64,000 nucleotides of DNA, from NCBI GenBank assembly GCA_036874045.1, contig CM072339.1:7199501-7263500 (forward strand). The letters run 5' to 3'. Shown one piece after another: positions 1-64,000 of the stretch. This stretch comes from Cymodocea nodosa. Its lineage: Eukaryota > Streptophyta > Magnoliopsida > Alismatales > Cymodoceaceae. Below the pieces are notes generated by a model, which saw only the letters and a program-made list of their open reading frames with translations, was not told where the DNA came from and ran no database searches. The position numbers and the translations under genes were made by a program. The stretch's first letter is position 1. The number at the start of each line of letters is the position of its first letter.

Positions 1-2353
1 ATGGTATTTGTAAAATTTTGTAATAGACATTTTTGTCCGGTCATGTGACTTGACGCTCCATTGTCCAAGATCCATTTTGATGTTGTTTTCTCCTACAACA
101 CAAATTAAGAAAAACTTTTTCTTGGTACCCAATGTTGTTGAGGACCAAGTTCATTAAATGCATATTTCTTCCTTTTGTTTAAAAATAGTTTAACATTATC
201 ATTTATATTCTTATTAGTTGTAAGTACTATTGATTTATCATTAGCTTCATACTCACATATATCATTATTGCTTTTACAATCATTCTTTTTGTTTTTAGAT
301 GTAGTATAATCAAGATCAAACAAATTTTTATTAGATGTGAATTTATTTTGGTGAAGCTTATACATTTCAGTAAGTTCATACCAAGATTTTGTACTTGTAT
401 TAACATTTTATGTACATACAAAATCTTTTTCTGCACAAGAATTTTTTGGTTTATCACATGCAGAATGAGTAATTGGTCTAATACCAGTGTATTGAATTAC
501 ATGCTCAGGTTTCTGAATTTTCAGTTTAGTACAATTGTCTGAAATTTTAGAACCATTAGAAACTGAATTTCCAAAGCAAGAAACAAGATTTTTAGAAACA
601 TTTATAGTCATGTTAGAAGTATAATTTGATAAATCACATTGATTTATATTATTACTGCATGATTCATCCCTTGAAGTACCTACTTCTACATATTTATTAC
701 CTTGTTTCATAATAAAAGGAATTTTAGTCTTAGATTTAGTTGAACTGCAACTAATAAATCCTTTATTGGCTTGAGATTCAGGATAATCAAATCCTAAGCC
801 AAATTTATAAGACACCGCAAGGGTACTAGTTAGTTTGTCTAACTTAGTTTGACTTAAATTCTATTTCTCAAAGGTAGAATTTAAATCTTACTCTCTTAGT
901 TTTACTTTTTCTATCTCTAATTCAAGTTCATTTATATTGTTTCTCAACATTTCATTTTCAGATTCTATCTTTAATTTTTCAGCATTTATATTCTGTATTT
1001 GTTCATGCAAGATACATTCATTAAATCTAAATTTTTGCAAATCTCTAGCATGATTTTCATTATCACATTTAAACTTTTTAAAGTAGTAGACAGGAAACAA
1101 TTTTCTTCTTCCATAATGGATGAAGATTTTCTAATATTCTTATTTTCTAGTTTACATACTTTAAGTTTTTGTAATAATGTATGATAAGCACATAATAATT
1201 CATCAAAGTTGAAATCTGTATGACTTTCAGGATCAGATATTACCTCAGACTCATCTGCCATGAAGCACACAAGAGCAACGTCTTCTAACTCTTGTTCTCC
1301 TTCTGAATGTGAAGATTTTGATGCTGATTCCTCAGATTTAGACTCTTCAGACGTGTCATCCCTAGTGACCTTCAAAGCCTTTTTCTTGTAAAACTTTTTC
1401 TGAGTTTTCTAAGCCGTCTTCTTTTGATTTGTCCTACTTTGCTTTTCATTTTTCCTTATAGGACAATCTGGAGAAAGATGTCCAGGTTTCTTACAGTTGT
1501 AACATACAAACTTTCTGGATGAAGAATTCTTGTCATTCAATGATTTTGACGTTAAGGGTTTATCATTTTTGTTCCTTTGCTGTTTCCTAGCTTTCCATGC
1601 TTTCTTGAATTTCCTAGTCAACAAAATCAAATCCTCGTCAAAATCAGTAGATATATCAGAATCTAAATTAATTTTGAAGGCTATTTCTTTCTTCATTTTT
1701 AGTTTGTTGTGACTCAGTGATTCATTTAATTGAACTTCATAAGCTGTTAAATTTCCTATAAGTTCATTCATAATATAAACATTTAAATCTCGTGATTCCT
1801 CAATTGATGTTACTTTCTAAGACCATTTAGAACTTAGGGATCTGAGAATTTTCCTCACCAAATCCTTCTGTTCAAAATTCTTTCCTAAACATTTTAAAGA
1901 GTTTATGATATCAAAAAATCTAGAAAACATCTCAAAAATATTTTCGTCTTCATGCATCTTAAAGAGTTCATACTTATGAATCAACATGTTTATTTTTGTC
2001 TCTTTAACTTGAGAAGTACCTTCATGTGAAACTTCTAATGCATGCCACACCTCATAAGCAGATTTATATGCCAACACTTTACTGAACTGTTCATAACTCA
2101 ATGCACAAAATAAAATATTTAAGCCCTTAGCATTCAGAGTTTCATTTTCTTTTTTAGTAATTGTCCAAGTATTATAAGGAGTAGTTAACAGAGTATATGG
2201 TTTAGAAATCATGAACCACAATTTATGATCTCTACTTTGAAGAAAAATAGTCATCCTATATTTCCAATATTCAAAATGCATTCCATCAAATAAAGGAGGA
2301 CGATTAAGATTTTGGCCTTCATATAAAGAAAAATTACCATTTCCAATAGCCAT
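1..2353 (-). pseudogene. Copia gag of S1 (broken)
   Basis: Gag of the partial element, starting at 2353 with the Copia gag start (MAIGNGNFSLYEGQN). The first ~180 residues are the UBN2-type gag domain, followed by a CCHC zinc knuckle (CYNCKKPGHLSPDC, near 1490), an acidic serine-rich stretch, a predicted coiled coil (about 890-1180) and a Cys/Asn-rich tail. Gag forms the particle and binds the RNA. It is close to the S2 gag at 37517-39505, which remains open through the same region, so the reading is firm. About five or six breaks; not functional here. Confidence 0.88.
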
Positions 2354-2535
2354 CTTACCTTAGATTTTTCAACCTATTTGATTTTAAACAGTCTAAAAGC
2401 TTTAAAACAACTTGAGCCTTAAATCAATAGAGTTAAACGTATGCTCAGATATTAATTTCCATTTAAAAACAAGGTAGAATAAGCAATGATATTAAATAAG
2501 TTGGTATAGATTTTATATCAAAGATTATTAACAAA

Positions 2536-2547
2536 GCTCTGATACCA
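2536..2547 (-). other. Primer binding site of S1
   Basis: Reads TGGTATCAGAGC on the minus strand, complementary to the 3' end of plant initiator tRNA-Met. It sits two bases from the LTR end (…CCTACA, 2550) as expected for Copia elements. Confidence 0.93.
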
Positions 2548-2549
2548 CT

Positions 2550-3475
2550 TGTAGGATCATATGGCTACATAAGAGGGGGGTGAATTGTGTATTTTTAATA
2601 TTTTCTGAAATATAATTGAAACTTTAAAACTCAAAAATAAGTCGAGACATTGTTTTCATAAAATCATTTTTATTCAAGGTTTCAATTACAATATACAATT
2701 CAATTCTCCTTAGAAATTGTAGATGCAATTATAACTCAATACCATGTATCATCTAAACAATTTCATAACTACAAACAGAGAAAACTAATTTATGGAATTT
2801 AAAACTTTTCTCCCTATTTGAGATCTTTCTTCTTCTTCCATTTCTTCTTCAGCAATTCTTCAGTGACGAATATCTTGTTTTTTCATGCTTCACTGAATTT
2901 GCTTTCTTCTGATACTTCAAATCTTTAGTGACGAAAATCTTACCTTTTTATGCTTCACTGAACTTTCTTCCACTTGAGAGATTTTTCCCGAAGAGGTGTT
3001 TTTGATCCCTGAAAAAGATTTTTCTTTTGGTGTGCAGGGATGGTTTGATCCTTGAAAAGATTTTTCATTTTATGTGCAAGGATAAATTGATCAACGAGAA
3101 TTCTATGCCTTTTATACTGTATCTTCATTTCATGCATATCCTTCACGTTTAACCACTACCAGTTTTCCACTTCTCCACGTCTTTTCTTTTTCCTTCATCG
3201 AAACACACACGTTCTAACCCACGTTTATATTTCAAATTTTCTTTAATCATCAGTCCTGGATCTCTGAAAAATTTCCTGCAAAATAAACTTTCTCATCCAA
3301 AAGTTTTTCATTAGTGTAATAAGAAGTCGTTACTTTAATGTTAACTAAACGAGTAACACAAGTATATATATAACTTAACGTTTCTAACTTAACGAGTTCC
3401 TCATGTGCCATTTCAGGTGACAAGTACTGTAGCTAACTCAACGAACTAAGTCCGTGGTATTATGCTAACTCAAAG
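2550..3475 (-). repeat. Partial LTR of S1
   Basis: Matches the first ~930 plus-strand bases of the S2 LTRs at 30109 and 39706. It ends (element orientation) in CCTACA. A TATA box reading GTATAAAAGGC lies at 3107-3117 and is conserved in both S2 LTRs. The outer part carries theme M1 (AACTCAACGAACTAAG near 3436). Confidence 0.9.
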
Positions 3476-5245
3476 ATTAACCTCTCAAAGGACTTTATGT
3501 GTGATGCATGTGAGTTAGGTAAATTTCACAAAAACTCTTTTAAATCCAAAATTGATATTCCAAGCAAGAAAGTCTTAAAACTTATACATATGGATCTATT
3601 TGGACCAACAAGAATCATGAGTCTTGGTGGTAAACAGTATGTATTTGTTTTAGTAGATGACTTCTCTAGATACACTTGGGTATATTTTCTAGCATCTAAG
3701 GTAGAAGTTTTTGAAAAGTTTAAAATGTTTTGCAATCTTGCTCAAAATGAACAAAGTGTCTTTGTTCAAAATGAACAAAGTGTCTTTGTTCAAAAACTTA
3801 GGAATGATCATTGCACTGAATTTGATAATGATTAAATGGATAATTACTGTAAAGATCATGGCATTGATCACAAATTTTCTTTTCCGAGAGCGTTATCTCA
3901 AAATGGTGTTGTTGAGAGAAAGAATCGATCACTTCAGGAAATGACTAGAACTATGTTAAATGAACATAATTTACCTCAAAATCTTTGGGCTGAAGCAATG
4001 AATACAGCTTGTTATCTTATTAATAGAAGTCACCTAAGACCTCTCATTAATAAAACTCCTTTTGAAATTATGTTTGATAGGGTTCCAAAAATTTCCTATA
4101 TAAAACCATTTGGCTACAAGTGTTTTATCCTTAACGCTAAGGATAAAAGGGATAAATTTTAAGCCAAAGCGGATGAAGAAATTTTTGTAGGTTACTCTAC
4201 TAAAAGTAAAGCCTATAGATTATATAACAAGACTTCTAGAACTATTGAAGAAACTCTCCATGTAAGCTTCAATGAAAATTCTTTTAGAGAATCTCAATCT
4301 AAAGTTGATAATGATGATATGATCAATTTCTCAAAAGAATTAGAGATCAATAGAGAGATTGAAGATTTATCTGAGAAAATCAAAAATATGAACTTAAATG
4401 ATCAAACTAATGATGAAAGTGATGTACCTCCCGATGTTGATGAGAATATTAAGGAAAATTAGAGAAATTGGCGTTATTCTTCATCACATCCCATCACTCA
4501 AGTCATTGGTAATATTAATGAGGGAGTTAAAACTAGAGCTTCAATAAATATAAATAGTATGTGTATGTTTGTTTCTATGGTGGAACCAAAGAATATAGGA
4601 GAGACATTATCTAATGAAAATTGGATAGTGGCAATGCAAGAAGAACTAAATCAATTCATTAGGAATGATGTTTGGGAATTAGTTTCTCCACCCGAAAATT
4701 AGTCCATAATAGGTACAAAGTGGATCTTTAGAAACAAAACTAATGAGACTGGTCAAGTTATAAGAAACAAAGCTAGATGTTGCATAAGGGTATACACAGG
4801 AAGGACACGATTATGATGAAACATTTCCTCCTATGGCTAGGTTAGAAAGTATTAGAATATTATTGGCCTATGCTTGTTATATGGATTTTAAACTATATCA
4901 AATGGATGTCAAGAGTGCATTTCTAAATGGTTTTATTAATGAAGAAGTTTATGTAAAACAACCACCTGGATTTGAAGATATTAAAAATCCTAACTTTGTG
5001 TATAAATTGAAGAAAACCTTATATGGTTTGAAGCAAGCACCTAGATCGTGGTACGAAAGATTATCTACTTTTCTAATAGAACAAGGTTATATCATGGGAA
5101 AAGTAGACCATACTCTTTTTATCAAAAAGGATGATAAAGAACATATTGTTGTTAAAATTTATGTGGATGATATAATCTTTGGAGCAACTTCTAAAAAACT
5201 GATAAAAATATTTTCTAAAGAGATGTGTTTGGGGTTGTTAAGTTA
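3476..5245 (+). mobile_element. Copia pol fragment: integrase and reverse transcriptase
   Basis: Plus-strand pol fragment lying between the S1 LTR and the Gypsy array. Seen in order: end of the GAG-pre-integrase zinc region (CDACELGKFHKNSF, 3500-3545), integrase core (HMDLFGPTR near 3588; ERKNRSLQE near 3917) and reverse transcriptase (QMDVKSAFLNGF near 4899; YGLKQAPRSWYERL near 5020; YVDDIIFG near 5160). The integrase resembles Sirevirus-type Copia, so it may derive from the S family, but it is on the opposite strand from S1 and has no LTR of its own here. Around six breaks. A small 24-bp tandem duplication is present near 3750-3795. Confidence 0.87.
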
Positions 5246-5310
5246 ATTCTTAAACTTGTTTATGAAAAGGTGCCAGAAGACTTGTATTGGATTTGTGAAC
5301 TTATATTTGT

Positions 5311-5322
5311 TAGGCGGCACCA
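5311..5322 (-). other. Primer-site-like sequence after LTR 5330-7245
   Basis: Reads TGGTGCCGCCTA in element orientation, seven bases after the LTR end. It resembles the TGGCGCC-type primer site of Athila-like Gypsy elements. A second similar TGGCACC lies about 50 bp further on. Confidence 0.55.
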
Positions 5323-5329
5323 GAGAACT

Positions 5330-7245
5330 TGTTTAATTTGTTTTTATGCTTATATCAATAATTACTTTTAGAAGTAAACAAACAACCTTTCACATAAACT
5401 ATATATTAATTTCAATTTGTGTTTTAACTACAAGTGCACAATGTATATTGTATTTGTGTGCAAGTACAGGTCAATCCCACTAAGATTGAGTAAGAATTGT
5501 GTACTGTTTCGATTTTTATATTGGAGTATAAATGTGTTCAGTTAAGCACTCCATTGAGTTACAGTTAACTCAACGGACTTAGTTCATGGAGTTATAGATA
5601 ACACAACGAACTAACCTTGTGGACTTAAGTTAACTCTACGAGCCTATTTTTTCAGTTGAATGCTATTATTTACAAAGGAATTCGGCCAACCATTGGGCGA
5701 TTCCACAAATTGTAAATAACATAAATTAAGCTATTTAATGTTAGTTAACATTAGATTTATCATTAAGCAACACTAACATTTAGATATTTCAAACACTAAC
5801 CATTAAAATCTTTAAGTATCTGTAACGAATAAATTTTAGTAAACTGTAAAACTATTTTCTATTTTCTGAATCAAACAAACATAAAACATTCACAATACTA
5901 ACAATGATAACATTAATCACGATACAAAACAAACAATACAACACTTTAATACTAAATGTAAATACAGATAATTTGTTGTTTTTGGTATTTTTGTTTTGAT
6001 ATGTTCCTGAAGATGAATGAATGGCGAAATGTAAAAATCTCTATCGCCAGTAAAAACTTTCGTCACTACATGCGACGTGATTACACCATTGAAAACTTAA
6101 TCACTTACAATCTTGTCTCCTCTCCTTATAGAATCGTGAATCCAAAATTGTAAGATGATCTCCTCTTCAACATACTGGCATCAACCCGAAACTAAGGCTA
6201 GAAGCTTTACGATCTCTTGAGATATGAGTCGGTGCTTGGTGAAAATGACTTCCCTTCTCGCGACGCGATCACTCCTTATAGTGGTTGTCAAGCACCGTGT
6301 TTGGCTCGGAATCGACCCGACATCAGGAAAGTATCGTCACAAACCTCTGATGGTTGGTGATTTTGGTGGTGGTGTGGAGCTTCAGGGAACTTCCAACGCT
6401 TCTTGCAGTTAGCGTGGTTCTCCACTCTACACACACACTTTTTCTTCGTCTTTTATATTTCTTATAGTAGTAACTGCTCCTACTTAGATGATCGATTAGA
6501 TTTCCTTCATTCATATCAACGACGGTGATTTCTTCTTCCTTCCACGAGTGAATTCCTACGTGATACGTGCAATCGTGGTTTTCCTTCGAATATCCTGTTT
6601 CTATAATTGCTATAGTGGCATATTAGAAAATATATAGTCCGTAGAGTTACAAATAACTCAATGAACTTACTTCGTTGATTTAACTATAAAACACGTGCAA
6701 TAAAGAAATAAGCTGCTAACATAACGCGCTACCTTAGTGTGTATTCATGTAACTCAACGCATACAGTTATGCTAACTTAATGAGTTATATATGTGCAACT
6801 CACATGACATAATAAAGCATTTAAATTCAACACGTGCATAATTCTAATTTAATGAGTTCAGGTATGCAACTTATGGTTTTTACTCACTAACTCAATGAGT
6901 TGTTACTTGTACTTTTTACACCTTTAAGCCTTTAACTCAACGAGTTGTTACTGTGTACTTGAATATTCTTTTAGCATTTAAAACATAATTGTTTGGTATA
7001 TAAAATGTAACTCTTTGAAATAACAAAAAATTTGGATACTTAAGAATTTCAAAGCCTGTAAACTCATCGATAGTTTAGAAATGTACTTAATTAACATTAA
7101 TTCCTTGAAATTATGCAGATTTCTTCATTAAAGCATATAACAGTGCAATTATAATATAATGGCTTAATTCTCATATGATAAGCTAAATATTATGCAATTA
7201 ACCATCATTTAACCCTTAATATTATGCACTTTTTCATTTTAAACA
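5330..7245 (-). repeat. Athila-like LTR (third in array)
   Basis: About 1.9 kb. In element orientation it starts TGTTTAAAATG, directly after a purine tract (7246-7258), and ends ...AAACA before the primer-like site. Internal theme M1 arrays occur at 5560-5645 and about 6630-6960. Its middle differs in motif content from the other two LTRs of the array, which have M2 arrays there. The first ~250 bases resemble the G1 5' LTR most closely. Confidence 0.88.
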
Positions 7246-8780
7246 CTTCCTCCATACTTAAATTTTGCTAGTCCCTTAGCAAACTACTAAGATCTAACTA
7301 GTTGGTCTTTTTAAAGTTGTTAGAATTAATTTTTTCATTTTGTTTCTTTAGAATACATAAATTAGATTACTATATAGATATTTTGTATTTTTTAGTAATC
7401 TATTTTAACATTGTTTTCTCCTCTTCAACCTGCAAATATATTTAAAACATATGTAAATTACATACAAAAAATATTAGCATCATATAGGTAGTAATTATAT
7501 TATCATTTTTTTCTTTTTCTTTAACATCTATTATCTCGAATTTTCCAATATGATTTCCAGAATAAATTTCAACTCATATGAATCAAAACACAATCTAATT
7601 CAATATGATTAAACAAGTAGAATAATAAATTTTATCTCAAATAAATACTTCAAAAGTCTATTCTAGATTCATACTTCAGTAATCTTAGATAACAGAAAAT
7701 ATACTTGATTTAAAAGATTTTTGTATTTCACAAAACACTTTATCTTTTCAGAACAGTATATGCATATTTGTACTTTAAAAGTTAATTTGAAAAGCTTGAA
7801 TTATACAAGAGCTTTCTAGTGTACCCATTTATCGAGCTTTCAATCAACAATCCCAGATTTGATCAGGATATTAGGTTGCCAGATTTAAAGAGTCATTTTT
7901 CAGGTCAACAATCCTTACATACCTATCTACTCAAGTATAAAAGACTCGTGATCAAACAAGTCAATAAACTCTCAAAGTTTTTTTTTTTTTTTCCTTTCAA
8001 CACAGTATATATATGTATTTCATTAATACAGATGCAATAAAACACAAATCTCATGTAGTCCTACTTCCATTATTTACTAAAAAAATGAATCCATATCACT
8101 AAGCTCATACTTTTTTTGTAGTTTAATAAGATTTACACATAAATCATTCTACAAGTTTAATCAATCAAATTAAATGTATCCTTGATCATATGTATTTCAT
8201 TTAATCCAAAAATCAACATTTCAACTCTTTTAGGATTTGAAATAATTTACTGAGTTTCAGTTAAGTATTCTGATTTCTTTTGTAAAATCATGAAACTATT
8301 AAACTCATAAAATTCAGCAAAAACATAAGATACTATATCTAGATTTGTATTAATTGTAATATTTGTAGCATCTTATCTAAGATTATCAATATAACATTCA
8401 AGCAGTTACAATTCTTAAAAATCTAACAGTCTTAATTATCGGATAGTTATAGCAAATTCATTAAAAAATTTTCAATTTCCACAGAACTTTTGCAGCACCA
8501 TTCTAATTCCTCTAATTAACAAAATTACTTGGCTTTTTAATCTAATTATGTCCCCCCCATACCTACATTGTGCATTGTCTTCAATGTAAAAGATTTTACA
8601 GTAAATACAGTAATTGTTAGTAGGCATGAATATTGTTTCGTTGATTTAGCACCTAACTCAACGAGCTTAATTCATTGAATTAATGAATAACTCTACGAAC
8701 TGAGTTTAAATGTAAATTTAGGATAAGTAATCAATTGCATATCTTGTTCTTTTGTATATTGTTTAGATTTTCCTAGCACT
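7246..8780 (-). other. Noncoding internal segment between two LTRs
   Basis: No gene is visible. It begins (element orientation) just after the primer-like site at 8781-8786 and matches the region downstream of the F-box gene elsewhere (compare 58060-58780), including CCCCCCCAT near 8550. It ends in the purine tract at 7246. The stretch 7320-8500 also aligns with the noncoding region 35040-36150 inside Copia S2, best at 7790-8050. A T-run lies at about 7979-7991. Confidence 0.75.
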
Positions 8781-8794
8781 ACACCAGAAAAACT

Positions 8795-10945
8795 TAGATT
8801 TGTTACTTCTGTTTTTACTTAGTTAATTTATCTTTATGCCTATTCTTTTTCTTTTAGAAGTAAACAAACAACCTTTAATACAATTTAGATATTAATTCCA
8901 ATTTGTACTTTAACTACAAGTGCACAGTGTCTATTGTATTAGTGTGCAAGTACAGGTTGGTCCCATAGGGAATTGCTTAAGAACTTAGAACTGTTCGTTT
9001 GTTAACAATCAAATTTGTATCTTCAATAAGCTCTCCGTTGAGGTACAGTTAACTCAACGGACAAAGTTCGTTGAGTTATGACTAACTCAACGGACTAACC
9101 TTGTGGACTTAAGTTAACTCCATGAGCCTATCTTTTCTTTTTAATATTGCTATTTACAAAGGAATTCGGCCAACCATTAGGCGATTCCACAGATTGTAAA
9201 TAACATCAATTGAGCTCTTTAATGTTAGTAAACACAAGATTTATCATTAAGCATACTAACATTCAAATAATTCAAACAGTAACCATTAAAATCTTTAAGT
9301 CTTTTGAACGAACCAATTTCAGTAAACTGTAAAACTAAAACAAACATAAATCAATCACAACACTAACAAAGATAACATTAATCACGATACAACACAAACA
9401 ATACAACACTCAAATACAACATACAAACATAGATAAATTGTTTTTGGTATTTTTGTTTTAATATGAACATGGAAATGGGCGAAATGTGAAATGTAAAGTA
9501 ATCTCAATCGACAGTAAATACTTCCGTCACTACTTGCAACGTGATTACACCATTGAAAATTAAACCACTTACAATTCTGTCTCCTCTCCCTATAGAATCG
9601 CAAGTCCAGAATTGCAAGATGATCTCCTTTTCAGCATACAAGGATCAACTCGAAGCCAAGGCTAGAAGCTTTATGATCTCTTGAAATATGAGTCGGCACT
9701 TGGTGAAAATGGCTTCCCTTCCCGCGACGCGATCACTCCTCACAGTGGTTGTTAGGCACTGTGTTTGGCTCAGAATTGACCCGACATCAAGAAAGTATTC
9801 TCACAGACCTCCGATGGTTGGTGATTGTGGTGGTTATGGTGGTGGTAACGATGGTTGGTGTGGTACTTTGGAGAATTGCCGATACTGTTTGCAGAAAGCT
9901 CGGTGCTCCTTCTCTGTACACACTGGCCGTCCATCGATCACACACACTTTACTTCTTTTTCTTCTTTTCTTTTATATTTCTTTAGTGGTAACTGCTTCTG
10001 CTTGAATGGTCGGTTGGATTTCCTTCATTCATATCAATGACAATGATTTCTTCTCCCTTCGACGAGTGAATTCCTACGTGATACGTGTGATCGTGGTTTT
10101 TCTTCCAACTGTCCTGTTTCTACAACCGCTATAGTGGCATATTAGAAAATAAATAGTCCGTGGAGTTACAGATAACTCAACGAACTTTCTTTGTTGATTT
10201 AACTATAAAACACGTGCATAAATTTAACTATCCGATGCTCAGGTGCATTTCAGATATTTATAGATAACTCACCGATATATAACTTAAGTAAATCTACCAG
10301 ATCTCGACATGTGTTAGCAGCAGTTTAATAATAAAATAAACATTTCAGAGAGTTACATGGCTAATTATCCGATGCTCAGATGCATTTCAGATAGTTAGAG
10401 ATAACTCACCAAAAATCCACTTAAGTCACTTTACTAGAACATGACACGTGTCCTCAACTATTTTATAAATAAAAAGAGATTTCGGAGAGTTACACATATA
10501 ACTGTCTGATGCCTAGTTGCAATTTTGGATAGTTAGAGAACTCACCGAAAGTTCACTTAAGTCATGCATTATAGTTTCGACACGTGTACTTCAGGAAATA
10601 ATCAACTATTCTTTCAAAACATAACTGTTCGACAATTTAAACATACTATCCAATACAATTTCGGTCTGTTAAACATAATTGTCCGAAATATGTTCGGTAT
10701 GTTAAACATAACTGTCTGAAATATCAGAAAATTCGAATACTTAAGAATTTCACAGCCTGCAACTTATCGACAGTTCAAAAATGTACTAAATTAACATTAA
10801 TTCCCCAAAATTAAGTAGATTCTTTAATTAAAGCATATAATAGTGCAATTATAACATAATGGTTTAATTCTCATTTGATAAGCTAAATATTATGCAATTA
10901 ACCATCATTTAATCGTTAATAATATGCACTTTTTCATTCTAAACA
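8795..10945 (-). repeat. Athila-like LTR (second in array)
   Basis: About 2.15 kb, starting TGTTTAGAATG after a purine tract at 10946-10959. M1 array at 9030-9125 and dense M2 array (GGATAGTTA ... TAACTATCC) at 10225-10720, where ACACGTGT-type G-box cores also occur. A TATA-like element (TATAAAAG on the minus strand) lies near 9966-9975. A GGT-rich stretch at 9825-9870 is shared with the LTR at 14375. Confidence 0.9.
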
Positions 10946-12015
10946 CTTCCCCGATACTTAAATTTTGCTAGTCCCTTAGCAAACTAAGATCTAATTAATT
11001 GGTCTTTCTAAAAGTGCTAGAATTAATTCTTCCCCCTTTTTTTTTCTTCTGTTTAGCATAAAGATATATATTCTGTATGTTTCAGTAATCAACCCGCAAA
11101 TATACTTAGAATATATGTAAATTACATACAAAGTATATCATCATCACATAGGTGTTAATTATATTATCGTTTGTTCTTTAATCAGTCAAATTAAATGTAT
11201 CTTTAATCATATGTGTTTCATTTAATCTAGAATTCATATTTCAGCTCCATCAGGACTTCAGATAATTTACTGATTTTTCATTAAGCATTTGATTTCATTT
11301 TAAAATCGTGAAACTGTTAAACTCATGAAATTCAGAAAAAACATAAGATACTATATCTAGATTTGCATAAATAGTAAATTCAATAGCATCTTATATAGCC
11401 TTCTAAATATAACATTCAAGTAGTTACAATTTATAAAAATTTTATAGTCTCAATTATTAGATAGTTATAGCAAGTTCATAAAAATTTTCAATTTCCACAA
11501 AACTTTGCAGTACCATTTTAATTCCTTTAATTAACAAACTTACATGGCTGTTACTTTAATTACCTCCCCCCCATATCTACATTTTGCATTGTCCTCAATG
11601 TAAAAGATTTGACAATAAGTACAGTAATTGTAGCAGGCATGAATACAATTTTGTTGATTTAAAATTCAGGTTAAGTAATTGGTTACACACCTTGTTTCGT
11701 TTGTATCTCCTTCTACATATTTCGATTTTTGATTCTAAAAAACTTTTCATTCACAGATAAACGTAGAATATAAAACAAAATAACATTTAACAGATATTAA
11801 TAAATCAGTGTCTTGTGTGGAACCCAGACTCCTATGCCTTTGATAGTTCACAAGCAAGCCAGTTGGTTTCTCAGAATAGATACCAACAAACTAGATTGAT
11901 ATTTTGTTTTTTTATAAAATACAAATGAAAACTAAATTTTTTTCTCTTTTTTGTCTTTTTTTTTTCTAAAAATAAATGCAGAATACACACAACATTAAAC
12001 ACACTAAATCACAGC
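10946..12015 (-). other. 3' noncoding region of gag/F-box unit
   Basis: No coding potential. It lies between the F-box end and the LTR. It starts with the polypurine tract (AAGTATCGGGGAAG on the minus strand), has a purine stretch matching GGGGGGAGG near 11565 that is kept in the other copies, and contains a T-rich tract near 11940-11970. It is homologous to 57731-58780 of G1. Confidence 0.75.
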
Positions 12016-13154
12016 TTAAGAACATGATTGAAAAGTAGAAACAAATGGAATAAACGTGTCAGTCCAAGCTAACTTTTTAGGCATAGTTCTTCTTGCTATT
12101 AATTCTATTTTAATGCAGTTCTTGTTCATTCTTAATTTGTAAACGTGTAATATATTATAAATTCCAAATACAAGTGTATTACCATTAATGATATGAAATG
12201 CAGAAAGGGATCCTTTTTGGTTCCAAGGTAATGTAGCAGTTTCTATTTCTACATCTATTTCAATATACTCCTCTTCCCACTTCCATTCATTTATGTCTTT
12301 CATAATCCATATTTGAAATTTCATCAGTTCATCCCACCATCTTATCAGACATAAAGTAGGATCATCATCTTCATTATACCACATTCCTATTTGAATTTTA
12401 TTAAATTCTGTAGATGGTGGTTTAGCTATTTCTCTCGGTATAGGTAAAATTTCTATAAATTCATCGTAACTGTCTATGCTCACTATGTATAAATCAGATC
12501 CAAATGCTATTGATATATCTGTGACTAGATATATATATATCCATCAAGTATGACATGTGTTTGGTTAATTAATGATTTTTGGCCTAGATATATCATAATA
12601 TTTTCATTCCAAGATCTATTTAGAAAATTATACATACTTAAGTGTAAATCTTCACCCCAATTTCTTGTAGGTCTCCAATAATATAATTTTTCAAGAATTG
12701 CAGAATTTTTATCAGAAAATATTAAAGCTGATCCACAATTTATAGTTGGTACTTCATATCTATTAGGTCTTCCTATATTCCATTCTTCTCTTGTTATAGG
12801 ATTTCTTATCAAAATATCAGGTAATAAACTTGCATACCTTGGTCTGGTCCTGTATATGATTAATCCTTCATCTATCCCCATAATATGACCTATTCCTTCT
12901 AATGTATTGGGTGAAATTCTAGTAGTTTCTTCCATAGCTAGATATTCATGGTTAATTGAACTACGATTAAATGACCTCCATATAAATCCATCTCTAATCT
13001 TAGTCATTTTTGCAGCTTGTAATCCTTGAAAATATTTTTCTTCAATACAGTCTTTAATTTCCTTTGATACACAACACAGCCTGCATAGATCTTTAGCTGA
13101 TAAGTTACTCAGTACTTCCCTTAGTGCATCTAACGGTAATTGCATCAATTCCAT
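12016..13154 (-). pseudogene. F-box gene carried by retrotransposon, copy 1
   Basis: Encodes an F-box protein of about 380 residues, the adaptor of SCF ubiquitin ligases: the F-box binds SKP1 and the rest would bind a target. The F-box is at residues 3-45 (LPLDALREVLSNLS, then LCRLCCVSKEIKD). An F-box-associated region follows with the usual ILIRNPITREEW motif and several W-rich segments (WYNEDDDPT, IRWWDELMKFQIW). It lies downstream of gag in the same unit. Between this copy and the one at 56591 the core F-box codons (6-35) differ at eight codons, all synonymous, by hand comparison. About one break in this copy. The start is the ATG just after a CAG acceptor-like site. Its target and host ancestor are unknown. 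Confidence 0.85.
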
Positions 13155-13339
13155 TTGTCGATTCTGTTTAACACAAACAAAAATTTAGTAGAGACAAAAA
13201 TTAACATAACTACTGCACACCCTCATGGAGTTAAGGCATAACTCAACGGACTAAGTTTGTTGAGTTAAGGACTAACTCTACGATGCAATTAACTATAAAT
13301 AAACATATATATACAGATAGTTGCTTCAATTATGTTGCT
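13155..13339 (-). promoter_or_regulatory. gag to F-box spacer with M1 repeats and acceptor-like site
   Basis: About 185 noncoding bases. The part next to the F-box reads CTACTAAAT, a T-rich tract and AAACAG on the minus strand, a good match to a plant branch point, pyrimidine tract and 3' splice site about 9 bases before the ATG. The rest holds paired M1 motifs (AACTCAACGGACTAAG and GTTGAGTTA at 13200-13285). Confidence 0.5.
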
Positions 13340-14374
13340 TCATTCAGCTACCCTCCTAGAAGAGGTATCGATTTCATTAACAGTTCTATTGATAGGGTTA
13401 GGTATTGCTTGTATTGGCAATCCTCTAGTAGGTCTAACTTCCATTGGTTCTTTTTGTCTAAATGGTACATTTCTATTCTGATTTTGAATTGTAGCATTTC
13501 CTAATACAAAATCTAGACAATTGTTTAATTGTTGGATTATCTTTTCTAATTTCTCTATTCTAAATCCTTGTTCAATTAATGCTTCATAACTTATATTCTT
13601 CTCATTTACATTTTCTCCTCCCTAGAAATTGTTGTTTCTCCAAGATAAATTCGGGTGATTTCTCCAATTAGGATTATAAGAATTTCCCAAGTTATCTCTC
13701 TGGTTTCTAGCATAAATAATATCTAAATTATTTATGTTTGCATTCTTTTCTGCTAGCTTTTGATTTAATGATAACTCTTCTATTTTCTTTGTTAATTCAG
13801 TTAATTTCACTTCAAGCATAGTACTTGAATCTATTTCATGCATTCCTCTTGGCAATATTTTTTTATCTGCAATAACTTCAATTGAGTTTTTCAACTATGC
13901 AGTTCTTTTTGCAAAGTTTTCTAAATATGCCCATGCTTCTTCACTACATAACTTTAAAAATCCATTTTGACAAGTTGATTCTAATAAAGATTTTGTTGAA
14001 ACATCTATGCCTTCATAAATTATACCTATTAATTGTGCTTTACTCATTGCATGATGCGGACATTGAGTTAGTAAATCTTTAAATCTTTCAAAATATTTCC
14101 AAAATGATTCACCCTGCTTTTGGCTACACATTAAATTCTCTAAGGAAATAATAGGCATCCTCTCTTTCTAATCCATGAAAATGTGGCAATTGACTAATAT
14201 AATTAGATTTTAGTTCAAACCTATCTCCCTCAAAGTTTGGCAATCGAATATATGAAGGTTCATCAACTAATTCAGGATACAGAATTTCTCCTAATGGTTT
14301 TTCTATTGGAGCAGCCATTTCTACGTTCTCTTTTAAAGAAAGGTTAGCTACACCCACAGTAAATACTTGTTTGA
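13340..14374 (-). pseudogene. Athila-like gag (capsid region), copy 1, partial
   Basis: Minus-strand gag with the family's N-terminal signature (VANLSLKENVEMAAPIEKP), the capsid segment (GESFWKYFERFKDLLTQCPHH; MSKAQLIGIIYEGID) and the tail motif NSYNPNWRNHPNLSW. No CCHC zinc knuckle is present between the capsid and the tail, where Athila gags usually have one. It directly abuts LTR 14375-16351. Partial and broken, with about three breaks. The F-box copy 1 follows downstream. Confidence 0.85.
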
Positions 14375-16351
14375 AATTGCTTAAGAACTTAGAACTGTTC
14401 GTTTGTTAACAATCAAATTTGTATCTTCAATAAGCTCTCCGTTGAGTTAACTATAACTCAACGGACAAAGTTCGTTGAGTTATGGCTAACTCAACGGACT
14501 AACCTTGTCGACTTAAGTTAACTCCACGAGCCTGTCTTTTCTTTTTAATACTGCTATTTACAAAGGAATTTGGCCAACCATTGGGCGATTCCATTGATTG
14601 TAAATAACATCAATTGAGCTCTTTAACGTTAGTAAACACTGGATTTATCATTAAGCATACTAACATTCAAATAATTCAAACAGTAACCATTAAAATTTTT
14701 AAGTCTTTTGAACGAACCAATTTCAGTAAACTGTAAAACTAAAACAAACATAAATCAATCACAACATTGACAAAGATAACATTAATCACGATACAACACA
14801 AACAATACAACACTCAAATACAACATACAAACACAAATAAATTGTTTTTGGTATTTTTGTTTTAATATGAACATGGAAATGGGCAAAAGGTGAAATGTAA
14901 AGTAATCTCAATCGACAGTAAATACTTCTGTCACTACTTGCAACGCGATTACACCACTGAAAATTAAACCACTTACAATTCTGTCTCCTCTCCCTATAGA
15001 ATCGCGAGTCCAGAATTGCAAGATGATTTCCTCTTCAGTATACAGGCATCAACCCGAAGCCAAGTCTAGAAGCTTTACGATCTCCTGAAATATGAGTCGG
15101 TGCTTGGTGAAAATGGCTTCCCTTCCTGCGATGCAATCACTCCTCATAGTGGTTGTCAGGCACTATGTTTGGCTCGGAATCGACCTGACATCAAGAAAGT
15201 ATTCTCACAGACCTCCGATGGTTGGTGATTGTGGTGGTTATGGTGGTGGTAACGATGGTTGGTGTGGTACTTTGGAGAATTGCCGATACTGTCTATAGAA
15301 AGCTTGGTGCTCCTCCTTTGTACACATTGGCCGTCCATCGATCACACACACTTTACTTCTTTTTCTTCTTTTCTTTTATATTTCTTTAGTGGTAACTGCT
15401 TCTGCTTGAATGGTCGGTTGGATTTCCTTCTTTCATATCAACGACGATGATTTCTTCTCCCTTCAACGAGTGAATTCCTACATGATACGTGCGATCGTGG
15501 TTTTTCTTCCAACTATCCTGTTTCTACAATTGCTACAGTGGTATATTAGAAAATAAATAGTCCGTGGAGTTACAGATAACTCAACTGACTTTCTTCGTTG
15601 ATTTAACTATAAAGCACGTGCATAAATTTAACTATCCGATGCTTAGGTGCATTTCAGATACTTACAGATAACTCACCGATATATAACTTAAGTAAATCTA
15701 CCAGATCTAGACATGTGTCAACAGCAGTTTAATAATAAAATAAACATTTCGAAGAGTTACAGAGCTAACTATCCGATGCTCAGATGCATTTCGGATAGTT
15801 AGAGATAACTCACCAAAAATCCACTTAAGTCACTTTACCAGAACATGACACATGTCCTCAGCTATTTTATAAATAAAAAGAGATTTCGGAGAGTTACACA
15901 TATAACTGTCCGATGCCCAGCTGCAATTTCGGATAGTTAGAGATAACTCATCGAAAGTTCACTTAAGTCATGCATTATGGTTTCGACACGTGTACTTCAG
16001 GAAATAATAAACTATTCTTTCAAAACATAATTGTTCGGCAATTTAAACATACTATCTAATACATGTTTGGTCTGTTAAACATAACTGTCCGAAATATGTT
16101 CGGTATGTTAAACATAACTATCTGAAATATTAGAAAATTCGGATACTTAAGAATTTCACAACTTGCAACTTACCGATAGTTCAAAAATGTACTAAATTAA
16201 CATTAATTCCCCAAAATTAAGTAGATTATTTAATTAAAGCATATAATAGTGCAATTATAACATAATGACTTAATTCTCATATGATAAGCTAAATATTATG
16301 TAATTAACCATCATTTAACCGTTAATAATATGCACTTTTTCATTCTAAACA
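14375..16351 (-). repeat. Athila-like LTR (first in array), partial
   Basis: Starts TGTTTAGAATG in element orientation at 16351 and runs to about 14375, closely matching the LTR at 8795-10945. M1 array at 14440-14525, dense M2 array at 15630-16145. TATA-like element near 15372. The GGT-rich tract is kept at about 15225-15270. Confidence 0.9.
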
Positions 16352-16662
16352 TATCTCCTTCAATATCTTTTGATTTTTGATTCTGAAAAAAACTTTTCAT
16401 TCACACGTAAAAGCAGAATATATAACAAAATAACAACACATAAATTGTTAAATTAGTGTCTTGTGTGGAACCCAGGCTCCTATGCCTTTGGTGGCTTACA
16501 AGCAAGCTAGTTGGTTTCCCAAAACAGATACCAACAAACTGGATTGATATTTTGTTTTTCTTTTCTTATAAAATAAAACTAAAACTAAAATTTTTCATCC
16601 TTCTCTTTTTTTCTAAAAATAAATGCAGAATACACACAACATTAAAAGTACAAAATCACAAT
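16352..16662 (-). other. Short 3' noncoding region of F-box unit 2
   Basis: About 310 noncoding bases between the F-box gene and the LTR, shorter than in the sister copies. No gene seen. Confidence 0.65.
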
Positions 16663-17800
16663 TTAAGAACATGATTGAAAAGTAGTAACAAATGGAATAA
16701 ATGTGTTAATCCAAGAAAACCTTTTAGGCATAATTCTTCTTGCTATTAATTTTGTTTTAATGCAGTTTGTTTTCCTTTTAACTTGTAAACTTGTAGTATG
16801 TTATCAATACTAGATATAAGTGTATTTCCATTAATGAATTGAAATGTAGAAAGGGATCCTTTTCTGTTCCAAGATAATGTAGTTGTTTCTATTTCTACAT
16901 ATATTTCAATATATTCCTTTTCCCACTTCCATTCATTTAGGTCTTTTATAATCCATATTTGAAATTTCATCAATTCATCCCACCATCTCATCAGACATAA
17001 AGTAGGATCATCATATTCATTATACCACATTCCTAATTGAATTTTATCATATTCTCCAAACGGTGGTTTAACTATATCACTCGGTATAGGCAATATTTCT
17101 ATAAAGTAATCATCATAACTATCTATGCTTACTATGTATAAATCAGATCTAAATGCAACTGATATATCTGTGACTAGATATATATATCCGTCAAGTATGA
17201 CATGGATGTTGTTAATTAATGCTTTCTGTCCTAGATATATCATAGTATTTTCAGTCAAGATCTATTCAGAAAATTATACACACTTAAACATAAATCTTCG
17301 TCCCAATTTCTAGTTGGTCTCTAGTAATACAATTTTTCAAGAATGGTCGAATTTTTATCAGAAAATGTTAAAGTTGACCCACAAATTTCAGTTGGTACTT
17401 CAAATCTATTAGGCCTTCCTACATTCCATTCTTCTCTTGTGATAGGATTTCTAATCAAAATGTCAGGTAACAAAATTGCATACCTTGGTTTGGTTCTGTA
17501 AATAATTAATCCTTTGTTTATCCCCATAATATGATTTATTCCTTCTAATGTATTGGGTGGAATTCCAGCATTTTCTTCCATATTCAGATATTCATAGCTG
17601 ATTGAACTACGATTAAATGACTTCCATAAAAATCCATCTCTAATCTTAGTCATTTTTGCAGCTTGTGGTCCATGAAAATATTTTTCTCTAACACAATCTT
17701 TAATTTCCTTTGATACATAATACAATTTGCACAGATCTTTAGTTGATAAGTTACTCAGTACTTCCCTTAGTGCATCTAGTGGTAATTTCATCAATTCCAT
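16663..17800 (-). pseudogene. F-box gene carried by retrotransposon, copy 2
   Basis: Second copy of the retrotransposon-borne F-box gene. The F-box is at residues 3-45 (KLPLDALREVLSNLS; LCKLYYVSKEIKD), then the F-box-associated region with ILIRNPITREEW and WYNEYDDPTLCL. The ATG at 17800 follows TTTATGTTATACAG and ATCACAACAG, acceptor-like sequences preceded by a T-rich tract, so the protein may be made from a spliced RNA. It differs from the other copies in one part of the F-box helix (KLYY for RLCC). About two breaks. The same gene order, gag then F-box, holds in all three copies in the window. Confidence 0.84.
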
Positions 17801-18026
17801 CTGTTGTGATTCTGTATAACATAAACAAAAATTTAATAGAGATAAAATTAACATAGCTAATTACTTATCCTCGTGGAGTTAGGTCATAACTCAACGGATT
17901 AAGTTCGTTGAGTTAAGTAATAACTCTACGATACTACTAACTATAATTAAACTTACATTTTTTTCTTTTTTATATATATATTTTCTTACTTATTATATTA
18001 TACATAATTGTTTCAGCTATACTACT
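17801..18026 (-). promoter_or_regulatory. gag to F-box spacer with M1 repeats
   Basis: Noncoding spacer of about 225 bases containing an M1 pair (AACTCAACGGATTAAG and TTCGTTGAGTTA, 17872-17935), a T-rich acceptor-like tract next to the F-box start, and an AT-rich low-complexity run at 17955-18005. Confidence 0.55.
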
Positions 18027-19366
18027 TCATTCAGCTTCCCTCCCATAGGAGGTATCAATTTCATTAACAGTTCTGTTGATAGGGTTAGGTACTGCTTGCA
18101 TTGGTAATCCTCCAGTAGGTCTAACTTCCATTGATTCCTTTTGTCTAGGGGGTATATTTCTATTCATATTTTGATTTTAAATGGCAGCATTTCCAAATAT
18201 AAGATCTAGACGATTGCTTAATTGTTGAATTATCTTTTCTAACTTCTTTATTCTAAATCCTTGTTCAATTAATGCTTCATAACTTATATTTTTGTCATTT
18301 ATATTTTCTCCTCCCTAGAAATTGTTGTTTCTCCAAGATAGATTTGGGTGATTTCTCCAATTAGGGTTATAAGAATTTCCAAAGTTATCTTTCTAGTTTC
18401 TAGCATAAATAATATCTAAGTCACGTTTGCATTTTTTTCTACTAGCTTTTGATTTAGTGATAACTCTTCTATTTTCTTTGTTAATTTAGTTAATTTAACT
18501 TCAAGCATAGTGCTTGAATCTATTTCATGCATTCCCCTTGGTAATATTCTCTTATCTGTAATAGCTTCAACCGAGTTTTCCCACTGTGTAGGTCTTTTTG
18601 CAAAGTTTTCTAAGTATGTCCATGCTTCTTCACTATATAGTTTTAAAAATCCATTCTGACAAGTAGATTTTAATAAAGATTTTGTTGAAACATCTATGCC
18701 TTCATAAATTATACCTATTAATTGTGCTTTACTCATTGCATGATGTGGACATTGAGTCAGTAAATCTTTAAATCTTTCAAAATATTTCCAGAATGATTCT
18801 CCCTATTTTTGGCTACACATTAATATTTCCTTTTTCTTTTTAATTGTTTGATGTGTTGGATAATATTTTTTCAGAAAAACAGAGCAAAATTTAGTCCATG
18901 TAGAAATTGGATCAGGCGATAGAGTATATAACCATCTCTTAGTTGTGTCTTTTAAAGCAAAAGGGATATATCTAAGTTTAATTACATCGATACTTATATT
19001 CGGCATTTTCATCATTTGACAAACTTCGTTAATTTCTCTAAGGAAATAATAGCCATCTTCTCTTTCTAATCCATGAAAGTATGGCAATTGACTAATATAA
19101 TTAGATTTCAATTCAAATCCATGAAAGTTTGGCAATCGAATACATGAAGGTTCATCAACTAATTCAGGATATAGAATTTCCCCTAATGGTTTTTCTATTA
19201 GAGCAGCCATATCTTTGTTCTCTTTTAAAGAAAGGTTAGCTACAGCCCTATGGATTTCATTTAAGTCCAATTCAGAATATATTTCAGTACACCTCTGTGT
19301 TGAATAATCTAGTGTAGGTGTTCTTACTAATCATTTAGTGCTAGGAGAATGAATCCATGTGCTCAT
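18027..19366 (-). pseudogene. Athila-like gag (capsid region), copy 2
   Basis: The fuller minus-strand gag copy. The ATG at 19366 gives MSTWIHSPST-like sequence, matching gag copy 3 at 55018. The capsid region includes LRYIPFALKDTTKRWLYTL, WTKFCSVFLKKYYPTHQT and FKDLLTQCPHHAMSK, which are hallmarks of Athila-type Gypsy gag. The tail has a predicted coiled coil (LTKLTKKIEELSLNQK) and NPNWRNHPNLSW but no CCHC zinc knuckle. It would form the particle shell. About four or five breaks. F-box copy 2 lies downstream. Confidence 0.86.
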
Positions 19367-19817
19367 AAACTCTTAACATAAAGTAAAATAGCAGAAGATT
19401 AATTACATACCAGTCTGATGCTTTATTTTCAATAAATAGTTGTTGATGGATGAAGTTGAATCAACTGCTTCACCTTCTAGTTCCCCAACGAATTTTCTTT
19501 TCTTTCCTCAAGTACTGGTAACTTGTAAATAACATGCTATTCTCAATTTATAATGCATGTCCATAAGGCAAATGCATCTCATTGTAAGAACGTGTCTTGT
19601 AATGTGTAGTGCGGTTCCTATTTTTATGGATACGTGTTCTACTTCTAATTCTAAATTTTAGTAATTGCTAAACCAATGAAGTTTCATTCATGGCTAAAAG
19701 GATAACCGTTCAGCTTAATCTACGAACTAACCTCATTGAGTTACAGTTAACTCAACGGACTAGCTTCGATTACTATTTCGAACTCAACAAACTAACCTCA
19801 TTGAGTTACAGTTAACT
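19367..19817 (-). other. Leader upstream of gag copy 2
   Basis: Noncoding. It aligns along its whole length, in the opposite orientation, with the leader of G1's gag (30102-30108 plus 41465-41908). It includes M1 motifs at 19735-19817 and a GGTATGTAATT donor-like sequence near the gag start. No LTR or primer site lies upstream on this strand: at 19818 the plus-strand LTR of G1 begins. Confidence 0.75.
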
Positions 19818-21857
19818 TGTTTAGATTGAAAAAGTGCATAATATTAAGGGTTAAATGATGGTTAATTGCATAATATTTAGCTTATCATATGAGAATTAAG
19901 CCATTACATTATAATTGCACTGTTATATGCTTTAATGAAGAAATCTGCATAATTTCATGGAATTAATGTTAATTAAGTACATTTTTAAACTGTTGATGAG
20001 TTTATAGGCTTTGAAATTCTTAAGTATCCGAATTTTCTGTTATTTCAGAGAGTTACATTTTATGTATCAAATAGTTATGTTTTAAATGCTTAAAGAATAT
20101 TTTATTATTTCCTAGAGTACACATGTTGAAACCTCAATGCATGACTTAAGTGAATTTTTGGTAAGTTATCTGTTAACTATCCGACATGCATCTAGACATC
20201 GGATAGTTAAGGTTTGTAAGTATCCGAAATATTTGAACTCGTATAGTTAAGTTATTTGTACGTGTGTTTTTAATGTTTTAAGTTGTCACGTGTTTTCCAT
20301 GTGCATTCGGTAATGAAAATCGAAGAGTTAGATAACTGTTCGAGTTTTTATACGCATGGATAGATAACTATTCAAGTTTTATAAAATGACTAATGAACAA
20401 ATAAGTTTTCTATGTTCAGTCACGTGTTTTGCAGGTACAAAAACTCAAAGAGTTACAGATAAGTGTTCGAGAATTTACATGACTTAAAGGATAAGTGTTC
20501 AACTAAAATGAAGACTTACAAGAATTAGAAGAGTTACAAGAAGATACAATACAAAGAAAAACTACGATTGCATGTATCACGCAGGAATTCACTCGTGGAA
20601 GGAAAAAGAAATCACCATCGTTGATATGAACGAAGGAAATCCAACCGATCATCTAAGCAGAAGCAGTTACTACTGAAAGAAATATAAAAGAAGAGGAGAA
20701 AGATGAAGAAGAGTGTGTGTGTAGAGGTGGAGGACCGTGCTAACTGCAGGAAGCGTCGAAAGTTCCCTAAATCTCCACACCACCACCATAATCACCAACC
20801 ATCGGAGGTTTGTGAGGATACTCTCCTAATGTCGGGTCAATTTTGAGCCAAACACGATGCCTGACAATTATTGTGAGGAGTGATCGCGTCGCGAGAAGGG
20901 AAGCCATTTTCACCAAGCACCGACTCATATCTCAAGAGATCGTAAAGCTTCTAGCCTTGGTTTCGGGTTGATGCTAGTATGTTGAAGAGGAGATCATCTT
21001 ACAATTTTGGATTCGCGATTCTATAGGGAGAGGAGGCAAGATTGTAAGTGATTAAGTTTTCAGTGGTGTAATCACATCGCATGTAGTGACGGAAGTTTTT
21101 ATTGTCGATAGAGATTTTTTATATTTCACCTTTCATTGATCTTCAGGAACATATAAAAACAAAAATACCAAAAACAACAAATTATCTGTGTTTACTTTAA
21201 GTATTAAAGTGTTGTATTGTTTGTTTTGTATCATGATTAATGTTATCATTGTCAGTATTGTGAATGTTTTATGTTTGTTTGATTTAGAAAATAGAAAATA
21301 GTTTTACAATTTACTGAAATTGATTCGTTCCAGATACTTAAAGATTTTAATGGTTACTATTTGAAATATCTAAATGTTAGTGTTGCTTAATGATAAATCT
21401 AATGTTAACTAACATTAAAGAGCTTAATTAATGTTATTTACAATCTATGGAACCACCCAAAGGTTGGCCGAATTCCTCTGTAATTAACAATATTCAAAAA
21501 TTTAAATTAGACTCATGGAGTTAACTTAAGTCCACGAGGTCAGTCTATTGAGTTAGCCATAACTCAACGAACTTAGTTCGTTGTGTTAACTGTAACTCAA
21601 TGGAGTGCTTAACTGAATACATAAACTCCAATAAAAAAATCGAAACAGTACACAATTCTTACTCAATCTCTATGAGATCGACCTGTACTTGCACACAAAT
21701 ACAATATACATTGTGCACTTGCAGTTAAAATACAAATTGGAATTAATATCTAATTTGTGTGAAATGTTGTTTGTTTACTTCTAAAAGTAATCATTGATAA
21801 AAGCATAAAGACAAACCAATACAAGTTTTCTGATTTAACCTTTCACAACAAAGAACA
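19818..21857 (+). repeat. 5' LTR of G1
   Basis: About 2.04 kb, TGTTTAGATTG ... GAACA. TATAAAAG lies at 20683-20690. M2 motifs at 20150-20240, M1 motifs at 21515-21610. It is the same family as the array LTRs (opposite strand) and the 3' LTR at 58781. Confidence 0.9.
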
Positions 21858-21864
21858 AGTTTTC

Positions 21865-21882
21865 TAGCGCCATTGCCAGAGA
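21865..21882 (+). other. Primer-site-like sequence of G1
   Basis: TAGCGCCATTGCCAGAGA, seven bases after the LTR end, closely resembles the TGGCGCC(G/A)TTGCC primer sites typical of Athila-like Gypsy elements. It begins TAG where TGG is usual. Confidence 0.7.
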
Positions 21883-21963
21883 TTGAGAAGCTAAGCAACT
21901 GTGAGTGTTGTTTTGTTTTAATAGTAGGAAGAGTGTTGTGTGTTTTATTCTATAATTGAGAAT

Positions 21964-22899
21964 ATGGCATATGCTTATACTCAAAGATTTCTGAAACCTG
22001 TAGTTAGTATATGTGAATTCTGCAATTTAGAAGGTCATGACATCTCTGATTGCTTGAAACTGAGACGGTTGCAGATGGTTAGATCACATGAACAATAGAT
22101 GAATTATATTCAATATAATAGAGCTGAGTATGAGAATCCTATAGTTTACCCAACTAATGGTCAGTTTAGAATGTGTAATATGTTGAGAGATACAAAAGTT
22201 TGGGATAGGTATGACAGACTGGAGCGTAGCTTAGAGCAAAACATGGACAAACTAGAACAATACATGTGGCAGCAACAAGAAGTCAACCAATTAAACCATA
22301 AGGAAGCATATTTAGAACCTAAAATTGATATTATATACGAAATAGAAAAAACTATAATAAAAATTGATCAAAAATTGAATGCAATGAGATTAGATGATCT
22401 GGAAAGAAAACTAAAAGCATTGGACGAATTTACAATGAAATTACAAGTTATGCAACAGAAAAACACAAATGAAAACTTAAATATTACAGATTTGCATAGT
22501 TTGCAAGATATACAGACAAAAGAAAATACCAATGCAATAGAATTTAAAGAATGCAATTTAAAACTAAAAACAGTTGAAGATCATAATCACGAAAATGAGA
22601 TACAAAAACATCATGAAAGTAATGAAAATCTAGAAGATGTATGTATAACATTAAGATCTGGAACTAATATACCACCAAGAATTCAAAAAGAAAATAACAA
22701 GAAGGTGGATAAGAACAAAATACAAAATGATAATGAAAATATAATATCTGAAAACGTAGAAATCAATGAAGAAAAATTTGAATCTGAAAATGAGACTAAA
22801 AATGATCAAACAAATGAAATGAAAGAAAAAGAACCTTTTAAATCACAATCATTAGCATCCTATCCTAAAAGATTACAACAAACATTTCCTGAAAAATAA
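21964..22899 (+). pseudogene. Zinc knuckle and linker at the start of the G1 pol unit
   Basis: First coding region after the primer site, only about 80 bases downstream of it. The ATG at 21964 is followed at residue 17 by a perfect CCHC zinc knuckle (CEFCNLEGHDISDC), the nucleocapsid motif that binds the RNA genome. A long charged, coiled-coil-like linker follows (WQQQEVNQ, DDLERKLKALDEFTMKLQ), then ITLRSGTNIPP and YPKRLQQTF, motifs that stand before the protease in Athila. No capsid domain precedes the knuckle. About one break. Confidence 0.8.
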
Positions 22900-24047
22900 G
22901 AAAAAATTAGAGAAATTTTTGAAAAAGTGCAAGTTAACATTCCTTTGTTAGACTTATTGCAGAAAATGCCACATTGTGCTAAATTTCTTAAGGATTGGTG
23001 TACTAAGAAAAGAGAGTGAAAAGTTTTAAGGAAAGTCTTTTTAGCTGAGCAAAGTAGTTCCCTATTTCTGCCACAAATTCCTAAAAAGTTATCTGATCTT
23101 GGAATTCCTGTTATATCATGTAGTATAGGAAATACCATTCTAGAAAGAACCTTAATAGACCTAGGTGTAGGTATAATGTTATGCCAAGTGAAATATTTGC
23201 ATCCTTAAGATTAGAAGACTTAATCTCTACTAGGACTGTTATTCAATTAGCTGATAGAAGTATAAGATACCTTAGAGGAAAAATAGAGGATGTCTTAATT
23301 AAAATAAAAAACTTCATATATCCTATTGATATTATGATTTTGGATTCCCAACAAATTAAACATCAAAATCATAACACATCTTTAATTTTGGGAAGACTAT
23401 TCTTAGCAACATCAAGGGCTGTTATAAATTGTAAAACTGGAGTGATGAAGTTAGCATATGGTAATGAGGATACTCAATTAAACATTTTCAAACCAGAAAA
23501 GTTTGAGGAGTTAGAAATGTCCTTACATACTATAGACTTTTTAGAGGATGAAGGAGATATGCTAGATGATGTGATTCAAGAGGAACTAAATAGGCAACTA
23601 AATTCTGAAAATTTAGGAGAAAGTGAAAGCATAAATGTAGAAGGAGATCAAGAAGAAATTAATATAGAAAATGATGATGTTCAATTAGGAGCTTTAGCTT
23701 TTGATGGGCAACATTTAGATTTAAAACCTTTGCCTCTTGAATTAACCTATATATTTCTGAAAGAAAAACAAACATGCCCAATCATTATTGCTTCAGATTT
23801 AAAAGAGGATCAAATTGCTAAATTAAAAGATGTAAAAACTTATAAAGAAGTAATAGGATGGACTACGACTGATATAAAAGGGTTAAATGCAACTTTATGC
23901 TATCACCACATATATTTAGAAGAGAATGCTAAACCAGTTAGAATTCCTAAGAGGAGATTAAATCCAAATCTTAAAGAAGTAGTCAGGAAGGAAATAGTGA
24001 AATGGTTAGATAATGACATAATTTATCTAATTTCTGAAAGCTCATGA
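22900..24047 (+). pseudogene. Protease region of G1 pol
   Basis: Aspartic-protease region of an Athila-like polyprotein. Its start includes KVQVNIPLLDLLQK-like sequence near 22925 and an LIDLGVG-type active-site segment near 23150. Downstream are MPSEIFASLRLEDLI, IMILDSQ and LILGRLFLATSRAVIN, the usual flap and C-terminal protease motifs. It runs into the connection to RT (ILRRRL-like PKRRLNPNLKEVVRKEI). It processes gag and pol in living relatives. About three breaks. Confidence 0.8.
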
Positions 24048-25260
24048 GTTAGTCTAATCCATGTAGTTCCCAAGAAATCAGGATTAACAGTTATTAGGAA
24101 TGAAAGTCAAGACTTGATACCTACTAGAATTCAATCAGGCTGGAGAGTGTGTATAGACTATAGAATGTTGTGACTAGGAAAGATCATTTTCCCTTACCTT
24201 TTATAGATCAAATGCTAGAGAAATTAGTAGGGCAAGAATATTTTTGTTTCCTAGACGGGTATTCAGGATATTACCAAGTTCCAGTAGTATTAGAGGATCA
24301 AGAGAAAACAACTTTCACCTATCCTAATGGAACTTATGCTTTTAAGAGAATGCGATTCGGATTATGTAATGCACCAGCCACATTTCAAAGGTGTATGTAG
24401 GGCATATTCACTAGAATGACTGAAGATTTTTTAGAAATATTTATGGATGATTTTACTATTTATGGAACTTCATATGAAGTGTGTTTAAACAATTTAGACA
24501 AAGTATTAAAATGCTGTGTGGAAAAAAGTTTGGTTCTAAATTGGGAAAAATGTCACTTCATGGTTAAACAAGGAATAGTCTTAGGACATGTTGTTTCAAA
24601 GAAAGGGTTGGAAGTAGATAAAGCTAAAATAGAAGTAATTTCTAATCTATTAGAACCTAAATCATTAAAAGATATTAGATCATTTCTAGGACATGCTGGA
24701 TTTTATAGAAGATTTATTAAAGATTTTAGCAAAATAGCTAGACCTTTAACTAATCTATTAAAAGATGTCCCATTTAACTTTGATAAAAATTGCAAAGAAG
24801 CATTTTTCAAGCTTAAAACTAGCTTAATTTAAACTCCTATAATACAAGCACTTGATTGGAGCCATTCATTTGAATTAATGTGCGATGCATCTGATTTTGC
24901 TGTAGGACAGTGTTGGGACAGAAGATAGAAAAATCTCCTAGAGTGATTCATTATGCAAGCAAAACCTTAAATGATGCTCAAGTTAATTACACAACTACTG
25001 AAAAAGAATTATTAGCTGTTGTGTTTGCTTTAGAAAAGTTTAGATCATATCTGATTGGAGCTAAAGTAATAGTATACACAGATCATTCAGCTTCAAAACA
25101 CCTAATAGCAAAGAAAGAGACTAAACCTAGATTGATCCAATGGATATTATTATTACAAGAATTTGATCTAGAAATTAAAGATAAAAAAGGTTGTGAGAAT
25201 GTAGTAGGCAGATCATTTATCAAGATTACAAATAGAAAAATCAAATATTGAAATTAAGGA
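24048..25260 (+). pseudogene. Reverse transcriptase and RNase H of G1
   Basis: RT of Ty3/Gypsy type: FPLPFIDQMLEKL, FLDGYSGYYQV, RMRFGLCNAPATFQRCM and the catalytic box as FMDDFTIYG (near 24440), then the thumb FLGHAGFYRRFIKDF. RNase H follows: [30 protein letters not shown] and VYTDHSA near 25075. These copy RNA into DNA. The motifs and their order match the Athila clade. About five breaks. Confidence 0.9.
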
Positions 25261-26620
25261 TAATTTTCCTAATGAACAATTAATGACCATCAACACAATG
25301 CCTTGGTATGCAGACATAGTTAATTACTTGGTTATTGGTTTAACACCTAAAGATTGGAATAGACAGGATAAGAAATTATTCTTTTCAAGAGTAAAATATT
25401 ACTATTAGGAAGACCCATACTTATTTAAAAAATGTCTTGATCTAGTTTTAAGAAGGTGTTTTCTAGAAACTGAATATCAGAGCATATTGTCTTTCTACCA
25501 TGACTAAGTATGTGGAGTGCATTTTGGTTCAAGGAAACTGTTGTCAAAATTCTGCAATGTGGTTTTTATTGGCCAACATTATTCAAAGATGCTCATAAAT
25601 ATTTCTTAAGTTATTTAAGATGTCAACAAATAGGAAGAATATCAAAGGGGAATATGATGCCTCTTAATCCTATTGTTGAGATTGAAATCTTTGATGTGTG
25701 GGGAATAGACTTTATGGGTCCATTTCCTACGTCTAATCAATTTAATTATATATTGTTAGGGGTGGATTATGTGTATAAATGGATAGAAGCTATTCCTACA
25801 AAAACTAATGACAACAAAGTGGTAATACATTTTATAAGAATTAATATAATTATCAGATTTGGAATACCTAAAGCTATTATTAGTGATAAAGGAACTCATT
25901 TTTGTAATAGAAGTTTTGAAGACTTAATGAAGAAACATGGAGTAAACCACAAAATTGCAACATCATATCATCCGCAAACAAGTGGACAAGTAGAAAGTGC
26001 AAACAAACAAATTAAGTTGATCTTAGAAAAAGTAGTAAATCCTACTAGAAAAGATTGGGCTAATAGATTAATAGATGCACTTTGGGCTTATAAAACTACT
26101 TATAAGACAAGCTTAGGTATGTCACCTTTTAGGCTAGTATGTGAAAAAAGTTGTCATTTACTAGTTGAAATTGAACATAAAGCTTATTGGACATTAAAAA
26201 CTCTGAACACTAATTTAAATCAAGTTGTTGAAAACAGGAAAATGCAATTGATTGAACTAGAAGAATTTAGGAATGAAGCTTATTCGAAGACTATAAGAGA
26301 AAAAGAGAAAATGAAGTTCTGGCATGACAAGAAAATTATTCTAAAAACCTTTGAAATAGGACAAGAAGTATATCTTTACATGATTAGACTCCATAACCAT
26401 CTAGGAAAATTAAGATCTAGATGGGTAGGACCTTACATAATTTGAAATATTTATCCCTATGGAGCCATTGAAATTGAAAATCCTAAAAATCAGAATATAT
26501 TTAAAGTAAATGGATAAAGACTTAGACCTATTTTGAAAATACCAAAAAGTTCCTTTGGAATTATAGAAGAAGTAAGAGTAAAGGACTACTCGAGCTTTAC
26601 TTAGTAGGAAATTTTCTAAG
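25261..26620 (+). pseudogene. Integrase of G1
   Basis: Ty3/Gypsy integrase. Motifs seen: the zinc-binding part ending CGFYWPTLFKDAHKY and CQQIGRISK, and the catalytic core with [11 protein letters not shown] (first Asp), AIISDKGTHF (second Asp) and [16 protein letters not shown] (Glu), followed by GMSPFRLV, a clade signature, and an HNHLGKLRSRWVGPYI C-terminal end. The string IDFMGPFP with [18 protein letters not shown] is typical of Athila. The same end of integrase occurs on the other strand at 62922-64000. About three breaks. Confidence 0.92.
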
Positions 26621-26629
26621 TTAAAAAAA

Positions 26630-26960
26630 AAAACCTTATTTAAACATAGTCGCGGTTCAATCGAAAGAAATTATCGATTTCACCGAAACATATATTAAAA
26701 GAAAAAAAATCATTGCGATTCAGCCGATAGGATCCATTGGTTTGACCGAAACATAAAAACATAAAAAAATCTATATATTATATTAAGTAAAAATGTCGGT
26801 TTTACCAAAGCATAGTATTGGTTCAACTGGTAAAAAAAAGAAAAAAAAGAGAGTAATTAATTTCGGTTCAACCGAGAATATAAAATGGTTTGACCAAAAA
26901 TTCTAAAATGTTGAAAAATCAAGAGTCGGTTAGACCAGAAATTCTTCGATCTTGACTGAA
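26630..26960 (+). repeat. M3 motif array between integrase and additional ORF
   Basis: About ten degenerate copies of CGGTTCAACCGAAA and its inverse (CGGTTCAATCGAAA, GGTTTGACCGAAAC, TCGGTTTTACC, GGTTCAACTGGT, TTCGGTTCAACCGAGA, GGTTTGACC, GTCGGTTAGACC) separated by A-rich spacers. The same array is kept on the minus strand at 62575-62875 in the second element. Function unknown. Confidence 0.8.
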
Positions 26961-27002
26961 ATAAATATTATTATTATAAGTATTTTTATTAGATATAACT
27001 TT

Positions 27003-27165
27003 ACAGGAAGTCCGTTGAGTTACACTTAACTCAACAAACTTACTCTGTTAAGTCTAGGATTAGTCAACGAACTTACCCCGTTGAGTTAACTATAACTCAA
27101 CGAAGTACTATAGTTAAGTTCATGGACTTAGTCTGTGGAGTTAACTGTAATTCCACGGAGAGGTA
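27003..27165 (+). repeat. M1 motif array before the additional ORF
   Basis: Six or more alternating half-motifs such as CCGTTGAGTTACA, TAACTCAACAAACTTA, GTTGAGTTAACT and ATAACTCAACGAAG. The M1 array is kept at 62360-62520 in the inverted copy. Confidence 0.82.
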
Positions 27166-27327
27166 AGTGAGAGCAAGAGTTTGCACGGGAAAATGACCTG
27201 ATTACCTACCTAAACTTAGGGCTTATTTATATTAAAACTTAGAATTTGGGGGGCATTATTCGCAAAATCATTTAGAACTTAGAACAATAGAGAGTAGAGC
27301 AATTCCATTCCATTTCGTAACTCCACG

Positions 27328-29560
27328 ATGACATATATGACAATAGAATTCTGGGAGGATGCAGTTGACACGTCAGAATTTCTTAAAGAATCAGAGGAAT
27401 GACATACAAGGCAGAAGATCAGAAATACAACGAGGGAAAAAGAGCTACAAAAGGTAGAATCTGACCTTTTCTACTGGAGGAAAGTGTTAGTGGATTTAGG
27501 CATAAAAATACCTCAGATTATGGAAATAAGAATCAGAGAAGCTATGGAAGTTGTTGTGAATAGAGAAAGAAGAATCAAGCCAAATAATGAAGTTGCCCTA
27601 GAGCTAATCCAACACAAGGCTAGATTATGGTTCAAAAGACGCATAGGTAGACGGGCTTAGTGGGTAATCTGGGAGCAATAGAGGAAAGTAAATGAAGAAC
27701 AGGCCACTAAAGAACAACAAGAGGAATCGACTACTGAAAGACCTGTCCCTGAGGAACAGCAGCCAGGACCTTTAGTTTAGCCAATAAAACCATTACCACG
27801 AGTAGCATTTGCTTGGCTGAGGACTGAAGAAGAAAATAAAGAGTTTGCTAGCTTGGTCAAAACAGTAAGAGACCAAGGAGATGATGAGGAAATGGCTATA
27901 GCCAAGGCACATATTTTGTATGATGCCATAAAGAAAAGAAGGGCCAAAGAAAAGTTGAGGGCCCCATACAAAATTAAAGTTGAATAGCATCAGGAAGCAG
28001 CTAGATCAAGTGCTATAAGAGAAGCTGAAGCTGGTCCTTTGAGACTAGTTATTATAGAAAAAATTAAACAGGAAGAGCCAATACTTATGGCTCGAGGGTC
28101 TACAGAGCCTATTTTTGTAGATTTAATCTCAGATGAGGAAGACCAGACACAATTAATTAGAAGAAGGAAAGGAAAAGAGATAGTGCCTGAACATCAAGAC
28201 GAGATTAAATCTGAAATGCAAATATCAATAGGACCTACAGAGCCAATTTATGTAAACTTGCTATCCGATTTTGAGGAGTAGGAGCAGCAGCAACAAGAGC
28301 AAAGAAAAGAAGGAAAACAGGCTAAAACGAATCTACAGCCTATACAAATAGAAGAAACTGAAATTAGGGTAGAAGCTGATTTGCTCATGACTCCATTCCA
28401 ATCTGCCATAGGATCAAAAAGAATAGTGACAATGCAGATTGGTAGTCAGGAGGAAGAAGAAAGAGAAGTTGAACAAGTACTCATTGAACAAGAAAGGAAT
28501 GACTCGATAGATTCCATTGAAGAGAGAGAAACTCTTTAGCAATTAATTGAAAGAATTCAAGATAAAGTGGAGAGTTCTATCAGCTCTCCACCATAGACAA
28601 AAGTAGAAGAAAAAATGCAGGAATCTCTAGAGCATTCTCAACCAATTCAAGTTCAGCACATAGAAGAGGAAATTCAAAAACAAACCCCTCTAGAGCAACA
28701 AATGCAAATTCCTGACCCGACTGAAGTAATAGTTTTAAATGAAGTACACTTTTGGAGTCAGAAAGCTTATAATAAATATCAAGAGATTAGGGGTTATGAT
28801 ATTATTTATAGTAGACTAGTAAACTAGGACAGTATGCAGGAAATTAAGGATTTATTTGAGTTCCAAGGTCTACTGCAAGTTATTTCTCAATAGAGAGGGC
28901 ATGCAGTGTATGAGAATCTACTGCCCTACTTCTATGCAAATTTAAGAGAAGGAGAAAGTAGATTAATTTCCAACGTGGAGCAAGTTGATGTACAGATAAC
29001 CAGAGCTTCTCCACAACATTTTAGGACTAAAGAATGAAGGAATAGAAATTTTGGAAAGCACAATTGCAGTCGAGTGGACAGAACAAATGATAAAGGATTG
29101 TTTAACTATCAATCCTGGTGTGCCATTATTAAATAGACTGAAGCACTTAAAGGGTAAAACACACATGATAGCTAACATTTTGATTAAAAATGTCTACCAA
29201 TGATAAGGCCATGATGTTGAATTAAGTCAGTTTGTCAAATGGGCCACATATGCAGTTGTGAACAGAATTCAGATTAATTGGTCTGCAATTTTTATCTCCA
29301 AACTAAGAGTAGTAAAGAAGAAACTATTTTATGGAGATCTGATTCCACTATTGATGGTGGATAGTATTGATTTCACGAAATGGACGTCCAAAAGGATAAG
29401 ATCAAGAACCATTTCAGTGAAAGAATACAGAAATTATGTTGTTGCTGAGATTACTGAACCTTTTGGAAACATTATTGGAGCTGTAGAGAGGATAAACCAA
29501 TTAGAGCAACAACTAGGAAAACTCTAGAAGGAAGTAGATGAACTTAAGAAGAAAGATTAA
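27328..29560 (+). pseudogene. Additional ORF of G1 (env position)
   Basis: Coding region downstream of integrase, where Athila elements keep an additional (env-like) ORF. It has a helical charged N-terminus, a long Glu/Gln-rich middle with repeated blocks (ARGSTEPIFVDLISDEE; GPTEPIYVNLLSD), then EVHFWSQKAYNKYQEI, MQEIKDLFEFQG and a C-terminal domain with VVNRIQINW and KKLFYGD. No signal peptide or membrane segment is evident, so calling it an envelope gene is not supported. Its C-terminal half is homologous to the additional ORF of Copia S2 (32466-34633). Function unknown. About ten breaks. Confidence 0.72.
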
Positions 29561-30108
29561 ATTGTATTGCTCATCTACGTGTACTTATATTTGTATGAAA
29601 AATATCTGATTGATTGTAAATGTAAATTATTTATATAAATGAATGAATATTATTTAGATGTTTTTACATTTCGTGTTTGAGAATGAATGATATAATTAAT
29701 GAACTATCTTGAATATTATATAATTTTTTAAACAATGTGCAAGACTGTTTAAAAGATTTACAAATTTTATGATTAATATGGTTAAATACACGATAATTAG
29801 TTAATGTTGAAAATATCTGCATGTTGAAAAGTAAAATGTAAATTATGTATAACAGGAAATGAAATGTAAGTTAAATATGCATATAATGTTCAGATTAAAT
29901 GAGTTTTAATTAGAACACTACATTAATGACATGTATTTAACTTTATTTAAGTTGACAAAATGCAGGAGAGAAAAATATACATAAGTTAATACTAGGAGTA
30001 AGTTTTAGAAAATTTGCAGTGTTAACTCAACGAAGTAAGTTCGTTAAGTTAACCTTAACTCCATAAGGTCAATAATAAAATATAAGGTCACCCCGTTGAG
30101 TTAATTGT
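29561..30108 (+). other. Noncoding stretch from additional ORF to leader in G1
   Basis: AT-rich with no gene, LTR end or primer site that I can see. Paired M1 motifs appear at 30018-30105 (AACTCAACGAAGTAAG, TTCGTTAAGTTA, CCCGTTGAGTTA). The last five bases, ATTGT, are the target-site duplication of Copia S2, and the sequence resumes at 41465. Confidence 0.75.
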
Positions 30109-31861
30109 TGTAGGATCGTATGGCTACACAAGAGGGGGTGAATTGTGTATTTTTAATATTTTCTGAAATATAATTGAAACTTTAAAACTCAAAAACAAGT
30201 TGAGACATTGTTTTCATAAAATAATTTTTATTCAAGGTTTCAATTACAATATACAATTCAATTCTTCTCAGAAATTGTAGATGCAATTATAACTCAATAC
30301 CATGTATCATCTAAACAATTTCATAACTACAAACAGAGAAAACTAATTTGCAGAATTTAAAACATTTCTCCCTGTTTGAGATCTGTCTTCTTCTTCTTTC
30401 TTCTTCAGCAATTCTTCAGTGACGAATATCTTGTCTTTTTATGCTTCACCGAATTTGCTTTTTTCTAATACTTCAAATCTTCAGTGACGAAAATCTTACC
30501 TTTTTATGCTTCACTGAATCTTCTTCCACTTGTGAAATTTTTCCTGAAGAGGTGTTTTTGATCCTTGAAAAAGATTTTTCTTTAGGTGTGTAGGGATGGT
30601 TTGATCCTTGAAAAGATTTTTTGTTTTGTGTGCAAGGATGGTTTGATCAATGAGAATTCTATGCCTTTTATACTGTATCTTCATTTCATGCATATCCTTC
30701 ACGTTTAACCACTACCAGTTTTCGACTTCTCCACGTCTTTTCTTTTTCCTTCATCGAAACACACACGTTCTAACCCACATTTATATTTCAAATTTTCTTT
30801 AATCATCAGTCTTGGATCTCTAAAAAATTTCCTGCAAAATAAACTTTCTTGTCTAAAATTTTTTCGTTAGTGTAATAAGAAGTCATTACTTTAATGTTAA
30901 CTAAACGAGTAACACAAGTATATATATATAACTTAACGTTTCTAACTTAACGAGTTCACCATGTGCCATTTCACGTGATAAGTACTGTAACTAACTCAAC
31001 GAACTAAGTCTGTGGTGTTATGCTAACTCAACGAACCAACTTAACCTTTCTTTTGGAAGGTTAAACGATAACTCACCGAAAACAGTTTAAGTTTCGGATA
31101 GTTACAAATGTAAGTCACTGAAAAACTCTTTATATTATAAAACTAGTGAGACATGTGTTAAGACCTGAAAACATGACTTAAGTTACCTTTCGGATAGTTA
31201 CGATTGTAAGTCTCCGAAAAAAAAACTTTAACTCACCGATTCAGTAATAAACAAATGTTTTTATAATAAGAATTTTATCACGTGCAAAAATAACAACTTA
31301 AGTTTATAATGCTAACCTAACGTGTTGCCTTAGTGTTCAATATAGCAACTCAACGCGTTTAGTTATGTTAACTTAACGAGTTAAACATGTGCACCTCACG
31401 TGATACAATACAACATTCGTAACTTATAATTTCACCACGTGTATAACACTAACTTAATGAGTTTGTCTCTTCTTTTACTCACTAACTTAACGAGTTATCA
31501 CGTGATCTATTTTAACCTTTAAGCCTCTAACTTAATGAGTTCTCATGTGACCTCTATACAAACAAAACTCTAACTTAACGAGTTGTCTAAACGTGCATTG
31601 TTCATGATACAAAAGATATAACTTTAAAACATATGATGCTTTTCAATAAAAACACACGTTAACTTAACGTTTAGCTAAATGAGAAATTAATGCAACGAAA
31701 TGACTAGTTATTAACTTCAAATCCAATACAGACAAGTATTTATATTAGTAAGCTTTTTCTGTATTAATTGATGATTTTAATTTCTTTTCACAAGCAATAG
31801 TAATTGAGCAAATATGATTATTTTCATTCAGCACACATCATCAAAACAAAAATACTCAACA
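30109..31861 (-). repeat. 3' LTR of S2
   Basis: TGTTGAGTATT ... CCTACA in element orientation. The TATA box GTATAAAAGGC is at about 30659-30671. The outer half is packed with M1 (30940-31030, 31350-31600) and M2 (31060-31250) motifs and CACGTG cores (31276, 31434, 31498). Confidence 0.96.
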
Positions 31862-31862
31862 A

Positions 31863-31875
31863 TCTCCCCCTTTTT
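31863..31875 (-). other. Polypurine tract of S2
   Basis: Reads CAAAAAGGGGGAG on the minus strand, right next to the 3' LTR. It primes plus-strand synthesis in this family. Confidence 0.85.
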
Positions 31876-32168
31876 GATGATGACAAAACCATATTAAATC
31901 AATTATGAAATATGTTTAACTCAACAAAGCACCTACGTTGGGTTAACTTTTAATTCAACAAACTTGTTTGTTGACTTAAGTTCACTTAAGTTTATTTCTA
32001 TTGTTTGTGTAAATTTTAACTCTCAGAACTAAAACTCTCAGATGTCAATAATTATATAAGTATCAGTTTTCTAATTATCATCTGTCAGATTACAATAACC
32101 ATTTAAATAGCATCTCCTTTTATAATATATATATGCAATTAAGATCATAATCATCTTTTTATAATATT

Positions 32169-32181
32169 TCTCCCCCTTTTT
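32169..32181 (-). other. Second polypurine tract of S2
   Basis: The same AAAAAGGGGGAGA motif about 300 bases upstream of the first in element orientation. Repeated polypurine tracts near the 3' LTR are a reported Sirevirus trait and support the assignment. Confidence 0.75.
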
Positions 32182-32465
32182 GTCATTAATCAAAAAGATA
32201 ATTACAGAGAATATATATATATATATAAGAGAATTACAACAACAATTTTTGTAAACAAGAATAATAATTGAACACATTTATAGAAAAATGTATTGTTCAA
32301 TGAATCAAACAAGTAATACAAACATTACATTTTGTATTCAGAAATGAACAAAAATAGTTATCGACCCTTCCTAAGTATATCACTAATAGCATTACATATT
32401 TTATCTGCTAGATGCCTAATATCATTTCTGATGTCGTTAAGCACTACATCTAAGTTGAGAGGTAG

Positions 32466-34633
32466 CTAGGTTTGCTGTTTTGCTTGAACTGAATAACTTT
32501 GTTGTTGTTGTTGTATATGGTCTGTATCAGGTTGTTGTTGTTGTTGTCGTTGAGGTTTATGCATGGCTTGGAATTTTTGCAAATCTTTGACACTAAATGC
32601 TCTCATGCCTTTAGTTTCAGAGGGCCAGTCAGATAAAGTCAATTGGTTTGCTAGGATTCTACATACAGCATCACCATAAAATAACTTTGAACTCATATGC
32701 TGTAGTTGAGACATAAAAACATCAAACCAATTTATTTGAATTCTATTCAGCAGGCCATAAGTTGCATATAAACAGCTTCTGCTGACTTCCAAATTGTGTC
32801 CAACTCTCTGAAATAAATTTGCAATAAACCTTGCCTTTGCATTCAGATTTTCCATTAATCTCATTTCAAAATATACATCTGGAATTTTTGATAAAGACTG
32901 AATGTTCCATTCCAGTTGTCTTATCATGTCAAATCTGTTAGTAACAACAACACCTTCATTCTTTAATCCTAAAACTTCAAAAATTAACTCAGGAGACAAT
33001 ATAAACTCTTGTTCATTTATTTGAGTTTTCAGAAAATTTCCATTCTTGACCAAATTGCTATAAAAAGCTGCAATAAGCTCTGTGTATTGCTTCCATTTCG
33101 TTCCTACTAGCAAGAATTTAATGAGGACTTAAAACTCAAACAGATCTCTTATTTCCATCAAATTTCTGAATTTTATTGGACGAGCATGTAGAATCTGGCA
33201 TGTAATCAGATTATTGTATTTCTGCAATGCTTCTTCAGATCTAAAATGAATTGCATTACCTTGAATTTTTAATGTTGTACACAAAGAAGGTGATACTTGA
33301 AGCCATGATTCAGAGTTTAATTCATCTTCAGGAACTTCTTCTTCAAAATGAATGTGATGTTGTTCTTCTTCCAAAATATTATCTTGAAGCTGCTCAGGTA
33401 AGCTTGATTCTTCAACTTCAACAGTGTTAGGAACATTATCAATATGCTCAACATTCATTTGTTCAGTCTCTATAGAATGTTTAGAGTTCAATTTTTCCAC
33501 AAATTCTACAACCGGTGTATCTGTCTGTAATTGTTCATTTTGTTCAATAGATAATTCCATTGATTCATGCTGTGAATTCTCAGACTCTGCTTCTATAGAT
33601 TCTGTAGAAGGCTAGTTAACTTTTAGCTCTCTGGAGTCTTAACAATTTCCATATCTACTACTCTAGACAATTCAGCCTGTGAACTAGTTACTACTTCAAC
33701 ATTGTCAATTATATTTGCAATAACTTGTTCAATGTCAGGTGCCTGATGCTCTGATTTGTTAATTTCTACATCATCAGGACTTGTACTAATAGAAAAACTT
33801 GAGCTCATATTTGACTTGGATTTCTTCTCAAGCTTTCTAGCAAGGGAAAATAAAGTCTCATTATCTTCATTAGTTTCAGTGTGTTCAGAACTGATGAGTT
33901 TATTAGATGCATAATAATGTACAATGTCTAGACATACATTGTCCTTTGGAAATAAATTTTCATTTGATTTTCCTTTTTCAATAGACTTTGTTTCCTTTGA
34001 CATAATTTTTATGACTTTCCTTCTTCTATAACATTTCTGTTTCTCCTTTTCAAGTATTGCTGTTTTCTTTTCAAATTACTTCATAAAAGTTTTTTGCTTT
34101 AATTCTTCTAAGGCACTTTCTATTGCAACGGCCTTTCGAAGACTGTCAACTTTTGTTTTGTCTACAGCAATATCTGATTCTACTTGTTTTGAATATAAAG
34201 GAGTAGGGATAACTGATTCATGCTCTTCCTCAAATGCATGTAGTCTAGTACCATTTATAGGAGTTTGAGGAGTTCTATTTGATGAACCTACACCTTTTTT
34301 CAAATATTTTTCATACTATTCCAAAAGTGCAATCTCAACACATTTCATTCTGTATTCTTTATCAAATTTACTACGAATACCCATGTATGTAATATTTGCA
34401 TCAGTATGTTGAAGTTCTTGTCTAACTTCATCTAATATACCTTGAGGAAAGAAGTAATCTCTATAAAATTCTGCTAACCTTTTGTCCACTCGAAATATTT
34501 TCTTGAACCAAGTACGTGGAACTTCATCATTCTCTATTTCTTTTCCTTTTGCATCTCTTCTACTTTTGCCTTTTCCTCTACTACGACCTTTGTAGAACTT
34601 GGAGACCATCGTCGTAGGTTGTAACAGCAACAA
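32466..34633 (-). pseudogene. Additional ORF of Copia S2
   Basis: Lies downstream of pol, in the place of the env-like ORF of Sireviruses. It has a basic N-terminus (GRSRGKGKSRRDAKGK), then RTWFKKIFRVDKRLAEFY, a long acidic Ser/Glu-rich middle, AIHFRSEEALQKY with MEIRDLFEF, and a ~200-residue C-terminal domain (TKWKQYTELIAAFYSNL, FIANLFQRVGHNLEVS, LLNRIQINW, SKLFYGD), ending in a Gln-rich tail coded by CAA repeats (32500-32550). The fold resembles the plant-transposon-protein domain common in such ORFs, by memory. It is homologous to the Gypsy G1 additional ORF. No membrane segment seen. About three or four breaks. Confidence 0.72.
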
Positions 34634-36474
34634 GCGGGAAAGATTTTCTTGACAAAGTTTACAAATAACCTAAGTGCTCATGTAATAAGTGTTTAAATAG
34701 GGTTTTTAGGTGAATAACACAACGTGAAGAGAAGTCAGGTTTAGAAATTAAATAAATATTGAATAAAGTTTATTCAATTAAGGTACCCGAAAATATTCAA
34801 GTATAACTCGTTGAGTTAACTAACCTAACGAGTAAAACGCTGTCTAGAGGCAGTTTTACACGTTACCTTATCTAACATAACATTTAGTTAGTATAATTAA
34901 AACAATTTTCGAATGCCCCAACTGAAACGTTCCGAACACATCATAATAGCTATACCTTATCATTTTCTTGAGAACATTGTAAACTATTCTGACATTCCTG
35001 TCCTTTCAATCTAAAATAGTTTGTTTGTCTTTTTAAATTATTTCATCAAGATTTTAAGAGGACATTAATTCAGATTAAACAAGATTTGTATTCTGAATTA
35101 TATTAATCTATTTTTGGACATTGTTAATCCTCCCCCTACAAATATACTTCTTATATATTCAATAACATACAAAATATACTTGTATAACAATAGATGTTAA
35201 GTATAACTCTACTTTTCAATTTTCTTTTCAGAGACTTCCATTATCCTGACATTAACAAAAATGATTTCCAGAATCAATTCCTACTATATATGAATCAAAA
35301 CACAACTTTGAACACAATGTGATTAATTCAAGGAGAATAAAAGAATGTATCTCAAATAAACGTTTTCAAAAATACAAATGTTGATTCAATAAATTAGTAG
35401 TCATATTGGTAGAAACTATATGCGATTCAAAGATATCTACAATTAATGAAACAACTTCTTTTCGAGACAGTAAATATTGATAATTTTCTTTAAAAGTTAG
35501 TTTGAAAGGCTTGAATCATACAAGAGCTTTCTAATGTACCCGTGTAATGAGCTTTTAGTCAACAATCCCAGATCTGATCAGGACCTTAGGTTGCCAGATT
35601 TAAAGAATCCTTTTTCAGGACAACAATCCTTACATACCTATCTCCTCAAGTACAAAAGGCTCGTGATCAAACTGATCAATAAACTCTCAAAGATTTTCAC
35701 TTTGTAAGCACTTTTCATTTTAAGCAAAGTATATATGTATTCCATTAATACAGATGCAATAAAACACAAATCTCATATAATTTTTACTTCTATGATTGTA
35801 CTTAGAATATGAATCAGTTTCAATAAGCTTATACTTTTGATTAACAGTTTAAGATGAGTTACATATAACTTATTCTACAAGTTTAATCAATTAAGTCAAA
35901 TTTATGCATGATCATATGCATTTTCCTTGATTCAAAGAAAACATTTAATCAAAATTTCAGAATGTCAGAAGTATTTAATGTTTTTCATTTACACTTCCAC
36001 TTAAAATTGTAAAAACCATTAAAATTGATAAACTACTTAAAATCAATAAGATACTACTATGATTTTACAATAAATACATAGTATCTTAAGTAGCAGTTTA
36101 GATATTACTTTAGATATTTATAATAAGTATATAATATCTATGAGGTGAACAACATCATCAATAATATTTATCTTTTTATGTGGAGTTTAAACGTTTTACA
36201 CATCACATAGCCTACAAATACCCAAATTTAATCTAATGTTGCAGAATGTATTTTCGTCTAGAGGTTTTGTAAATATATCAGCTAATTGATTTTTACTAGA
36301 CATAAATTCTAATTTAATTTTTCTTTTAATTACGTTATCTCTTAGAAAATGATGTCTAACCTCTATATGCTTTGCTCTTGAACGTAATACAGGATTTTTG
36401 GAAAGATTTATTGCAGAACTACTATCACAATAAATCTCAGTTGTATCAGAAGATAATCCAAAATCTTCTAAAGT
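34634..36474 (-). other. Noncoding region of S2 between pol and additional ORF
   Basis: About 1.8 kb without a gene, although 36180-36474 still reads as the end of an RNase H region in places. The part 35040-36150 aligns with 7320-8500 of the Gypsy array on the same strand. The best part, 35500-35770, has GATCAGGACCTTAGGTTGCC and TCCTTACATACCTATCTCC. M1 motifs at 34795-34840. Confidence 0.7.
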
Positions 36475-37219
36475 TTACCTTATGCACAGAATCTGAGTGC
36501 AACATAGTGCAATAGCAACATATTCAGCTTCTGTAGTAGAAAGTGCTACATAGTTTTGCTGTTTACTAAACCATGACACCAAATTGTTTCCTAATAATTG
36601 ACATGTGCCACTGATACTCTTTCTATCAGATTTAGATCCTGCATAATCAGCATCAGTATATCCAATAAGATCTATTGAACTATCCTTAGAATAATACAAT
36701 CTGAAATTTTTAGTTCCTTGTATATATCTAAATATTCTTTTAACTGCAATTAAGTGTGATTCCTTAGGATTGGATTGAAATCTAGCACAAACACACACAC
36801 CAAACATAATATCAGGTCTACTAGTAGTCAAATAAAGTAAAGAACCAATAATACTCCTGTATTTTCTTTGATCTATAGATTTTCCTATGTCATCAATATC
36901 TAACTTTAAAGTAGTACTCATAGGAGTTCCTCGAATCCTTGTATCATTAAAATTAAATTTCTTAAGCATTTCATCTGTATATTTTTCCTGATTTAAAAAT
37001 ATACCTTTATCCATTTATGACACTCAGCAAATTAAAACCTTGGTTTTCTACATATAGTACATTCAAAATAACACAAGTAAGAGTTATTTGAACATTGCCC
37101 ATACCTATGATTTTATCTTTGCTTTTGTTTCCAAATGTTACACTTCCTTTCATGGTATTTGTTAAATTTTGTAATAGACTTTTTTGTCCGGTCATGTGAC
37201 TTGATGCTCCACTGTCCAA
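36475..37219 (-). pseudogene. Protease and RNase H remnants of S2 pol
   Basis: Protease begins MDSGASSHMTG (37219), the Copia aspartic-protease active site, followed by NVLYVENQGFNLLSV. The RNase H side shows GSLLYLTTSRPDIMF, RIFRYIQGTKNF, GYTDADYAGSKSDRKS and ALSTTEAEYVA. Integrase and the RT core were not seen between them. Copia type, Sirevirus-like by context. Broken. Confidence 0.88.
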
Positions 37220-37516
37220 GATTCATTTTGATGTTGTTTCCTCCTACAACACAAATTAAGAAAAACTTTTTCTTGGTACCCAATGTTGTTGAGGACCAAG
37301 TTCATTAAACACATATTTCTTCTTTTTGTTTAAAAATAGTTTAACATTATCATTTATATTCTTATTAGTTGTAAGTACTATTAATTTATCATTAGCTTCA
37401 TACTCACATATAGCATTATTGCTTTTGCAATCATTCTTTTTGTTTTCCGATGTAGTACAATCAAGACCAAACAGATTTTTATTAGACGTTAATTTATTTT
37501 GGTCATGCTCATACAT

Positions 37517-39505
37517 TTAAGTAAGTTCATACCAAGATTTTGTACTTGTATTAACATTTTCCGTACATACAAAATCTTTTTCTACACAAGAATTTTTAGT
37601 TTTATCACATGTAGAATGAGTAAATGGTCTAATACCAGTGTATTGAATTACATACTTAGGTTTCTGAATTTTCAGTTTACTACAATTGTCTGAAATTTTA
37701 GAAACATTAGAAACTGAATTTCCAAAACTAGAAACAAGATTTTTAGAAACATTTATAGTCATGTTAGAAGTACAATTTGACAAATCACATTGATTTATAT
37801 TATTACTACATGATTCATCCCTTGAAATACCTACTTCTACATATTTATTACCTTGTTTCATAATAAAAGGAATTTTAGTCCTAGATTTACTTGAACTACA
37901 ACTAATAAATCCTTTATTGGCTTGAGATTCAGGATAATCAAATCCTAAGCCAAATTTATAAGACACCGCAGGGGTACTAGTTAGTTTGTCTAACTTAGTT
38001 TGACTTAAATTCCATTTCTCAATGGTAGAATTTAAATCTTGCTCTCTCAGTTTTAATTTATCTATCTCTAATTCAAGTTCATTTATATTGTTTCTCAACA
38101 TTTCATTTTCAGATTCTATCTTTAATTTTTCAGCATTTATATTCTGTATTTGTTCATGCAAGATACATTCATTAAATCTAAATTTTTGCAAATCTCTAGC
38201 ATGATTTTCATTATCACATTTAAACTTTTCTAAAGTAGTAGACAGGAAACAATTTTCTTCTTCCATAATGGATGAAGATTTTCTAATATTCTTATTTTCC
38301 AGTTTACATACTTTAAGTTTTTGTAATAATGCATGATAAGCACATAATAATTCATCAAAGTTGAAATCTGAATGACTTTCAGGATCAGATATTACCTCAG
38401 ACTCATCTGCCATGAAGCACACATGAGCAACGTCTTCTAACTCTTGTTCTCCTTCTGAATGTGAAGATTTTGATGCTGATTCCTTAGATTTAGACTCTTC
38501 AGACGTGTCATCCCAAGTCAGCTTCAAAGCATTTTTCTTGTAAAACTTTTTTTGAGTTTTCTGAGCCATCTTCTTCTGATTTGTTCTACTTTGCTTTTCA
38601 TTTTTCCTTATAGGAAAATCTAGAGAAAGATGTCTAGGTTTCTTACAATTGTAACATACATAATTTCTAGATGAAGAATTCTTGTCATTTAGTAATTTTG
38701 ACGTTGAGGGTTTATCATTTCTGTTGCTTTGCTGTTTCCTAGCTTTCCATGATTTCTTGAATTTCCTAGTTAGCAAAATCAAATCCTCGTTAGAATCAGT
38801 AGATATATCAGAATTGGAATTAATTTCAAAGGCTATTTCTTTCTTCATTTTTAGTTTGTCGTAACTCAGTGATTCATTTAATTGAACTTCATAAGTTGTT
38901 AAATTTCCTATAAGTTCATTCATAGTATAAACATTTAAATCTTGTGATTCCTCAATTGATGTTACTTTCTGAGACCATTTAGAACTTAGGGATCTAAGAA
39001 TTTTCCTCACCAAATCCTTCTGTTCAAAATTCTTTCCTAAACATTTTAAAGAGTTTATGATATCAAGAAATCTGGAAAACATCTTAGAAATATTTTCGTC
39101 TTCATGCATCTTAAAGAGTTCATACTTATGAATCAACATGTTTATTTTTGTCTCTTTAACTTGAGAAGTACCTTCATGTGAAACTTCTAATGTATGCCAC
39201 ACCTCATAAGCAGATTTATATGCTGACACTTTACTAAACTGTTCATAACTCAATGCACAAAATAAAATATTTAAGCCCTTAGCATTTAGAGTTTCATTTT
39301 CTTTTTTAATAATTGTCCAAGTATTATAAGGAGTAGTTAATGGAGTATATGGTTTAGAAATCATGAACCACAATTTAGGATCTATACTTTGAAGAAAAAT
39401 AGTCATCCTATATTTCCAATATTTAAAATGTATTCCATCAAATAAAGGAGGACGATTAAGATTTTGGCCTTCATATAAAGAAAAATTACCATTTCCAGTA
39501 GCCAT
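37517..39505 (-). CDS. Copia gag of S2, open reading frame of 662 residues
   Basis: Gag of the Sirevirus-like element. It starts MATGNGNFSLYEGQN at 39505 with the UBN2-type domain (residues ~10-190; YWKYRMTIFLQSIDPKLW, EGTSQVKETKINML). A zinc knuckle region follows near residue 290 (CYNCKKPRHLSLDF, lacking the last Cys seen in the S1 copy), then an acidic Ser-rich part (EESKSKESASKSSHSEG) and a long coiled coil (~400-510). It is unusually long for Copia gag, as in Sireviruses. A tail piece of the same gag continues at 37256-37516. The reading frame looks open, but the element as a whole is broken. Confidence 0.9.
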   Translation of the reverse strand: MATGNGNFSLYEGQNLNRPPLFDGIHFKYWKYRMTIFLQSIDPKLWFMISKPYTPLTTPYNTWTIIKKENETLNAKGLNILFCALSYEQFSKVSAYKSAYEVWHTLEVSHEGTSQVKETKINMLIHKYELFKMHEDENISKMFSRFLDIINSLKCLGKNFEQKDLVRKILRSLSSKWSQKVTSIEESQDLNVYTMNELIGNLTTYEVQLNESLSYDKLKMKKEIAFEINSNSDISTDSNEDLILLTRKFKKSWKARKQQSNRNDKPSTSKLLNDKNSSSRNYVCYNCKKPRHLSLDFPIRKNEKQSRTNQKKMAQKTQKKFYKKNALKLTWDDTSEESKSKESASKSSHSEGEQELEDVAHVCFMADESEVISDPESHSDFNFDELLCAYHALLQKLKVCKLENKNIRKSSSIMEEENCFLSTTLEKFKCDNENHARDLQKFRFNECILHEQIQNINAEKLKIESENEMLRNNINELELEIDKLKLREQDLNSTIEKWNLSQTKLDKLTSTPAVSYKFGLGFDYPESQANKGFISCSSSKSRTKIPFIMKQGNKYVEVGISRDESCSNNINQCDLSNCTSNMTINVSKNLVSSFGNSVSNVSKISDNCSKLKIQKPKYVIQYTGIRPFTHSTCDKTKNSCVEKDFVCTENVNTSTKSWYELT

Positions 39506-39691
39506 TTTACCTTAGATTTTTCAACCTATTTGATTTTAAACAGTCTAAAAACTTTAAAACAACTTGAGTCTTAAATCAAGAGAGTTAAACGTATGCTCAG
39601 ATATTAATTTCTGTTTAAAAACAAGGAAGGTAGAATAAGCAATGATATTAAATAAGTTGGTATCGATTTTATATGAAAGATTATTAATCAT

Positions 39692-39703
39692 GCTTTGATA
39701 CCA
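39692..39703 (-). other. Primer binding site of S2
   Basis: TGGTATCAAAGC on the minus strand, the initiator-Met-tRNA type, two bases from the 5' LTR. Confidence 0.9.
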
Positions 39704-39705
39704 CT

Positions 39706-41459
39706 TGTAGGATCGTATAGCTACACAAGAGGGGCGTGAATTGTGTATTTTTAATATTTTCTGAAATATAATTGAAACTTTAAAACTCAAAAACAAGTCG
39801 AGACATTGTTTTCATAAAATAATTTTTATTCAAGTTTTCAATTACAATATACAATTCAATTCTCCTCAGAAATTGTAGATGCAATTATAACTCGATACCA
39901 TGTATCATCTAAACAATTTCATAACTACAAATAGAGAAAACTAATTTGCAGAATTTAAAACATTTCTCCCTGTTTGAGATATTTCTTCTTCTTCTTTCTT
40001 CTTCAACAATTCTTCAGTGACGAATATCTTGTCTTTTTATGCTTCACCGAATTTGCTTTCTTCTAATACTTCAAATCTTTAGTGACAAAATTCTTACCTT
40101 TTTATGCTTCACTGAATCTTGTTCCACTTGTGAGATTTTTCCCGAAGATGTGTTTTTGATCCTTGAAAAAGATTTTTCTTTAGGTGTGCAGGGATGGTTT
40201 GATCCTTGAAAAGATTTTTTGTTTTACGTGCAAGGATGGTTTGATCAATGAGAATTCTATGCCTTTTATACTGTATCTTCGTTTCATGCATATCCTTCAC
40301 GTTTAACCACTACCAGTTTTCCACTTCTCCACGTCTTTTCTTTTTCCTTCATCGAAACACACACGTTCTAACCCACGTTTATATTTCAAATTTTCTTTAA
40401 TCATTAGTCCTGGATTTCTAAAAAATTTACTGCAAAATAAACTTACTCGTCCAAAATTTTTTCATCTGTGTAATAAGAAGTCGTTACTTTAATGTTAACT
40501 AAATGAGTAACACAAGTATATATATATAACTTAACATTTCTAACTTAACGAGTTCACCATGTGCCATTTCACATGATAAGTACTGTAACTAACTTAACGA
40601 ACTAAGTCTGTGGTGTTATGCTAACTCAACGAACCAGCTTAACCCTTCTTTCGGAAGGTTAAACGATAACTCACCGAAAACAGTTTAAGTTTCGGATAGT
40701 TACAAATGTAAGTCACTGAAAAACTCTTTATATTATAAAACTAGTGAGACATGTGTTAAGACCTGAAAACATGACTTAAGTTACCTTTCGGATAGTTACG
40801 ACTGTAAGTCTCTGAAAAAAAAACTTTAACTCACCGATTTAGTAATAAACAAATGTTTTTATAGTAAGAATTTTATCACGTGCAAAAATAACAACTTAAG
40901 TTTATAACGTTAACCTAATGCATTGCCTTAGTGTTCAATATAGCAACTCAACGTGTTTAGTTATGTTAACTTAACGAGTTAAACATGTGCACCTCACGTG
41001 ATACAATACAACATTCGTAACTTATAATTTCACCACGTGTATAACACTAACTTAACGAGTTCATCTCTTCTTTTACTCACTAACTTAACGAGTTATCACG
41101 TGACCTATTTTAACCTTTAAGCCTCTAACTTAACGAGTTCTCGCGTGACCTCTATACAAACAAAACTCTAACTTAACGAGTTGTCTAAACGTGCACTATT
41201 CATGATACAGAAGATATAACTTTAAAACATATCATGCTTTTCAATAAAAACACACATTAACTTAACATTTAGCTAAATGAGAAATTAATGCAATGAAACG
41301 ACTAGTTATTAACTTCAGATCCAATACAGACAAGTATTTATATCAGTAAGCTTTTTCTGTATTAATTGATGATTTTAATTTCTTTTCACAAGCAATAGCA
41401 ATTGAGAAAATATGATTATTTTCATTCAGCACACATCATCAACACAAAAATACTCAACA
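39706..41459 (-). repeat. 5' LTR of S2
   Basis: 1754 bp, partner of 30109-31861, about 4% different in the stretches compared. The TATA box is at about 40259-40271. M1 motifs at 40545-40640 and 40950-41190, M2 at 40660-40820. Confidence 0.96.
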
Positions 41460-41464
41460 ATTGT

Positions 41465-41908
41465 AACTCAACGAAGTTAGTCCGTGGAGTTAGCAAATAG
41501 TAACCGAAGCTAGTCTGTTGAGTTAACTATAACTCAATGAGGTTAGTTCATGGATTAAGCTGAATGGTTATTCTTTCAGCCATGAACAAAACTTCGTGGG
41601 TTTAGTGGTTACTGAAATTTGAAATTAGAAGTAGAACATGTATCCATAAAAATAGGAACCATACTACACATTACAAGACACGTTCTTGCAATGAGATTCA
41701 TTTGCTTTATGGACGTGCATTATAAATATAGAACAGAATGTTATTTATGAATTACCAGCACTTTTGAAAGAAAAGAAAATTCGTTGGGGAAGTAGAAGGA
41801 GAAGTAGTTGATTCAACTTCATCCGTCAACAACTATTTACTAAGTACAAAGCTTCAGACTGGTATGTAATTAATCTTCTGCTATTTTACTTTATGTAAGA
41901 GTTTATGA
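41465..41908 (+). other. Leader upstream of gag in G1
   Basis: Noncoding; it continues from 30108 once S2 is set aside. M1 motifs at 41465-41555. Then about 350 bases match the leader at 19367-19735 in reverse. A GGTATGTAATT donor-like sequence lies near 41861, shortly before the gag ATG at 55018. Its last five bases, TATGA, are duplicated at 55017 by insertion of Copia D. Confidence 0.75.
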
Positions 41909-42266
41909 TGTTGATTTCTTAACAGATCGTTTAGTTAACCTTCTATGACACGATACTGAAACACTCAACTCTAAACTCACTGATGCTAGATGCTAGGAGT
42001 GAAGAGTAAGAGAAGAAATAATATAGAGAAGAAACATGATTTACGTGGTTCAGCAACAGTCTACGTCTTAAGAGAGTTGAGGGTTCCTTATGAGCTTCGG
42101 CACAATCAACTACAATGTTTTACAACATCATAAAGGTTTATATACTACCCAACTTAGGGTTTATAAACCTTTAATTACATACAAGCCATTACAGTAGAGA
42201 AACAATGCTTCGGAGAAGAGGCTATTAATTTTCGAGCCTTATCTTCTTAACTCTCCGAAATCTACA

Positions 42267-42574
42267 TGTTATGCAAAGAGAAGTGCGGAAAGGGAGAAGC
42301 TTGGACTCATGGAGAAGAAAGAAGAAGACAAATGGAAATAAACGTGTGAAACAACTACAAAAATACCAAGGTTTAACGTGGTTCCCCAATTGGGTACGTC
42401 CACGGATGGAGCTCAACTGAATGATTCTCTTTGGGTGATCACAAAGGGCTACAAGATTCATCTCTTACAATAAGCACACATTGGGGGTCTATTTATAACA
42501 TTTGTGTACCCCCAAGTGGCTAAGGACAAAACTACCCCTATGTGTAACAAACTAATTCAAGACACATAATAACA
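42267..42574 (-). repeat. 3' LTR of E
   Basis: 308 bp, TGTTATTATGTG ... GCATAACA. TATAAATA on the minus strand at about 42490-42498 is the likely TATA box. The polypurine tract CAAGGCAAGGTGGAGA lies just beyond, at 42575-42590. Confidence 0.95.
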
Positions 42575-42921
42575 ATCTCCACCTTGCCTTGAATTTACAA
42601 ACTCCACCTAGAACCAAACAAATTTCCATCTTCAAAAGACCTGAAGGGTCAACTATAAGCAAACACATTAAGTAAGTCTAAGCAATGCTTAAACTTGCTT
42701 TCAAGAACGCCTTTCGTAAACATATCAGCTGGATTGTCATGTGTGTTGATCTTCAAAATCTTCACGCGATCTTCTGTTCTAAGAAAGTGATAACGAACAT
42801 CAATGTGCTTTGTCCTGTCATGAAACACATTGTCCTTCGTTAAGTTGATGGCACTAAGACTGTCACAGAAAATTTCTGCTTTATTATATCGCAGACCAAA
42901 GTCTCCAAGTAACCCCTTTAG

Positions 42922-45702
42922 CTAAATACCTTCTTTTGCAGCTTCTGTCATCGCCATATACTTCGCCTCTATGGTGGATAAAGATACAGTAGGCTGTAGA
43001 GTAGATTTCCAACTAATAATGGAATCTGCCAATGTGAAGACATATCCTGTTAAGGATCTACGTTGATCAACATTACCTGCAAAATCTGAAACAGAATATC
43101 TAGCTACACTACAGTTATGTTTAACACCATAAGTCAGTCCTACATTAGACGTGCCCTTCAAGTACCTAAAGATCTTTTTCACGGCCTGCCAATGACTCTT
43201 CCCTGGATTTGACATAAACCTGCTTACAACACTAAGAGGGTAAGCAAGATCCGAACGAGTACAAACCATGACATACATAAGACTGCCAACTGCCTGTGAA
43301 TATGGAACTTTTTTCATGTACTCTTTTTCAGATTGCGTCTAAGGTGCCATAGCAACTGATAATCGTAGGTTCCTATCATAGGGCGTTTTGATGGCCTTGC
43401 TTGAAGTCATGCCAAACCTGCTCAAAATCTTCAGAACATAATTGTGCTAATGGAGAAATAATCTTCCAATGTTCCTATCACGATAAATCTCCATCCCAAG
43501 GATTTTACCTGCCGGTCCTAAATCCTTCATTGCAAATTTAGATTTCAATGTGTCTTTCAAAACCTGTATTTCATTGACATCTTTGGCTGCAATAAAAATG
43601 TCATCCACATACAAGAGCAAGTAAACAAATTCTTCTTTAATTTGTTTAATATAGACACATGAATCAAAACTACTTCTAACAAAACCAACATCAATGATAA
43701 AAGAATCAAATCTTTTATACCACTGCCTGGGAGACTGTTTCAGCCCATACAAAGATTTCTGAAGCTTACAAATGAGGTCTGATCTACCTCTTTCTGTAAA
43801 ACCTGTTGGCTGTTCCATCCAGATGTCCTCATCTAAATCACCATGCAAGAAAGTTGTTTTCCCATCCAACTGTTCAAGTTCTAATTCCTTTACTACAACA
43901 ATTGCTAAAAGGACTCGAATGGAGGTGTGTCTAACTATTGGAGCAAAAACTTCATTGAAGTCCACACCCTCCTTCTGTGAAAACTCTTTTGTTACCAATC
44001 TTGCCTTATATTATATTCTAAGGTTGCCCTGCATTCCTAATTTCCTTTTGAACACCCACTTGCAACCAACAATATTTCTGTCCTTGGGACGTTTTACCAA
44101 CTCCCAAGTCCTATTCTTATGCAAAGATTGTAGTTCTTCTTGCATAGCTCCCAACCAATGTACAACTTCTGGTCCACTAATGGCAGCATCAAAACTAGGT
44201 GGGTCAGCATCCTCCACCTCACCAGCTACCTATAGGGCAAAAGCGACCATATTATTGTAGCCATACCTCTGTGGAGGGTGAACATCCCTCCTAGGACGAT
44301 CTCTAGCAACACACCTTGAACATGTGTCCTCAACAAATTCATCTCCTCAATTATCTTCTAAAATCAAACGTTGATCTGTATCAATAGGAACAGACTGATC
44401 AGATATCAACGGTTGATTCAAATCAAGCTCCACCTGCTCAGGAGTACTAGGTGGATTCAAAGCAGTTGGGTTTTCTTTCTTGTGCATCAAAGAAACCTCA
44501 TCAAAGGTAACATCCCTGCTATGAATGACCTTTCTTGTTTCTTTATCATATATCCTATATCTTTTTACTCTCATTCCATATCCCACAAAGATGCCTTCCT
44601 TGGCACGCGGCTCCAATTTACCATGATTCACATGGTAATACGCAGGACATCCAAATACTTTTAATTTGGAATAGTTAGCCGCTTTATCCATCCATACTTC
44701 ATAAGGGATCTTGTCGCCAATTGCATTAGATGGTGACCTATTCACCAAATAGGAGGCTGTGTTAATAGCTTCAGCCCAAAAACATTTTTCCAGCCCAGCA
44801 TGAGAGAACATACACCTAGCTCTCTCCAACAACGTCCTATTAAGACGTTCTGCAACTCCATTCTGTTGTGGAGTTCCCTTGATAGTATAATGCCTAGTTA
44901 TGCCTACATCTATGCAAAAAATGTCAAATTCATTTGAGCAAAATTCTAAACCATTATCTATTCTCAAGTATTTTACTTTCCTCCCTACTTGGTTTTCAAC
45001 AATAGCCTTCCATTGTTTAAAGTTCTTGAAGGCCTCACTCTTATGTTTCATAACGAAAACCCAAGTCATATGACTAAAGTCATCAACAATGGAGAGAAAA
45101 TACTTAGAACTTGCTAAAGAGAGTTGTTGAGATGGTCCCCAACAATCTACATGGACATAATCCAACTTCCCCTTGGTAGAATGTTTTGCTCTTCCAAAGG
45201 AAACACGTTTCTATTTCCCATAGATACAATGCCTGCATAAATCAATATTTGTAAAGATATGACCATCTAACCTGCCAAGTGTATTGAGCTTCTGCATTCC
45301 CTTTAGGCCCAAATGTCCCAACCTGGAATGCCAAATAGCTGACATAGATTGTTGATCACTTATTGTCGCAGCTACCGATCCAATGATAGGTTTGCCCTGA
45401 AGAATGTATAAAGGTCCATCCTTGATTCCCTTCATTATAACTAGGGAACCTTTCAAAATGTGAAGTTTACCTTCTCCACCTGAAAAATTGAAACTTTTCT
45501 GATCAAGAGCCATTAGTGAAATAAGGCTCTTGCCCAACCTTTGCATATGCCAAACATTCTCCAAGACTTTGATAGTCCCATCATGCATCCTGAATCTGAC
45601 AGATTTAACACTTGTTCTGTCACAAACATCATTATCTACTAAAGTGACCTGTCCACCATCTACCTCCTCATATGTATGGAAATATTCTCTGTTGGGAGTC
45701 AT
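42922..45702 (-). pseudogene. pol of E: protease, integrase, RT, RNase H
   Basis: From the 5' side: protease end and GAG-pre-integrase (45211-45702: WHMQRLGKSLISL, IWHSRLGHLGLKGMQKL, CRHCIYGK); integrase core (44347-45165: YVHVDCWGPSQ, VDDFSHMTWVFVMKHKS, IDNGLEFCS, GTPQQNGVAERLNRTLLERARCM); RT (43447-44217: WLGAMQEELQSLHKN, KSLYGLKQSPRQWYKRFD, YVDDIFIAA); and RNase H (42922-43317: GSLMYVMVCTRSDLAY, SWKSTLQPTVSLST). The family is TNT1/Tork-like by these motifs. Integrase remains open over 270 residues. About six breaks in all. Confidence 0.92.
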
Positions 45703-45729
45703 ATGATGTGATGCACTAGAATCTATAAT

Positions 45730-46572
45730 TCAACTATGATCGGAGTAAACACTACAGCATACAGTAAGGGAGAAATCACAGTAAGACCCTGAGTCTCCAT
45801 TTTCAACGACTGTTGCATTTCCCTTAATCATCAATTTAGGGTAGTTTACCTTCCAATGCCTCTTTTCCTTGCAATAATTGTAAGTGTCCTTGGAAAATCT
45901 ACCTCTGGACTTACTTCTGCCTCTACGCCTGTTGTCTCTTTTACTTTGACGTCCTCTAGACTCTAAATGATGCACTGTCAAACTTGATCCGCCAGCATCA
46001 TTGCTACCATGTGTAGCCAAATGTCTCAATTCTCGAGAATGAATACTTGATCTTACCTCCTCCAAGGTAATAGAATCTTTGCCAACCACAGAAGATTGCA
46101 CAAAATTCTCAAAGGAGAGAGGAAGAGATACCAATAAGATGAGAGTAGCATCCTCATCTTCCATAGTAACACCAATGTTCCTCAACTCCATGAGAATGGT
46201 GTTGAGCTGATCCAAATGTTGCTTCAATGGTGTACCTTCCTTCATTCTTAGAGAGAACAGCCTTTGCTTCAACAACAGCTTATTCGTAAGAGACTTAGTC
46301 ATATACAGAGATTCTAACTTATTCCAAAGACCCAAAGCTGTATTTTCATCTGCTACCTCAATGATTATCTCATCTGATAAACTTAGCAGAATAGTCAAAT
46401 GTGCCTTCTCCTCTTGCTGTTCAAATTCAGCAGACTTCTTATCTAGGGTTGTCTCCACATTTAAGGGAGTCCAAATACCTTGTTGTTTCAAAAGTGCTTT
46501 CATCTTAATCTGCCACAAACTAAAGTTGTCCTTGCCATTGAACTTTTCAACTTTCAAGGCTAAAAATGCCAT
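45730..46572 (-). pseudogene. gag of E
   Basis: Copia gag, likely starting at the ATG at 46572 (MAFLALKVEKFNGKDNF), because the family signature KFNGKDNFSLWQ follows at once, although the frame is open to 46626. UBN2 domain (WNKLESLYMTKSLTNKLLLK, LPLSFENFVQSSV), then a basic RGRSKSRGRF stretch. The zinc knuckle at the end is degenerate (NYCKEKRHWKVNY). Nearly full length for a Tork gag. Confidence 0.85.
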
Positions 46573-47466
46573 GACAGTAGAACAACACAAACACAACAAG
46601 CAAATACCAAAGAATTCAGACAACAAATAAGCACAAAATTTGCTATCCCAAAGCTGCGAATGAATCTTTCATTCAAAATATCCCAACTAGCAAATGCAGC
46701 TACCAAATTCAAAAGATCACTCGCAAAGAATCCCAAACAAACAAAGATGAGCCAAGATTACACGTATTGTCTCAAAATTCCCAAAGAACTTCAAAGAATT
46801 CCAAAGAACTGCTAAAGAATTCCAAAGAACTTACCACACTTGATCTACCCAAAAAAGGCCGAAAAAGAATTCCACAAAATCACAACAACAAACTTCAAAA
46901 GTTATGATAGGAATTCTTATTACTCGTTTCACCAACGTAGAAACGACAGATGACCAAGTGCACGTTATCAAATTCAAGATCGCAGGCATCAAACAAGAAT
47001 TCCAACCACGGATGCTTTGTCACGAACACAAGTCATGAGCAAACCACGAGCGCTGGTGTCGAATGAAGAACGCAAGCGTTGATACGTGAACGTTGACGTC
47101 GAGTGGAACGCGAGCGATCACGCACGGGTGTTGGCGCAGGCAATGACGCAGACGAATGCACGCAAGCACTAGCGTTGGGTGAGGATGTGAGCGATCGCGC
47201 GTGGGCACTGGCGTGGACAAAGACGTAGGTGCTGGCGCTGGCAAAGATGCAGACGATCGTGTAGGCAAGAACATGGGTGAATGCGCGCGTTGGGCGCGGG
47301 TGTTGGGCACGAGCGTCGGGCGTCAGGCGTGGGCGTTAGGCGTGGGTGTTGGGCACGGGCGTCGGGCGTTGGGCATGGGTGTTGAGTGCAAGCGTCGGCT
47401 CGTGCGTTGGCCAAGATCTTTCTTTTCTTCTTTCAAGACTAATCCACTGCCAACTCCTCAAGCTTT
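46573..47466 (-). repeat. GC-rich repeat leader of E
   Basis: Region between primer site and gag. 47020-47420 is strikingly GC- and CpG-rich in an AT-rich neighbourhood and made of degenerate repeats of GCGTTGGGCGTGGGTGTTGG type. The rest (46630-47000) is ordinary sequence with several short repeats of AAAGAATTCCAAAGAACTT. Translations of the GC-rich part are low-complexity and not credible genes. Confidence 0.75.
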
Positions 47467-47478
47467 GCTCTGATACCA
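47467..47478 (-). other. Primer binding site of E
   Basis: TGGTATCAGAGC, exact initiator-Met-tRNA type, two bases from the 5' LTR. Confidence 0.93.
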
Positions 47479-47480
47479 CT

Positions 47481-47788
47481 TGTTATGCGAAGAGAAGTGC
47501 GGAAAGGGAGAAGTTTGGACTCGTGGAGAAGAAAGAAGAAGACAAATGGAAATAAACTTGTGAAACAACTGCAAAAACACCAAGGTTTAATGTGGTTCCC
47601 CAATTGGGTACGTCTACGGATGGAGCTAAACTAAATGATTCTCTCTAGGTGATCACAAAGGGATACAAGATTCATCTCTTACAATAAGCACACGTTGGGG
47701 GTTTATTTATAACATTTGTGTACCCCCAAGTGGCTAAGGACAAAGCTACCCCCATGTGTAACAAACTAATTCAAGACACATAATAACA
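47481..47788 (-). repeat. 5' LTR of E
   Basis: 308 bp, partner of 42267-42574. The TATA-like TATAAATA is at about 47704-47712 on the minus strand. Confidence 0.95.
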
Positions 47789-48396
47789 CTACAACGTTTC
47801 GGATAGTTACAAACTTAACTATCCGAAGAGAATATTCTTTCTGAATGGTGGTACAATACTAGGTTAACTATCTGAGAGATTCTGTATTTCAGACAGTTAC
47901 AGACTTAATTATCTGAAAAGTCACTTACTTTTCTCTCTCTATCCTTTTGGAAGGTTATGTTGATAACTCACTGAAAACTACATGTCTTTCGGATAGTTAT
48001 ACCTTAACTATCCGAAAACTCACTTAAGTATTTTTTCAGGCATTTCGAAAGGTTCTAACGATAACCCTCCGAAAAACTCATGAACTTTGGATAGTTACTA
48101 CCTAACTATCCGAAGATCCACTTAAGTCACTGCTTTCCGGATATTTGGCTTCTTAACTATCCGAAGATTCACTTAAGTGTCCTTTAAGTCATTTCAGATA
48201 GTTACAACTTAACTCTCCGAAATCTTCTGACTTTCGGATAGTTAACTCAAAGCCTCCGACTTAACTTTTATTTTCCGATACTTAGGTCTGTAACCTATCG
48301 AAAATATATAACTACCGGATACTTACTGCTAACAAGCTTCCGATTGAACATAGACTACTTGTGGCATACTCCACACTTGTAATACTTGCCCTAACA

Positions 48397-48410
48397 ATCT
48401 CCCACTTGAA
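48397..48410 (-). other. Polypurine tract of D
   Basis: TTCAAGTGGGAGAT on the minus strand, next to the 3' LTR start TGTTAGGGC. Confidence 0.8.
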
Positions 48411-48634
48411 GTTTATCACAATGATTGAAAGAAAAAATCAATCTCTACACTCGGCTTACAGATTATTGCAACTATTGCTCAAATAATCATCAACTCTTCA
48501 TCTCCTTCTACTTTTCAATTTTTTAGGAGACCAATTAATGCCATACAGAGCCTTAATTTCTATAGATTCAGAACTTTGGTTAGCATATCTACTGCTTTTT
48601 CAGATCCAGCAATCTTCTAAAGATCTAACCTATT

Positions 48635-50747
48635 CTACTCTATCTCTTCTCTTATGAAATGAAATCTCATTCTCATATGCTTGGACCTTGAATGGAACTT
48701 CAGATTCTCAACTAAATAAATTGCACTTTGATTGTCACAGAATAGAATACTTCTATTCTGTTTGTGCTCTAATTTGGCTAGTACATTCTCTAGCCAGATT
48801 CTTTCTTTAGCTGCCTCTGCTACTGCAACATATTCAGCTTCTGTGGTCGAGAGTGCAACAATACTTTGCAACTTGGATCTCCAGCTAATTGTAGTACTTC
48901 CTATGCAGAAAACATAACCTGAAGTACTCATTCTTTTGTCCAACTCTCTTCCTAAATCAGCATCATAGTAGCCAATCAATTCAACTAGTCCTTTCTTAAA
49001 ATTCAGATCTACATCTAGGGAATATCTGAGATATCTGAGTATCCACAGTACTGCAGAGCAATGCTCAACTCCTGGTTTTACCATGTATCTACTAACCACT
49101 CCCACTACATGAGATATATCAGGTCTTGTGTATATCATGGCATACATTAAACTTCCCACTACTGAAGCATATGGTATTCTGGACATTCTTGTCCTTTCTT
49201 CTTCAGTCTTAGCTGACTGATCTTTAGACAACTTGAAGTGGGGTCCGAGAGGTAGTTCAATCTTCCTCTCATTTGAGACATTAAATCTCCTCAGTACCTT
49301 TTCTAGATACTTCTTCTGATTTAATCTCAAAGTGTCTGCCACTCTATCTTGGATAATTCTCATACCCAAGATTTGCTTGGCTTCTCCCATATCCTTCATG
49401 TCAAATTCTTTTGACAGTTGTCTCTTCAATTGCTTAATCTATTCCATACTGGAACAAGCAATTAACATATCATCTACATAAATCAGTAGAATAATGAAAC
49501 AATCATCTAGCAGTTTTATGTAGCAGCAATAGTCTGTATCACATCTTTTGAAGCCTAGGGTACAGATAAAGGTATCAAATCTCTTGTACCATTGCCGTGG
49601 TATTTACTTCAAACCATACAGACTTTTCAGCAATCTACAAACTGTCTTTCTTTTCTTGCCAGTAACTGCAAATCCTTTTGGCTGCATCATGTAAAGTTCT
49701 TCCTACAAGTCATCATGTAGGAATGCTGTCTTTACATCCATTTGCTCCAAGAGCAAATTTCTTGCAGCAACAATGCTTAAGACTATTCTAATAGTATTCA
49801 TCTTCACAACAGGAGAGAATACTTCTGTATAGTCTATATCTTGAATTTGCTGAAAACCCTTGACGATAAGTCTGGCTTTATATTTCTTGCTGCTATCTGG
49901 TTGTTCTTTTATCCTGAACACCCACTTGTTTCTTAGGATTTTCTTTCCTTCTGGCAGGGAAGTTAGCTCCCAAGTATTATTCTTCTCTAGGGATCTCATT
50001 TCTTCTTTCATTGCTAACTCTCATTTATGTGCATCACTTGCACAAATTGCTTCTTGATATGTTTCAAGTTCACCATCATCCGTCAATAACAGATAATTGA
50101 ATGATGGTACATACCTTTCTAGTTGTTTGGAGACCCTTCCAGACCTTCTAAGTTGTCTAATGACAACTTCATCTTCTTGATCATCTAGATGTTCTTGATG
50201 TTCAGCCTTTGGAAGTTGAATTTCTTCTACAGGTTCCTTCTGAGGTTGTTCAACATCATTATCTAGACTGATCTCAACAGTACTTCTAGATTGAAGCTCT
50301 AACTGTTGTTCTTCTACACTTTCTCTATGCTTAAACATCTTGGATTCAATGAATATGACATCTTTTGCACGGATTATTTTCTTGGTTTCTTCTACCCAGA
50401 ATCTATAACCAAAATAATCCTTACCATAGCCAATGAAATAACATATCTGTGATTTTGAATCCAACTTGTCTCTTTTGTCACTATTCAAGTGGACAAATGA
50501 CTTGGATCCAAAGACTTTCAAGTGAGCATAGTTGACCTCTTTCCTTGTCCACAACTCTTCAGGGTTCTTAAGTCCCATTGGGACGGGTGGTCCTCTATTT
50601 ATTAGATAGGTAGCTGTATTAACAGCTTCTACCCAGAATCTTTTGGGAAAACTTGCATGCAGTCTCATGCATCTTGCCCGTTCATTCAGGGTCCTGTTCA
50701 TCCTTTTAGCAACTCTATTTTGTTGTGGAGTTCCAGCTACAGTCCTC
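48635..50747 (-). pseudogene. pol of D: integrase end, RT, RNase H
   Basis: Integrase end with GTPQQNRVAKRMNRTLNERAR and FWVEAVNTATYLINRGP (50600-50733), then an acidic connection, RT (MRSLEKNNTWELTSLPEGKK, LEQMDVKTAFLHDDL at 49703-50011) and RNase H (GSLMYAMIYTRPDISHV, GYYDADLGRELDKRMST, TTISWRSKLQSIVALSTTEA at 48635-49429). The family is TNT1-like Copia. It joins at 50747 to the solo-LTR insert. About four breaks. Confidence 0.9.
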
Positions 50748-52346
50748 TGTTGAGCTATATTTTTAGCTCCAACTTTACTGCAAGTGCATAGTTCCTTTGG
50801 TGTACATGGCAAATACAGGTAATTCTTCCACAAGGATTGTGTTTATGACTTAATCAATTATTACTCAATTTGTTCTTCAAGCTCTTAGCTATACTTCAGT
50901 AAATTAATGACATGTGAATGTAGAATAATCAAAATTAACACAAGCTCACAAATCATGTAGTTTCAAGGCAATGTGTAGTGGAAAATGGTGATGTGAATCA
51001 ATTTCTTTACTAGTAAATCTATCAACCCATTCAATTATAACATGCACACAAGTTCCACGTGATTTCAGAAGTTATATCAATGCATAAAAATTGAGGAAAG
51101 AAAAATAAAATACGAAGATTCAATAGGCTATGCTACTCTATTCTAATTTATACTAAATGCATGCAATTATGCTATTTGCTAATCTAGCTAAACTATACTA
51201 TACTACTTGCATTAGAAATTCTTTTTGGAGATTGATTTGAACAAAATGTGATCAATATAAGATATAACAAATTCAGCTAACTACTGAAATTAAAATTAAC
51301 AACTAAGGTAAATGAGAGGTTCTTCATTAAGAAGAAATTTAATACAATATACTTCCAAGTTCTTAAACTCCTCTTCTTCTCCTTTAATCAACACTTCACA
51401 TTCATATGTGCCAAGTATACCATACATAGGTGTCGACCACTCTTGTGGGAGCCCTATGTATGGTCCCAACGAATCAAGTGAATGTAAACTGAAATTAAGA
51501 GAACAATGTAGTAATTAAACTTGAATACACATTTAATCCTACTAAGACATCATAAACAAGAAGTGTATCTCTACCAAACTATTCTAGCTTTCCTCTACTA
51601 CAAGAAAACAAACTTTCCAAGGGCTGTCACTACCTTGGTGAGCTCTGAAAATTTGTAGTAGAGGAACTTGCACAATGGAGCTTTACTAGGGAGCTTGGGA
51701 AGAGCTTTCACTCCCACAAGAATGCTCGGATGCTTAGCCGCGTCTCCACCTCTCGCGTGCATTTTTCCCGGATGCCGAACTCTCGATCGCGTATATGCCT
51801 TCTGCAATATTTCCTTCACCCTTAAATAATTCTCTCCACTGAGCGGATATCACCGAGCGAACGGATTCTCCATCGCGCGTATGTCTCTCACACATACGTC
51901 TCTCGCGCGTGCTTCTCTCGCGCGTTCCCACCAGCTTCCAACATCGAATGTATCACCCTCCAATGAGAATCCATAGATCTAAGGGAGCCAATGAGGTGTT
52001 GGGATGTCCACTTCTTTAAAGTTTAGTCCACCAACTTTGATTATTTACATCTTCTTTTTGCCTTTTGCAATAAGCTCCTTCCACATGTGTGTTACCTATA
52101 ATTAATGGAAATTGAACTCCAAGAGATGTTAGCCAACATAGGATAGGACATTTAAAATAAAATCAATGAGTTATATGTAAAATTATATCTAATGGGGATG
52201 CGCTTGTTAATTAAATTTCTATATTGCACTATATTTCAAGACTTATATTGCCCATAATTAATATTATTTATCCACCATAGATAGATAATATCATGCAAAA
52301 TTACTTATAAAATTCATTAAAAATGGGAAAAATTAAAGCTTGAACA
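50748..52346 (-). repeat. Solo-LTR-like insertion in integrase of D
   Basis: 1599 bp beginning TGTTCAAGC and ending CTCAACA in minus orientation, flanked by TCCTC (50743-50747) and TCCTT (52347-52351), a target-site duplication with one mismatch. No coding region. The 3' part (50765-50850) resembles the end of plant Gypsy LTRs (TGCAAGTGCATAG, AATACAGGTAATTC in plus orientation). A CpG-rich patch (TCTCGCGCGTG repeats) lies at 51740-51930, away from any gene. Best read as a solo LTR; a short nonautonomous element is the alternative. Confidence 0.75.
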
Positions 52347-53487
52347 TCCTTTGCCTTTTAATTCCTTGCTCCTCACAGTAAACTTTAAATTCATGGCTAT
52401 CATATTCTCCTCCATTATTTGACCTAATGGATTTGATTTTTCTTCCACTCTGATTTTCCACTTCTGCCTTCCATTTCTTGAAGACTTGGAAAACTTCAGA
52501 CTTCTGTTTTAGAAAATAAACCCATACCTTCCTTGTACTGTCATCAATGAAGGTGACATAATAGAGAGCACCTCCTAAAGAACTGATAGGAGCAGGCCTC
52601 CACACATCCGTGTGAACTAGCTCCAATTTCTATGACTTAGGATCATGAGGATTCCTAGCAAAGCTAACTTTCTTCTGCTTTCCCTCAATGCAGTCCTCAC
52701 ATATCCCTAAATTGACATTCTTCAGCTTAGGGATTTTCCCTTCTGCCACTAAAACTTTCAGTCCATTCTCACTGAGGTGTCTTAATCTTTTATGCCATAA
52801 GTCAATGTCTTCAGTATCACTGACTACTGTAATGGAGTCATCTTGATCTGATGTTAAATATAAGGTGTCTGTCCTCTATCCTGAGGCAATAATCCTTACA
52901 CCTTTGGTTACCTTCCATTTGCCTACACCAAAGGTAATCTGATAACCATCATTGTCTAGGGAACTTATGGAAATTAATTGCTTTGCAAGATCTGGAACAT
53001 ATCTGACTTCTTGCAATTTCCATATCCCTTGCTTTGTTTTAATGTGTACCTCTCTAATTCCCAACACATCCAAACTTGTGTTGTTAGCTAGGTACACCTT
53101 TTTCATAGGAGTTGCACGATAATTGTGCAACAAATCCTTCCTGTAGGTAGTGTGGAAAGAAGCTCCTAACTCTAGTACCCATGAGTCAATTGAATTATCA
53201 ACACAGCATACTAGGGCATCATCTGAATCATAGGAGACAACATTTGCAACTGCTCCTTCTGATTCCTTCCCTCTACTGTCTTTCTTGGGAGCCTTACATT
53301 GTGACTTGAAGTGCCCCCATTGATTACAGTTCCAGCATTTGATATCTGCTCTCATTTTACTGGTACCTTTGGACTTTGACCTTCCTTTGGATTTAAATTG
53401 TTTTGATTTACTTCTTCCTCTAGTTTCAACACTAAGGGCAGAAGTTGAAGCTGACAATTCACTTTTCCTGCAAATGTCCTCACTCAA
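52347..53487 (-). pseudogene. Zinc knuckle, protease and integrase start of D
   Basis: CCHC zinc knuckle CWNCNQWGHFKSQC at about 53320, basic SKSKQFKSKGRSKSKG before it, protease region (WVLELGASFHTTYRKDLL; VRYVPDLAKQLISIS), the GAG-pre-integrase zinc region near 52700-52790, and the integrase core start ([38 protein letters not shown]). TNT1-like. About three breaks. Confidence 0.88.
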
Positions 53488-53496
53488 AATTAAATC

Positions 53497-54024
53497 CTAG
53501 ATGTCACTCATCTTGAGCTTCTCATGACCTAGTGAACTACTTATACCAGTCACAACAAGAGACCAACTTTCTGGTAATGAGGATAATAAAATCAAGGCCT
53601 TGACTTCATCATCAAATACTATATCTACTGAGTGCAATTGATTCAGAATAGTATTTAGCTCATTAACGTGGTCAGTTACATTTCCATATTCATGCATTTT
53701 TAGATTAAATAATCTACGCATGAGAAATACCTTGTTGGCGATTGAAGGCTTCTCATACATATTAGACAAAGCTTTCATCAAGTCAGCTGTTGTTTTCTCC
53801 TTGGTGACGTTTGAATGAACGTTTCTTGCCAATGACAACCTGACGAGACCTAAAGCTTTTCTATCTAATAACTCCCACTCTTCTTGATCTATCTTCTCTG
53901 ATTTTCTTTCGAACAATGGTTGATAAAGATCCTTCTGATACAATTAGTCTTTGATCTGAGACCTATAGTATCTGAAATCTTTTCCATCAAACTTCTTGAT
54001 CCTGAGCTTTCTGTCGCCTGCCAT
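53497..54024 (-). pseudogene. gag of D, N-terminal part
   Basis: Starts at the ATG at 54024 (MAGDRKLRIKKFDGKDF), the standard TNT1-type gag start, 24 bases from the primer site. UBN2 motifs follow: MKALSNMYEKPSIANKVFLM, RRLFNLKMHEYGNVTDHVNE, ILLSSLPESW. It continues into the zinc knuckle region. About two breaks. Confidence 0.88.
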
Positions 54025-54047
54025 TCTATTTAACTAAAGAACCTTTC

Positions 54048-54059
54048 GCTCTAATACTA
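54048..54059 (-). other. Primer binding site of D
   Basis: TAGTATTAGAGC, two differences from TGGTATCAGAGC; two bases from the 5' LTR. Confidence 0.75.
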
Positions 54060-54061
54060 GT

Positions 54062-55016
54062 TGTTGATTTCTTAACGGATCGTTCAGTAAATCTTCTATG
54101 ACACGATACTGAAACACTCCACTCTAAACTCACCGATGCTAGGAGTGAAGAGTAAGAGAAGAAATAATACATAGAAGAAATAGGATTTACGTGGTTCAGC
54201 AACAGCCTACGTCCACGGAGAGTTGAGGGTTCCTTATGAGCTTTGGCACAATCAACCGCAATGTTTTACAACATCATAAAGGTTTATATACTACCCAACT
54301 TAGGGTTTATAAACCTTTAATTACATACAAGCCATTACAATAGAGAAACAATGCTTCAGAGAAGAGGCTATTAATTTTGGAGCCTTATCTTCTTAACTCT
54401 CCGAAATCTGCAACATTTCGGATAATTACAGACTTAACTATCTGAAGAGAATATTCTTTCTAAACGGGCGGTACAGTACCAGGTTAACTATCCGAGAGAT
54501 TCTATATTTCAGATAGTTACAGACTTAACTGTTCGAAAAGTCACTTACTTTTCTCTCTTTGTCCTTTCGGAAGGTTATGTTGATAACTCACCGAAAACTG
54601 CATGTCTTTCGGATAGTTATACCTTAACTATTCGAAAACTCACTTAAGTGTCTTTTTAGGCATTTCGGAAGGTTCTAACGATAACCCTCCGAAAAACTCA
54701 TGAACTTCGGATAGTTACTACCTAACTATCTGAAGATCCACTTAAGTCACTACTTTCCGGATACTTGGCTTCTTAACTATCCGAACATCCACTTAAGTGT
54801 CCTTTAAGTCATTTCGGATAGTTACAACTTAACTCTCCGAAATCTTCTGACTTTCAGATAGTTAACTCAAAACCTTCGACTTAACTTTTATTTTCAGATA
54901 CTTAAGTCTGTAACCTACCAAAAATATATAATTGCCGAATACTTACTGCTAACAAGCTTCCGATTAAACATTGACTACTTGTGGCATACTCCACACCTAT
55001 AATACTTGCCCTAACA
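54062..55016 (-). repeat. 5' LTR of D
   Basis: 955 bp, partner of 41909-48396. M2 array at 54415-54920 with alternating TTTCGGATAGTTA, TAACTATCCGAAA and CACTTAAGTG. Confidence 0.94.
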
Positions 55017-55017
55017 T

Positions 55018-56366
55018 ATGAGCACATGGATTCGTTCTCCTAGCACTAAACGATTAGTAAAAACACCTACACAGGATTATTCAACACAGAGTCGTACTGA
55101 AATATTTTCTGAATTGGACTTTAACGGAATCCTTAGGGGTGTAGCTAACCTTTCTTTAAAAGAGAATGAAGATATAGCTGCTCCAGTAGAAAAACCATTA
55201 GGGGAAATTCTGTATCCTGAACTAATTGATGAACCTTTATGTATTCGATTGCCAAACTTTGAGGGAGATAGGTTTGAATTGAAATCTAATTATATTAGTC
55301 AATTGCCACATTTTCATGGATTAGAAAGAGAAGATGCCTATTATTTCCTTAGAGAACTTAACAAAGTTTGTCAAATAATGAAAATGCCAAACATGAGTAT
55401 TGATGCTATTAAACTTAGATATATCCCTTTTGCTTTAAAAGATATAGCTAAGAGATGGTTATATACTCTATCACCTGATTCAATTTCTGCATAGACTGAA
55501 TTTTGCTCTATTTTTCTAGAAAAATATTATCCAACACATCAAACGATTAAAAAGAAAAAGGAAATATTAATGTGCAGCCAAAAACAGGGAGAATCATTCT
55601 GGAAATATTTTGAAAGATTTAAAGATTTATTGACTCAATGTCTACATCATGCAATGAGTAAAACATAATTAATAGGTATAATTTATGAAGGCATAGATGT
55701 TGCAATGAAATCTTTATTAGAATCTACTTGTTAGAATGGATTTTTAAAACTGTGTAGTGAAGAAGCATGGGCATATTTAGAAAACTTTGCAAAAAGAACT
55801 GCATAGTGGGAAAACTTGATTGAAGCTATTATAGATAAAAGAATATTGCCAAGGTGAATGCATGAAATAGATTCAAGCACTATGCTTGAAGTTAAATTAA
55901 CTGAATTAACAAAGAAAATAGAAGAGTTATCATTAAATCAAAAACTAGCAGAAAAGAATGCAAACATTAATGATTTAGATATTATTTATGCTAGAAACTA
56001 GAAAGATAACTTTGGAAATTCTTATAACCCTAATTGGAGAAATCACCCGAATTTATCTTGGAGAAACAACAATTTCTAGGGAGGAGAAAATATAAATGAC
56101 AAAAATATAAGTTATGAAGTATTAATTGAATAAGGATCTAGAATAGAGAAATTAGAAAAGATAATTCAATAATTAAACAATTGTCTAGATCTTGTATTTG
56201 GAAATGCTGCAATTTAAAATCAAAATATGAATAGAAATATACCTCCTAGATAGGAGGAATCAATGGAAGTTAGACCTACTGGAGGATTGCCAATGCAAGC
56301 AGTACCTAATCCTATCAACAGAACTATTAATGAAATTGATACCTCCTATGGGAGGGAAGCTGAATG
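55018..56366 (+). pseudogene. Athila-like gag (capsid region) of G1, copy 3
   Basis: Gag in G1, downstream of pol and the additional ORF. The ATG at 55018 lies in the TATGA duplicated by Copia D. MSTWIRSPSTKRLVKTPTQD, then VANLSLKENEDIAAPVEKP, capsid (LRYIPFALKDIAKRWLYTL; FERFKDLL), coiled-coil tail (LTELTKKIEELSLNQK) and NPNWRNHPNLSWRNNN, ending ...YGREAE. No CCHC knuckle. It is the shell protein. The F-box gene follows after about 225 bases, as in the other units. About eight breaks, mostly in the second half. Confidence 0.87.
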
Positions 56367-56405
56367 AAGTAGTATAACTAAAGTAACTATGTATAATATA
56401 GTAAA

Positions 56406-56436
<31 letters not shown>

Positions 56437-56590
56437 AAGTTTAATTATAGTTAGTAATATCGTAGAGTTATTACTTAACTCAACGAATTTAGTCCGTTGA
56501 TTTATGACCTAACTCCACGAGGGTAAGTAAGTAGCTATGTTAATTTTGTCTTTGTTAAATTTTTGTTTATGTTATACAAAATCACAACAG
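56367..56590 (+). promoter_or_regulatory. gag to F-box spacer with AT repeat, M1 pair and acceptor-like site
   Basis: An (AT)n run at 56404-56431, an M1 pair at 56475-56530 (AACTCAACGAATTTAG, CCGTTGATTTATGACC) and a T-rich tract (TTAAATTTTTGTTTATG) ending in CACAACAG directly before the F-box ATG at 56591. Consistent with a spliced F-box message; inference only. Confidence 0.5.
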
Positions 56591-57730
56591 ATGAAATTGA
56601 TGAAATTACCACTAGATGCACTAAGGGAAGTACTAAGTAACCTGTCAGCCAAAGATCTATGCAGATTGTGTTGTGTATCAAAGGAAATCAAAGACTGTGT
56701 CAAAGAAAAATATTTTCATGGACTACAAGTTGCAAAAATTACTAAGATTAGAGATGGATTTTTATGGAAGTCATTTAATCGTAGTTCAATCAGCTATGAA
56801 TATCTGAATATGGAAGAAACTGTTGGAATTCCACCCAATACACTAGAAGGTATAGATCATATTATGGGAATAGATGAAGGATTAATTATTTACAAAACCA
56901 AACCAAGGTATGCAATTCTGTTACCTGATATTTTGATTAGAAATCCTATCACAAGAGAAGAATGGAATATAGGAAGACCTAATAGATATGAAGTATCAAC
57001 TAAAAATTATAGGTCAGCTTTAACATTTTCTAATAAAAATTCAACCATTCCTAAAAAATTATATTACTGGAGACCAACTAGAAATTGGGATGAAGATTTA
57101 TGCTTAAGTGTGTATAATTTTCTGAATAGATCTTAGACTGAAAATACTATGATATACCTAGGACAGAAAACATTAATTAACAACATACATGTCATACTTG
57201 ATGGATATATATATTTAGTCACAGATATATCAGTTGCATTTAGATCTGATTTATACATCATAAGCATAGATAGTTATGATGATGATTTTGTAGAAATATT
57301 GCCTATACCTAGTGATATAGCTAAACCATCATCTGCAGAATATGACAAAATTCAATTAGGAATGTGGTATAATGAATATGATGATCCTACTTTATGTTTG
57401 ATAAGATGGTGGGATGAATTGATGAAATTTCAAATATGGATTATGAAAGACCTAAATGAATGGAAGTGGGAAGAGGAATATATTGAAATAGTTGTAGAAA
57501 TAGAAACAACTACATTATCTTGGAATAGAAGAGGATCCCTTTCTGCATTTCATTTCATTAATGGAAATATACTTATATTTAGTATTGATAACATACTCCA
57601 AGTTTACAAATTAAAAAGGAAAACGAACTGCATTAAAATAGAATTAATAGAAAGAAGGTTTATACGTAAAAAGTTTGCTTGGACTGACATGTTTATTTCA
57701 TTTGTTACTACTTTTCAATCATGTTTATAA
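56591..57730 (+). pseudogene. F-box gene carried by G1, copy 3
   Basis: The most complete F-box copy, about 380 residues. F-box at residues 3-45 (LMKLPLDALREVLSNLSAKD; LCRLCCVSKEIKDCV), then the F-box-associated region with GIDEGLIIYKTKPRY, LLPDILIRNPITREEWNIG, YWRPTRNWDEDL, and a C-terminal half with WYNEYDDPTLCLIRWWDEL and FQIWIMKDLNEWKWEEEY. It would be a substrate adaptor of an SCF ubiquitin ligase. No intron is seen inside. About one break. Copies 1 and 3 differ mainly at synonymous sites in the F-box core. Possible roles, against particle-restricting or silencing factors or as a passenger, are speculation. Confidence 0.86.
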
Positions 57731-58769
57731 ATTGTGATTCTATACGTTTAATGTTGTGTAGTTTGCATTTATTTTTTAGAAAAAAAAAGAAGTAAGAAAA
57801 ATTTTAATTTTAGTTTTACTTTATAAAAGAAAAAGAAAAGAAAGAAAAAACAAATTCAATCCAGTTTGTTGGTATCTGTTATGGGAAACCAACTAGCTTG
57901 CTTGTGAGCCACCAAAGGTATAGGAGCCTAGGTTCCACACAAGACACCGATTTAACAATATCTATTTTATTGTTAAATGTTATTTTGTTATATATTCTGC
58001 TATTATTTGTGAATGAAAAGTTTTTCAGAATAAAAAATTGGAAGATATTGAAGGAGATACAAAAGAACAAGATATGTAATTGATTACTTATCCTGAATTT
58101 AAATTTAAACTCAATTTGTGGAGTTATTCATTAACTCAACGAATTAAGTTCGTTGAGTTAGGTGCTAAGTCAACGAAACAATATTCCTACCTGCTAACAT
58201 TTATTAAATTTACTATAAAATCTTTTACATTGAGGACAATGCAAAATGTAGGTATGGGGGGAGGTAACTTGATTAACAGCCAAGTAATTTTGTTAATTAG
58301 AGGAATTAGAATGGTACTGCAAAAGTTCTATGGAAATTGAAAATTTTTATGAATTTGTTGTAACTATTCGATAATTGAGACTATCAAATTTTTAAGAACT
58401 GTAATTGCTTGAATGTTATATTTATAATCTTATATAAGATGCTACAAAATTTTATATTAGAAATTTATAAAGTTAAAACAAATATTAGAAATTCAAGATA
58501 ATAGATATTTGAAAAGAAGAAAAATGATAATATAATTAACACCTATATGATGCTAATATATTTTGTATGTAATTTACATATGTTCTAAATATATTTGCGT
58601 GTTGTAGAGGAGAAAACAAAGTTAAAACAAATTACTGAAAAATATAGAATATCCATATAGTAATCTAAATTATTATTCTGAAGAAGAACAAAAGGAAGAA
58701 TTAATTCTAGCACTTTAGAAAGACCAACTAGTTAGATCTTAGTTTGCTAAGGGACTAGCAAAATTTAAG
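57731..58769 (+). other. 3' noncoding region of G1
   Basis: No coding region. An M1 pair at 58120-58190 (AACTCAACGAATTAAG, TTCGTTGAGTTAGG), a purine-rich GGTATGGGGGGAGG at 58250-58263 that could act as an extra polypurine tract, and A-rich runs at 57780 and 57830. Confidence 0.75.
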
Positions 58770-58780
58770 TATGGGGGAAG
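58770..58780 (+). other. Polypurine tract of G1
   Basis: TATGGGGGAAG immediately before the 3' LTR start TGTTTAGAATG. The same tract precedes the array LTRs at 7246 and 10946 on the minus strand. Confidence 0.85.
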
Positions 58781-60536
58781 TGTTTAGAATGAAAAAGTGC
58801 ATAATATTAAAGGTTAAATGATGGTTAATTGCATAATATTTAGCTTATCATATGAGAATTAAGTCATTATGTTATAATTGCATTGTTATATGCTTTAATG
58901 AAAGAATCTACATAATTTCAAGGAATTAGCATTAATTTAGTACATTTTTGAACTATCAGTAAATTGTAGGCTGTGAAATTCTTAAGTATTCAAATTTTCT
59001 GTTATTTCAAAGAGTTATGTTTAATGTACCAGACAGTTATGTTTTAAATGCTTAAAGAATATTTTATTATTTCTTGGAGTACATGTGTTGAAACCTCAAT
59101 GCATGACTTAAGTGAATTTTCGGTAAGTTATCTGTTAACTATCCGAAATGCATCTAGGCATTAGATAGTTAAGGTTTGTAAGTATTCGAAATATCTAAAC
59201 TCGTATAGTTAAGTTATTTACATGTGTGTTTTTAATGTTTTAAGTTGTCATGTGTTTTCCATGTGTGTTCGGTAATGAAAATCAAAGAGTTAGATAATTG
59301 TTCGAGTTTTTATATGCATGGATAGATAATTGTTCGAGTTTTATAAAATGACTAACGAACAGATAAGTTTTCTATGTTCAGTCACGTGTTTTGTAGGTAC
59401 AAAAACTTGAAGAGTTACAGATAAGTGTTTGAGATTTTACTGGACTTAAAGGATACGTGTTCGACTAAAATGAAGACTTACAAGAATTAAAAGAGTTACA
59501 AGAAGATACAATACGAAGGAAAACCACGATTGCACGTATCACGTAGGAATTTACTTGTGGAAGGAAGAAGAAATCACCATCGTTGATATGAACAAAGGAA
59601 ATCCAATTGATCATCTAAGAAGAAGTAGTTACTACTGAAAGAAATATAAAAGAAGAGGAGAAAGACAAAGAAGAGTGTGTGTGTAGAGGTGGAGGATCGC
59701 GCTAACTATAGGAAGCTTCAGAAGTTCTCTGAAGCTCCACACCACCACCATAATCACCAACCATTGGAGGTCTGTGAGGATACTTTCCTGATGTCAGGTC
59801 GATTTTGAGTCAAACACGATGCCTAACAACTACTGTGAGGAGTGATCATGTTGCAGGAAGGGAAGCCATTTTCACCAAGCACCGACTCATATCTCAAGAG
59901 ATCGTAAAGCTTCTTGCCTTGGTTTCGGGTTGATGCTAGTATGCTGAAGAGGAGATCATCTTACAATTCTGGATTCGTGATTCTATATATAAAATAAAAA
60001 TACCAAAAACAACAAATTATCTGTGTTTACTTTTAGTATTAAAGTGTTGTATTGTTTGTTTTGTATCATGATTAATGTTATCATTATTAGTATTGTGAAT
60101 GTTTTATGTTTGTTTGATTCAGAAAATAGAAAATAGTTTTATAGTTTACTGAAATTGATTCGTTCCAGATACTTCAAGATTTTAATGGTTACTATTTGAA
60201 ATATCTGAATGTTAGTGTTGGTTAATGATAAATCTAATGTTAACTAACATTAAAGAGCTTAATTGATGTTATTTACAATTTGTGGAACCGCCCAATGGTT
60301 GGTTGAATTCCTTTGTAATTAACAATATTCAACTAGAAAAATTAGACTCGTGGAGTTAACTTAAGTCCACGAGGTCAGTCCGTTGAGTTAGCCATAACTC
60401 AATGAACTTAGTCCGTTGTGTTAATTGTAACTCAATGGAGTGCTTAACTGAACACATAAACTCCAATACAAAAATCGAAGCAGTACATAATTCTTACTCA
60501 ATCTCTATGGGATTGACTTGTACTTGCACACAAATT
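58781..60536 (+). repeat. 3' LTR of G1 (partial)
   Basis: Matches the 5' LTR 19818-21857 from its first base to about 21708, roughly 90% alike in the first 430 bases. TATAAAAG near 59645, M2 motifs at 59130-59190, M1 motifs at 60345-60440. It meets a minus-strand Gypsy piece at about 60536, with a few bases (AAATTA) shared at the junction. Confidence 0.88.
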
Positions 60537-62195
60537 AATCTACTTTCTTCGTCTCTCAAATTGGCACAAAAGCAGGGCACTAGATTTTCATATACTGCAT
60601 GCCCTCTATGTTGAGAAATAAATTGCAGTAGACCCTGAAACTCAAATAAGTCCTTAATTTCTTGCATATCGTCCCAGTTTACTAGTCTACTGTATATGAT
60701 ATCATAACTCCTAATCTCTTGATATTTATTATATGCTTCCTGACTCCAAAAGTGTACATTTAAAACTGTTGCTTTAGTCGAGTTAGGAATTTGAATTTGT
60801 TGCTCCCGAGGGGTTTGTTCTTGAATTTCCTCCTCAATATGTTGAACTTGAATTTGTTGGAAATGATTCGGAGATTCCTGCATTTCAGCTCCTCTTTCTA
60901 TTTGTGGTGGAGAGTCGGTAGAACTCTCCACTCTTTTTTCTTGAATCCTCTCTAAAATTTGTTGAAGAGTCTCTCCCTCTTCAATGGAATCTATCGAGAC
61001 ATTTCCAACTTGTTCCATATGCTCTTGTTTAACTTCTTATTCAGTTTCTGTTCTTTCTTCTTCCTCCTGACTACCAATCTACATTGTCAATGTTCTTTCT
61101 GATTCTGTGGAAGATTGGGATGGAGTCACGGGCAAAACAACTTCTGCCCTAATTTCAGTATCTTTTGTTTGTATAGGTTGTAGATTAGCTTCAGCCTGTT
61201 TTTCTTCTTCTCTTTGCTTTTGCTGCTGCTACTCTTGTTCATCTTCTGAATTGGATAGCAGGTTTACAAAAATTGGCTCTGTAGGTCCTACTAATATTGC
61301 TGGCTCAGGTTTAATCTCTTCTTGATGTTCAAGCATTATCTCTTTTCCTTTCCTTCTTCTAATTAATTGTGCCTGGTCTTCCTCTTCCTTATCTGAGATT
61401 AAATTCACAAAAATAGGCTCTATAGGCCCTCGAGCCATAGGTATTGGCTCTTCTTGTTTAACTTTTTCTATAATTACTAGTCTCGAAGGACCACCTTTAG
61501 TTTCTTTTGAAGCACTTGATCTAACTACTTCCTGATGTTGCTCTATTTTAATTTTGTATTGGCCCTTCAACTTTTCTTTTGTTTGCCTTCTCTTTATGGC
61601 ATCATACAAAATATGTGACTTGGCCATAGCCATTTCTTCATTATCTCCTTGGTCTTTTGCTGTTTTGACCAAGCTAGAAAACTCTTTATTTTCTTCTTTA
61701 GTTCTCAGCCAAACAAATGCTATTCGTGGTAATGGTTCTATTGGCGGAACTAAAAGTCTTGGCTGTTGTTCCTCAAGGATAGGTCTTTCAACAGTCGGTT
61801 CCTCTTGTTCTTCAACTGCATGTTCTTCAATTCCTTTCCTCTATTGCTCCCAGATTGCCCACTAAGCTCGTCTACCTATGCGTCTTTTGAACCAGAGTCG
61901 GGACTTACATTGGATCAATTCTAGGGCAACTTCATTATTTGGCCTGATTCGTCTTTCTCTATTTACAACAACTTCCGTTGTTACTTTGATTCTCGTTTCC
62001 ATAATTTGAGGTATTTTTATGCCTAAATCTACTAAAACTCTTCTCTAGTAGAAAAAGTTAGATTCTACCTTTTGTAGCTCTTTTTCCCTCGTTGTATTTC
62101 TGATCTTCTGCCTTGTGTGCCATTCTTCCAAATCTTTCAGAAATTTTGATGTGTCAACTATGTCCTCCTAGAATTCTGGTGTTATCTTTGTCATC
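60537..62195 (-). pseudogene. Additional ORF of the inverted Gypsy copy
   Basis: Homologous to 27328-28970. Start near 62195 (MMTKITPEF), a helical part, then the acidic, Gln-rich middle with the repeated blocks ARGPIEPIFVNLISDKEEED and VGPTEPIFVNLLSNSEDE, and VNVEHIEEE-like HIEEEIQEQTPREQQ, VHFWSQEAYNKYQEIRSYD, MQEIKDLFEFQGLLQFISQ. Only the part before the C-terminal domain is present. Less broken than in G1 (about four breaks). No membrane segment is seen; function unknown. Confidence 0.75.
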
Positions 62196-62359
62196 ATGGA
62201 GTTACAAAACGGAACAGAATTGCTCTGATCTCTATTGGTCTATGTTCTAAATGATTCTGCAGATAATGCCCCAAAATCCTAAGTTTTAGTATAAATAAGC
62301 CTTAAGTTTAAGTGGGTAATCAGGTCATTTTCTCACGCAAACTCTCACTCTCTCATCTA

Positions 62360-62520
62360 TCTCTCCGTGGAGTTACAGTTAACTCCACAGATTAAGTCCA
62401 TGGACTTAGCTATAGTACTCTGTTGAGTTATAGTTAACTCAACGAGGTAAGTTCGTTAACTTATCCTAGACTCAATGGAGTAAGTTCGTTAAGTTAAGCG
62501 TAACTCAATGGACTTCCCGT
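62360..62520 (-). repeat. M1 array of the inverted copy
   Basis: Counterpart of 27003-27165: AACTCCACAGATTAAG, GTTGAGTTATAG, TAACTCAACGAGG, TTCGTTAAGTTAAG, TAACTCAATGGAC. Confidence 0.8.
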
Positions 62521-62574
62521 AAAGTTATAACTAATAAAAAATACTTATAATAATAGTTTTTACTTTGGTCAAGA

Positions 62575-62875
62575 CTGAAGAATTTTCGGTCTAACCGACT
62601 CTTAGTAATTTATTTTTTTTTTTAGAATTTTCGGTCAAACTGTTATGTTCCTCGGTTGAACCAAAATTAATTACTCTCTTTTTTCTTACCAGTTGAATTG
62701 ATACTATGCTTCGGTAAAACCGACATTTTTACTTAATATAATATATATTTTTTATGTTTTTATATTTCGGTCAGATCGATGTATCTTGTTAGTTGAACTG
62801 CAATGATTTTTTCTTTTAATATATGTTTTGATGAAATTGATAATTCCTTTCGGTTGAACCGTGACTATGTTTACA
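62575..62875 (-). repeat. M3 array of the inverted copy
   Basis: Counterpart of 26630-26960: TTTTCGGTCTAACCGAC, TTCGGTCAAACTG, CTCGGTTGAACC, TTCGGTAAAACCGAC, TTTCGGTTGAACCG. The CGGT cores are kept although the spacers differ. Confidence 0.78.
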
Positions 62876-62921
62876 TAAGTTTTTATTTATTTATTTTTAT
62901 ATATACTTAGAAAATTTCTTA

Positions 62922-64000
62922 CTAAGTAAAGCTCGAGTAGTCTTCTACTCTTACTTCTTCTATAATTGCAAAAGAACTTTTTTGTATCTTCAAAATAGGT
63001 CTAAGTCTTTGTCCATTTACCTTAAATATATTCTGATTTTTAGGATTTTCAATTTCAATAGTTCTATAGGAATAAATATTTCGAACTATGTAAGGCCTTG
63101 CCCATCTAGATCTTAATTTCCCTAGATGGTTATGAAGTCTAGTCATGTAAAGATATACTTCTTGTCCTATTTCAAAGGTTTTTGGAATAATTTTCTTGTC
63201 ATGCTAGAACTTCATTTTCTCTTTTTCTCTTACAGCTTTCAAATAAGCTTCATTCCTAAATTCTTTTAATTCAATCAATTGTATTTTCCTATTCTCAACA
63301 ACTTGATTTAAATTAGTGTTCAAAGTTTTTAATGCCTAATAAGCTTTATGTTCAATTTCAACTAGTAAATGACAACTTTTTCCATATACTAGCCTAAAAG
63401 GTGACATACCTAAGCTTGTCTTATAAGCAGTTCTATAAGCCCAAAGTGCATCTATTAATCTATTAGCCCAATTTGTTCTAGTAGGATTTACTAGTTTTTC
63501 TAAGATTAACTTAATTTGTTTGTTTGCACTTTCTACTTGTCCACTTGTTTACGGATGATATGATGTTGTAATTTTGTGATTTACTTCATATTTCTTCATT
63601 AAGGCTTCAAAACTTCTATTACAGAAATGAGTTCCTCTATCACTGATAATAGCTTTAGATATTCCAAATCTAGCAATTATATTAGTTTTTATAAAATGTA
63701 TTACCACTTTATTGTCATTAGTTTTTGTAGGAATAGCTTCTATCTATTTAGATACATAATCCACCCCCAATAATATATAATTAAATTGATTAGACATAGG
63801 AAATTGACCCATAAAATCTATTCCCCACACATCAAAGATTTCAACCCAACAATAGGATTAAGAGGCATCATATTTCTCTTTGATATTCTTCCTATTTGTT
63901 GACATCTTAATCAACTTAAACATTATTTATGGGCATCTTTGAATAGTGTTGGCCAATAAAAACCACATTGTAGAATTTTGGTAGTAGTTTTCCTTGAACC
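62922..64000 (-). pseudogene. Integrase end of the inverted Gypsy copy
   Basis: C-terminal integrase: TRLHNHLGKLRSRWARPYIV, RTIEIENPKNQNIFKVNGQ and RLRPILKIQKS; further up, pieces equal to GMSPFRLV and the catalytic core (positions 63400-63850). It matches 25550-26590 of G1. The gene continues past the window end. Athila-type. About five breaks. Confidence 0.88.

What the first reader, a model, noticed from the sequence alone, without database searches (positions are those of the whole stretch)
19818..60536. Ty3/Gypsy element with gag and a captured gene downstream of pol
Seen: with Copia S2 and D set aside by their perfect target-site duplications (ATTGT and TATGA), one run goes LTR, primer site, zinc knuckle-protease-RT-RNase H-integrase, additional ORF, leader, gag capsid, F-box, polypurine tract, LTR. 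No LTR, primer site or polypurine tract lies between the additional ORF and gag. Known: plant Gypsy lineages (Athila, Tat/Ogre, CRM, Tekay, Reina) have gag before pol. I know of none in this order. Inference: either a truly permuted ~16-kb family, with gag made from its own or a spliced RNA, or an old fusion of a pol-bearing and a gag/F-box unit at M1 repeats near 30000. Only one copy of the junction is in the window.
Basis: partly seen in the sequence, partly recalled or inferred. Interest (0 to 1): 0.92.

Follow-up and report, generated by a model that had tools for sequence, protein, structure and literature searches.

The report
Jumping gene with shuffled gene order
An abundant plant retrotransposon family carries its coat-protein gene (gag) after its enzyme genes (pol), followed by an F-box gene, whereas its known relatives place gag first; how it makes its coat protein is therefore an open and testable question.

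Summary
The permuted order is real and recurs through the genome. With three nested Copia elements set aside (each with a perfect 5-bp duplication), window copy P reads LTR, tRNA-Asp-like primer site, zinc knuckle-PR-RT-RH-IN, additional ORF (aORF), leader, gag, F-box, polypurine tract, truncated LTR. The source genome (374.6 Mb) was searchable. At 15 of 15 fetched leader-anchored sites (of 39 other scored places), and at 1 of 1 gag-anchored site of a diverged subfamily, aORF-spacer-leader-gag is contiguous. Two LTR-bounded copies with 5-bp target duplications, one perfect and one decayed, carry this order. Separate best-hit lists for integrase, gag and F-box pair the same way: all 6 same-strand IN-gag pairs have gag 3,977-4,162 bp downstream, none upstream; 8 of 11 gag-F-box pairs are 887-932 bp apart. 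The fetched copies are decayed; longer open gag and pol frames exist. I infer an Athila-like family that makes Gag from a separate mRNA, perhaps from a leader promoter; no RNA evidence was available. Verdict: new variant of a known kind; eight PMC searches found no description.

The parts
19818..21857 (+). 5' LTR of copy P (TGTTTAG...AACA, about 2.04 kb)
   Evidence: LTR end set by the TSD-bounded copies
21865..21882 (+). primer binding site, tRNA-Asp type, 4 mismatches in P, 3 in L022 and L014
   Evidence: the 18-base reference motif is recalled; tRNA-Asp use in Athila kin from PMC1142308
21964..26600 (+). pol region (decayed in P): CX2CX4HX4C zinc knuckle at 22012, LRSG motif at 22645, protease, RT, RNase H, integrase
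   Evidence: Pfam; motifs
26601..27330 (+). spacer sp1 with an M1 palindrome array (27014-27143)
27331..29560 (+). additional ORF (decayed); weak Transposase_32 similarity in its C-terminal part in other copies, below the Pfam cut-off
29561..30108 (+). spacer sp2 with M1 repeats; last 5 bases are the target duplication of Copia D
30109..41459 (-). nested Copia D (TSD ATTGT), not part of the element
41460..41908 (+). leader upstream of gag: M1 array, then TATAAATA at 41721
41909..55016 (-). nested Copia E (TSD TATGA), holding Copia S2 42267-47788 (TSD CTACA); not part of the element
55018..56368 (+). gag (capsid region, HPNLSW and GGLP motifs; no zinc knuckle pattern found), in-frame stops in P
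   Evidence: PF03732 in the homologous copy at 18419-19330(-)
56369..56590 (+). spacer sp3 with M1 array followed by GGGTAAGT
56591..57728 (+). F-box gene (F-box plus FBA_1 below cut-off), one in-frame stop in P
57729..58780 (+). spacer sp4 with M1 array, a PPT-like motif near 58253 and the PPT (about 58772-58780) next to the LTR
58781..60532 (+). 3' LTR of P, truncated by about 160 bases
60533..64000 (-). inverted copy M, part 1: integrase to aORF (runs off the window)
   Evidence: 86% to P 25526-28969
5226..19817 (-). inverted copy M, part 2: leader, gag, F-box, PPT, LTR (ends about 5226), split by nested element N (16351 to 8762)

Best explanation
This is a copy of a large Ty3/Gypsy LTR retrotransposon family, Athila-like in most features, in which the capsid part of gag has left its place between the primer site and pol and now sits after pol and the additional ORF, followed by an F-box gene. 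Shown: the order recurs across the genome, and LTR-bounded copies carrying it have target duplications, so it was copied as a unit. Inferred: Pol with its zinc knuckle is translated from the full-length LTR RNA, whose first ORF starts about 80 bases after the PBS. Gag is made from a shorter, separate mRNA, most likely started at a promoter in the leader (M1 array plus TATA) or spliced from the LTR. Gag:Pol ratio would then be set by two RNAs instead of by processing or frameshifting of one. The F-box protein would bind the host SKP1/SCF system, possibly against silencing factors. My 0.85 is for the structural claim; the separate-mRNA step alone I put near 0.7, the leader promoter near 0.4.
For: Order: 15 of 15 leader-anchored sites have aORF-sp2-leader-gag contiguous; 10 of 15 also have pol upstream in the same orientation and 11 of 15 have the F-box downstream (one partial), the rest being cut by other sequence within the fetched pieces. 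One site is uninterrupted from ZK to sp4 (L031/L032). A gag-anchored site of a diverged subfamily (sp2 72%, leader 82%, gag 84% identity) has the same junction. Target duplications: C2:15311950-15329454 AAACT/AAACT; L011/L012 TCGCA/TTGCG. Coordinate pairing within 20 kb: IN-gag 6 of 6 same-strand pairs at +3,977 to +4,162; gag-F-box 8 of 11 pairs at +887 to +932. Long open frames in genome hits: 11 of the 150 scored gag hits have an open frame of at least 350 codons and no stop (counted by eye); integrase frames up to 1,319 codons. Expression hints: TATAAATA about 175-185 bases before the leader's end in 12 of 12 P-type copies scanned (11 fetched pieces plus P; L033, L035-L037 not scanned), TATAAATT in M, TATA-like runs in L038. 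GTAAGTG in 11 of 11 aligned LTRs.
Against: No RNA or protein data. A TATA-like match in 443 AT-rich bases is weak evidence (by my own arithmetic about 0.8 expected by chance for the loose pattern). Among fetched copies substitutions fall nearly evenly on the three codon positions: mostly neutral decay, with only weak bias at shared sites in gag (p=0.034) and F-box (p=0.022), uncorrected for nine tests. All 12 gag copies examined have in-frame stops (75 in all). IN first-look candidates (12,051) exceed gag (5,354); the queries differ, so the numbers are only roughly comparable, but pol-bearing kin without this gag, of unknown order, may exist and could supply Gag.
Confidence: 0.85

Rival explanations
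1. Permuted family in which gag is a passenger: copies were mobilised in trans by Gag of another, canonical Athila-like family, and the downstream gag was never needed.
For: Gag in all 12 examined copies has stops and codon-position bias is weak. More first-look candidates for IN than for gag. Trans-mobilised elements are known among LTR retrotransposons (recalled).
Against: Gag is still present at 15 of 15 sites and in a diverged subfamily; 11 of 150 gag hits have long open frames without stops. The best match in this genome to a gag from another, unnamed source (P0001) lies in the permuted family (1 of 150 hits checked).
Confidence: 0.2
2. Gag mRNA arises by splicing from a donor in the LTR (GTAAGTG) to an acceptor before gag, like retroviral env, and not from an internal promoter.
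For: GTAAGTG kept in 11 of 11 LTRs. Splicing of an env-like RNA is reported for Bagy2 (PMC7264820, passages); predicted LTR donors are noted for Diaspora (PMC1142308).
Against: No acceptor before the gag ATG was established (looked at by eye, not tested systematically); the LTR stretch may be kept for other reasons.
Confidence: 0.3
3. One-off fusion or assembly artefact at M1 repeats.
For: The junction lies in repeated palindromes, and the window is a heap of nested elements.
Against: Same junction at every one of the 16 fetched sites on several contigs, in a diverged subfamily, and in two TSD-bounded copies.
Confidence: 0.02
4. Two separate elements (LTR-pol-aORF and LTR-leader-gag-F-box) recombined recurrently and independently into this order.
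For: One unit in L016 has LTR joined directly to leader-gag-F-box-LTR; window element N is LTR-gag-F-box-LTR without pol.
Against: The L016 unit lacks the last part of the LTR and any PBS, and N's first LTR is cut short and joined to a gag without its start, so both look like deletions. Other LTR-gag contacts (L012, L020, L026) are ends of nested insertions or cut copies. The aORF-to-gag stretch aligns end to end in the copies seen. At six mapped LTR-internal borders (P, L014, L015, L022, L033, L036) the LTR is followed by the pol leader.
Confidence: 0.04

Closest known systems
Athila / Calypso / Diaspora (non-chromovirus OTA Ty3/Gypsy)
   Same: Pol order PR-RT-RH-IN, no second RNase H found in the scanned pieces, tRNA-Asp-type PBS a few bases after a long LTR, CX2CX4HX4C motif upstream of protease, extra ORF after pol in Athila-type kin (PMC1142308, PMC6317226, PMC7264820; passages).
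   Different: Those carry gag and pol in one ORF, gag first (PMC1142308). Here capsid is downstream of pol and aORF and the zinc knuckle stays with pol; an F-box gene is added.
Gmr1 group of Ty3/Gypsy
   Same: A permutation inside a Ty3/Gypsy element (PMC2774666, passages read).
   Different: There integrase has a Copia-like place within pol; the passages read do not mention a moved gag.
Ty3/Gypsy elements with captured host domains, e.g. orchid ALKBH-type m6A demethylase (PMC9289625)
   Same: A host-type domain fixed in a Ty3/Gypsy family.
   Different: Different domain; no permuted gag is mentioned in the passages read.
Ogre/Tat/Retand with additional ORFs
   Same: Long elements with ORFs outside gag-pol.
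   Different: The survey gives gag first; Tat has an additional RNase H domain (PMC6317226), not found in the pieces scanned here.

Membership tests
Ty3/Gypsy superfamily | PROT-RT-RH-INT order in pol | tested here: met
Ty3/Gypsy superfamily | GAG upstream of PROT (order GAG-PROT-RT-RH-INT, PMC6317226) | tested here: not met
   gag downstream of IN at the 9 fetched sites where both blocks were mapped, and in 6 of 6 same-strand coordinate pairs
LTR retrotransposon | two LTRs, TG..CA, 5-bp TSD, PBS, PPT | tested here: met
   TG decayed to TA in one TSD-bounded copy, PBS deleted in the other; PPT read in the window only
Athila lineage | RT phylogeny | not tested
   The 120 best-listed relatives of the RT-RH piece are 50-73% identical, e.g. 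71% over the full query to a Prunus brigantina protein, but no named Athila or Tat references were at hand for a tree
Athila lineage | PBS complementary to tRNA-Asp | tested here: met
   15 of 18 bases in L022 and L014, 14 of 18 in P, 12 of 18 in L015; tRNA-Asp shown for Diaspora
Athila lineage | no additional RNase H (which marks Tat) | tested here: inconclusive
   only RT_RNaseH and RT_RNaseH_2 found, but copies are decayed and not every piece was scanned
Athila lineage | zinc knuckle CX2CX4HX4C between capsid and protease | tested here: not met
   knuckle pattern found in the pol ORF (P, L014, L022), none in gag; capsid lies 3' of pol
F-box proteins | F-box domain above Pfam cut-off | tested here: met
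   PF00646 42.2 bits versus cut-off 20.5
F-box proteins | binds SKP1 | not testable with these tools
   needs a binding assay

The most novel reading that the evidence does not exclude
A lineage of LTR retroelements that has given up gag-pol linkage. Capsid is a separate 3' gene with its own promoter or subgenomic RNA, the nucleocapsid zinc knuckle belongs to Pol, and every gene is headed by a palindromic M1 array acting as a shared control element, with an F-box protein as a fourth gene.
Probability: 0.4. Interest if true: 0.87.

Novelty: new variant of a known kind. Interest (0 to 1): 0.77.

Why it matters
Gag-before-pol in the plant elements surveyed (PMC6317226) fits a model in which one RNA must yield much Gag and little Pol. 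A family with thousands of candidate gag places and gag last shows that this order can be broken without stopping amplification, and offers a direct test of how Gag:Pol balance can otherwise be kept. Annotation that expects gag first would miss or split such elements. The F-box gene, present wherever the 3' half was read uncut, suggests a protein-degradation tool used by a retrotransposon, as polerovirus P0 carries an F-box-like motif that contacts SKP1 (PMC6593998, listing and start of abstract seen).

Tried and rejected
LTR end at 21897 (CTAAGCA): rejected, because TSD-bounded copies end about 40 bases earlier, before the PBS. sp2/leader as remnant of an old LTR: no similarity beyond M1 (local alignment scores within about 2 SD of shuffles) and no PBS-like site beyond chance. 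Leader as coding: stops in all frames except a short 3' stretch. Selection tests: Nei-Gojobori ratios of 0.27-0.54 (F-box frame wrong there, corrected) are not trusted because substitutions are spread evenly over codon positions. M1 as an ORF-free signal: clean in P (1 of 27 hits in ORFs) but not in L031/L032, where 5 of 26 hits lie in ORFs, 3 of them in gag against 0.6 expected. Host origin of the F-box: none of 60 candidates reached E 0.001. IMG/VR scan with RT-RH: none. Protein search with the gag piece: one relative. Canonical-order relatives in this genome: a search with an external RT (P0003) did not complete.

Literature: eight searches aimed at gag-after-pol, permuted or unusual order, or F-box capture found no description; three of them returned no paper at all, phrase matching is strict, most listed papers were seen as listings only, and subscription papers are not held. 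Searches (Athila features; P0) had other aims. Passages were read of PMC6317226, PMC7264820, PMC2774666, PMC9289625 and PMC1142308 (of the last also the section on structure); other papers were seen in listings with abstract starts.
Full report
WHAT IS THERE. A self-comparison of the window resolves a stack of nested elements. Copy P (+ strand) starts with an LTR at 19818 and ends in a truncated LTR at 60532. Inside it lie Copia D (30109-41459), Copia E (41909-55016) and, within an LTR of E, Copia S2 (42267-47788), with perfect 5-bp duplications ATTGT, TATGA and CTACA. With these set aside P reads LTR - 7 bases - PBS - zinc knuckle/PR/RT/RH/IN - sp1 - aORF - sp2 - leader - gag - sp3 - F-box - sp4 - PPT - LTR. 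Pfam names RVT_1, RT_RNaseH, rve and F-box in P and Retrotrans_gag in the matching gag of the inverted copy M; protease scores below its cut-off, and the zinc knuckle is a CX2CX4HX4C pattern found in P, L014 and L022, not reported by Pfam. Copia D splits an M1 palindrome that is restored when the target duplication is collapsed, so aORF and leader were adjacent before D inserted. Copy M, inverted, carries IN-aORF to the right of P and leader-gag-F-box-PPT-LTR to its left. I read this as P inserted into M, with about 1.1 kb of M and the end of P's 3' LTR lost at the right junction; hence P has no TSD.

IS IT ONE OF A KIND? No. The window's own genome was available (374.6 Mb, 28 contigs). The leader has 3,921 first-look candidates; 40 places were scored near full length, the 39 besides the window's own at 91-94% identity. 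I read 15 of these 39 in 9.5-20 kb (maps). In 15 of 15, aORF, sp2, leader and gag follow each other with no LTR block between (a primer-site scan of that stretch was made in P only). Pol lies upstream in the same orientation in 10 (L009, L011, L014, L022, L024, L028, L031, L035, L036, L037); in the other five the aORF is cut by other sequence. The F-box follows in 11 (one partial, one resumed after a nested insertion); in the other four gag or sp3 is cut. L031/L032 runs uninterrupted from ZK to sp4. One gag-anchored place, the best genome hit of an outside gag protein, is a diverged subfamily (sp2 72%, leader 82%, gag 84% identity) and shows the same aORF-sp2-leader-gag junction. The seven loci read first, L002-L008, are seven of the same 15 sites.

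IS IT A UNIT OF TRANSPOSITION? Two copies are LTR-bounded with target duplications. C2:15311950-15329454 has AAACT on both sides; its LTR ends CACAATCAAACA, followed at the 5' LTR by a 7-base spacer and a PBS with 15 of 18 tRNA-Asp positions. Its pol is partly deleted and holds a nested fragment. The L011/L012 copy lies in the gag of another copy, with TCGCA and TTGCG at its ends, which fits a TCGCG duplication with one CpG transition on each side; its PBS and early pol are deleted. LTR pairs are 89-94% identical (four pairs), so the copies read are old.

SEPARATE CHECK OF ORDER. I scored the best genome hits of three proteins: an integrase of this family (125 of 12,051 candidates), an outside gag (150 of 5,354) and P's F-box (150 of 5,400). 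Within 20 kb there are 8 IN-gag pairs: 6 on the same strand, all with gag 3,977-4,162 bp downstream; 2 on opposite strands; none same-strand upstream. There are 11 gag-F-box pairs, 8 of them at +887 to +932 on the same strand; the other three are at -11,777 and +10,721 (same strand) and -16,498 (opposite). There are 5 IN-F-box pairs: 4 same-strand downstream (4,298-5,561, two of them a near-identical duplicate pair), 1 opposite. IN against the 40 leader places gives 4 same-strand pairs: three with the leader 3,540-4,808 bp downstream and one 15.6 kb upstream, too far for one element. These lists favour well-preserved copies, and the IN-gag and gag-F-box pairs do not depend on the leader.

HOW IT MAY WORK. 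Shown: the first ATG after the PBS (21964) opens the zinc-knuckle/Pol frame, capsid is encoded 3' of the aORF, and the spacers carry M1 palindromes (in P 26 of 27 hits lie in LTR, sp1, sp2, leader, sp3 and sp4; in L031/L032 21 of 26 lie in spacers and leader, 3 in gag). Inferred: Pol from genomic RNA and Gag from a separate RNA. For an internal promoter speaks TATAAATA at a fixed place in the leader in 12 of 12 P-type copies scanned, with TATA-like letters in M and in the diverged L038; the motif is not rare in such AT-rich DNA. For splicing speaks GTAAGTG in 11 of 11 LTRs. Neither is proved. F-box action on SKP1/SCF is inference by analogy with polerovirus P0.

SELECTION AND AGE. In the copies read, frames are decayed: gag has 75 in-frame stops in 12 copies and F-box 14 in 10, against 531-638 and 388-461 in the other frames, so the frames are real. 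Variable sites are nearly even over codon positions, as expected of dead copies; a weak bias at shared sites appears in gag and F-box only, of nine segments tested. By my count, 11 of 150 gag hits keep an open frame of 350 codons or more without a stop, and one search lists integrase frames up to 1,319 codons, so better-preserved copies exist.

ORIGIN. Diaspora, a canonical relative, has capsid, zinc knuckle and protease in one ORF (PMC1142308). Here knuckle and LRSG motif stay with pol, while capsid, the HPNLSW motif and GGLP...NP are downstream. That is what moving the LTR from before to after capsid on a circular intermediate, or a recombination between M1 arrays, would give. This is inference; the leader shows no trace of an old LTR or PBS.

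KNOWN OR NEW. A survey of 8,453 plant Ty3/gypsy elements gives the order GAG-PROT-RT-RH-INT, with GAG not identified in 159 of them (PMC6317226). The nearest permutation I met concerns integrase, not gag (Gmr1, PMC2774666). Eight PMC searches found no gag-after-pol plant element; absence there is not proof. Because the defining position of gag is not met and no RT tree was made, I file it as a permuted variant related to Athila, not as a canonical member.

LIMITS.

Noticed in passing
LTR ends: window 5226-5320, 8762-8800, L014 and L022 5' LTRs: LTRs of different subfamilies end in differing tandem runs that contain decayed PBS-like stretches (CTGGTGCCG..., CTGACGCCATTGCCAGGGA) before the true LTR end, as if primer sites had repeatedly been absorbed into the LTR.
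   Followed up: partly
32469-34669 (-) and 35036-35946: Copia D carries a C-terminal ORF related to the Gypsy aORF (33% identity over 93 aa, E=1e-10 as a single comparison) and shares a 0.9-kb segment (75%) with the sp4 of this Gypsy family: a module shared between Copia and Gypsy elements.
   Followed up: partly
8762-16351 (-): Nested element N: LTR (truncated) - gag - F-box - PPT - LTR without pol, flanked by AGATA/ATATA (one mismatch); its right end runs past a PBS-like stretch to CTAAACA. Not resolved whether this is a non-autonomous form or a deletion.
   Followed up: partly
M1 arrays at 21547-21601, 27014-27143, 30023-30103, 41464-41538, 56462-56518, 58118-58174: Palindromic GTTGAGTTA/TAACTCAAC arrays lie before each ORF and near the 3' end; Copia D and copy P both inserted at the centre of the same homologous M1 palindrome, which looks like an insertion hot spot.
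   Followed up: partly
L021: One copy holds two F-box genes in a row with parts of sp3/sp4 duplicated.
   Followed up: no
58253-58264 and 58772-58780: Two PPT-like motifs about 0.5 kb apart in P; in copies that keep the 0.9-kb segment in sp4 more sequence lies between them. The outer one adjoins the LTR.
   Followed up: no
G000:C15 9.67-9.68 Mb and 9.95-9.96 Mb: Two copies with integrase 99% alike and the same IN, leader and F-box spacing, probably a recent segmental duplication.
   Followed up: no
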